Shown here in pieces: positions 1 to 36,812 of a DNA stretch of 36,812 nt. The notes under the pieces are model-generated. The model saw only the letters and a list, made by a program, of their open reading frames with translations. It made no database searches and was not told where the DNA came from. The DNA is from Lachnospiraceae bacterium (GTDB lineage: Bacteria; Bacillota; Clostridia; Lachnospirales; Lachnospiraceae), in assembly GCA_021202635.1 (NCBI GenBank), contig JAJQCQ010000074.1:75890-112701 (forward strand), given 5' to 3'. Each line of letters opens with the position of its first letter. Within the stretch, counting starts at the first letter, position 1. Both the position numbers and the translations under genes were made by a program.

Positions 1-58
1 CAGTCCCGCTTCCGGCCTTGTCCGCCGCGTCCGTTTCTGTGGCAGTCCCGCTTCCGGC
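1..58. repeat. Short direct repeat inside the partial secreted-protein gene
   Basis: The 17-bp string cagtcccgcttccggcc occurs at 1-17 and again at 42-58, encoding the repeated AGSGT peptide. It is probably the start of a longer low-complexity linker; the remaining copies, if any, are outside the window. Confidence 0.6.
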
Positions 59-268
59 CGTCTCTACTTCCGCAGTCTCTGTCTCTGACTCCGTCTCCAG
101 AGCTTCCTCAACCATCGATTTCAGCGTATTCCCAAGAAGTTCTCCAATGGAGGCTTTATTCCCGCTCTCTGAAGCATACACGCCAGCCGTCGAAATGCAC
201 ATTCCAAGAATGATACTGCCAGTCAGCAGAAATACTCTCTTTTTCCTCTTATCGGACTTTTTTCCCAT
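1..268 (-). CDS. Secreted protein, N-terminal part only (runs off window start)
   Basis: This reading frame starts at an ATG at 268 and stays open to the window edge, giving 89 residues. It begins MGKKSDKRKKRVFLLTGSI, a positively charged N-terminus followed by a hydrophobic stretch and an Ala-rich probable signal peptidase site (GVYASES near residue 33). After that it becomes acidic and rich in Glu, Thr and Ser, with a repeated AGSGT unit. A GGAGG ribosome binding site lies just upstream (about 273-277). The rest of the protein is outside the window, so no function can be given; an exported or surface-anchored protein with a flexible linker after the signal peptide is the reasonable reading. 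It is the last gene in the window on this strand, behind the LtaS-like gene and a dispersed repeat. Confidence 0.7.
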   Translation of the reverse strand, partial: MGKKSDKRKKRVFLLTGSIILGMCISTAGVYASESGNKASIGELLGNTLKSMVEEALETESETETAEVETAGSGTATETDAADKAGSGT

Positions 269-311
269 AAAACCTCCGATTCTTCCTCTTCCGTACCTTC
301 GCAGCCACTCC

Positions 312-378
312 GCTGTTATACTACGTTTTCACCCCTGACCGGTCAGCAGGTGTGTGGTCGGGTTGCAAACAGCAGTAC
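312..378. repeat. Dispersed palindromic repeat, copy 1
   Basis: This is an intergenic copy of the repeat family seen also at 6966-7022, 12794-12868, 18612-18735 and 26461-26524. Read on the minus strand it has GTACTG, then CAACCCGACCAC, then the CCTGCTG core, GGTCAGGGGTG, and the tail GAAAACGTAGTATAAC. It aligns along its whole length with the 26461-26524 copy, most differences being transitions. It sits between the end of the LtaS-like gene (390) and the start of the partial secreted gene (268). No T-tract follows, so I do not call it a terminator. Confidence 0.6.
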
Positions 379-389
379 TCCGATTCGAT

Positions 390-2603
390 TTACTCCGATG
401 CCCCATCCAGCGTAAAGAACTCATAATAGCGGTTGTCTCCGCCAAAAATATCATTGTATTCCAGAATATTGTAATCATTGATCAACGTAAAATACGGAGA
501 ATCCTCATCATCCAGCTCGTAGAACACACCGTCCGCGCCCCAGTAACCAATGGAATTGATCACGGGAACCTCCTCGCTCAGGTCCAGCAGGTACTCCTGA
601 TAGCCGGTCATGGACAGTCCAAGGCGGTCGGCCATGATGCTGTACAGATAATTCAGGCTGGTCGCCTCGATCGTCTCCTCCTCAATATCATAATTCGCCC
701 AGATGATAAACGGAATCTTGTATTTTTCCATCAGCTCTTCACCGGTCAGATCCTCCTCCGTACCGCCGAGCAGATATTCGTACGCGCCATCCCCGATATC
801 CGGCTGATGATCGCCAAACATCACAATGACCGTCGGCTCCTCGACGTCTTCAAAGTACTCGACCAGCTGCTCAAATGCGTCGTCTGTCGCTTTCACCAGA
901 TTTACATAGATTTCCGCCCTCGTCGTACTGAACCCCGTATTCAGAACCTCAATCTCCATATCCAGGTTCTTCGTATTGGACGAATAGTAACCGCCATGGT
1001 TCTGAATCGTGACGTTGTAGGAAAACAGCGGATTCCCGGAATCCAGATTCTCCTCGTACTCTACGATAATCCGGTCAAACAGAGTCTCGTCGGAAATATA
1101 ATTCCGGATTTTATACGGATAATCAAAATCATCCCGTGTATAGTAGGTGTCAAAGCCAATCTGCGGGTAAACAATATTCCTCCGGTAATTCGTCCCGCGG
1201 TAAGGATGCATCGCCAGCGTATAGTAACCCAGTGAGCCAAGCTGCGATGCCAGGGACGGCAGATTTCCCCGCACAAACAGGTTAAACCCGACCGAAGAGG
1301 TCGGAAGAAAGGCCATCGTATTCCCCGTCAGAAATTCATACTCCGAATTCGGCGTATTGCCGCCAAACACAGAGGAATAAGCTGTACCCTTTATGGTATT
1401 TTCCGTCAGGCTGCGGATAAAAGGCATATAGTCCTCCGACAGCTCCAGGCCGTTGCCAATCTCTGTGTAATCTGCCCAGGACTCATTCATAATAACAATA
1501 AGGTTTGGCGTCGCGGCTGTATCTTCTTCGGACGTGGCTGCCGACGCATCCGCATTATCCGAAGCGTCCGTATCGTCTGAGCTCTCGCTGTCCGGAACAT
1601 CCGAATCCGAAGAGCCGCCTTCCTCCGCCGCGTCCTCTTCCGTCACATAAGGCTCAGCAATCTCCTCCACCGCTTCCAGCGAATACCCATCCGGCTTATC
1701 TACCACCAGATAAAAGCAGGTCGTCAGCGTTGTGAAAATCATATCGTATTTTTTATATCGCAGCTGATGCGTGAACCCTTCCGAGCGGATATCATGATCC
1801 TCCAGAAACGTTGTTTTCCCGCAAAGATAATAATAACCGCCCGCCAGTACAGCCACCAGAGCCAGAAACACTCCACGCGCCGCAAGCGGCATCATCTGCC
1901 CTCTGCGCAGCTTGAAGCTGATGGTGCAGATCAGGAGCGTCAGCAAAATCTCCATGACCATGTACCAGTCCAGTGTATATGTATATTCCGAGGCCACCGC
2001 CGCCGCTGTGCCGATCGAAAACAGATCAGCCGCCGAGATCGCCATGCCGCGAAACGAAATCACGAAGCAATTGACAATTCCAATCACCGCGATCGCCACT
2101 GCATAAATGATCACAGAGAAACGAATGCTGCCGGTGATTCCGTACAGGATTCCCTGCACCAGATACAAAAAAGCAAAGGTGAGCAGAAGCGCAATTTTAT
2201 CCAGTGCGAAAAAATCAATGTTGTATTTATCTGCATTTAAATATAGAAGGGAAAAATAAACCGCGAACGGCGCGACCGCAAACCAGACCCAGGAAAGAAT
2301 GCGGTTCAGCCGATCGCTCATCTCGTTCGTCTCCAGCCACAGGAAAACCAGCAGTGCTGACAAAAACGCGATCCCATAGGTCCTCGCACTCTGCCAGATC
2401 GTCACCCCTCCATCCGCCGCATACATCCCCGGATGGACGCAATAATAGATCAATAAACCCACCGTAAAAAGAATCGGAATCGCCCGAAACAGCTTTTTCC
2501 GATCTTCCGGCAGATGAAGCTTCTCTGCCCATTTCGACATTCTAAACCGTATTCCTCCAAATTCTCCCACACGGAAGCTCTTTCGCCTGCAGTGCAAAAG
2601 CAT
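390..2603 (-). CDS. LTA synthase-like membrane sulfatase-fold phosphoglycerol transferase
   Basis: The product (737 residues) has an N-terminal polytopic membrane half with about seven to eight hydrophobic segments up to residue ~260. A Ser/Asp/Glu-rich linker follows (~320-365), then an extracellular alkaline-phosphatase/sulfatase-fold domain. In that domain the residues expected of the LtaS/MdoB group are all visible: Glu374 in NLIVIMNESW, the nucleophile Thr417 in GGNTPNSEYEFLTG, and Asp598-His599 in FGDHQPD. Known family members transfer glycerol-phosphate from phosphatidylglycerol onto a lipid anchor or glycan at the outer membrane face; the exact acceptor here cannot be told from sequence. 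Two starts are possible. The ATG at 2603 has GGAGGG about 10 bases upstream; the ATG at 2540 (MSKWAEKLH) has GGAGG 13 bases upstream and gives a more typical N-terminus. The acidic linker is longer than in classical LtaS. Confidence 0.88.
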   Translation of the reverse strand: MLLHCRRKSFRVGEFGGIRFRMSKWAEKLHLPEDRKKLFRAIPILFTVGLLIYYCVHPGMYAADGGVTIWQSARTYGIAFLSALLVFLWLETNEMSDRLNRILSWVWFAVAPFAVYFSLLYLNADKYNIDFFALDKIALLLTFAFLYLVQGILYGITGSIRFSVIIYAVAIAVIGIVNCFVISFRGMAISAADLFSIGTAAAVASEYTYTLDWYMVMEILLTLLICTISFKLRRGQMMPLAARGVFLALVAVLAGGYYYLCGKTTFLEDHDIRSEGFTHQLRYKKYDMIFTTLTTCFYLVVDKPDGYSLEAVEEIAEPYVTEEDAAEEGGSSDSDVPDSESSDDTDASDNADASAATSEEDTAATPNLIVIMNESWADYTEIGNGLELSEDYMPFIRSLTENTIKGTAYSSVFGGNTPNSEYEFLTGNTMAFLPTSSVGFNLFVRGNLPSLASQLGSLGYYTLAMHPYRGTNYRRNIVYPQIGFDTYYTRDDFDYPYKIRNYISDETLFDRIIVEYEENLDSGNPLFSYNVTIQNHGGYYSSNTKNLDMEIEVLNTGFSTTRAEIYVNLVKATDDAFEQLVEYFEDVEEPTVIVMFGDHQPDIGDGAYEYLLGGTEEDLTGEELMEKYKIPFIIWANYDIEEETIEATSLNYLYSIMADRLGLSMTGYQEYLLDLSEEVPVINSIGYWGADGVFYELDDEDSPYFTLINDYNILEYNDIFGGDNRYYEFFTLDGASE

Positions 2604-2670
2604 TGATTTAACGCCCTCCGACCTCTTTTCCCGACGGCAGACAGCGCAAAATCACTGCTTTTGAACTTTT

Positions 2671-2738
2671 GTAACCGTTCAGAACAGCACCCGCCAGCAC
2701 ACAGCATAGACCTGCGGCCTGCTGTTCTGAATTGTTAC
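2671..2738. repeat. Second hairpin repeat family, copy at 2.7 kb
   Basis: Left arm GTAACCGTTCAGAACAG (2671-2687) pairs with right arm CTGTTCTGAATTGTTAC (2722-2738), 15 of 17 positions complementary, around a 34-base loop. The same arms, with A-T replaced by C-G at one position on both sides, form the hairpin at 7039-7086. It lies between the pgi terminator and the LtaS-like gene. Confidence 0.6.
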
Positions 2739-2753
2739 GAGCTTTTAAAATCC

Positions 2754-2801
2754 GGCTGCCGCTTAAAAACGCAGGTTTCCTGCTTTCTTTAAACGGCAGC
2801 C
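2754..2801 (-). terminator. Rho-independent terminator of pgi
   Basis: Directly after the pgi stop codon the minus strand forms a 14-bp stem, GGCTGCCGTTTAAA against TTTAAGCGGCAGCC with one G-U pair. The loop contains its own small GCAGG/CCTGC hairpin. The stem is followed by GGATTTTAAAA, a short T-tract. Confidence 0.75.
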
Positions 2802-2809
2802 TCTCTGTT

Positions 2810-4159
2810 TTACAGTCGCTTCAGCAGCTCTTCTCTCTGCTTTTCATAGCCCGGCTTGCCAAGAAGCGCGAACATGTTCTTCTTGTAGCTCTCAACCCCC
2901 GGCTGATTGAACGGATTCACGCCCAGTACATATCCGCTCACACCGCACGCAAACTCAAAGAAGTAAAACAGCTCGCCAAGGAAGAACTCATCCTGCTTCG
3001 GAATATTCACCACCAGGTTCGGCACATTCCCGTCCGTGTGGGCCAGAATCGTTCCGTTCATCGCGCTCTTATTGACAAAGTCTACGGTCTTTCCCGCCAG
3101 ATAATTCAGGCCATCCAGATCCACCGGCTCTTCCCCGATCGTGAGGGTGCATCTGGATTCCTCGATATTCATCACGGTCTCATACATGATACGGCTGCCG
3201 TCCTGGATAAACTGACCCATGGAATGGAGATCCGTCGTCAGATCTACCGACGCAGGGAAGATTCCCTTCTGGTCTTTTCCTTCACTTTCCCCGTAAAGCT
3301 GCTTCCACCACTCTGATACATAATGCAGGCTCGGCTCATAATTTGCCAGGACCTCGACCGATTTGCCTTTTCTGTGCAGAATATTTCGAACTGCGGCATA
3401 CTGAAGGGCGTCATTCTCTTCAAAATCCGCTTCCACCGCGCGCGCTCTGCCGGAAGCTGCGCCCTCCATCAGCTTGTCAATATCCGCACCGCTCACCGCG
3501 ATCGGCAGCAGGCCTACCGCCGTCAATACAGAGAAACGCCCGCCGACGTCATCCGGTACCACAAAGCTTTCATATCCTTCTTCCGTCGCAAGATTCTTCA
3601 GGGCTCCGCGCGCCTTATCCGTTGTCGCGTAGATGCGCTTCGCAGCCTCAGCCTTGCCGTACTTCTCTTCCAGCATCTTCTTGAAAATACGGAAAGCGAT
3701 CGCCGGCTCGGTTGTCGTACCGGATTTCGAAATAATGTTGACCGAAAAATCGCGGTCGCCGATCACTTCGATCAGATGCTGCACATAAGTACTGCTGATG
3801 CTGTTGCCCACAAAGTAGATCTCTGGCGTCTTGCGGATCTCTTTCGATACGTTATTATAGAAGCTGTGGCGCAGAAACTCAATCGCTGCCCGTGCGCCGA
3901 GGTAGGATCCGCCAATGCCGATCACCAGCAGAACCTCGCTGTCGCTCTGGATCTTCTTCGCTGCCTCTTTGATACGGCCGAATTCCTCCTTGTCATAATT
4001 GACCGGAAGGTCAATCCATCCAAGGAAATCGTTGCCTGCTCCCTGTCGGGATAACAGCTCGTCCTTCGCCGCAGCGACAATCTTTTTCATGGATACCAGT
4101 TCATGCTCAGCAACAAAACCGGCAGCCTTTGAATAATCAAAAGAAACCTTACTACTCAT
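2810..4159 (-). CDS. pgi: Glucose-6-phosphate isomerase
   Basis: This enzyme (449 residues) interconverts glucose 6-phosphate and fructose 6-phosphate in the cytoplasm, at the branch between glycolysis, gluconeogenesis and sugar-nucleotide supply. Family motifs are clear: [19 protein letters not shown] near residue 80, the phosphate-binding [13 protein letters not shown] near 145, [14 protein letters not shown] near 210, and [15 protein letters not shown] near 285. The length fits the short bacterial form found in Firmicutes. I chose the ATG at 4159 over the one at 4168 because AAGGAG lies 8 to 10 bases upstream of it. The start codon overlaps a TAA ending an upstream open frame (TAATG), which might couple translation. 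A promoter at 4406-4434 would give a leader of about 240 nt carrying a 37-bp tandem repeat. A terminator follows the gene. Confidence 0.97.
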
Positions 4160-4314
4160 TATCCACATCTCCTTTTATCTGTACTAAATGTCTTTTTCCA
4201 TCGTCCGGAAACTGCGCCCGGCCATTTCACCCGGTATATTTTCCCACTGCTCTGGCCTTCGCCGCATTCCCTGCAGCTGCCGTCCTCAACGCGGTCTCCG
4301 CAGGTTCCCCGCAG

Positions 4315-4388
4315 CTGACCTTCTGACCGCAATCACCGCAGGTCTCCCACGCTGGCCTTCTGACCGCAATTGCCGCAGGTCTCCGCCG
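4315..4388. repeat. Two-copy 37-bp tandem repeat in the pgi leader
   Basis: Units 4315-4351 and 4352-4388 match at 32 of 37 positions; each contains ccttctgaccgcaat and ccgcaggtctcc. More degenerate related sequence lies at about 4252-4314. The unit is not a multiple of three. Read on the minus strand each unit contains TGCGGYRATTGCGGTCAGAA, giving CG-x-CGQK peptides in shifting frames. Confidence 0.7.
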
Positions 4389-4405
4389 ACCTTTACCTCT
4401 TGTAC

Positions 4406-4434
4406 ATTCTAGCAGACCGTCAGGAGTTTCGCAA
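4406..4434 (-). promoter_or_regulatory. Candidate sigma-A promoter for pgi
   Basis: On the minus strand, -35 TTGCGA (4434-4429) and -10 TAGAAT (4411-4406) are separated by exactly 17 bases. Transcription would start near 4399, just past the upstream gene's stop at 4438, leaving a leader of about 240 nt before pgi. Assigned from consensus only. Confidence 0.5.
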
Positions 4435-4437
4435 GCC

Positions 4438-5367
4438 TTATTGCGAAAGAAATTCCGTCAAAACTGCCCGGATCAGCCGCTCCTGCTCTTTTTCATCCAT
4501 CTGCCGCAGCATTTGGCCTGCCCGGTCGGATGCAGAGCGCTCCTCATCCGAGACAGCCGCCTCCTGCATTCCCGCTTTTGCGCGTGCCAGATTCTCTTTC
4601 AGATCACTCATCTCCCTGGCTCCTCTTGCCGGCTCACTTTCTTTCCCCTGCATTCCTTTCGTATTCTTTTTTGTGCGTCTCGCTGATTCAAGACTCGTCG
4701 CCGTTTCGGCTTTTGCCAGGCGTCTCGCGCGGCGTCCTTCTGAGACCGGCACAATTGGCGTCCGCGCGGCCGCGGCCGCTCCTGTTCCCCGAAGAGACGC
4801 ACCCCCGCGGCTCTCTGCCTCATATTCCATTTCCGGCAAGTCCTCTTCGCCGCTATAACTCCCGCTCACACCACCATTTTCCAGAAAATCACTCAGACAG
4901 ATTTCCAGGGAACGGCTCCGGTAGCCGATATCCGCCAGGCCGTACGCAAGCGCCGTCAGAACGACTGCTCCGATTCCCAGCCAGAAATACACATTGCCGT
5001 CCACAATGGCAACTCCGCTCTGCGCACGCACCGCAGACCCCGCAAACGCACACAGCAGGCTGACCACCAGACATCCGCCGCCAATTCGTTCCCAGCTGTG
5101 CAGGCTCATACCCCAGACACGGTATTCCAGCATACTCTTTTGAATCAGAGCATGTACATCCCCCACCCGCTCACTCAAATGGGTACAATATTGAAATCTT
5201 TGCCGTAACTGCTGCAAAAACCGTCCCTCCGCAGTTCCCGTATTTCTTACTTCCCCAAGCAGTCCATCGTAAATCCGCCGCAAAATCACCTGGCTGACTA
5301 CACCCAGCACACAGGCTGCTGCCAGCGCATAAAGCAACACATTTTTTTCCATCAGAAATTGTAACAT
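4438..5367 (-). CDS. Membrane protein of unknown function
   Basis: I do not recognise this protein (309 residues). It begins MLQFLMEKNVLLYALAAACVLG, a membrane segment that acts as a signal anchor. A soluble helical stretch with RRIYDGLLGEV and QQLRQRFQYC follows, then two further membrane segments near residues 95-115 and 130-155. The C-terminal half is charged, Ala/Glu/Arg-rich and probably helical, ending in QERLIRAVLTEFLSQ. The start at 5367 has GGGGGA upstream with about 6 bases of spacing; the open frame extends to 5496 but lacks a better site. It precedes pgi on the same strand, though pgi has its own likely promoter. A trans-membrane scaffold is a guess. Confidence 0.7.
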   Translation of the reverse strand: MLQFLMEKNVLLYALAAACVLGVVSQVILRRIYDGLLGEVRNTGTAEGRFLQQLRQRFQYCTHLSERVGDVHALIQKSMLEYRVWGMSLHSWERIGGGCLVVSLLCAFAGSAVRAQSGVAIVDGNVYFWLGIGAVVLTALAYGLADIGYRSRSLEICLSDFLENGGVSGSYSGEEDLPEMEYEAESRGGASLRGTGAAAAARTPIVPVSEGRRARRLAKAETATSLESARRTKKNTKGMQGKESEPARGAREMSDLKENLARAKAGMQEAAVSDEERSASDRAGQMLRQMDEKEQERLIRAVLTEFLSQ

Positions 5368-5690
5368 ACCATTTCCCCCTTTGATCAGATTCTTTCGACT
5401 CCTCCCGGGAAACGCCATCCAGAGCCTGCCCGTCAGAATTCCCCTCTGACCATCCGCCAGGCTCCTGTCTGCGCTTCCCTTCGCGAATCGAACCAATATG
5501 AAAAAGCTTCACCGGGCGCGGCAGCCCCTCTCGGGACAGACGGAATTCCCCGTCCGCGACGGCGCCATTCACTGCGGCCGCCCTTGCTTTTTTCATTCAG
5601 GCAAAGCCGGCTTTAGCCAGCCTGCCCGTGCGCCAGGAACCCAGAGGCGCTGTGCAGCACAATCCGGATTCCTGTGCGACTTGTGCGCAT

Positions 5691-5718
5691 AGTATAGCCG
5701 GAAAATTTCGGTTTGCAA
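5691..5718 (-). promoter_or_regulatory. Weak candidate promoter upstream of the unknown membrane protein
   Basis: Minus-strand TTGCAA (5718-5713) and TATACT (5696-5691) lie 16 bases apart. It is the best promoter-like pair in the gene-free 5368-5842 stretch, which otherwise holds only the 5771-5795 hairpin. The leader to the start at 5367 would be over 300 nt, which weakens the call. Confidence 0.3.
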
Positions 5719-5770
5719 AGCAAAATCGTTCGACAATTTCTCCATGGAATCTATTCTGAGGTTCAAATAA

Positions 5771-5795
5771 GGTGGTGGAAGCCTGTTCCACCACC
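5771..5795 (-). terminator. Hairpin downstream of mtnN, probable terminator
   Basis: A perfect 10-bp stem, ggtggtggaa against ttccaccacc with a 5-base loop, lies 47 bases past the mtnN stop. The minus-strand tail is TTATTTG, a weak T-tract, so termination is likely but not certain. Confidence 0.6.
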
Positions 5796-5842
5796 TGAGA
5801 GTAATCTTCCGCAATATTCTTTTCCCCTATCCGTACAAACCA

Positions 5843-6544
5843 TCATTTCAGGCGCGCAAGCAGCCCCTCCACGAGCCGCACACAATGCTGCGCTGCCTCG
5901 CGCTCAAAGGTCGCATAATCCATGGAAGCACTGTCGTCAGCCTTATCCGAAATCGCGCGCAGAATCACAAACGGGATTCCATTCAGGTACGCCGTCTGCG
6001 CGATCGCCGCGCCCTCCATCTCCGTACAGCTGCCGCCGAAATTCGCCGTGATCCGGTTTTTCGTCGCCTGATCCGCGACGAACTGATCTCCGCTGACGAT
6101 TCGTCCATGGAAGACCGCGATATCCGGATTTACCTCATGGCATACCCCCTCTGCCAGCCGGGACAGCTCCTGGTCCGCCTCAAAGGAAAATACCTCCATC
6201 TGCGGGATCTGCCCCAGCGGATATCCAAAGTTCACCGCATCCATATCATGGTGCAGCACATCCTTCGAAATCACAATATCCCCAATATCAATCTTTGCAT
6301 CCAGAGATCCCGCCACGCCGGTATTCATCACACAGTCCACGCCAAACTCATCCACCAGAATCTGTGTGCACACCGCGGCATTCACCTTGCCAATCCCGCT
6401 GCGCACTACGACCGCCGGCATCCCGGCCAGCTCTCCCTCACAGAAATGCATCTTCGCTTTCGTGACCTCACGCGTGATCCTCATATCCGCCTTCAGCCGC
6501 TCCACTTCAATCTCCATCGCTCCGATAATTCCGATTTTTTTCAT
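5843..6544 (-). CDS. mtnN: 5'-methylthioadenosine/S-adenosylhomocysteine nucleosidase
   Basis: This enzyme (233 residues) hydrolyses the N-glycosidic bond of methylthioadenosine, S-adenosylhomocysteine and 5'-deoxyadenosine, clearing inhibitory by-products of SAM-dependent methylation, polyamine synthesis and radical-SAM reactions. The N-terminus MKKIGIIGAMEIEVERL carries the family's first catalytic Glu (Glu11). The motifs VVVRSGIGKVNAA, NTGVAGSLDAKIDIGDIVIS, CTEMEGAAIAQTA (substrate-binding Glu) and ILRAISDKADDSA (catalytic Asp) are all present and correctly spaced. The start at 6544 has GGGGAC about 7 bases upstream. It is divergently arranged with the TSCPD gene, and a hairpin lies after its stop. 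Confidence 0.96.
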   Translation of the reverse strand: MKKIGIIGAMEIEVERLKADMRITREVTKAKMHFCEGELAGMPAVVVRSGIGKVNAAVCTQILVDEFGVDCVMNTGVAGSLDAKIDIGDIVISKDVLHHDMDAVNFGYPLGQIPQMEVFSFEADQELSRLAEGVCHEVNPDIAVFHGRIVSGDQFVADQATKNRITANFGGSCTEMEGAAIAQTAYLNGIPFVILRAISDKADDSASMDYATFEREAAQHCVRLVEGLLARLK

Positions 6545-6574
6545 CTGTCTGTCCCCTTTTTCTTTCTTTTACAC

Positions 6575-6603
6575 TTGAATATCTCCGCCAAAAACGATAT
6601 ACT
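6575..6603 (+). promoter_or_regulatory. Candidate promoter for the TSCPD gene
   Basis: TTGAAT (6575-6580) and TATACT (6598-6603) are 17 bases apart on the plus strand, in the 175-bp divergent interval between mtnN and the TSCPD gene. The leader would be about 110 nt. Confidence 0.45.
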
Positions 6604-6719
6604 TACGTGAACCGATGCTTCCGCGCCTCATTTTCGAGTCTCATGGCTGCGGCAGCATCCACGATCACAGGTCATGGTATTGTCCTGTATCCACCCATTC
6701 AGACGAAGGAGGAACCAAT

Positions 6720-6962
6720 ATGGATTACAAACCACAGGGCGTCTGTTCCCAGAACATTCACATTGAACTGGACGGAGACACCATTTCACACGTAGAATTT
6801 CTCGGCGGCTGCTCCGGCAATACACAGGGCGTAGCCCGGCTCGTTGAAGGGATGAAAGCGACCGACGCGATCGCCAGGCTGGAAGGCATCCGCTGCGGAT
6901 ACAAGCCGACATCCTGCCCCGATCAGCTCGCCAAGGCTCTGAAAGTGGCACTTCAGCAGTAA
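6720..6962 (+). CDS. Small TSCPD domain-containing protein (TIGR03905-like)
   Basis: The product (80 residues) starts MDYKPQGVCSQNIHIELDGD and contains the conserved GGCSGNTQGVARLVEG and CGYKPTSCPDQLAKAL segments; the TSCPD tetrapeptide names the family. These small Cys-containing proteins are widespread in Clostridia. The domain is also found at the C-terminus of adenosylcobalamin-dependent ribonucleotide reductases, but the role of the free-standing version is not established. The ATG at 6720 is preceded by AAGGAGG at an ideal distance, so I reject the longer open frame from 6615. A dispersed repeat begins three bases after the stop codon, followed by a strong terminator. Confidence 0.9.
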   Translation: MDYKPQGVCSQNIHIELDGDTISHVEFLGGCSGNTQGVARLVEGMKATDAIARLEGIRCGYKPTSCPDQLAKALKVALQQ

Positions 6963-6965
6963 AGC

Positions 6966-7022
6966 GTTACAGGTCGCACCATGACCCTGCAGCAAGTGCG
7001 TGGTCGGGTTGTGACCAGTAAC
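6966..7022. repeat. Dispersed palindromic repeat, copy 2 (57 bp, complete)
   Basis: The element runs from GTTAC (6966-6970) to GTAAC (7018-7022) and folds on itself: GTTAC-N-GGTC at the left pairs with GACC-N-GTAAC at the right, and the core is CTGCAGCAAGTGCG. Read on the minus strand, GTTACTGGTCACAACCCGAC matches the 18612 copy almost base for base. It begins three bases after the TSCPD stop codon. Confidence 0.7.
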
Positions 7023-7038
7023 AGTAAAGCTGCTTTTT

Positions 7039-7092
7039 GTAACCGTTCCGAACAGCCGCAGACCGCCCGCTGTTCGGAACGGTTACTTTTTT
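7039..7092 (+). terminator. Strong rho-independent terminator after the TSCPD gene (second hairpin family)
   Basis: A perfect 17-bp stem, GTAACCGTTCCGAACAG (7039-7055) with CTGTTCGGAACGGTTAC (7070-7086), a 14-base loop and a run of six T at 7087-7092. The arms are shared with the hairpin at 2671-2738, so the terminator seems to belong to a repeat family. Confidence 0.85.
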
Positions 7093-7222
7093 CAAACGGC
7101 CACATCAGGCGCTGCTTTGCCTGCGCGGGCCGCGCCATCCCGCATATCTCTGATACGCGGCATATCCGCACCGACACAGTAAGGGTCTGTTGCGAAATCA
7201 TACGCCCCTCTTGCGACAGCTT

Positions 7223-8455
7223 CTAACTCCAGTAAATCGTAATCAGGCAAAAGTTATCATCCGTGTGATAGCGGTAGTTCCAGCTGGTCACCCCATTTTG
7301 CCGCATCAGATACTGCCCTGCTTCTTTTAACAGGTCTCCCTCAAAGAGCGCAGCCTGTGCTTCTTCATAAGCGGTCTCACTTCCGAACTTCATCATAATG
7401 CGCGTCTCCGACGCCCACACAGACTCCAGCAGTGCCTGATTGATCGTATCCCAGTCAAACGCTTCATAATAATACCCGTTTAATTTATAGTAATCATAGG
7501 CATCCGAGGTACACGCCGGCAGCTCAATCGAATCATCCGGCACATGCGTCTTAAAAAGATCGTACTCCGTACAGCACAGATAGTTATAATTAATCGTGCT
7601 TTCCGTATCATACGCATCCATGTTTTCCGCAAACACCGGATCCCCCCAGGTGACGTCCACGTAATAATACGCCTCCACCGCCGCCACGGCAGGCACACCC
7701 GCCAGAGTCTCTTCCGACTGCTCCTGCTCCGTGATGCGGACCAGATTCCACCCGTGGTCGCCGCCGTCTGCAATCGTCCCGGTCACATAGGTACAGAACA
7801 GCCCCATCCGATGCAGGATATACTGAAAAGCCCGTGAATATCCGGCACATACCGAAGAATGATAGAGCAAGACACTCTGAATATTCTGAGAATCCGCGCT
7901 GTACGCATCATATTCTGTCGTATCAATGATGTATTCATAGACAAACTTAATCTTCTCATAGTCCGTCGCGTCTTCCGGAATCTGCGCAATACAGGCATCC
8001 GCCGCTGCCTCCAGCTCTTCGCGCATCGCGTCGCGGTCCTCTGCGGCCACCGTCACGTCAAAATGATAGGACACCACCGTCCCCAGCAGTGCCGACTCCT
8101 CCACCTGCGCGCTCGTATCCGTCCAGAAAATCTCCGGATGATCCGCCAGCACCGCATAATACGTCCGCCAGAAATCCTCCACCGAAACAGACGACAGAAA
8201 ATCCCCTGAATCCTCATAGCGCATCAGATGAACATAAATCTCCCGATAAGCCTCATGCAATTCCTCCGGCAGATGGTCATAATAATATTCCTCCACCGAA
8301 GAAGCATATCCCTCCTCAACTGCCGTCAATTCCCATGTCTCTTCACTTCCGGTCAGCTCATACTTGACCCGCGATACCACCCCGCAGCCCGCCAATTGCG
8401 TCATGCAGAGCAAAAACAGCACACACAGCCAGAATCTTTTTTTCTTTTTGTTCAT
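7223..8455 (-). CDS. Lipoprotein with transglutaminase-like (papain-fold) domain
   Basis: The 410-residue product has a lipoprotein signal peptide: MNKKKKRFWLCVLFLLCMTQ followed by the lipobox LAGC, so it should be anchored on the outer membrane face. The C-terminal half has the transglutaminase-core triad: Cys203 in CAGYSRAFQYIL, His234 in GDHGWNLVRI and Asp267 in YYVDVTWGD. Homologous domains act as proteases, peptide-crosslinking enzymes or cell-wall amidases; the substrate here is unknown. The N-terminal ~150 residues are helical and acidic and are predicted only to be extracellular. The start is forced by an in-frame stop nine bases upstream, but the nearest purine-rich site (GAGGGG) is only about two bases from the ATG, an unusually short spacing. 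It is preceded by a 1-kb gene-free stretch. Confidence 0.88.
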   Translation of the reverse strand: MNKKKKRFWLCVLFLLCMTQLAGCGVVSRVKYELTGSEETWELTAVEEGYASSVEEYYYDHLPEELHEAYREIYVHLMRYEDSGDFLSSVSVEDFWRTYYAVLADHPEIFWTDTSAQVEESALLGTVVSYHFDVTVAAEDRDAMREELEAAADACIAQIPEDATDYEKIKFVYEYIIDTTEYDAYSADSQNIQSVLLYHSSVCAGYSRAFQYILHRMGLFCTYVTGTIADGGDHGWNLVRITEQEQSEETLAGVPAVAAVEAYYYVDVTWGDPVFAENMDAYDTESTINYNYLCCTEYDLFKTHVPDDSIELPACTSDAYDYYKLNGYYYEAFDWDTINQALLESVWASETRIMMKFGSETAYEEAQAALFEGDLLKEAGQYLMRQNGVTSWNYRYHTDDNFCLITIYWS

Positions 8456-8510
8456 TACCCCTCACAATCAAACGAAGCTTCTCTACCGTCCTCACAGCTT
8501 TGTCCGGGTG

Positions 8511-8566
8511 CACGGTACAGGCACTCCGTATCTTCCCACACGGTACACGTACTCCGTACCTTCCCG
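8511..8566. repeat. Two-copy 28-bp tandem repeat
   Basis: Units 8511-8538 and 8539-8566 match at 24 of 28 positions; both contain cacggtaca, actccgta and cttccc. It lies about 60 bases upstream of the lipoprotein start codon, within its probable leader or promoter region. Confidence 0.65.
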
Positions 8567-8755
8567 GCTACGCCCTATTCTAACACCAATCCTTCAAAAT
8601 GGCTATATAAAAAAGTGTGCCTGCCCCCGGTCAAAAATACGGCAAAAGGGCGGCTCCGCACTCGACCTTTCCACACGCAAAAAAGGCCCTTGTCGGATTT
8701 CTTCCCCGTTCCCAGGCCTGGCATCACCGTTGCATCATCATTCTGTTTCTCTTTG

Positions 8756-8783
8756 CCCGCGGCAGGATATTTCCCGCCGCGGG
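8756..8783. other. GC-rich hairpin in the gene-free stretch
   Basis: CCCGCGGC (8756-8763) pairs with GCCGCGGG (8776-8783); GG/CC inside extend the stem past one mismatch, leaving a 6-base loop (atattt). No T-tract follows on either strand, so it is more likely an RNA structural element than a terminator. Confidence 0.5.
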
Positions 8784-9473
8784 AATCACGTTCCTTTTTC
8801 TCTATACCTGAAACTACGGTTTGCGGCGTCTCCCCGGATGGAACACCGCGCTATAGTATGTGCGGCAGTCCCAGGTATCTCCTATGAATCAATCAGTTAC
8901 CATCGCGTTGCCATTCGCATATCCTCTGCAGGCATTCTGGTTTGTCAATCGCACGGTACCTGCGGTTTCTCTGCGCCTGTCAATCGCGTACACTCATTTT
9001 TCCTGCATAAACGGTTCCGATTCGCAGCTGCGCTGGGAACCTAACCATGAACCATCACAGGTTTTTCTCTTCTCAATCACGTATCACCTGTGCTGGTGAT
9101 CCAATGAACCCCACCTTTGCCAACCACGCATTTTCCCTGCGTTGCCAACGGTAAATGCAGCTTCCTGCACGCCGCCACTTGTGGCAGTCCCTTTTTGTAA
9201 GCGGAAGAATCAGGCAAAACGCCCTTTTTTAAGTAATTTTTTGTTACAAAGCAAGCTTTCGCTTTGGTTTATCTTTTGTTGTTAGCTTATGACTGCCATA
9301 CGCATGGAAGCAAACGGAAGTTCCACATGCCATGGTGGGATCTTTTTGAAACTCATTTTTGCAATTGCGGTTACGCATGTATCCGCATTTTGCATTTTGG
9401 GGTGCTCACGCATCCGTTTTTTGCATTCACTTTCATTTCTACGTTCGTGATCATGAATGCTTACGCTTACGTA

Positions 9474-9959
9474 TCAGTCAATCCAGATGCCATTTGTATA
9501 ACTGGCTATTGACTCAATCGTACCATCTTGATTGATGACGTGAGCCCCAGAAGCACGATAATAATAACCGCCTTCCACACTGATGTCAGTCTCGGTGATA
9601 GATACAAAATAAGCATCATATTTCGTAGACCTTGTCCCAATGTAGTAAGTACACCAGGTTCCATTTACCAGCCTCTGCAGGTACATATTAACATAGATGG
9701 CATCAACTTTCTGCTTTGCTGTGGTAGAACCACTGAGGCGAACCGTTCTGGTTCCCGTGACAGTCATCGTGCCAGTCCCATCTGAAAGATAAGTCCACCG
9801 GGCTTTCGGATACGCCGTCGCCGTTACTTCTGTTTCCTCGGTCAGCAAAGAACCATCTACCACAGTTCCCAACAGTTCATCCGCCGCAGATACATGCAGC
9901 GTCCCAAGCATCATACAAAACAAAAATATTACCATTGTTAGTTTCCGTATTTTTCTCAC
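9474..9959 (-). CDS. Exported DUF6147-like protein
   Basis: The product (161 residues) begins with a signal peptide (RKIRKLTMVIFLFCMMLG then HVSAADE). The mature part looks all-beta: TYLSDGTGTMTVTGTRTVRL, VDAIYVNMYLQRLVNGTWC and GGYYYRASGAHVI resemble the small secreted Firmicutes family DUF6147, an assignment from memory of the motif pattern. Function is unknown. I chose a GTG start at 9959 because AAGGAGGG stands 5 bases upstream; the open frame reaches an ATG at 10001 without a comparable site. It follows the DUF4367 gene by 56 bases and is probably cotranscribed with it. Confidence 0.75.
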   Translation of the reverse strand: MRKIRKLTMVIFLFCMMLGTLHVSAADELLGTVVDGSLLTEETEVTATAYPKARWTYLSDGTGTMTVTGTRTVRLSGSTTAKQKVDAIYVNMYLQRLVNGTWCTYYIGTRSTKYDAYFVSITETDISVEGGYYYRASGAHVINQDGTIESIASYTNGIWID

Positions 9960-10015
9960 CTTTTCCCTCCTTCCCGTCCGCTTACACTGATAAAAACGCA
10001 TGACTTTTTATTTTG

Positions 10016-11344
10016 TTACGAGGATTTGAAAAGAAAATTCATATTTTTCACTAATTTATTCATTTCATCCAGTGAAAGAGCACCCGATATAATATAGCGA
10101 TAATCTTCATACGCAAATTCGGCACGATAGTACTCTCCTGCCTGCCCGGGATTCTCTTCCCATACCTTTACTTCAATTCCTTCCAGAATTTCTATGCTAT
10201 CCATCAGTTCACTATCTTCGTCAGAGACATAATAACTTGTCTCATCTGTCCTCATATTTCTCATATAAATATTTACGAGCGCATCTTTATATGAGTAAAA
10301 AACACGTGCCTCCAAGGCCTCATCAAATATTTCATATTCAAGATACTCCATGCCTTCCGGCCAGTAGCTGAAATACAAACCAGGAATCCCCGTTATTTCT
10401 TCGATCTCTTCCATCGCCGCCAAAGATTCTGCAATCGTACTTTCAATTGCCCTTGATTCCTCTATGTTCTCTGTCACCGTACGTGTCGCAAACACCTCCG
10501 TCACTGCTCCCCACATCTGCACAATCCACTGTCTGCTTGCGCTGACATTCATGCTCACACCAATCAGCAGCACAAATGCCGCGGCCACGATTCCGCCGCG
10601 TTTGACAATCATCCGCATATAACGGGAGCGCTTTTTCTTCTTCTCCTGCGCTCTTCGTCCCAGAGCGATCGCCTCCCGGTCTTTTTCCGAAAGCATCTGA
10701 TACAGCTCATCCTCTCCGAGAACCGCTTTCCCGGATGTCCCTTCCCCGGAATCACTGCTCCCAGGCACCTCCGCTCCTACTACTTCTGTCTCTATTTCCG
10801 CCTCTGTTTCCAATTCTGTCTCCGCCCCTTCCTCCAACCCTGTTTTCCGATTGGCGGCGGCGATTTCTTTTCGTGCCTCGGCCAGCTCCTGCTTCCGCTC
10901 TTCTGTCTTCGTTTTCCGACTCGCGGCGACAATTTCTTCCCGCGTCTCTGCCAGCTCTTCCTCCCGCTCCTCTGCTCCCGTCTTCCGATTGGCAGCAGCG
11001 ATTTCTTTCCGCGCCTCTGTTACCTCTTTCTCCCGCTCTTCCTCCGTCTGCTCCTGTTCCTTTTCCTCTTCGTCCTCTTCCCATATCCCCATTGCTTTCA
11101 ACCGCGCGACAATCTGCTCATACTGATCCTCCGGCGGATTGATCTGCGACAGCTCCGGGTCCGAATTCATCCGCGCCTCGGCTTCATCCGCTTCCTCCTG
11201 CAATCCCTGAAGGATAAACGCGTCAATCACCGGATCATCGGATTCTCTGTATGGATACCGAAATGGGGTCACCTTGCTCTTCGGCTGCTGCTTTTCTGTT
11301 TTCTGGATTCCATCGGTCTTTTCATCTTCTGTACGCATACGCAT
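10016..11344 (-). CDS. DUF4367-like membrane protein with coiled-coil repeats, possible anti-sigma factor
   Basis: The product (442 residues) has a long charged cytoplasmic N-terminal half, one membrane segment (GGIVAAAFVLLIGVSMNVSAS, near 250-270) and an extracellular C-terminal domain. The latter has a DUF4367-like motif (GLYFSYWPEGMEYLEYEIFD). Residues ~100-170 are three copies of a 23-residue Glu/Arg/Lys-rich repeat of the type EARKEIAAANRKTGAEERE, probably a coiled coil. Just before the membrane is LSEKDREAIALGRRAQEKKK. One-membrane DUF4367 proteins commonly accompany ECF sigma factors in Clostridia, so an anti-sigma role toward the factor at 12889-13416 is plausible but inferred; murG lies between them on the other strand. 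The start is either the ATG at 11344 or the one at 11338; AAGGGAG lies upstream of both. Confidence 0.8.
   Translation of the reverse strand: MRMRTEDEKTDGIQKTEKQQPKSKVTPFRYPYRESDDPVIDAFILQGLQEEADEAEARMNSDPELSQINPPEDQYEQIVARLKAMGIWEEDEEEKEQEQTEEEREKEVTEARKEIAAANRKTGAEEREEELAETREEIVAASRKTKTEERKQELAEARKEIAAANRKTGLEEGAETELETEAEIETEVVGAEVPGSSDSGEGTSGKAVLGEDELYQMLSEKDREAIALGRRAQEKKKKRSRYMRMIVKRGGIVAAAFVLLIGVSMNVSASRQWIVQMWGAVTEVFATRTVTENIEESRAIESTIAESLAAMEEIEEITGIPGLYFSYWPEGMEYLEYEIFDEALEARVFYSYKDALVNIYMRNMRTDETSYYVSDEDSELMDSIEILEGIEVKVWEENPGQAGEYYRAEFAYEDYRYIISGALSLDEMNKLVKNMNFLFKSS
10842..11048. repeat. Three 69-bp tandem repeats inside the DUF4367 gene
   Basis: Units begin at 10842, 10911 and 10980, exactly 69 bp apart, each starting gtYttccga and each encoding 23 residues of the charged coiled-coil repeat. 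Because the unit is a multiple of three, copy number can vary without breaking the frame. Confidence 0.8.
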
Positions 11345-11500
11345 CGAACTCCCTTCTTGACTTTTTCATGATAGAGGGTAAACTGTAACTAAAATAGATC
11401 ACAACAGTTCGATACCTCTACAGTTTTCATACTGCTTTCCCGGCTGCTATGACAAGCTGTCCTGAATCGTCACAGTAGGTCTTTTGAAATGGAGGATTTT

Positions 11501-12583
11501 ATGAAACGAATCGTTCTTACCGGCGGAGGAACCGCCGGCCATGTTACCCCTAACATTGCATTAATTCCGCACCTGCAGGATCTGGGGTATACCATTGATT
11601 ACATCGGTTCCTACGACGGCATCGAAAAAAGGCTGATCGAAGAAATCGGTATCCCTTACTACGGCATTTCTTCCGGAAAGCTGCGCCGGTACTTTGACCT
11701 TAAAAATTTTTCAGATCCCTTCCGTGTCGTCAAAGGCTATTTTGAAGCCAAAAAGCTTCTGAAAGACATTCGTCCGGACATCATTTTTTCAAAGGGCGGA
11801 TTTGTCGCGGTTCCGGTGGTGCAGGCGGCGAAAAGCCTCTCCATTCCGGTCATCATCCATGAGTCCGACATGACTCCCGGACTGGCAAACAAGCTTGCTC
11901 TCCCGGCCGCCACCAAAGTCTGCTGCAATTTCCCGGAGACACTGAAAAATCTGCCGGAAGGAAAGGCCGTGGTCACCGGCTCACCGATCCGTCAGGAGCT
12001 TCACGATGGCAATCGCCTTGCCGGCATGAAATTCTGCGGATTCTCCGCAGACAAACCAGTGCTGCTCATTATCGGCGGCAGTCAGGGATCCGTCGCAGTC
12101 AACCAGGCGATCCGCGGCATTCTGCCGGACCTGCTGAACACCTTCCAGGTCGTCCACCTCTGCGGTAAGGGCAATCTGGATGAAAGCCTGCGCGGCACCA
12201 CAGGCTACGTCCAATACGAATACATCGAGAAGGAGCTTCCGGATCTCTTTGCACTCGCGGATGTGGTCGTTTCCCGGGCCGGAGCCAATGCCATCTGTGA
12301 ACTTCTGGAGCTTCGCAAGCCAAGTCTGCTGATTCCGCTCCCGGCATCATCCAGCCGCGGCGATCAGATTCTGAACGCGCGCTCCTTCGAAAAGCAGGGC
12401 TTCAGCGCAGTATTGATGGAAGAAGAAATCACACCAGAGGGTCTGCTGGCCAGAATCGAAGAGCTCTACCGCAATCGGCAGACCTATCTCAGCGCGATGG
12501 AGCACAGCGCCGCCAGTGACGCAATTGAAAAAATAACCGCACTGATCGAGGCAACCGTAACCCATTCGGATTCGTTTCACTAA
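11501..12583 (+). CDS. murG: MurG-type UDP-GlcNAc:lipid I N-acetylglucosaminyltransferase
   Basis: MurG (360 residues) adds GlcNAc from UDP-GlcNAc to lipid I on the inner membrane face, making lipid II for peptidoglycan. The N-terminal glycine-rich loop GGGTAGHVTPNIALIPHL, the acceptor-side GFVAVPVVQAA and IIHESDMTPGLANKL, the interdomain GGSQGSVAVNQAIR and the C-terminal UDP-GlcNAc site SRAGANAICELLELRKPSLLIP are all present. The start is the ATG at 11501, with GGAGG five bases upstream; the open frame begins 12 bases earlier. Unlike the usual dcw arrangement, murG stands alone here, opposite to its neighbours, between a possible anti-sigma factor and a sigma-factor operon. It may be the only MurG or a second copy. 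Confidence 0.93.
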   Translation: MKRIVLTGGGTAGHVTPNIALIPHLQDLGYTIDYIGSYDGIEKRLIEEIGIPYYGISSGKLRRYFDLKNFSDPFRVVKGYFEAKKLLKDIRPDIIFSKGGFVAVPVVQAAKSLSIPVIIHESDMTPGLANKLALPAATKVCCNFPETLKNLPEGKAVVTGSPIRQELHDGNRLAGMKFCGFSADKPVLLIIGGSQGSVAVNQAIRGILPDLLNTFQVVHLCGKGNLDESLRGTTGYVQYEYIEKELPDLFALADVVVSRAGANAICELLELRKPSLLIPLPASSSRGDQILNARSFEKQGFSAVLMEEEITPEGLLARIEELYRNRQTYLSAMEHSAASDAIEKITALIEATVTHSDSFH

Positions 12584-12683
12584 TACAACGTTTTTTAACA
12601 ACCAATGTGATTCTGTAATTCTAAACTTTTTATTAAGTTTTCCCTGTAGCAGGAACTTTGTGAATAAAAAATCGAAAAGTCCC

Positions 12684-12716
12684 CCGCTTCCCCGAACCAG
12701 TCATTCGGAGAAGCGG
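12684..12716 (-). terminator. Terminator-like hairpin between murG and the sigma-factor gene
   Basis: CCGCTTCCCCGAA (12684-12696) pairs with TTCGGAGAAGCGG (12704-12716) with one mismatch. On the minus strand it is followed by GGGGACTTTTCGATTTTTT, so it would end transcripts coming from the sigma-factor side. It may also act on murG transcripts, but the plus-strand T-tract is poor. Confidence 0.5.
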
Positions 12717-12793
12717 AGGATTTCATCCTGAAACCTGTCGCACGAACTGCTCAGTACCTTCACAGTTACGAGGCTTACCCAGCACAGCGTGCA

Positions 12794-12868
12794 GGATGCC
12801 ACCCCGGCGAGGGCTTTTCCCCATATAATATACGTTTTCATATGTACTTCGCAGCAAGTGCGAAGTAC
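12794..12868. repeat. Dispersed palindromic repeat, copy 3 (rearranged modules)
   Basis: A perfect 10-bp hairpin, GTACTTCGCA / TGCGAAGTAC around the loop GCAAG (12844-12868), has the same core and loop as the other copies but a different, fully compensated stem. On the minus strand it is followed by ATGAAAACGTATATTATATG, matching the tail of copy 1, and then by the complement of the ggatgcc-cccggcgagggct module (12794-12815) also present twice at 18664-18723. Confidence 0.65.
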
Positions 12869-12888
12869 TGTCCTCAATCATTACTCGC

Positions 12889-13416
12889 TTACTTTCCTTT
12901 GTACTCGTCCCAGAAGTTTTCCCGAATAAACGCCCGCGCCCTGCACACACGTGTGCGCAGCAGCGTTTCCGTTACCTCCAGAATTTCCGCGGCTTCCCTG
13001 TAAGACAAATCGTCCACACAACAAAGTACCAGAGCCTCATACCACTGCACATTTTCCGCCTTTACTGCCTCAAAGATCCGCTGCGTCAGTTCCTGTGCAG
13101 CAACCTGGTCTTCCAGGCGCATCAGGCGCTCGTCTACCAGAAGGTTCCCCTCTTCCGCGACTGCGAAATCCACATAAGCTACACCGCGCTTATTTCTCTT
13201 TCTCCAGAAATCGATAATCGCGTTCCGGGTACTGCGCAAAAGCCACGCTCTCTCCGCTCCCAGATAAATTTTGTCAAGGTTGGCATAAAACTCGCAGAAA
13301 ACCTGCTGTTCAATATCCTGCGCAGTATAATAATCGGACGTATTTTTCATAGCGACCCGAAAAATAAAATCTCCAAACTCTTTATACGATGCCTCAAATC
13401 GAACATTCTTCCGCAT
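12889..13416 (-). CDS. ECF-type RNA polymerase sigma-70 factor
   Basis: The product (175 residues) has the two-domain layout of ECF sigma factors. Region 2 (~residues 5-75) includes FGDFIFRVAMKNTSDYYTAQDIEQQVFCEFY and the -10-recognition-like stretch AERAWLLRSTRNAIIDFWRKR. Region 4 (~115-170) carries the helix-turn-helix DDLSYREAAEILEVTETLLRTRVCRARAFIRE. It should direct RNA polymerase to a small alternative regulon. I chose the ATG at 13416 because AAAGGGA stands six bases upstream; the ATG at 13434 has no good site. It follows the HIT gene by 27 bases and is probably cotranscribed. No anti-sigma gene is adjacent; the DUF4367 protein at 10016-11344 is a candidate partner. Confidence 0.9.
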   Translation of the reverse strand: MRKNVRFEASYKEFGDFIFRVAMKNTSDYYTAQDIEQQVFCEFYANLDKIYLGAERAWLLRSTRNAIIDFWRKRNKRGVAYVDFAVAEEGNLLVDERLMRLEDQVAAQELTQRIFEAVKAENVQWYEALVLCCVDDLSYREAAEILEVTETLLRTRVCRARAFIRENFWDEYKGK

Positions 13417-13443
13417 AATTGTTCCCTTTATCATTCGTAAAAA

Positions 13444-13848
13444 CTACTGGAATAATTTCAGAATCTCCGCTTTGTCTGTATCACTGAGTTCCCCGGGCGT
13501 CCATCCGACATTGACCGTATCATTTTCATACCTCGGAATCAGGTGCATATGAAAATGATCCACCGTCTGCCCCGCTGCCGCGCCGTTGTTCTGTACCAGG
13601 TTTAATCCGTCCGCGCAAAGTCCTTCTTTCAGCTTTGCCGCAACCTTCTTTGCCACAACAATCACCTTTTGGGCCGTCTCATCCGACAGCTCAAACAGGT
13701 TTGCCGCGTGTTCTTTTGGAATAACCAGCGCATGACCCTTTGAAGCCGGGCCGAGATCCAGAATGACTCGCAAATCCTCATCCTCATAGAGCGTCGCTGA
13801 TGGGATGTCTCCCCTTGCGATTTTACAGAAAATACAGTTATCTTCCAA
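13444..13848 (-). CDS. HIT-family nucleotide hydrolase
   Basis: The product (134 residues) opens with EDNCIFCKIARGDIPSATLYED, including the CxxC zinc-binding pair common in this branch, and ends with the histidine triad DHFHMHLIPR (His98, His100, His102 from the chosen start). HIT proteins of the HinT/Hit type hydrolyse phosphoramidate or phosphoanhydride bonds of AMP and GMP conjugates in the cytoplasm; the natural substrate is usually unknown. The start is a TTG at 13848 with AAGGGAT about five bases upstream, matching where homologues begin. An ATG at 13938 would add 30 residues without family similarity. It leads an operon with the sigma factor. Confidence 0.9.
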   Translation of the reverse strand: MEDNCIFCKIARGDIPSATLYEDEDLRVILDLGPASKGHALVIPKEHAANLFELSDETAQKVIVVAKKVAAKLKEGLCADGLNLVQNNGAAAGQTVDHFHMHLIPRYENDTVNVGWTPGELSDTDKAEILKLFQ

Positions 13849-13951
13849 AACTATCCCTTCTTTCCACAGGTTACTGCAGCACGGTTTCCGGGGCCGCACT
13901 GCGTGAATGCAGATACTTGTGCTGCTGACCAGCCGCACATACTATATTTGT

Positions 13952-13980
13952 ATATTAAAAAGAATGTCGAAAAATGTCAA
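13952..13980 (-). promoter_or_regulatory. Candidate promoter of the HIT-sigma factor operon
   Basis: On the minus strand a perfect -35 TTGACA (13980-13975) and TAATAT (13957-13952) are separated by 17 bases. Transcription would start near 13945, about 100 nt before the TTG start codon. Confidence 0.5.
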
Positions 13981-14077
13981 TTGAATTTTTCGAATTTTTC
14001 AAAAAATTTGCTCAAAAGCATTCGGAGTCACTGGTACGACCCCCAAAAAACGCGAATCATAACCGTTTCCAGGCACA

Positions 14078-14713
14078 TCATCCCCGAAAATCTTCCACCG
14101 GGATCCGTTCCTCAAATGTCAGTTTTCGGTGAAACAGCATTGCCAGCAGGAAGCCGCAGATCAGCCCTCCGATATGGGCACAGTTATCCACGCCGGTTGC
14201 CGTCAGTCCCTGCAGTACAGAAAGGGACGCCATCAAAAACATTCTCTTTTTCGTATATGCCGGTATCTTCCCACGATTCAGAAGAACAACCGCAAGCAAA
14301 GCCCCAATCACAGAAAAGATCGCGCCGGAAGCCCCCGCTGACACTCTGTAATCCGCCGTATACAGATCATAAACCACCGATACGATATTTCCGGCCAGTC
14401 CACCCACAAAATAAATCGCCAGAAAACGAAGCTTCCCAGCCATTTTTTCCACCTCGTCGCCGAGAAACATCAGCACCAGCATATTATTAAACAGATGCTG
14501 AACGCCAAAATGCAGAAACATGCTGGTCAGCAGCCGGTAATACTCCCCGTACTCCGTCACATAAGGCGTATAGCACGCTCCATGCACAAGCATAAAATAT
14601 CCGTTTTCCGTATCCCCCATCACGCTGAGAATCAGAAACACCAGAATGTTCGTCACCACAATCGCCAGATTTACCGGCTGTCTGGATTTTATAAAATCCA
14701 CCGCTTCCTGCAT
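14078..14713 (-). CDS. Rhomboid-family intramembrane serine protease
   Basis: The 211-residue product has six membrane segments typical of the compact bacterial rhomboid. The conserved HLFNNMLVLMFLG segment lies in helix 2, the catalytic serine in VSAGASGAIF (Ser129) in helix 4, and the catalytic histidine in CAHIGGLICGFLL (His180) in helix 6. Rhomboids cleave membrane proteins within or close to a transmembrane helix; the substrate here is not known. The start is the ATG at 14713 with AAAGGAAG upstream; the frame is open to 14785 but the extra residues are not rhomboid-like. A promoter lies about 80 bases upstream. It is divergent from the GNAT gene. Confidence 0.93.
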   Translation of the reverse strand: MQEAVDFIKSRQPVNLAIVVTNILVFLILSVMGDTENGYFMLVHGACYTPYVTEYGEYYRLLTSMFLHFGVQHLFNNMLVLMFLGDEVEKMAGKLRFLAIYFVGGLAGNIVSVVYDLYTADYRVSAGASGAIFSVIGALLAVVLLNRGKIPAYTKKRMFLMASLSVLQGLTATGVDNCAHIGGLICGFLLAMLFHRKLTFEERIPVEDFRG

Positions 14714-14798
14714 CACTTTGCTTCCTTTCCATCCAAAACAGCTTTTTACGCACAGACAGTCCAGCCTGCCGCGCAGCGGATTCACGCCTACGCATTAC

Positions 14799-14828
14799 AG
14801 AATAACACGCATACGCGGAAATCGTCAA
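14799..14828 (-). promoter_or_regulatory. Candidate promoter of the rhomboid gene
   Basis: Minus-strand TTGACG (14828-14823) and TATTCT (14804-14799) are 18 bases apart, in the 348-bp divergent interval 14714-15061. I see no clear promoter for the GNAT gene on the other strand. Confidence 0.45.
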
Positions 14829-15061
14829 TCCCCCGTTATTTTTCGATTGCACATCCATGTCATTTCGTGATACACTGTCTCATATCCGTACCATTCACCT
14901 CATATAGACCTCGTTCCATACGCGGCGGATTACGGCATATTACGGCATCCTGACACAAAGACCAGACGCAGGATAGCAGGATACGGCGGACCCCTGCATG
15001 CTTCGCACGCACGTGAATCATGCACGATCCCATTTCAGACAAAGGCAGGAGCAGCAGCATT

Positions 15062-15892
15062 ATGAGTGACACCGCATACATCAAATTAATTGAAGAGATT
15101 TCCTTAAACGCATGGCCATCCCACAAAATAGAGCTTTATGACGGCTGGCTGATCCGTTTTTCTCACAATTACACCCATCGCACCAACAGTGTCACGCAGG
15201 TTGGCGCCTCTCTGATCCCTGTGGAAGAAAAAATCGCGTACTGTGAAAAAATCTATCAGAATTATCACACGCCTTCCATCTTCAAAATCAGTCCTCTTGT
15301 CGAACCTTCCTTTGACGCGCTACTTGCGCAGAAGGGCTATGAAATTCAGCACACGACTGAGGTTATGACTATGGATTTCCGGAATTTTCACGCCTTCCCG
15401 GCGGAATCAGCAGAGTTCGAATACTATGGAAGGAATTCCGGACTTCCTTCCTTTGTCGTCTATCCGGGAGATACGATTGTCCAGCTCCAGGATCGGATCA
15501 CGGACGAGTGGATTCACGCGCTCTTCCGTCTGAACGGTACGACCAATCCTACTCTTCGCCGGATCGTGCCCTCCATGTTCAAGGCCATTCCGAAAGAAAC
15601 CATCGTAGCCAGCATAGAAGTGGACGGGCGCATGGTTGCTTCCGGGCTGGGAATCCTTGATCGGGGCCATGTCGGACTGTATGCCATTTACGTAGATGTC
15701 AGCTGCCGCCACAAAAGCTTCGCCCGCGCGATCTGCAGCACCATTTTAACAGAAGCTCACAAAAAAGGAGCACAAAAGGCATACCTGCAGGTGGTTCAGG
15801 GAAATGTTTACGCCAAAAGCCTGTATACCTCTCTCGGCTTTGAGGACCTTTATACCTACTGGTTCCGCGCGCATGCCAACCCGCCAGCCTGA
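15062..15892 (+). CDS. GNAT-family N-acetyltransferase
   Basis: The product (276 residues) has a C-terminal GNAT fold (~150-270). Visible parts are the strand ETIVASIEVDGRMVASGLGI, the acetyl-CoA-binding motif region YAIYVDVSCRHKSFARAICS, and the last motif YLQVVQGNVYAKSLYTSLGFE with Asn/Tyr typical of the family. It should transfer an acetyl group from acetyl-CoA to an amine; the N-terminal ~140 residues (NAWPSHKIELYDGWLIRFSH) form a second GNAT-like half seen in two-domain acetyltransferases. The substrate cannot be told. The ATG at 15062 is preceded by AGGAG about ten bases away; the frame is open from 15020. It converges with the Tad operon. Confidence 0.9.
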   Translation: MSDTAYIKLIEEISLNAWPSHKIELYDGWLIRFSHNYTHRTNSVTQVGASLIPVEEKIAYCEKIYQNYHTPSIFKISPLVEPSFDALLAQKGYEIQHTTEVMTMDFRNFHAFPAESAEFEYYGRNSGLPSFVVYPGDTIVQLQDRITDEWIHALFRLNGTTNPTLRRIVPSMFKAIPKETIVASIEVDGRMVASGLGILDRGHVGLYAIYVDVSCRHKSFARAICSTILTEAHKKGAQKAYLQVVQGNVYAKSLYTSLGFEDLYTYWFRAHANPPA

Positions 15893-15925
15893 ATATAGCG
15901 GCTCGCTTGCACATGCCCTCCTGCT

Positions 15926-17605
15926 TTATCGATACACGCGGCGTTTTGCAACGCGATAGGTTATCTCCGCAAAAGCGACCGTATCATTCTCCCTGATCTC
16001 ACATTCCTCCTGCGGCATCAGTCGACGTCCGTTGACAAAGGTGCCGTTTTTGCTGTTCATATCTCTCAGACTGCACTTGCCGTCACGCTGCTCCAGCCGC
16101 GCGTGCATCCGGCTCACCGTAGAGGAATCGAGGATAATATCCGCTTCTCCTTTTATTTTTCCAATATAAATCGGCTCCGCTCCCGGACAAATATCCGGCC
16201 GGGAATCCTGCTCCTGATCCTTTCCCGGCACAAAAATCAGACAGATTTCATCCGTCTCCTCCTCCTGAAGAAGACAGCGGGTCTCTTCCACAGGCTCCGG
16301 TTCCGCTTCCGCTTCTCTCTGATACATCTCCCGCAGAATTCTCTGATATTCTTCGTCCGCTTCCTCCTCTTCCCATTCTTCCTTTTCCGTTTTCTTTTTG
16401 TTTAATAATTTCCGGTTGATCAGAATTTCCGCTGACAACATCAGAAAGAAACAGCCGCCTGCCTCAGTCAGACCCAATACACCAAAGACCGCCAGAAGCT
16501 CCAAAACCACCAGAAAAGCCAGAAAAGACAGCAAAATCGCCGGATGAACGATCGAAAAGAGACGATCTGCGAAGCTTTCTTTTTTCTCACGCTTTCTTTT
16601 CCGTTCCCGGTGAATCACCGGCGGATCTTCCGCATACGTTTCTGCATACGTCTCCTCATATGCATCTTCGCAGGATTCCTCACGCAGTCGCTCCTCCCCG
16701 TTCCGAAAACCTGTGTTTTCTTCGTACCCATCCGTCATGCCGCTTCTTGTATAATCGTATTCCTTCCTATTATTATATCCATTTTCATTTCTGCGGCTTT
16801 TCGTTGTCCGATGTCCTGATGAAATCGTACCGCCTTCTCCTGCAAATCCCGACTGCGCTTCTTTTAATCCTTCCCTGTTTCCATTCCCCTCTCCCAGGCG
16901 CACACCTCCCGCTCGTTCAAAGCTTTCATTGCCTTCCCCAAAGCGTCCTGTCCGTACTCTGCCGGAACCTTCAAAAGCCTCCCTGCTTCCTCCCACAGCC
17001 TCCGCCTGTGGCCTTCGCGGCATTCCCCCATCTCTTCCGGTGCGCACAGCCGCCTCTCTGCCCGCTTCGCCAGACACGGAAAGAATTTCTTTTAATGCCG
17101 TTGCCAGGCTGAAATTCGCGCCGGAAGCCTGCTGGAAAAATCCATATCCGAGCGTCACTGCCTGCCGGTCCCTGTGATCCAGACGTTTTAAAATAAATTC
17201 CGCCAGCATCGTGACCGGGCATTCATCCTCTTTCACATAGTAACACAAAAGCAATCCGCCCCGCTCCGGCAGAACATAAATCAGTTCCGGTGCAAACAAC
17301 AGCTTCTTCGGGGAAAGCAGATATTTCCGCATGTCCTCCAATGTGTCACGTATACCAGAGAGAATATAGAGAATATCCTGATACCCCATCACCTTTTTCT
17401 CATAGAGGCTTTCCAGTGTCTGCTTGGACGTGATCTCATAGTGAAGAAACAGCTTCCCATCACGCCTGGACTCATGCATTGGCAGCAGCCCTTTCACCGG
17501 ATTCTGTTCTGCCATACGCAGACCATACCCGTCCTCCTCATCCGGTTCAGGTACCTCCAGCACCAGATAGTTATTCTGAAGGCTTCTTTTATATTCCGTT
17601 TTCAC
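15926..17605 (-). CDS. DUF6382/FHA domain protein, last gene of the Tad operon
   Basis: The 559-residue product has three parts. The N-terminal ~190 residues (YKRSLQNNYLVLEVPE, LLCYYVKEDECPVTMLAEFI) fit the DUF6382 domain that accompanies Tad loci in Clostridia. A Gly/Arg/Glu-rich low-complexity linker follows, then two close membrane segments (~360-405). The C-terminal FHA domain (~465-555) has the phosphothreonine-binding signature SSTVSRMHARLEQ and SKNGTFVNGRRL. FHA domains read Thr phosphorylation, so the protein may tie pilus assembly to a Ser/Thr kinase; this is inference. It uses a GTG start one base past the TGA of the TadE-like gene, with GGAGGAG upstream, so the two are translationally coupled. 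Confidence 0.88.
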   Translation of the reverse strand: MKTEYKRSLQNNYLVLEVPEPDEEDGYGLRMAEQNPVKGLLPMHESRRDGKLFLHYEITSKQTLESLYEKKVMGYQDILYILSGIRDTLEDMRKYLLSPKKLLFAPELIYVLPERGGLLLCYYVKEDECPVTMLAEFILKRLDHRDRQAVTLGYGFFQQASGANFSLATALKEILSVSGEAGREAAVRTGRDGGMPRRPQAEAVGGSREAFEGSGRVRTGRFGEGNESFERAGGVRLGEGNGNREGLKEAQSGFAGEGGTISSGHRTTKSRRNENGYNNRKEYDYTRSGMTDGYEENTGFRNGEERLREESCEDAYEETYAETYAEDPPVIHRERKRKREKKESFADRLFSIVHPAILLSFLAFLVVLELLAVFGVLGLTEAGGCFFLMLSAEILINRKLLNKKKTEKEEWEEEEADEEYQRILREMYQREAEAEPEPVEETRCLLQEEETDEICLIFVPGKDQEQDSRPDICPGAEPIYIGKIKGEADIILDSSTVSRMHARLEQRDGKCSLRDMNSKNGTFVNGRRLMPQEECEIRENDTVAFAEITYRVAKRRVYR

Positions 17606-17606
17606 C

Positions 17607-18158
17607 TCAATCGTCTCCTCCGGTAATCAGTTTTTCCGCACCTCGAATCAATCGAATCATGTCGGTGGGATCCGCAATCTCGCTGGTCCAGGACGTACTG
17701 ACAGACAGTTCTCCTCCTGCCAGGTATTCCACTGCAAATCCGGGAACCGGATAGGCCGCGCTCCAGCTCGCTGTCACTTCATCCTCCCCGGCCTGTGCAC
17801 TCCCCGACAGATTTTTGCTTCCCAAAAGGCGGGACGCACTCACCTGCGATTTGGCAGAATTTATCCCCGTCGTCCGCTCACTCTCCGTCGCGTAATTGCT
17901 CCCAACTGACGCTATTTCACACACAAAGCTCTGAAGAACTGCCCGGTCATGCGCGTAAAAGGACACCAGAATCAGTGCCGCAAGGACCATAACCGTGATG
18001 GATACCACAGCGGCCGCCTCGACTGTATAACTGCCCTTCCATGCCTGCATCTTATGTCTGATCCGGATCTTTTTCCACACCGGCAGGTTTTTACAGAACA
18101 GCACAGCGTTCCGCAGAGACCGGCATTTCCGTAAACGCTTTTCTTTTTCTTTCCTCAT
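17607..18158 (-). CDS. TadE-like pilus protein (second copy)
   Basis: The product (183 residues) has a basic cytoplasmic N-terminus, then KGSYTVEAAAVVSITVMVLA, the TadE-like prepilin sequence with the +5 Glu followed by a hydrophobic helix, and a ~120-residue extracellular domain. TadE/TadF proteins are minor pseudopilins needed for Tad pilus biogenesis and are matured by a prepilin peptidase. The ATG overlaps the stop of the prepilin peptidase gene (ATGA), which fixes the start at 18158; the longer open frame to 18404 is only read-through over that gene. Confidence 0.85.
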   Translation of the reverse strand: MRKEKEKRLRKCRSLRNAVLFCKNLPVWKKIRIRHKMQAWKGSYTVEAAAVVSITVMVLAALILVSFYAHDRAVLQSFVCEIASVGSNYATESERTTGINSAKSQVSASRLLGSKNLSGSAQAGEDEVTASWSAAYPVPGFAVEYLAGGELSVSTSWTSEIADPTDMIRLIRGAEKLITGGDD

Positions 18159-18583
18159 AAAATCAATGCCCCCATTCCCTGTATCACTGCTCCCATCAGC
18201 AAAAAAGGCACAAATGGAATTGCCGTCTTTTTCTTTCCATGCCGGAAGCAGACCAGCCAGAGCGCCCATATCCCTACACAGAAAAATGAGGTAAACAGCA
18301 TTGCCAGCACCCTGTCCGTTCCCAGAGAAAAGCCGCAGGAAAAGATAAGGAACGCGTCCCCGTATCCCATGGATTCTTTCGATACTGCCGACAGCAGGAT
18401 ACATCCGGCCCCCGGCACAATTCCCAACAGAACAGACAGCACAGTCAGATCCCGAAACACCAGATGTCCGATGAGCGCCAGCACCAGATGCGCGCCAATC
18501 ACGCTTTTATAAATTTTCCGGCTTGTTATGTCCGTGTAACTGCAAATGATAAGTACCAAACCCGTTAAAACAATCTGAAACAT
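18155..18583 (-). CDS. Prepilin peptidase, TadV/CpaA-like (second copy)
   Basis: The product (142 residues) is a compact A24 aspartic prepilin peptidase without the N-methylase domain, with about four to five membrane segments. Both catalytic aspartates are visible: Asp18 in CSYTDITSRKI and Asp76 in SMGYGDAFLI. The second motif reads GYGDAF instead of the usual GxGDxK, so the conserved lysine is missing. It should cleave the leader of Flp or TadE-like prepilins at the cytoplasmic membrane face. It lies immediately before the second TadE-like gene with a four-base overlap, which suggests that pair belongs together; a first peptidase heads the operon. Confidence 0.88.
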   Translation of the reverse strand: MFQIVLTGLVLIICSYTDITSRKIYKSVIGAHLVLALIGHLVFRDLTVLSVLLGIVPGAGCILLSAVSKESMGYGDAFLIFSCGFSLGTDRVLAMLFTSFFCVGIWALWLVCFRHGKKKTAIPFVPFLLMGAVIQGMGALIL

Positions 18584-18611
18584 TTTTCTTTTCCCTCACA
18601 TGTTTTAATTT

Positions 18612-18735
18612 GTTACTGGTCGCAACCCGACCACGCACTTGCTGCGTGGTCAGGAGTTCTCCCGGATGCCTCCCGGCGAGGGCTTATCCCGCATGTAGTA
18701 TGGGATGCCTCCCGGCGAGGGCTGAAAACGTAGTG
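18612..18735. repeat. Dispersed palindromic repeat, copy 4 with a duplicated GC-rich module
   Basis: GTTACTGGTCGCAACCC is followed by the perfect hairpin GACCACGCA-CTTGC-TGCGTGGTC (18629-18651) and CAGG. Two copies of the 21-bp module ggatgcctcccggcgagggct (18664-18684 and 18703-18723) then lead to the tail GAAAACGTAGTGG. In copy 1 the hairpin runs straight into the tail, so here about 70 bp are inserted between the two ends. It sits inside the Tad operon between the first TadE-like gene and the second prepilin peptidase gene. Confidence 0.65.
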
Positions 18736-18752
18736 GAAACAAAAAAACTTCA

Positions 18753-19706
18753 TCACCCGCACTTTGAGCAGACATGCAGATCCCCGACCTCCGACAGCTT
18801 GACCTCCGTCACAGTCCGCTTCAGCCCACTGCATGACAGAGAGCTGTGATAACGATTTCCTTCCGTCGTCGCGTACACAATTTCACCCGCTTCCGCCCCG
18901 CAGAGTTCGCACGCATGATAGATTTCTCCACTGTTATTGCGCAAAGTCGACAGTGTATTCTGATCAATCGTAAATATGGAAAGCTTCAGATACGTACAAT
19001 CCGAGGTCGTGTGATATACGGTCCCATTCTCGGTCACATACACCATCACAGCGTCTTCTTCTCCCGTCTCCGATTCTCCCTCGCCTTCCTCCTCCGCACG
19101 GCCCACCCAGGCCCGCACACTCGCGCGCTGAATAAAGAAGGTTCCCGGCAGATTGATCACACCAAACGGAGACTTCACCTGATAAGTCAGGACAAGATCG
19201 ATCATCTCATCCTCCTGCATCAGAGACGAAAGCACCAGATTCACATTTTTCACCGCAGAAGTATCATTCGTCCGGCTCGTTACCTTGCTTTGCGCATAGA
19301 CGACAGAGAGCGCACTCACCGCTGCCTCCGTGGTGGTACCGGCTTCTCCCGCGTAAGTAGTCGCATAAGCCGCTGCCGCCATCGTTTTTCCCGTCTCGGC
19401 AAGCGCCGTTCCAAATTGAACTGCCGTCTCCATTGCTCTGCAATATTGAAGTGCCGCAATCATACAAAACAGAAACATTGGAAGAACCAGAGCCGCTTCC
19501 ACGGTAAGCGTGGCATCAAGCGGGGCAAAAAAGAGTGTTTTTGCGTCATTTCGGCAAGCACTTACGACCTTGGGGAAGATTTTTTCCTTTCTTCTTAAAA
19601 TTTTATTTGGTTTTTTTATTGATTTTGAGGTTGTGTGTTTAAATGTGAATTTCCTCCGATCAACGCATTTTTTTCTACAGAATACCAGCTTATGTCCCTG
19701 ACACAA
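18753..19706 (-). CDS. TadE-like pilus protein with two Cys-rich C-terminal modules
   Basis: The product (317 residues) has a basic N-terminal tail of ~65 residues, the TadE-like segment DATLTVEAALVLPMFLFCMI, a ~120-residue extracellular region and two tandem modules. Module 1 (~225-275) runs VYVTENGTVYHTTSDCTYL to HACELCG; module 2 (~277-317) runs IVYATTEGNRYHSSLSCSGL to HVCSKCG. Each has one early Cys and a late CxxC beside a His, like small metal-binding folds related to the Ada N-terminal zinc module; metal binding is inferred. The first in-frame ATG is inside the membrane helix, so the start must be non-ATG: TTG at 19706 has AAGGAG seven bases upstream, and GTG at 19712 is too close. A dispersed repeat follows the gene. 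Confidence 0.85.
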   Translation of the reverse strand: MCQGHKLVFCRKKCVDRRKFTFKHTTSKSIKKPNKILRRKEKIFPKVVSACRNDAKTLFFAPLDATLTVEAALVLPMFLFCMIAALQYCRAMETAVQFGTALAETGKTMAAAAYATTYAGEAGTTTEAAVSALSVVYAQSKVTSRTNDTSAVKNVNLVLSSLMQEDEMIDLVLTYQVKSPFGVINLPGTFFIQRASVRAWVGRAEEEGEGESETGEEDAVMVYVTENGTVYHTTSDCTYLKLSIFTIDQNTLSTLRNNSGEIYHACELCGAEAGEIVYATTEGNRYHSSLSCSGLKRTVTEVKLSEVGDLHVCSKCG

Positions 19707-19828
19707 AAGCACTCTCCTTCACCTCGCTTCCGCACGTTACCCATACCGTCCTTCTTCCTCTTTTCCCTATACATATGCACAACCATACCCGCTCCATCCT
19801 GTCACCTGTGCGGCGCAATCGCGGTCGC

Positions 19829-21346
19829 TCAGTACGCCATACTTGCCGTCTGGGTAAATGTCAGATCCGTTCCTGATATACCCATAACCACCTTCGGCAG
19901 GCCGAAAAACACCTGGCCGCACTGATAAGTAGCTTTGGCCGCCACCGCTACAATACAATTCTGCACCTGAAAGCTTCCCATCCCGTCCTCTGCGCGCATT
20001 GCCGCCTGAATCAGATCCAGCGCCCGCATTTTCTGATTTGCGAGTGATCCCATATTCAGCAGGATTCTCAGATAATCCGTATAGGAAAGTCCATCGCTTT
20101 TGCCGGAACCGCCCGATTGCAGAATCTCCGTGATATTGCTTAGATTATCCAGCGTCAGCGACCAGGACGAATTGTCCTTTGCCAATGGCACTTTCCCGCC
20201 ATCCAGCAAAATCCGCACATCCACCAGGCTTTCGCCATAGGCCCAGGCCAGCAAGATTGCGTGCTTCGTCGCGGTGGTCAGTGCCGGAATTCCCAGAAAT
20301 CCAGTCAGCGCAGCTGCCAGGGTACCCGCCTGCGAATTCATGGCCGCGTCCTGCGTACAGTAAGCGTAATTCATCCCCTCGCGTATCAGCAAAAGCCGGT
20401 TCACCACATATTTCAGATTCTTCTGATCGGTCGCTTTTCCTCCGAGAATGTACTCCAGCTGATAGTCCAGCGACGCGCCGGCTTCCCCGCTGACAAAATT
20501 CGGAAAATAGCGCACCAGATATTCCCGGAACAGTACATTTGACACCAGGCCGCTGTGCTCTGTCTCTATTTCCAGTGTCCCTCTCCGCAGCGTACTCTTT
20601 GACGGCTGTGAACTCAGTGTTACATTTTTTGCCGAAACCGTTTTGTCCCACGTCACGATTTCCAGTGTGCTCTTCGAACGTAGCTTTGCAATCTCCGTGA
20701 GCGGATTGGACTCTGTCTCTGTAGAAGCTGTCGTGTCTTCCCCTGCTTCCAGGGCTTCTGATTCCAGGGCTTCCAGCTTTTCCTGTTTCTCATCTTCCAG
20801 CTCGGAAAGCTGCCCGTCGCTGCTGCTCTGACTTGTCTCATATGCCTCCTGTTTCTCCTTAATCTCATCTGTACTGTTTGCCAGTGTCAAAAGCTCTTCC
20901 AGCGCAATTACGCCTATGTTGGCCTTCATATAGGAAACCGCCTGCTGATAAAAGGCTTCTCCTTTATTATCAGTCAGCAGCGCATAGCCGGTGATTTCTG
21001 TTTTCTGTACCTCAAGATTCCAGGGATCAAAGGCCAGTGATTTCAGCAGCCCATCCTTCGGGTTGGCATTTTGGGTTACAAACTCTTCAAATCTGCTGTT
21101 CACCGTCTGAATCTGAAAGCTGCCTGCCGAGGCTCCGTCCAGTGAGAAAATCTCATACTTCTCCAGCAGCCCCTTCTCAAACTCACTCAGCAGCGAAAAG
21201 GTGCCCATGCCCGTAATATTCGCCGACTGTGCCTTTGCCCCCTGAACTCTTGCGGATTCCGTAACCGCACAGATCAGAGAAAGGAACAGAATGCAGGCCA
21301 GGCTTAAAAAAACAGTGATTGATCCTTTACAGGCGTTTCTGTTCAT
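19829..21346 (-). CDS. DUF5702-like Tad-locus surface protein
   Basis: The 505-residue product begins MNRNACKGSITVFLSLACIL, a short basic stretch and a TadE/TadG-like membrane anchor, then SARVQGAKAQSANITGMGTF. The extracellular part is long and has a coiled-coil-like, Glu/Ser/Thr-rich section around residues 155-215, followed by a helical region with KATDQKNLKYVVNRLLLIREG and ILLAWAYGESLVDVRILLDG. This pattern and position fit DUF5702, a family found in Tad loci of Clostridia, whose function is not known; it may replace TadG as the large pseudopilin-like component. AAGGAG precedes the ATG at 21346. A 120-base gap follows before the TadE-like gene. Confidence 0.82.
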   Translation of the reverse strand: MNRNACKGSITVFLSLACILFLSLICAVTESARVQGAKAQSANITGMGTFSLLSEFEKGLLEKYEIFSLDGASAGSFQIQTVNSRFEEFVTQNANPKDGLLKSLAFDPWNLEVQKTEITGYALLTDNKGEAFYQQAVSYMKANIGVIALEELLTLANSTDEIKEKQEAYETSQSSSDGQLSELEDEKQEKLEALESEALEAGEDTTASTETESNPLTEIAKLRSKSTLEIVTWDKTVSAKNVTLSSQPSKSTLRRGTLEIETEHSGLVSNVLFREYLVRYFPNFVSGEAGASLDYQLEYILGGKATDQKNLKYVVNRLLLIREGMNYAYCTQDAAMNSQAGTLAAALTGFLGIPALTTATKHAILLAWAYGESLVDVRILLDGGKVPLAKDNSSWSLTLDNLSNITEILQSGGSGKSDGLSYTDYLRILLNMGSLANQKMRALDLIQAAMRAEDGMGSFQVQNCIVAVAAKATYQCGQVFFGLPKVVMGISGTDLTFTQTASMAY

Positions 21347-21405
21347 AGGTTCTCCTTCCTGTGCCGGCCGTCAGCCCTTTTCACCGGCTGGCGCCGTCTT
21401 CCTTT

Positions 21406-21573
21406 TTAAATGCTGTTGCTCTGACTTGTAATTTTACTGAAAATCGTATTTACGATACTGGTGAGCTGCTCTTTGAAGATCAGTACCAGACTGATCAGTA
21501 CGACAAGAATCAGGATAATCTCTACGACTCCTACTCCTTCTTCTTCCTGCAGAAATGCATTCACATGATTCAT
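21406..21573 (-). CDS. Flp1-family type IVb pilin
   Basis: This 55-residue protein is the probable major subunit of the Tad pilus. After a short N-terminus it has LQEEEGVGVVEIILILVVLI: the acidic leader end, a Gly before the cleavage point, and the Val-Val-Glu-Ile run with the conserved Glu of the Flp motif, then a hydrophobic helix and a short polar tail. A prepilin peptidase should cleave after EEEG. The start is the ATG at 21573 with AAGGAGG six bases upstream; earlier in-frame ATG at 21630 is rejected. Most major pilin genes are more strongly expressed than their neighbours; I see no separate promoter here. Confidence 0.93.
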   Translation of the reverse strand: MNHVNAFLQEEEGVGVVEIILILVVLISLVLIFKEQLTSIVNTIFSKITSQSNSI

Positions 21574-21671
21574 CTCTTTCCTCCTTCTGTAAACCAGGCA
21601 GAAAACAGTCTGTCTCTGCCAGATGGCCACCCCGCCGATTACCTGCAGCGGGGGCCGCCGTGAACCGTTAC

Positions 21672-23063
21672 TTAAAAAGACAGAAACGCCGGCACCATAA
21701 GAATCGCGAGGACAATCCCCAGCATCAGAATCATTGGCAGCAGCAGCTTTGTACCTGCCTGCTCCCCGATTTTCCTGGCATGATTCTTGCGATCATTCAG
21801 GGAGGATTCCGCCTCAGCCTCCAGAAGAGCGGTCAGTCCCTTCGCTCCCTTTCTCAGGTTCTGCGAAAGAATCGACCCGATACGAATGTATTCCGGGAGC
21901 TGGCATCGCCGGCCAAAACGCTCATAGGCCTCCGCCTCCCCTATCCCACACTGCATTTCAAAACAGGTATAGGTAATCTCCTCATACACATATCTTGTCC
22001 TCTTCGTCTTTCTCCTTTTTCCGGGTGTCTCTTCCTTACTTTTTGCGTATTCCTCCGCAATTCTCGTAAAAACCCCCCGGATACTCATGCCTGCGCCCAG
22101 CAGCATTGTCATTTTCCACATCAGGTCCGGATAATCCAGAAGCAGCTGATTCTTCCTTTCCTCCGCTCTTTTATGTACCTGATTGTCCATCTGTAAATAA
22201 ACACAGAGTGCCAGAACCAGCGTCAGAGCCAGTACCGAAAGAAACGGATTTTCCGAATCCTCCAGCCAGGTCAGTTTTTTGCCTGCCGCCGACGTTGGCA
22301 GTACAAGCTCCTCCTCATGGCTGCTATCTTCATCCGCCCGCGTCACTTCCTCCCGGATCGCCGCCAGCAGCTGCTCCTCCTCCGTCATGTCCGGCGGAAA
22401 AACATTCACGCAGACACTGTAAATCACTTCCAGGCCGTCACAGTCCAGGATCGCCTGTATTTCCACCAGAGTCCCTTCCGCCTCATCCGCCGAAAGTATG
22501 CTTCCGTCGCCACCGATTACCCCGTACGGAGTGGTCGACCAGCTAACGGTCACCGCTCCATCCTGCAGGTTTTCGGGGAACGTCAGGCTCGTCTGCACAC
22601 AATCCGGTGATGCATTCGCACCCAGAAAAACCGCTTCCAGTTCTTCTAGCGCCAGAGATAAAAACTCCTGTTTCTCCTCGTCTGTATACTTTCTTTCCTG
22701 AATCGTGACCTCCAGCTCTTTCACGTCGTCCTCGTCTTCCACCTGTACCGACAATGCTGTTTTTCTGTCTCCTTCCCCATAGCCGGGCCGCAGCACAGAC
22801 GCCAGTTCACCTGGTGCGCTGCTCTGGCTGTACGCCAGTGCACATACGGCAGTCAGCACAAATCCCGCGCCAAGAATTGCCAGAACCGATGCCATTTTCC
22901 GGACATAATAATTCTTCACCGCCGATTTGCTTCCCGCTGACAGCGCAATCAGCTCCTGCTGCAGCTTCTGCTTCCCCTTTCCCGGCGCATCCAGCCGAAG
23001 CCGTTCCACCAGGAACACACCCATTTTGTTAAAAAAATTCTCAATTTTTCCGACCTGCTTCAT
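21672..23063 (-). CDS. TadC-like pilus platform protein with extracellular insertion
   Basis: The product (463 residues) has a first membrane segment near 58-80 (VLAILGAGFVLTAVCALAYS), then an unusual ~180-residue extracytoplasmic section, a second membrane segment near 275-292, and the T2SS F domain (DYPDLMWKMTMLLGAGMSIRGVFTRIA, RIGSILSQNLRKGAKGLTALLEAE) with a final hydrophobic helix. TadB and TadC form the inner-membrane platform on which TadA acts. The insertion contains VTVSWSTTPYGVIGGDGSIL, similar to atrophied bacterial Ig-like domains of surface proteins; classical TadC lacks it. The start at 23063 has only a weak GAGAGCGG site; an ATG at codon 14 is the alternative. Confidence 0.87.
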   Translation of the reverse strand: MKQVGKIENFFNKMGVFLVERLRLDAPGKGKQKLQQELIALSAGSKSAVKNYYVRKMASVLAILGAGFVLTAVCALAYSQSSAPGELASVLRPGYGEGDRKTALSVQVEDEDDVKELEVTIQERKYTDEEKQEFLSLALEELEAVFLGANASPDCVQTSLTFPENLQDGAVTVSWSTTPYGVIGGDGSILSADEAEGTLVEIQAILDCDGLEVIYSVCVNVFPPDMTEEEQLLAAIREEVTRADEDSSHEEELVLPTSAAGKKLTWLEDSENPFLSVLALTLVLALCVYLQMDNQVHKRAEERKNQLLLDYPDLMWKMTMLLGAGMSIRGVFTRIAEEYAKSKEETPGKRRKTKRTRYVYEEITYTCFEMQCGIGEAEAYERFGRRCQLPEYIRIGSILSQNLRKGAKGLTALLEAEAESSLNDRKNHARKIGEQAGTKLLLPMILMLGIVLAILMVPAFLSF

Positions 23064-23142
23064 TCCGCTCTCATTTCTTTCCGGATAACCACTCCACTTT
23101 TCCCAAATACCAAATCCTTTGCACCCTCACCATTCCTCTTTT

Positions 23143-24156
23143 CTACACCTCAATCCGCACAATGCTCTGTCCCCAGAAATACGCTGCCAGATAAACGGCA
23201 AAGCATACTCCCATCACCGCGACTCCCACCGGAGTCTCATACATCACGTCCAGAAACTCCGGAGAAGACAGCTTCACATACACTAAAATGAACACCGGTA
23301 TCAGACTCATGATGTTCTGCTCCATCACCTTCCCCGCCATGCAGGTTTCAATCTCCAGCATCGTCTCCTGCTTCTGCCGGATACAGGACACCGTGTTCCG
23401 TATGATCGCAATCAGGTCGCCTCCTGTCCGCTTTGCCGTCAGAAATACCTCCGCGAAGCTTAAAATATCCGGCAAATCCGAACGCCTGCCAAAATCCAGC
23501 AGAAGCTCCTCCAGGTTCCGGCTCATCCGCATCTGCGCATCCATCCAGTGAAACTCGCGCACGATCACCGCATCCGGCGAATAGATTTTCTGAAGCTCCT
23601 TCTGAGACTCCCGCAAGGCGTTCTCCGGCGAATATCCCGCCTGCAGCGCGGCAAGCATCAGCTGTATCGCATCCAGAAACTGCCTTGTCAGCTCCCGCTT
23701 CCTTTTCATAATCAGAGAAGCTTTCAGCTGCATCAAAAACAGGACAACCCCCGGCAGCAAAATCAGAAAGGCCCGCAAAGAGCGAAAGAACAAAAAACTG
23801 ACGCACCCGTCCAGCAGTACATAGGCTCCCATATACCGAAGCAATTCAGCTGGAGAAAACGTATATACGGAGTAATCGGTCCCCGGACGATCTCTGGCAC
23901 GGCTATGTCGGCGTCTCCTTCTCCGGCAGACTCCGGAGCGCACAGCTTTACGCCTCTTCTCCGAGTATTCGCGGAGCTGCATCCGTTCACGCCCATTTTC
24001 CGGACGATCACGGTTCTGCACCTGTTTACGCCTTTTCTCCGGATCATTTCCGTCGGAACCTGCATTCAGCTTCCAAGACAAAGCCCCGCCCGTTCCAGCT
24101 TCTGACGATTTTGCAGCTCCTCTTTCTTTTGCAGGCTGCCCATTACCTTCTCGCAC
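23143..24156 (-). CDS. TadB-like pilus platform protein
   Basis: From about residue 93 (DYSVYTFSPAELLRYMG) this is a normal TadB: two membrane segments, a T2SS F domain (LDAIQLMLAALQAGYSPENALRESQ, RRSDLPDILSFAEVFLTAKRTGGDLIAIIRNT) and two C-terminal membrane helices. It partners TadC in the inner-membrane platform. The N-terminus is uncertain. A GTG at 24156 with AGGAGGG nine bases upstream gives 337 residues and a 91-base overlap with tadA, but the added ~90 residues are a highly basic repeat-derived stretch. An ATG at 23982 (MQLREYSEK) gives 279 residues. The extension may be real, or the true start may lie at or after 23982. Confidence 0.85.
   Translation of the reverse strand: MREGNGQPAKERGAAKSSEAGTGGALSWKLNAGSDGNDPEKRRKQVQNRDRPENGRERMQLREYSEKRRKAVRSGVCRRRRRRHSRARDRPGTDYSVYTFSPAELLRYMGAYVLLDGCVSFLFFRSLRAFLILLPGVVLFLMQLKASLIMKRKRELTRQFLDAIQLMLAALQAGYSPENALRESQKELQKIYSPDAVIVREFHWMDAQMRMSRNLEELLLDFGRRSDLPDILSFAEVFLTAKRTGGDLIAIIRNTVSCIRQKQETMLEIETCMAGKVMEQNIMSLIPVFILVYVKLSSPEFLDVMYETPVGVAVMGVCFAVYLAAYFWGQSIVRIEV
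23925..24040. repeat. Three degenerate ~39-bp tandem repeats at the start of tadB
   Basis: On the minus strand units begin at 24040, 24001 and 23962, each starting GGARAAxxGGCGTRAA and containing a TGCxxxxCCG block; lengths are 39, 39 and 38 bp, and a partial fourth (GGAGAAGGAGACGCC) follows. They encode the Arg/Lys-rich N-terminal extension of TadB, immediately downstream of the tadA stop. Confidence 0.6.
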
Positions 24157-25295
24157 AGCTCCGATCCCTCCTCCTCAAATTCATACAGCGGATGCGTCAA
24201 TATCTCGTCCTTCTCACTGTCATACCCCAATATTTCTATAATCTGCAGCACCTTCCTTGTCCGGTCCCGCATCCTGCCGACATGTACAATCAGATCAATC
24301 CCGGAAGCGATCTGTCGGCGCACGGCCTGCAGCGGAATCTCCATCCCCATCAGCACCATCGTCTCGATCCTGGAGAGCATATCCTGCGGACTGTTCGCGT
24401 GACCTGTACTGATCGAACCGTCATGCCCGGTATTGAGCGCCTGCAAAAGGTCAATCGCCTCGCTTCCGCGAATCTCACCGACCAGGATGCGATCCGGACG
24501 CATACGCAGACTGCTCTTGAGCAAATCCCTTATCGTCACCTGCTTTTCGCCCTCCGCGTTCGCATTTCGCGCCTCCATACGCACCAGATTTTCCACGCCC
24601 TGCAATTGCAGCTCCGCGTTATCCTCAATCGTGATAATCCGTTCATCCTTCGGAATGTAATTCGACAGCGCATTCATAAAAGTCGTCTTGCCGGAACCCG
24701 TTCCGCCCGATATAAAGATATTGTACCCGGCACAGACCACTGTCTTCAGAAAATCCACGGCCTCCTGTGTGACGGTCCCCCACCGGATCAGCTGATCCAT
24801 CAGAATCGGATTGTCCGGAAATCGCCGGATCGTAATCACCGGTCCATTCAGCGCCACCGGCGGCATGACAATATTGACTCTGGCTCCGTTATCCAGCCTG
24901 GCGTCCACAATCGGCGTCGATTCATTCACCATCCGGTTACACTTGCCGACAATCTGCTGCGCGATATCCTCCAGCCGCTCCTTCGTGCCAAACCTTTTCT
25001 CCCAGCGCGTCAGCTTTCCATCCCGCTCCACGTAGATTCCCTCCGTACCATTCACCATAATTTCCGTGACGGTATCGTCGTCAATCAGCTCCTGCAGGAT
25101 ATCCAGCTTCCGCACAGAATTGAAAAGCTCCTGGCGCAGATTGATTCTCTCACCGAGCCGTATGTAATATTCCATCCCTGATTCCAGAATCAGATCGTCA
25201 ATATTCTGGTAAATCTCCTCATCCTGAAGCTCCCGTGTCCCTTCCAGGTTATCCAGCAACTTCTTGCGCATACTTGAAAATCTCTGCTCATCCAT
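24066..25295 (-). CDS. tadA: TadA/CpaF-family pilus assembly ATPase
   Basis: The product (409 residues) is the secretion ATPase that powers assembly of the Tad pilus from the cytoplasmic side. An N-terminal domain (ELIDDDTVTEIMVNGTEGIYVERDGKL, DARLDNGARVNIVMPPV) precedes the RecA-like domain. There the Walker A ISGGTGSGKTTF (Lys203), the Asp box ERIITIEDNAELQL, the Walker B RILVGEIRGSEAIDLLQAL and the His box GSISTGHANSPQDML are complete. The ATG at 25295 has GAGGAG seven bases upstream; the open frame extends to 25373 into the preceding gene. It lies between the TadZ-like and TadB genes as in other Tad loci. Confidence 0.96.
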   Translation of the reverse strand: MDEQRFSSMRKKLLDNLEGTRELQDEEIYQNIDDLILESGMEYYIRLGERINLRQELFNSVRKLDILQELIDDDTVTEIMVNGTEGIYVERDGKLTRWEKRFGTKERLEDIAQQIVGKCNRMVNESTPIVDARLDNGARVNIVMPPVALNGPVITIRRFPDNPILMDQLIRWGTVTQEAVDFLKTVVCAGYNIFISGGTGSGKTTFMNALSNYIPKDERIITIEDNAELQLQGVENLVRMEARNANAEGEKQVTIRDLLKSSLRMRPDRILVGEIRGSEAIDLLQALNTGHDGSISTGHANSPQDMLSRIETMVLMGMEIPLQAVRRQIASGIDLIVHVGRMRDRTRKVLQIIEILGYDSEKDEILTHPLYEFEEEGSELCEKVMGSLQKKEELQNRQKLERAGLCLGS

Positions 25296-25373
25296 TGTTC
25301 TTCTCCTCAGTTTGCAAACATCCCTTCCTCTGGCCCCGGTACTCCTGCCATCCCATTTTCCCTGCTCTGTCAA

Positions 25374-26390
25374 TCATCCGTTTTCTCCTTCCTTTTCCCA
25401 CAGCAGTCTGCGGACAAAGCTTCCCATCTCTCCCCACACCAGCTGCTGCGTCAGCTCTCCGCCGTCTCTCTGAAGCGGCTGTACCGGCGGATGAATGCAA
25501 AGCGTTTTCTCCTGTACTTCCTCCATGTCCAGCATGCGCAGAAGGTGCTCATACTGCTTCATTTTTGCCTGCGAAATCATATCATCCTGAACCGGCATGT
25601 AGATCCGGTCACACTCTTTCAGAATCCGGAATAAATCATCCACCTGTTCGCTCAGATCCAGAATGATCACATCATACTCCCGGAAATCCATCACCTCCTT
25701 CAGAAACGCCAGCCATTCCTCGCCCGTCACATCGCGCACATCCGCCGGGGAAAGTGCCGGAGGGATATATTCCAGCTCATGAAAGGTCTGAATCACGGAA
25801 TTAATTTTATAGACCAGTCCGCCTTCCTTCTGTCTGGAAAAATAAATCAAATCCGAAAGATCCATGCGGTATTTGACCTGAAACAGCTCCTCAAACCCGG
25901 AATATTCCTCAAAATTCAGATAAAGCACCTTCTTCGTCTCAGCCAGAATTTCCCCCAGAGCCAGCGCGAAGGAAGTCTTTCGGGTGCGTCCGATCGGGGA
26001 GTATACTCCATACAGCTTTGTCTTTCTGGCTCCAAGCGAAAGAATATGCGGCTGTGGATGATCCTGCACGTAATATTCCATCACCTCAGACAGAATGTCG
26101 TCTGAGGACTGGTATTTATAGACCAGAGGATATCCCAGATCCGAAATCTGTTCCCCTTCTGACAGAATAATCGTCCGGCTGATCGGCAAATCCCGTATCT
26201 CATTGCACATCGCCCGTGTCGAAATCAGCAAAATCTCAATCTCATGTTCTCTGGCGAATTTCTCCAGGCTTTCGACATTTGTAAACGCCTGTACCTCGAA
26301 AGGAGTCGTCTTCCGCTCGTTCAGATATTCTGTAAGATTACACGCGTACGAAGCCTCCAGGTCACAAACCGCAAATATACTTTTTTTCAT
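25374..26390 (-). CDS. TadZ/CpaE-like MinD/ParA-fold protein
   Basis: The product (338 residues) has an N-terminal receiver-like domain (KSIFAVCDLEASYACNLTEYL to ~115) and a C-terminal MinD/ParA-like ATPase domain, the layout of TadZ/CpaE, which helps place the Tad machinery in the cell. The P-loop region reads YSPIGRTRKTSFALALGEIL: the Lys-Thr pair (Lys138) is kept, but the glycines of the usual GGxGKT are replaced by Arg, so ATP binding may be altered. The later YDVIILDLSEQVDDLF and DRIYMPVQDDMISQAKMKQYE match the family. The ATG at 26390 has GGAGGT four bases upstream. It begins downstream of a dispersed repeat. Confidence 0.85.
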   Translation of the reverse strand: MKKSIFAVCDLEASYACNLTEYLNERKTTPFEVQAFTNVESLEKFAREHEIEILLISTRAMCNEIRDLPISRTIILSEGEQISDLGYPLVYKYQSSDDILSEVMEYYVQDHPQPHILSLGARKTKLYGVYSPIGRTRKTSFALALGEILAETKKVLYLNFEEYSGFEELFQVKYRMDLSDLIYFSRQKEGGLVYKINSVIQTFHELEYIPPALSPADVRDVTGEEWLAFLKEVMDFREYDVIILDLSEQVDDLFRILKECDRIYMPVQDDMISQAKMKQYEHLLRMLDMEEVQEKTLCIHPPVQPLQRDGGELTQQLVWGEMGSFVRRLLWEKEGENG

Positions 26391-26460
26391 ACAGACCTCC
26401 AAATTTTTTCATTTACTGTCAGCAATCTTTTCCCGCTTTTCTTTCATATCTTTGCCCGCA

Positions 26461-26524
26461 GCGTTACCCTGCGCTTTCGCCCCTGACCACGCAGCAGGCG
26501 CGTGATCGAGGTGTAAACAGTAAC
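26461..26524. repeat. Dispersed palindromic repeat, copy 5
   Basis: It runs from GCGTTAC (26461) to CAGTAAC (26518-26524). On the minus strand it reads GTTACTGTTTACACCTCGAT, then CACGCGCCTGCTGCGTGGTC, AGGGGCGAAAGCGCAGGGTA and ACGC. It aligns with copy 1 position by position, differing mainly by transitions. It lies inside the Tad operon between the first prepilin peptidase gene and the TadZ-like gene. Confidence 0.65.
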
Positions 26525-26583
26525 CTCACAATAACATTCCAGCACCCGCCAGTGTCAGAGCAATCAGAAAAACGATTGTCATT

Positions 26584-27069
26584 TCATAAACCACACAGAA
26601 TCCCAATCAGCACCGGCACGGAAAAACAGAATTTTGCCTTCTCGTCCACTCCATCCATGTAGGACTTCCATTTTTTCGTCGCCGAGTACTCCATGACATA
26701 ATTCCAGAAATACTCCCATCGGCTTGCCAGTGTCCGATTCCGGTACAGAAGCACTGCCGAAATCACCGCTGCGGCAAAGACCGCACGTACAATGCAGGAA
26801 AACACACCAAACGGGCCGAGAAATCCTCCCACAACGCTGAGCAATTTAATGTCGCCCGCCCCCATCATTCGGAAATAATACAGCGTGCCGAACAGCAAAA
26901 CCGGCAGCATCACCCCGCCAAGATATAAAATCACACCCACGATTCCTTCTGCGTACAGCTGATAAACCAGTCCCATCGCCAGACCAGCCGAGATCACCGC
27001 ATTGGGAATCCGCTCCATCCACAAGTCACAGAGCACCGCGGTCATCGCGATACCCGTGAGTGAGAGCAT
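26584..27069 (-). CDS. Prepilin peptidase, TadV/CpaA-like (first copy, operon head)
   Basis: The product (161 residues) is an A24-family aspartic prepilin peptidase with several membrane segments. The catalytic aspartates are Asp15 in VLCDLWMERIPN and Asp73 in RMMGAGDIKLLS, the full GxGDxK motif. It should cleave the leader of the Flp pilin and TadE-like pseudopilins. AGGGA lies seven bases before the ATG at 27069. It is the first gene after the Tad promoter. The C-terminal ~45 residues (WEYFWNYVMEYSATKKWKSYMDG) form an added cytoplasmic stretch before the last helix. It differs from the second copy in keeping the canonical lysine. Confidence 0.92.
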   Translation of the reverse strand: MLSLTGIAMTAVLCDLWMERIPNAVISAGLAMGLVYQLYAEGIVGVILYLGGVMLPVLLFGTLYYFRMMGAGDIKLLSVVGGFLGPFGVFSCIVRAVFAAAVISAVLLYRNRTLASRWEYFWNYVMEYSATKKWKSYMDGVDEKAKFCFSVPVLIGILCGL

Positions 27070-27229
27070 CTGAATTTCCCTGTAAATAGAACTCTCCTCC
27101 TCTCCAGGCTACTTCCGCTTATTCTTCTTATTTTGTCTTTTGTAATTTCAATGATTCATTTCGATGTTACTAAATGTTTAGATTTAATAATATGATGTAT
27201 AAAACAGCTTTTTGAAGTGATGTAATGCG

Positions 27230-27257
27230 ATTATACCACAATTTTTGAGTTTGTAAA
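27230..27257 (-). promoter_or_regulatory. Sigma-A type promoter of the Tad operon
   Basis: On the minus strand, -35 TTTACA (27257-27252) and a perfect -10 TATAAT (27235-27230) are 16 bases apart in AT-rich DNA. Transcription would begin near 27223, giving a leader of about 150 nt. The leader includes CTAAA-ca-TTTAG, a small inverted repeat near 27180, of unknown meaning. The interval 27070-27490 holds this promoter and the terminator at 27300-27329 and nothing else I can support. Confidence 0.65.
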
Positions 27258-27299
27258 TATGATAAGTTGATTTTTTACAGATTTGTGAGGAGCGCACAA

Positions 27300-27329
27300 A
27301 AAAACCGGGGGTTTCTCCGCCCGGTTTTT
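27300..27329 (-). terminator. Rho-independent terminator, probably of the CdaR-like gene
   Basis: AAAAACCGGG (27300-27309) pairs with CCCGGTTTTT (27320-27329) around a 10-base loop. On the minus strand the stem ends in a run of seven T; on the plus strand it ends in five, so it may work both ways. It separates the CdaR-like gene from the Tad promoter. Confidence 0.8.
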
Positions 27330-27490
27330 GTAAGATTATGACAATTGAGTTCTTCTCTGAATTCCGTTTCGTTACACGTCGTTATAAAACGTATCAGCCC
27401 GCTATATGCCCGCCGAAAATCCGCTTTCCTTCCATTCTCGATTTGCCGCGCAAATCCGAACAGTGGATAAGCCTGCGCGGGCAGTCCGTG

Positions 27491-28576
27491 TCAGGACTCC
27501 CGCTCCATGTATTTCATATAGCTTACGACCATCATCGCAATCTTGAACGTCAGCGCATCGTCAAATACACGAATGTCAAGACCAGTACTCTTTTCCAGCT
27601 TCTCCAGCCGGTAGACCAGCGTATTCCGGTGAATGTACAGCTGCCGCGCCGTCTCTGAGACATTCAGGCTGTTTTCAAAGAATTTATTGATCGTCGTAAT
27701 GATCTCCTCATCAAACGTATCCGGCGTCTCCTCGCCGAACACCTCTTTCATAAACATCTGACAGAGGGGAATCGGAAGCTGATAGATCAGCCGCCCAATG
27801 CCCAGCGTATTGTATGCAACGATCTGCTTCTCCTCGTAAAAAATCTTGCCGACATCCAGCGCCATCTTGGCCTCTTTATAAGAGCGGGATACCTGGCGGA
27901 TCTCCTTCACAATCGTACCATAGGCAATCTTTACATTCGACATTGCCTCCGTATTCAGCATATCACGCAGCATCTTTGCCGTGCGCTCTACGTCCTCATA
28001 CGTATCCTTCTCATCGAGCTCCTGCACCAGAATAATGCTCTTCTCGTCGACTTCCGTGACAAAATCCTTCGACTGGTTTCCAAACAGCCCCTTCACAATC
28101 TCTTTCGCCGTGCTGTCCTTCTCAAACTTCGTCTCAATCAGATAAACGATCCGGCGCGCCTCAGCATCGATATGCAGCTTCTTCGCGCGATTATACACAT
28201 CCACCATCAGCATATTGTCCAACAGCAGATTCTGAATAAAATTATTCCGGTCATAGCGCTCCCGGTAAGCCACAATCAGATTCTGTACGTGGCTGACCGC
28301 TACACGCCCCATCATATAAGCATCCTCCGTCTTGCCGCTCGCAATCAGGATATATTCCAGCTTCTTATCATCAAATACCTTGAAGAAATGGGCGCCCTGC
28401 ACTACCTGACTGTCCGCCGGAGAATTTACAAACTGCGCTACCGACGCCGGTTTCACATCCTCCGCATCCATTGTAGAGACGACTTCATTCCCTTCTGTAT
28501 CAGTAATCAGAAAATCCACATGTGTAATCGAGTGCAATTCTTCAATCGTATTCTGTAAAATCTGGCTTGATATCAT
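27491..28576 (-). CDS. CdaR-family transcriptional regulator with PucR-type C-terminal HTH
   Basis: The product (361 residues) begins MISSQILQNTIEELHSITHVDFLITD, the sugar-diacid recognition-like sensor domain of CdaR (~1-135). A GGDEF-like central part follows (~170-270, with KIAYGTIVKEIRQVSRSYKEAKMALD), then a PucR C-terminal helix-turn-helix (NVSETARQLYIHRNTLVYRLEKLEKSTGLDIRVFDDALTF split here as NVSETARQLYIHRNT and LVYRLEKLEKSTGLDI). CdaR in E. coli responds to sugar diacids, but this branch is widespread in Clostridia and the ligand is not known. The ATG at 28576 has AAAGGATGG upstream. It has its own promoter and terminator, so it is a single-gene unit; its target may be the flanking glucan or Tad genes. 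Confidence 0.88.
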   Translation of the reverse strand: MISSQILQNTIEELHSITHVDFLITDTEGNEVVSTMDAEDVKPASVAQFVNSPADSQVVQGAHFFKVFDDKKLEYILIASGKTEDAYMMGRVAVSHVQNLIVAYRERYDRNNFIQNLLLDNMLMVDVYNRAKKLHIDAEARRIVYLIETKFEKDSTAKEIVKGLFGNQSKDFVTEVDEKSIILVQELDEKDTYEDVERTAKMLRDMLNTEAMSNVKIAYGTIVKEIRQVSRSYKEAKMALDVGKIFYEEKQIVAYNTLGIGRLIYQLPIPLCQMFMKEVFGEETPDTFDEEIITTINKFFENSLNVSETARQLYIHRNTLVYRLEKLEKSTGLDIRVFDDALTFKIAMMVVSYMKYMERES

Positions 28577-28624
28577 AATTATCCATCCTTTTCTGTATAA
28601 ACGCAGGTAAGCTCGTTTTCTGAC

Positions 28625-28653
28625 ATAATAAACCATTTTACACTTTTTGACAA
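28625..28653 (-). promoter_or_regulatory. Promoter of the CdaR-like gene
   Basis: On the minus strand, TTGTCA (28653-28648) and TATTAT (28630-28625) are 17 bases apart in AT-rich DNA. Transcription would start near 28618, about 40 nt before the start codon. Confidence 0.6.
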
Positions 28654-28696
28654 GAAAAAATGCCAGAAAGCAGAAAAAGTCACCGCCAGTCTTTTA

Positions 28697-30652
28697 TCAG
28701 AATTTAAAAATCGCCACCCCATATCTCGGTAAATCATAAGCGAAGGAGAACGGCTTCCCGTCACATTCCTGTTTCACGGCCTTATAAACCTCCGGCTGCA
28801 CTTTCCCTGTGCCGCCAAACTCCGCCGCATTGCTGTCAAGAACCAGCCTGTACTGCTTTCTCCGCATAACGCCGACCCGATAATCCGGTCGGTCTACCGG
28901 CGTAAAATTAATCACAAAAAGCAGATTATTCTTCCCGTTTGCCGAATGACGCACAAAACTGAAAATACTGCGGAAATTGTCGTCCGGATTAATCCATTCA
29001 AAGCCATCCGGCTCACAGTCCATCTCATACAGACAGGCATTCTTCCGGTACAGCTTCAAAAGTGCGCGGAAATAATTCTGCATCTGCTGATGGCGCGGCT
29101 CGGAGAGCAGGAACCAGTCCAGCTCCCGCTCCTCACTCCATTCTCTGAGCTGTCCAAAATCCTGTCCCATGAAAAGAAGCTTCTTGCCCGGATGCCCGAT
29201 CATAAACGAATAACCGCACTTTAAATTCTCAAATTTGTCGTCATACAGTCCCGGCATTTTATTCACCATGGAACACTTCAGGTGAACCACCTCATCATGC
29301 GAGAGTGCCAGAATATATTTTTCCGAGTACGCATAGGTCATCGCGAACGTCATTTTATTATGATTGTACTGACGGAAATACGGGTCAAGCTTCATATATT
29401 CCAGGAAATCGTGCATCCAGCCCATATTCCACTTCATCGTAAAACCAAGACCATCGTCCTCCGGCCGTCCCGTCACCTTTGGCCACGCCGTCGACTCCTC
29501 CGCAATCATCATAAAACCCGGATAACGGCCGACCAGCACACTGTTCAGATGCTTGAAAAATTCAATCGCCTCCAGGTTCTGGTTGCCGCCGTATTTGTTC
29601 GCCACCCACTGCCCATCGCGTCTTCCATAATCCAGATACAGCATAGACGCTACCGCATCCACACGCAATCCGTCCACATGAAACTGTTCAACCCAGTAAA
29701 TTGCACTGGCGATCAGAAAATTTTTTACCTCATACTTACTATAGTCAAATACCTTTGTGCCCCAGTCCGGATGCTCTCCCTTACGCGTATCCGCATACTC
29801 ATAAAGGCATGTGCCGTCGAACTCCGCAAGCCCCTGCGCATCACGCGGAAAATGCGCCGGTACCCAGTCCAGAATCACACCGATCTTATTCTTATGCAGA
29901 TAATTGACAAAATAAGCAAAATCCTCCGGCGTCCCATAGCGCGATGTCGGCGCAAAATACCCCGTCACCTGATAGCCCCAGGAACCGTCAAACGGATGCT
30001 CCGAAATCCCCATCAGCTCCACATGCGTGTAACCCATATCTTTCACATAAGCTGTAAGCTCCCGGGCAAACTCACGGTAATTATAATATCCGCTCTCTTC
30101 TTCCCCATGCGGATGGCGCTTCCAGCTGCCCGGATGCACTTCATAAATCGCAATCGGACTCTTATCCTGATCAAATGCCTTTTTACTCTCCTGCCATGTC
30201 GTATCTGACCACTGAATTCTCGTCAAATCCGCCACCCGCGATGCCGTACCTGGCCGATACTCCGCATGATTCGCGAACGGGTCCGCCTTATACAGCTTCC
30301 GGCCATCCGGCGTCACAATCAGATACTTATACAGCTCTCCGACCCCCACTCCAGGTACAAACAGCGCATAAATCCCCAATGGCTCCAGCCGCTCCATCGG
30401 ATGGCTATCCTCATCCCAGTCATTAAAGGAACCAATCAGCTGCACCTGCTGCGCATGCGGCGCCCACACTGCAAAATAAGTGCCTTCCTTCCCCTGCCAG
30501 GTCATCGGATGCGCACCAAGCTTCTTATAAATATCATAATGCGCTCCCTGTCCAAACAGATACTGGTCAAGCTCCGTAATAAATTCCTGCTTCCCCGAGC
30601 CTTCCGGTTTCACCGCTATACTCTTTGTTTTTCCTGCTGTTTTCCCCGCCAT
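28697..30652 (-). CDS. glgB: 1,4-alpha-glucan branching enzyme
   Basis: GlgB (651 residues) cuts alpha-1,4-glucan chains and rejoins them by alpha-1,6 links, creating branches in glycogen. The N-terminal CBM48-type module (~40-130, GTYFAVWAPHAQQVQLIGSF) is followed by the GH13 barrel. Its conserved regions are DWVPAHFPRDAQGLAEFDGT, DGLRVDAVASMLYLDYGR with the catalytic Asp, MIAEESTAWP with the catalytic Glu, and ALSHDEVVH; a C-terminal beta domain ends the protein. AAGGAG precedes the ATG at 30652 by 11 bases. The basic 20-residue N-terminus (MAGKTAGKTKSIAVKPEG) is an extension. No glgC, glgA or glgP is seen here, so the rest of glycogen metabolism is elsewhere. Confidence 0.96.
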   Translation of the reverse strand: MAGKTAGKTKSIAVKPEGSGKQEFITELDQYLFGQGAHYDIYKKLGAHPMTWQGKEGTYFAVWAPHAQQVQLIGSFNDWDEDSHPMERLEPLGIYALFVPGVGVGELYKYLIVTPDGRKLYKADPFANHAEYRPGTASRVADLTRIQWSDTTWQESKKAFDQDKSPIAIYEVHPGSWKRHPHGEEESGYYNYREFARELTAYVKDMGYTHVELMGISEHPFDGSWGYQVTGYFAPTSRYGTPEDFAYFVNYLHKNKIGVILDWVPAHFPRDAQGLAEFDGTCLYEYADTRKGEHPDWGTKVFDYSKYEVKNFLIASAIYWVEQFHVDGLRVDAVASMLYLDYGRRDGQWVANKYGGNQNLEAIEFFKHLNSVLVGRYPGFMMIAEESTAWPKVTGRPEDDGLGFTMKWNMGWMHDFLEYMKLDPYFRQYNHNKMTFAMTYAYSEKYILALSHDEVVHLKCSMVNKMPGLYDDKFENLKCGYSFMIGHPGKKLLFMGQDFGQLREWSEERELDWFLLSEPRHQQMQNYFRALLKLYRKNACLYEMDCEPDGFEWINPDDNFRSIFSFVRHSANGKNNLLFVINFTPVDRPDYRVGVMRRKQYRLVLDSNAAEFGGTGKVQPEVYKAVKQECDGKPFSFAYDLPRYGVAIFKF

Positions 30653-30750
30653 AACCGTATTTCTCCTTATTATTTAATTGTGACATTCCCGATCCATTTT
30701 TACCATGCAAACCCTCTGTGAACATGCCAGAACAACATATAATTACAATT

Positions 30751-30779
30751 AATATACACTTTATCCCGCAATTCCGCAA
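30751..30779 (-). promoter_or_regulatory. Weak candidate promoter for glgB
   Basis: Minus-strand TTGCGG (30779-30774) and TATATT (30756-30751) are 17 bases apart, in the 190-base interval between the amylase and glgB genes. The -35 fits poorly; transcription may instead come through from the amylase gene. Confidence 0.35.
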
Positions 30780-30841
30780 CTGTTTCTATGCATTTTAAAC
30801 AATTCTTTCAGCTGCCGTTCGAAACTGTTACCAGATAATTA

Positions 30842-32197
30842 TCATGATTCCAGTATAAAAATTCTGCCTTCACCCGGCCCGACCTCAGCGGTCAGCCTTC
30901 CATTCTCCGCGTGAAACTGCTCACCGGTTGCCAGTTCGGTAATCCGATTCGCGGCACATGGCAGCGGAACCGAATGAGTCGCCGGATTTTCGTCATTGTT
31001 TACCATCACGATTGCTGTCTCCTCCTGCCCGATCCGCGCAAACGCGTACTGTCTCGTAGTCAGCATCAGTTCCCGGTATGTCCCCTCGCCAATCACCGGA
31101 TGTTCCCGGCGGCATTTTCCAAGAAAAGTTACATATTCCTTCAATCCGGGCACCGGTGGATTGGCCTCCATCTCTTCCAGATTCAGGCAGGGCCGCAGCG
31201 CCGGATCACCGCCGTTCGACTTGCGCCCTTCCACGCCCCACTCCGAACCGTAATAAATCGAGGGCAGTCCCGGAAGCGTGTAAAGCAGCGTATACACTGA
31301 TTTTATGTGCCGCCGGTCATTCAGCTTCGAAATAATCCGGTCTACGTCATGATTATCCACAAACGAATACGGAATCCTGCCGCGGCACAGCCCCCCATTT
31401 CCATCAAACAGACGCCGGATCGTATGTGCGATCTCAAAGTAATTGTGATCATTGTGCCCTGAATACAGACCCTTATGCAACTCATAATTCGTCACGGAAT
31501 GCAGCATTTCCTGATTCACCCAGCGCGAGTAGTCTCCGTGGATCACCTCACCCATCAGCCAGAAATCCGGCTTCTCATTTCCCGTCATCCACCGCATTTC
31601 ACGCATAAAATCAAAATCCAGGCAATCCGCACAGTCCAGCCGGATCCCGTCAATGTCAAACTCATGAATCCAGAAGCGGATCACATCAAACAGATAATCC
31701 TTCACTTCCCGATTCTGCAGGTTCAGATTCACAAGCTCAAAACAGTTGCGCCATGCCTCATATCCAAATCCATCATTGTATGGATTATTTCCCCAGAAAT
31801 TAATTCCCTTATACCAGCCGCAATACCGCGACCCTTCCCGGTTCCGCTGAATATCCTGAAACGCGAAAAATTCACGCCCGGTATGGTTGAACACTCCATC
31901 CACGACAACCTTCAGTCCCAGCTCGTGTGCTTTCTTCACAAACCGCTTAAAGTCCTCGTTATCTCCGAGCCTGCGGTCTACCAGTTTATAATCCCGCGTA
32001 TCATATCCATGCGTCGTCGATTCAAACAACGGCCCGATATAGACCGCGCCACACTCCAGATCCCGGATATGCGGCAGCCACTTTTCCAGCTCTGCAAACC
32101 GGTGCACGACCTGTTCTTCCCTGTTTTCAAACGGTGCACCGCTCATCCCCAGCGGATACATATGATAAAAAACCGTATTATTATACCAGACTGACAT
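30842..32197 (-). CDS. GH13 alpha-amylase-family glycosidase
   Basis: The product (451 residues) has no signal peptide and so acts in the cytoplasm, probably on imported maltodextrins or stored glucan. The four GH13 regions are clear: VVVDGVFNHTG; DGIRLDCADCLDF with the nucleophile Asp; FWLMGEVIHGDYSRW with the acid/base Glu; and FVDNHDVDRI with the stabilising Asp. The compact barrel begins almost at the N-terminus (VWYNNTVFYHMYPLGMSG), as in cyclomaltodextrinase-like intracellular enzymes; specificity cannot be given. The ATG at 32197 has GGAGG nine bases upstream. It follows the TetR gene by 47 bases on the same strand and is probably cotranscribed and controlled by it. Confidence 0.93.
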   Translation of the reverse strand: MSVWYNNTVFYHMYPLGMSGAPFENREEQVVHRFAELEKWLPHIRDLECGAVYIGPLFESTTHGYDTRDYKLVDRRLGDNEDFKRFVKKAHELGLKVVVDGVFNHTGREFFAFQDIQRNREGSRYCGWYKGINFWGNNPYNDGFGYEAWRNCFELVNLNLQNREVKDYLFDVIRFWIHEFDIDGIRLDCADCLDFDFMREMRWMTGNEKPDFWLMGEVIHGDYSRWVNQEMLHSVTNYELHKGLYSGHNDHNYFEIAHTIRRLFDGNGGLCRGRIPYSFVDNHDVDRIISKLNDRRHIKSVYTLLYTLPGLPSIYYGSEWGVEGRKSNGGDPALRPCLNLEEMEANPPVPGLKEYVTFLGKCRREHPVIGEGTYRELMLTTRQYAFARIGQEETAIVMVNNDENPATHSVPLPCAANRITELATGEQFHAENGRLTAEVGPGEGRIFILES

Positions 32198-32244
32198 ATT
32201 CCTGTTCCTCCATAAAATAATTCTGCCAAACCTGTACTGCTGCA

Positions 32245-32883
32245 TCAGGAGAAAATTCCATACATAAACTGCTTCACCAGAGCCGTAATCTGCTGTCGAT
32301 CCACCCGCTCCCGTTCATCCGGATCGCGCTCATAATGAAGAAGAAAATAGGAACTGATTGTCCCGACAAAGCTGATCGCGAATTGCTGCTGCCGCCCATG
32401 CATATTCCCCAGCTGATCCGCCGCCCGCTCAAACACCTGGACCACCATGTCATAAAACTCCACCATGTAAGGCTGAATCGTCTGGTAGGCCTCATTCCCT
32501 CTCGCAGAATAGAACAACGCCATCATCAGCATATAAAAATGCCGATCCTGCTCAAAAAAACCGCAAAAAATATCTGCCAGCCAGAATAAAGCCTCTTCAA
32601 TACGCAGATTTTTCCGGCTTCCCAGATCTCTGTACATCCAGCGCAGTGTATCAAACCGTTCCGCTATTAACGCTTCCAGCAGACCCTTTTTACTGCCAAA
32701 ATAATAGTACAATGTCGGTTTCGTCAGACCCGCCCGGGCTACAATCTCCTGAACCCCGACCGCGTCATATCCCTTTTCATAAAACAACTCATTCGCACAT
32801 TGCAAAAGCCGTGCGCGGTTGTCCAGATTCTCCAATTTTTCCATGATGCCCATCTTCTCCATAAAAATGTGCTTCGAATTCAT
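32245..32883 (-). CDS. TetR/AcrR-family transcriptional regulator
   Basis: The product (212 residues from 32883) has the TetR helix-turn-helix near residues 40-75: YDAVGVQEIVARAGLTKPTLYYYFGSKKGLLEALI. An all-helical ligand/dimer domain (FCGFFEQDRHFYMLMMALFY and following) completes it. It probably represses its own transcription: a perfect palindrome lies between the -35 and -10 of its promoter. The start is uncertain. ATG codons at 32883, 32862, 32853 and 32844 are in frame, and the leader can fold so that the first is in a loop and the second directly after the stem. The amylase gene follows, so alpha-glucan use is the likely regulated function. Confidence 0.92.
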   Translation of the reverse strand: MNSKHIFMEKMGIMEKLENLDNRARLLQCANELFYEKGYDAVGVQEIVARAGLTKPTLYYYFGSKKGLLEALIAERFDTLRWMYRDLGSRKNLRIEEALFWLADIFCGFFEQDRHFYMLMMALFYSARGNEAYQTIQPYMVEFYDMVVQVFERAADQLGNMHGRQQQFAISFVGTISSYFLLHYERDPDERERVDRQQITALVKQFMYGIFS

Positions 32884-32918
32884 TCATAAATAGATTTCTC
32901 TTCGGGAAGCACATTTTT
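32863..32918 (-). promoter_or_regulatory. Long-stem hairpin in the tetR leader and start region
   Basis: AAAAATGTGCTTC (32863-32875) and GAAGCACATTTTT (32906-32918) are a perfect 13-bp inverted repeat around a 30-base loop. On the transcript the 5' end (predicted start near 32917) would pair with sequence overlapping codons 3-7, holding the ATG at 32883 in the loop and the ATG at 32862 just after the stem. Confidence 0.55.
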
Positions 32919-32923
32919 CTTCA

Positions 32924-32952
32924 ATTATACCGTTCGGTATATTAAAAGTCAA
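32924..32952 (-). promoter_or_regulatory. tetR promoter with embedded palindromic operator
   Basis: On the minus strand, -35 TTGACT (32952-32947), a 17-base spacer and a perfect -10 TATAAT (32929-32924). The 16-bp palindrome TATACCG-TT-CGGTATA at 32926-32941 fills the spacer and overlaps the -10, the classical position for an autorepressing TetR protein. Confidence 0.8.
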
Positions 32953-33022
32953 CTACCATACGCATTTATTTGCAGGAAAAATTTCTATGCAAAAACGCTT
33001 GCCACCTGTCTTTTTTTCTGTC

Positions 33023-33038
33023 CTGTTCTGAACTGTTA
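33023..33038. repeat. Possible half-copy of the second hairpin family
   Basis: CTGTTCTGAACTGTTA resembles one arm of the 2671-2738 and 7039-7086 hairpins, but I find no opposite arm nearby. Confidence 0.35.
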
Positions 33039-33060
33039 ATGAAAGCTACAAATGCAACGT

Positions 33061-33097
33061 AAAAAGCCCTGAGATATCTTCCGGATATACTCAGGGC
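33061..33097 (-). terminator. Rho-independent terminator of the Fn3/Ig-like protein gene
   Basis: GCCCTGAGTATATC (33097-33084) pairs with GATATCTCAGGGC (33078-33066) with one bulged base, followed on the minus strand by TTTTT (33065-33061). It begins eight bases after the stop codon. Confidence 0.85.
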
Positions 33098-33104
33098 CGC
33101 TCTC

Positions 33105-36035
33105 TTATTTTGTAATTGTTACCTTCATCTTACTGCTCCATGCGGAGTAATATTTGGTACCGGAGACCGTTTTATAGGTTCGAATTCTGATATAATAAGT
33201 TTTCCCCTTTGTCAGTCCCTTCAGTGTTTTACTGGCGGTCGTCGCTCCGGAAAGCGTCTTTTTCTTAAAAGAAGTAAATGTTTTACTTGTAGAATACTGT
33301 ATCTGATAACCAGTCACATTCGAAACAGCGGTCCACTGTACCTTTATTTTTCCGGCTGCGGAATTTTTAACGCTCACAAGCGCGGTGCCCGTCAGGCGTA
33401 CCGCTGCCTTTTCCGTACCTGTACCTGTCATAGTACTTGAATAAGGAACAACCTTATATACATAGACTGTACCATTTGCATCAGCCACCTTTTTATCGGT
33501 GTAGCTCACGGTCGATGCATTTTTGATCGTCTTTATTTTACTGAAGGCTCCGGAAGATGTCCTGCGGTATATATAATAGCCGCTTGCACCGCTAACCGCA
33601 TTCCATTTGATTTTAATCCCTTTCGCCACATTGGTCAGACTGGAAATCGTCGCCGTCTGACTCACCTTACTAATCGTGAAGGATTTGGTCGCCGTTCCTA
33701 TGTATCTCCCTTTGCCAGTCACTGTCACTGTCGCTGTACCCACGCTGACATTATTGGAGTAAGAGACCGTATAATCCGTACCACTCGTTAACGTATCCGA
33801 ACCATATTTCACTGTAACTGTCGGACGCTTTGCGCTGCCATCATACGTATAACTCGACGCAGAAAGGCTGACAGAAGCATTCGAAATATCCCGCAGATTC
33901 CAGCTCAATTCCGTCGATCCGCCGCTGGTATATGAATCAGAGTACGCATAAACCTGATACGTATACAAGGTACCAATGCTCACACTGCTGTCTGTCCACG
34001 AAGTATCTGTTGTCGTAGCCAGCAAAACATAGCTTCCATCGTCAATTTTCCGATATATTTTGTATCCTTCGGCGCCTGTAACCGATTTCCAGCTAAGCTG
34101 CGCTTCGGAATTCGTTTTTTTCAATGACAGCGCCGGCGTCGCCAGATAATAAAACAATTGTTTTTCTGCTGCCACACTCCTGTTATTCCCGGCATATGCT
34201 TCCACACAAAATGCATAAGTTCTTCCGCTGGTAAGGTTCAATACCGTTCCCGCAGACCCCGCACTTACATCTGCTGTCTGGGAAACCGTATAAGAACCGG
34301 AATCATATTCCCAATAAACCGTATACCCCGATGCTCCGGATACCGAATTCCACTTCAGTTCCAGCCCCTCCGGCGTAGACTGAATGTCCGAGATCGCCGT
34401 AGCATCCAGATTTGACTTTACACTAAAATTCCTGCTGGAATCAATAACACAGAAGTAAGGTGTCGTAGCCGTGCTTCTGACTCCGCCCGAAAGAGAATAC
34501 GTATCACCAGTCACATACCAGATAATGGAACCGTTCGACACGATTGGCTTGCAATCAGACAAAAATCCATCCACGGTATAAACATCACTCGTGACATTCC
34601 CTGCTCCATCCAGATACACATAATGCAGCTTTGTTTCCGCGGATGAAGCAACCTCCGAATCCGACCGCTCCTGTGTCGTCCAAAGCAGTGCAAAAGAATT
34701 CGAACTCAATTTCACCAGCTGCGGGGTAGATGCTGAAACAGATCCGCCCTCATCGTAATCCGTAATCCAGTTTACCGAAGTAGCTAAACTGTTTCGTGAG
34801 GTAACCGTCACAAATACATTCTTTACAGAATTACTGCTCCAGTTCTCATCCTGTGCAACCGAACTGCCTGCTACCAGATAAGAAGAATCCGAATATTCCA
34901 GTCCGCCCAGGGAAGCACCGGTATAATTATCTCCGATCTCCCCTTCAAATTCAAGCAGGTTCACGCGGCTGTTATTGACATACATGCTGCCCCCAAACGT
35001 ACTGTTACCAGCCTTCATCGAATAACGGAAAAGAATGGCGGCACGTGGATACGCATCACCAAGATCTACAGCAATCAGATTATTCTCATCGTCTACAAGA
35101 ATAAACTGGTCAAAGGAATGGCTGACGTAACCCGAGCTTACATTCATAATATCATAGTAAGAATCCGTCACCTTCATCTCAGACTCATCCACTTCAATCA
35201 TAAGATTCGCCTGATGCTTCAGACCATCACTCGTCGTATACATCTGATGCGAGGTTCGTATATACAGATATCCTCCATACTCCGTCATTCGAAGACTTCC
35301 TGCGCTGAACGGCACAGTCGTGTTCGCACCATAAAGGCTTGCAGCTCCAAGTCGTTCCCATGCCGTACTGTACTTTACCACACGGACAACCTCCACCGAA
35401 CTGCTTTCGTTCGAATTGCTCTGTCCGAATACCAGGTAATAAGCATCGCTGCCCGCGTAAAATCCTCCAAAATAGGTCAGCTCCCTTGTCACATATTTCT
35501 TCGACGTAAGGGTGAAACTGCTGTTATAATACTCCACAGCAATCTTACTTCCATCGTACTCGACACGCATATAGCCACTCGATACTTTTTCAAGATAAGA
35601 ATAAACCGGTGAACCATAATACGAATAACTCTGATCCCCCATATTATTCGACGCCTCTGACGACAGATCAGAAACCTCTGTGACCGTATTGCTTACCGCC
35701 GCTGCTTCATCGAGAAGTGCATCAGCGGCAGCTTCCGCTTCCTCATTGACCTCTTCGGATATCTCGGAAGCATCCACCTCTTCAACGCCTTCAATCAGCA
35801 TAATCGCAGAATCCGACTCCGCTTCGGTTTCTCCCTCACATACACTGTCAGAGGTTTCCTCCAGTGGTTCCAGTGCGTCAATCAGAACAGAATCATCCAC
35901 ATAGACATTCTCCTCTTCATCAACGGAAACCTCCATCTCATCTGGCAAAATCAAAACGTCTTCCGCCATTGCCTGCGTCACCGGCGCACCCGCCAACATG
36001 ACCGCCATCATACAAAGAGCCAGTTTTCTTTTCAC
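33105..36035 (-). CDS. Large exported protein with fibronectin III and Ig-like domains
   Basis: The product (976 residues) has a typical signal peptide (MKRKLALCMMAVMLAGAPV, cleavage after AMA) and an acidic stretch of ~100 residues. A ~400-residue region of beta repeats of unknown fold comes next (YLVFGQSNSNESSSVEVVRV), then four Fn3-type domains. Three have the WxxVxGAxGYxIY pattern (near 560, 640 and 815) and the fourth NVTGYQIQYSTSKTFTSF near the end. An Ig-like domain (ASSYTYDGSAKRPTVTVKYG) lies between the second and third Fn3. There is no visible LPxTG anchor or membrane tail, so it may be secreted or bound non-covalently. I prefer a GTG start at 36035 because GGAGG stands eight bases upstream; the ATG at 36041 lies only two bases from that site. 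An adhesive or structural role is a guess. Confidence 0.87.
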   Translation of the reverse strand: MKRKLALCMMAVMLAGAPVTQAMAEDVLILPDEMEVSVDEEENVYVDDSVLIDALEPLEETSDSVCEGETEAESDSAIMLIEGVEEVDASEISEEVNEEAEAAADALLDEAAAVSNTVTEVSDLSSEASNNMGDQSYSYYGSPVYSYLEKVSSGYMRVEYDGSKIAVEYYNSSFTLTSKKYVTRELTYFGGFYAGSDAYYLVFGQSNSNESSSVEVVRVVKYSTAWERLGAASLYGANTTVPFSAGSLRMTEYGGYLYIRTSHQMYTTSDGLKHQANLMIEVDESEMKVTDSYYDIMNVSSGYVSHSFDQFILVDDENNLIAVDLGDAYPRAAILFRYSMKAGNSTFGGSMYVNNSRVNLLEFEGEIGDNYTGASLGGLEYSDSSYLVAGSSVAQDENWSSNSVKNVFVTVTSRNSLATSVNWITDYDEGGSVSASTPQLVKLSSNSFALLWTTQERSDSEVASSAETKLHYVYLDGAGNVTSDVYTVDGFLSDCKPIVSNGSIIWYVTGDTYSLSGGVRSTATTPYFCVIDSSRNFSVKSNLDATAISDIQSTPEGLELKWNSVSGASGYTVYWEYDSGSYTVSQTADVSAGSAGTVLNLTSGRTYAFCVEAYAGNNRSVAAEKQLFYYLATPALSLKKTNSEAQLSWKSVTGAEGYKIYRKIDDGSYVLLATTTDTSWTDSSVSIGTLYTYQVYAYSDSYTSGGSTELSWNLRDISNASVSLSASSYTYDGSAKRPTVTVKYGSDTLTSGTDYTVSYSNNVSVGTATVTVTGKGRYIGTATKSFTISKVSQTATISSLTNVAKGIKIKWNAVSGASGYYIYRRTSSGAFSKIKTIKNASTVSYTDKKVADANGTVYVYKVVPYSSTMTGTGTEKAAVRLTGTALVSVKNSAAGKIKVQWTAVSNVTGYQIQYSTSKTFTSFKKKTLSGATTASKTLKGLTKGKTYYIRIRTYKTVSGTKYYSAWSSKMKVTITK

Positions 36036-36230
36036 ATCCATACCCTCCCTTAGTTTTTTTACGTACGACTATATGAAAATTATTTTTGGTAGTTACAATA
36101 TACCACAGATATGCAAACTCTTCTATAAAAAAGAAAAAAAAAGCTATCTATCTGTTACTGTTCATAACCGAATTTCAAAGATCATGACAGCATACCTTCA
36201 ACAGCCTCCGATCCAGAAAAGCATCAAAAC

Positions 36231-36252
36231 GTTAGTCAAATGTTAGTCAAAT
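36231..36252. repeat. Two 11-bp direct repeats
   Basis: gttagtcaaat occurs twice in tandem (36231-36241, 36242-36252), directly before the tRNA terminator. The stretch 36042-36321 between the Fn3/Ig gene and tRNA-Lys otherwise holds no gene I can support. Confidence 0.5.
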
Positions 36253-36285
36253 AAAGAAAAACGCCTCGAAAAGAGACGTTTTTTT
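36253..36285 (-). terminator. Terminator of the tRNA array
   Basis: AAAAACGCCTC (36257-36267) pairs with GAGACGTTTTT (36273-36283) with one mismatch and a 5-base loop, followed on the minus strand by CTTTAT after five stem-borne T. It is oriented to end the tRNA transcript. Confidence 0.6.
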
Positions 36286-36321
36286 GCTCTAAACTGCCTT
36301 AGTTTTAGCGGATTTCCTTCA

Positions 36322-36394
36322 TGAGACATCGGGGATTCGAACCCCGGACAACTTGATTAAAAGTCAAGTGCTCTACCACCTGAGCTAATATCCC
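36322..36394 (-). tRNA. tRNA-Lys(TTT)
   Basis: The 73-nt minus-strand sequence folds as a cloverleaf: acceptor GGGATAT/ATGTCTC, anticodon loop CTTTTAA, T-stem CGGGG/CCCCG with TTCGAAT. CCA is not encoded. Last gene of the array. Confidence 0.95.
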
Positions 36395-36442
36395 ATCTGT
36401 TGCCTTCCCAGCAGCTTTGAAACTATCTGAGAATAAACAGCA

Positions 36443-36515
<73 letters not shown>

Positions 36516-36549
36516 ACATATACGGCAGAACCTCTTTGATCCTGCCAAG

Positions 36550-36623
36550 TTGCGGGAGCAGGATTTGAACCTGCGACCTTCGGGTTATGAGCCCGACGAG
36601 CTTCCGGACTGCTCCACCCCGCG
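36550..36623 (-). tRNA. Initiator tRNA-fMet(CAT)
   Basis: A 74-nt cloverleaf with anticodon CAT (loop CTCATAA). Two hallmarks mark it as the initiator: the unpaired C1-A72 at the acceptor end, and three consecutive G-C pairs (GGG/CCC) at the base of the anticodon stem. Confidence 0.95.
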
Positions 36624-36656
36624 ATATAAAGTTTTGCTGTCAATTAGATTGACAAA

Positions 36657-36738
36657 TGGGTGGGGAAGGATTCGAACCTTCGAAGTCGTCGACAACAGAT
36701 TTACAGTCTGCCCCCTTTGGCCGCTCGGGAACCCACCC
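36657..36738 (-). tRNA. tRNA-Tyr(GTA)
   Basis: An 82-nt class II tRNA with the expected long variable arm, acceptor GGGTGGG/CCCACCC, and anticodon loop CTGTAAA. Confidence 0.95.
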
Positions 36739-36759
36739 ATAATTATTTTAAGATTCTAA

Positions 36760-36812
36760 AGCCGATGATCGGACTCGAACCGATAACCTGCTGATTACAA
36801 ATCAGCTGCTCT
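36760..36812 (-). tRNA. tRNA-Thr(TGT), 3' part only
   Basis: The last 53 nt of a tRNA are present: anticodon stem-loop with TTTGTAA (anticodon TGT), T-stem ATCGG/CCGAT with TTCGAGT, and 3' acceptor strand CATCGGC. The 5' half is cut by the window edge. Confidence 0.9.

Follow-up and report, generated by a model that had tools for sequence, protein, structure and literature searches.

Genome-wide MITE families with a common hairpin layout in a gut-type Lachnospiraceae bacterium

Described systems closest to the repeats

Repeats of the REP/BIME type are short intergenic palindromes that occur in high copy, move with Y1 transposases without target duplications, and flank the RAYT gene that encodes such an enzyme. 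The repeats analyzed here resemble them in size, intergenic placement and abundance but differ in their 8-bp target duplications, terminal repeats and candidate partner transposase of the DDE type. Bacterial MITEs are usually 50-500 bp long, with QMITE1 of Coxiella given as 39-400 bp in a review whose account of such elements makes no mention of IS66 (PMC10969869). As characterized there, these elements are non-autonomous, carry terminal repeats and generate duplications, with variants down to tens of bp, all of which applies to the present repeats; the 27-bp form with exact duplications is nevertheless shorter than the 39 bp given for QMITE1 (PMC10969869). The BOX elements of Streptococcus pneumoniae (67-637 bp) are described as an end module, none to several internal modules and another end module, and the likeness lies in this construction plan (boxA-boxB(n)-boxC), sequences left aside (PMC3049150). 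Terminal repeats, target duplications, predicted RNA stem-loops and occurrence in a few close species are likewise shared with BOX, whereas the smallest form here is 27 bp and several end-types are combined with one layout (PMC3049150).

With respect to transposases, ISDge4 of the ISBst12 group is described with the ends GTGACTACTCAGCA and GTAACTGCTCAGCA and an 8-bp repeat (PMC12898284), and 8-bp repeats are also reported for IS66 in Frankia (PMC11946415); the account of a Cardinium MITE does not derive it from IS66 (PMC9769881). Among the literature matches listed, none dealt with IS66-type MITEs in Lachnospiraceae.

Families, window copies and insertion signatures

The window is a stretch of 36,812 nucleotides from a draft genome of a Lachnospiraceae bacterium. 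The original prediction was a single family of palindromic repeats with at least five intergenic copies, two of them in the Tad cluster and none next to a transposase. All five places given hold what was described, with corrections, including the two in the Tad cluster, and no transposase was found among the 20 window ORFs scanned. The notion of one family is accurate for the copies at 312, 6966, 18612 and 26461, which belong to F1 (ends GTTACTGGTCACA); the copy at 12794, with its GTACTTCGCA stem, belongs to a second family, F2 (ends GTAACTGTTCAG/GTAACTATTCAG). The 21-bp GC-rich module that was said to come and go is part of a longer, 39-bp module, which occurs 0 to 2 times per copy among the F1 copies compared. 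The features of the window are as follows.

315..378, minus strand: short, degenerate F1 copy that comprises the tail ACTACGTTTTC, the hairpin core and an outer end; no clear duplication
2671..2738, no strand: F3 palindromic element, ends GTAACCGTTCAGAACAGC / GTAACAATTCAGAACAGC; duplication GAACTTTT/GAGCTTTT, 7/8 letters
6966..7022, minus strand: F1 in its 57-bp form, with a GCAAG-loop hairpin between two outer repeats
7039..7086, no strand: perfect palindrome of F3-like type with arms of 18 bp; no clear duplication
12743..12884, plus strand: F2 element containing the copy at 12794; no clear duplication
18612..18739, plus strand: short F1 form within the Tad cluster, with a whole 39-bp module and a partial one
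18683..18721, plus strand: 39-bp module (CTTATCCC...GAGGG) inside the preceding F1 copy
26463..26524, minus strand: F1, short form, in the Tad cluster
33023..33039, minus strand: F3-type single end (remnant)

The F1 copy at 6966..7022 is framed by an exact 8-bp duplication, AGTAAAGC, at 6958-6965 and 7023-7030; it is shared with the sister genome G312 and was not found at this place in G306 or G318. No clean duplication was seen at 315, 12743, 18612 or 26463. The F2 copy starts with a degenerate 27-bp end palindrome (12743-12769), has part of a 39-bp module in place of the big hairpin, and continues with TACGTTTTCA, a hairpin at 12844-12868 (GTACTTCGCA/TGCGAAGTAC) and the end TCATTAC. The copy at 18612, whose 3' boundary is uncertain (18735-18739), contains a longer module in G312 and was not found at this place in G316, G318 or G306, and the copy at 26463..26524 is missing from G312, with a junction that is not clean.

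Beyond the window, one copy used as a BLAST query yielded at least 62 matches in the same genome (40 of 106 first-look candidates scored), and a covariance model of the F1 core, with 150 of its 1,627 candidates scored, yielded at least 145 at E<=1. The 78 model rows below 1e-6, two of which are the opposite strand of a palindrome, correspond by hand count to at least 76 distinct places, so that the copies exceed what chance would produce. The query of the genus-wide F1 search was displaced by 42 bp, taking in that length of flank and missing the final 42 bp of the element, and the genus counts therefore lean on the H1-H2 part.

Complete F1 elements measure 167-169 bp and F2 elements mostly 134-135 bp, with shortened F2 forms of 52-102 bp that also have duplications. 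Among the 25 distinct F1 end pairs, 22 span 167-169 bp; of the others, the 148-bp pair has an exact 8-bp duplication, and those of 218 and 238 bp are neighboring ends paired with each other, with 0 and 2 of 8 duplication letters alike. Altogether, the elements range from 27 to about 240 bp, have terminal inverted repeats and contain no transposase gene, for which such lengths leave no room. The target duplication has a fixed length of 8 bp: it is exact in 16 of 25 F1 and 48 of 71 F2 end pairs and agrees in 7 of 8 letters in 5 and 13 more, respectively, leaving 4 F1 and 10 F2 pairs with 6 or fewer letters alike.

Empty sites were found in relatives. A clean empty site exists for an F2 element in genome G311 (L176), where GAAAGAAT is doubled; it is single in L089/L175, at 96% identity. 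This was the only one of nine rows counted as clean, those set aside including L114 (69 aligned bases), L028 (82% match to another place in the same genome), and L038 and L110 (nested or self matches). Further empty sites belong to 27-bp units (L240, L237 and L238), and G312 lacks both the F1 copy and the 27-bp unit present at one locus of the studied genome. Thus, the repeats are MITEs, that is, non-autonomous DNA transposons, spread genome-wide in this gut-type bacterium.

Candidate transposase of the ISBst12 group

Very probably, these related MITE families, with their common hairpin layout, are moved in trans by IS66 DDE transposases of the ISBst12 group. The inverted ends of the families begin with GTTAC or GTAAC. 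The ends of F2 resemble those of ISDge4, and the repeats share with the ISBst12 group ends of the type GTRACTRYTCAG and the 8-bp duplication, but unlike the described members they lack a transposase and have interiors built of hairpins (PMC12898284).

A 2,267-bp element in the sister genome G306 (L188) combines similar ends, an exact 8-bp duplication (ACTATTTT) and an IS66-type transposase; it is the sole end pair longer than 300 bp with a duplication of at least 7/8 letters in the approximately 1.35 Mb examined. Its 520-aa ORF matches PF03050 above the cut-off (41 vs 23.1 bits) and NF033517 below it (140 vs 180). The element also has a second ORF, of 102 aa, that could not be assigned convincingly to a family; for ISDge4, in contrast, a single ORF is described (PMC12898284). 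A 143-bp MITE in G311, termed F4, has a 7/8 duplication and ends identical to those of the G306 element over 14-16 letters (GTTACTATTCACAGCT / GTTACTATTCACGG); the ends of the G306 element match those of F1 over only 11-12 of 13 letters. Thus, ISBst12-type ends with 8-bp duplications are seen both for F2 compared with ISDge4 and for F4 compared with the L188 element.

In the studied genome (a draft, 97.5% complete, in 106 contigs), no IS66 transposase (PF03050) and no autonomous IS66 element sharing the ends turned up; the autonomous element with F1/F4-like ends is that of G306, and none with F2-type ends was seen in the approximately 1.35 Mb examined. An IS66 transposase occurs in only 6 of the 14 F1-bearing sisters, two of which (G310 and G315) have F1 as weak matches only. 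Of 47 genomes, 3 encode a close relative of the candidate, and one further relative shows 27% identity. When ten IS66 loci were scanned for ends, L188 had both, L185 and L190 had one GTTACTATTCACA end each, and L180, L186, L181, L182, L187, L189 and L183 had no F1, F2 or F3 ends. Other long end pairs were rejected as autonomous elements, either for their ordinary-looking genes (L102 and L108) or for the lack of a 7/8 duplication (L070, L101 and L088).

Under the proposed mechanism, a transposase of the G306 type, or a relative that is now absent, would act on F1, F2 and the 27-bp unit by recognizing their ends, cutting or copying the elements and joining them to the target with an 8-bp stagger. 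The inserts, short and mostly intergenic, would presumably be tolerated and therefore accumulate. Hairpin modules, namely the 39-bp unit and the large hairpin, are gained and lost, presumably by recombination at short repeats.

Hairpin layout and the 27-bp unit

Compensated stem changes between copies, a central part of the original prediction, are real both between and within families. The 35 distinct 6-bp stems among 118 distinct hits have a mean of 4.71 of 6 positions paired, compared with 3.45 for re-dealt stems (highest of 1000, 4.03), and covariation is strong, also in hairpins other than the terminal repeats. In an alignment of 23 F1 cores, however, many of the changes disrupt the stem outright. 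A single hairpin layout recurs under three end-types, with stems that differ but remain paired. Its GCARG loop, ACGTKTTC segment and part order stay the same throughout, although a single full copy and two right-hand halves represent the third end-type, and the search pattern behind most hits prescribed the loop and ACGTTTTCA. The paired changes could be mutational rather than selected, if template switching during copying of a palindrome transfers changes from arm to arm. We regard this possibility as a serious one, if somewhat short of an even chance: mismatches show no strand skew, and in one end palindrome (L248) a double change (GTACCTGT/ACAGGTAC) even disrupts the outer repeat, but template switching leaves unexplained why the same loop, ACGTKTTC segment and part order recur across three end-types with differing stems.

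The first 27 bp of F2 form a palindrome that also exists singly, framed by an 8-bp duplication of its own; no smaller form with an exact duplication was encountered. We lean toward the view that this unit moves itself, because both its ends look like transposase ends. About evenly balanced, in our estimate, is the broader proposal that the palindrome, composed of two directly adjoining transposase ends, is an independent mobile element and that the larger elements consist of the 27-bp unit plus a conserved three-hairpin chassis, with changed stems and at least three end-types. Conversely, single palindromes might be remnants of inserted full-length F2 elements that lost their last 108 bp by recombination between the AGTTAC at the palindrome end and that at the F2 end, with the original duplication left in place. 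F2 indeed carries the 27-mer at its end together with both AGTTAC repeats, the shortened forms of 52-102 bp with duplications set a precedent, and 21 of 32 single copies have 6 or fewer of 8 duplication letters alike. However, all occupied orthologous sites that were aligned (G312 at L241 and L239, G313 at L237, and the L101/L070 pair) hold 27 bp and none holds the 135-bp form; G312 was the only relative alignable at L241, and loci that aligned by a single flank, or with their second piece far away, were skipped (two for L237, five for L239), as were further matches for L240 in six more genomes and for L237 in G312. The L240 site is empty in all five relatives aligned and the L238 site in G312, so that, on the deletion route, insertion and exact deletion would both need to be recent. 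Moreover, single copies are nearly as frequent as full-length F2 among the loci examined in the studied genome (at least 7 vs at least 9). We consider the deletion route less likely than not.

The elements might instead be kept for the action of their hairpins on neighboring transcripts, as terminators, stabilizers or processing sites, that is, as host-useful structured RNAs spread by transposition. Strong covariation, also outside the terminal repeats, agrees with this idea and with the earlier phrase 'mobile RNA hairpins', as do the opposite orientation of F2 to genes in 30 of 36 tandem-pair cases (p = 7e-5) and folding far better than shuffles for two F2 copies (z -7.4 and -7.2) and for the window copy at 6966 (z -5.0). 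Nevertheless, the copy at 18612 folds barely better than shuffles (z -2.0), F1 shows no orientation bias (6 same, 8 opposite), and the F2 bias may also stem from insertion relative to replication; the orientation is opposite to the intergenic skew in 53 of 67 cases and to the majority coding strand in 51 of 67, figures that do not separate replication from transcription as the cause. Furthermore, mismatch cells in the internal helices of F2 (6 GU/UG vs 8 AC/CA, hand count) favor neither strand, the single F2 copy scanned has no consensus terminator, and close sisters differ in element presence. At Rfam gathering scores, the window yields tRNAs only; at E<=1, one F2 copy has no match and one F1 copy has a single match far below threshold (22 vs 90.8 bits). 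Mobility is apparent at the DNA level, and a role as structured RNA appears unlikely.

Of the earlier label 'REP/MITE-like', the second half holds given the terminal inverted repeats, 8-bp duplications and empty sites, and an origin as REP elements moved by a Y1 (TnpA-REP/RAYT) transposase, for which short intergenic palindromes in high copy and the one Y1 match in the genome would speak, is rejected as extremely improbable on the exact duplications with matching empty sites and on the Y1 locus (a 161-aa open frame), where F1 ends and the TACGTTTTCA segment are matched only partially and at scattered places, and the F2 and F3 ends, GCARG hairpin and 39-bp module not at all.

A mobile 27-bp unit would be, to our knowledge, the smallest DNA-transposon unit. 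If it is moved by a DDE transposase, models that involve two separate ends and a bent synapse need revision, because both ends of the unit share under three helical turns; such a unit could also serve as a very small substrate in probing the needs of IS66 transposases. The retention of a hairpin chassis under differing ends raises the question of whether selection acts on MITE interiors, which are commonly regarded as junk. In terms of annotation, the findings add many unrecognized intergenic insertions, also within operons such as Tad.

Repeat families, modules and distribution

Repeats are present at all five places originally described in the window, and matches across the source genome (3.98 Mb in 106 contigs, 97.5% complete) indicate that they belong to a real, genome-wide repeat population. 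A single window copy used as query gave at least 62 matches, and a covariance model built on the 45-nt core of 23 copies gave at least 145 matches at E ≤ 1 (150 of 1,627 first-look candidates scored), with at least 78 rows, or 76 distinct places by hand count, below 1e-6. The original prediction assigned all five copies to one family; this holds for those at 312, 6966, 18612 and 26461, which have in common the F1 core GTTACTGGTCACAACCCGACCACGCA...TGCGTGGTC, but not for the copy at 12794, which carries the stem GTACTTCGCA/TGCGAAGTAC and belongs to another family, F2, that the prediction did not distinguish. F2 runs from GTAACTGTTCAGTACCTTCACAGTTAC through a large hairpin around ATCGCTNCGCGAT, then TACGTTTTCA and a hairpin with a GCARG loop, to TGTCCTGAATAGTTAC. 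A pattern search allowing up to three mismatches found 21 F2-type hairpins in the source genome, the reversed control pattern finding none, and at least nine full-length copies are present (40 of 109 candidates scored).

Also new relative to the first reading is a 39-bp module (CTTATCCCACACGAAGTGTGGGATGCCACCCGGCGAGGG) that occurs zero to two times per copy among the F1 copies printed and is found within F2 as well (locus L048); the F2 lengths of 174/175 equal 135 plus 39 or 40. At another locus (L016), about two and a half units stand in tandem without any element. The modules are quick to change, because the 18612 copy in the sister genome G312 has a longer stretch of them than its counterpart in the source genome. 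Pneumococcal BOX elements, compared here at the level of construction, follow the same building plan.

With respect to distribution, a search of 299 genomes from the family detected the pattern ACGTTTTCA-N(5-16)-CGCAGCARGTGCG in one, the source genome itself; the set is otherwise nearly all one genome per genus. Within the genus, F1 is found in 15 of 47 genomes (source genome included), weakly in two. A pattern scan of the named collection yielded at least 101 stretches; 79 of the 80 listed come from uncultured Lachnospiraceae, Clostridiales or Clostridiaceae, and the remaining one, from Pontixanthobacter, is taken for a chance match. By crude ORF calls, which cover 85% of the DNA, copies inside ORFs number 0 of 19 for F1, 5 of 59 for F2 (3 under a stricter ORF length) and 2 of 14 for solitary copies of the 27-bp unit that opens F2. 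Of 36 cases of F2 in tandem gene pairs, 30 run counter to transcription (p = 7e-5), a bias that could come from either selection or replication-linked insertion. No such bias is seen for F1 (6 same, 8 opposite), and the 27-bp units available for this count (3 to 7) are too few. Another palindromic family in the window, F3, with GTAACCGTTCAGAACAGC ends, is represented at 2671-2738 and at 7039-7086.

Target duplications, empty sites and the 27-bp unit

Complete F1 elements measure 167-169 bp; they terminate in GTTACTGGTCACAACC and GTTACAGGTCACACC and are flanked by an 8-bp duplication. In a survey of 235 partly overlapping sequences (1.35 Mb, identical copies entered once), the duplication was exact in 16 of 25 distinct F1 end pairs and matched at 7/8 letters in 5 more; for F2 the figures were 48 of 71 and 13 more. 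Flanks drawn from different F1 end pairs agreed at all 8 letters in 18 of 3,422 control pairings; some of these agreements arise from nested ends within a single element, which have a flank in common. The 57-bp window copy at 6966-7022 has an exact duplication, AGTAAAGC; a clean one is absent at the remaining F1 and F2 copies of the window. Short F1 forms that stop shortly past GTAGTGG also show duplications (e.g., L026, L029).

An empty site is seen for an F2 copy in G311 (L176), where GAAAGAAT is doubled, with a single GAAAGAAT at L089 and L175 (96% identity). The window copy at 26463 is absent from G312, a genome that matches 15.6 kb of this region at 96% identity, with a junction that is not clean; those at 18612 and 6966 are common to G312 and the source genome. 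The 18612 copy was not found at its place in three further relatives, nor the 6966 copy in two, in DNA too divergent for clean junctions; G316 has other DNA at the 6966 place.

The first 27 bp of F2 (GTAACTGTTCAGTACCTTCACAGTTAC), a unit that the first reading did not recognize, occurs in 110 copies (up to four substitutions), 32 of them without the F2 body behind. Among these 32, the 8-bp duplication is exact in 8, matches at 7/8 letters in 3 and at fewer in 21; the same test on the 78 units with an F2 body gave at most 5/8 letters throughout. Further loci of the source genome supplied seven single units, three with exact duplications (one among the earlier 8). At L240, the target (ATTTTTCT or ATTTTTCC) is not doubled in any of the five relatives aligned. 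At L237, where the source genome's unit has an imperfect duplication (6/8), AGAAAGGT stands once in six of the seven relatives aligned, and the unit is present in G313; at L238, CTTTTATC stands once in G312. The units at L241 and L239 are common to G312 and the source genome. The single units at these sites are 27-bp insertions. Each may be the remnant of an F2 element after an exact 108-bp deletion; however, none of the occupied orthologous sites aligned has the F2 form, and movement of the 27-bp unit by itself is therefore favoured.

Two further arrangements were observed. On contig C77 of the source genome (L238/L025), an F1 copy lies close to a 27-bp unit, and G312 lacks both. At L044 (1950-1976), two fused F1 ends form a 27-bp F1 counterpart, GTTACTGGTCAGGGTGTGACCTGTAAC, with a 7/8 duplication.

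Common layout and stem covariation

F1, F2 and F4, a 143-bp MITE type in G311, differ in ends and stems, and the order of their parts is identical: end palindrome, large hairpin with an inner hairpin, ACGTKTTC, GCARG-loop hairpin, end (for F4, as read from a single full copy plus two right halves). This layout common to three end-types extends the first reading. The compensated stems of that reading are borne out in both families, with the reservation that the counts are inflated by related copies and the structures derived from the same alignments, as summarized below.

Stem pairing and covariation in F1 and F2
F2: 40 copies; 98.8% of cells paired; both-side changes in 9/32 pairs (55 cells); covariation 0.123 vs 0.057 in shuffles (0/500 as high); slid controls 0.026-0.065
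F1: 26 copies; 98.8% of cells paired; both-side changes in 5/33 pairs (16 cells); covariation 0.072 vs 0.028 in shuffles (0/500 as high); slid controls 0.004-0.029

Template switching within palindromes, which could make such paired changes, is a serious alternative to selection. The paired changes may reflect selection on RNA, but the wobble cells favour neither strand. A double change, GTACCTGT/ACAGGTAC, was also seen in the end palindrome of an F2 copy (L248, 482-616), with pairing kept and the outer repeat spoiled.

The probable mobilizing enzyme

The original prediction of a REP/MITE-like element survives in its MITE half, given the inverted ends, 8-bp duplications and empty sites, and is not supported in its REP half. 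Two transposase families, IS66 and Y1, were searched. The sole Y1 match of the source genome, an open frame of 161 aa (L235, on contig C87), is without association with these repeats. The IS66 transposase (PF03050) was not found in the source genome; it is present in 6 of 14 F1-bearing sister genomes. In one of them (G306, L188), a 2,267-bp element with ends GTTACTATTCACGGTCGT and GTTACTATTCACAGCTGT and the exact duplication ACTATTTT contains an IS66-type ORF of 520 aa and a second ORF of 102 aa; this is the only end pair more than 300 bp apart with a duplication of at least 7/8 in the DNA examined. Among the 47 genomes of the genus, three have close relatives of its transposase, and each of these three also carries F1. 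Both ends of F4 are the same as those of this element, and the ends and 8-bp repeat published for ISDge4, of the ISBst12 group (PMC12898284), resemble those of F2. Given these ends and the duplication length, we propose, beyond the first reading, that an ISBst12-type IS66 transposase is most likely the mover of the repeats.
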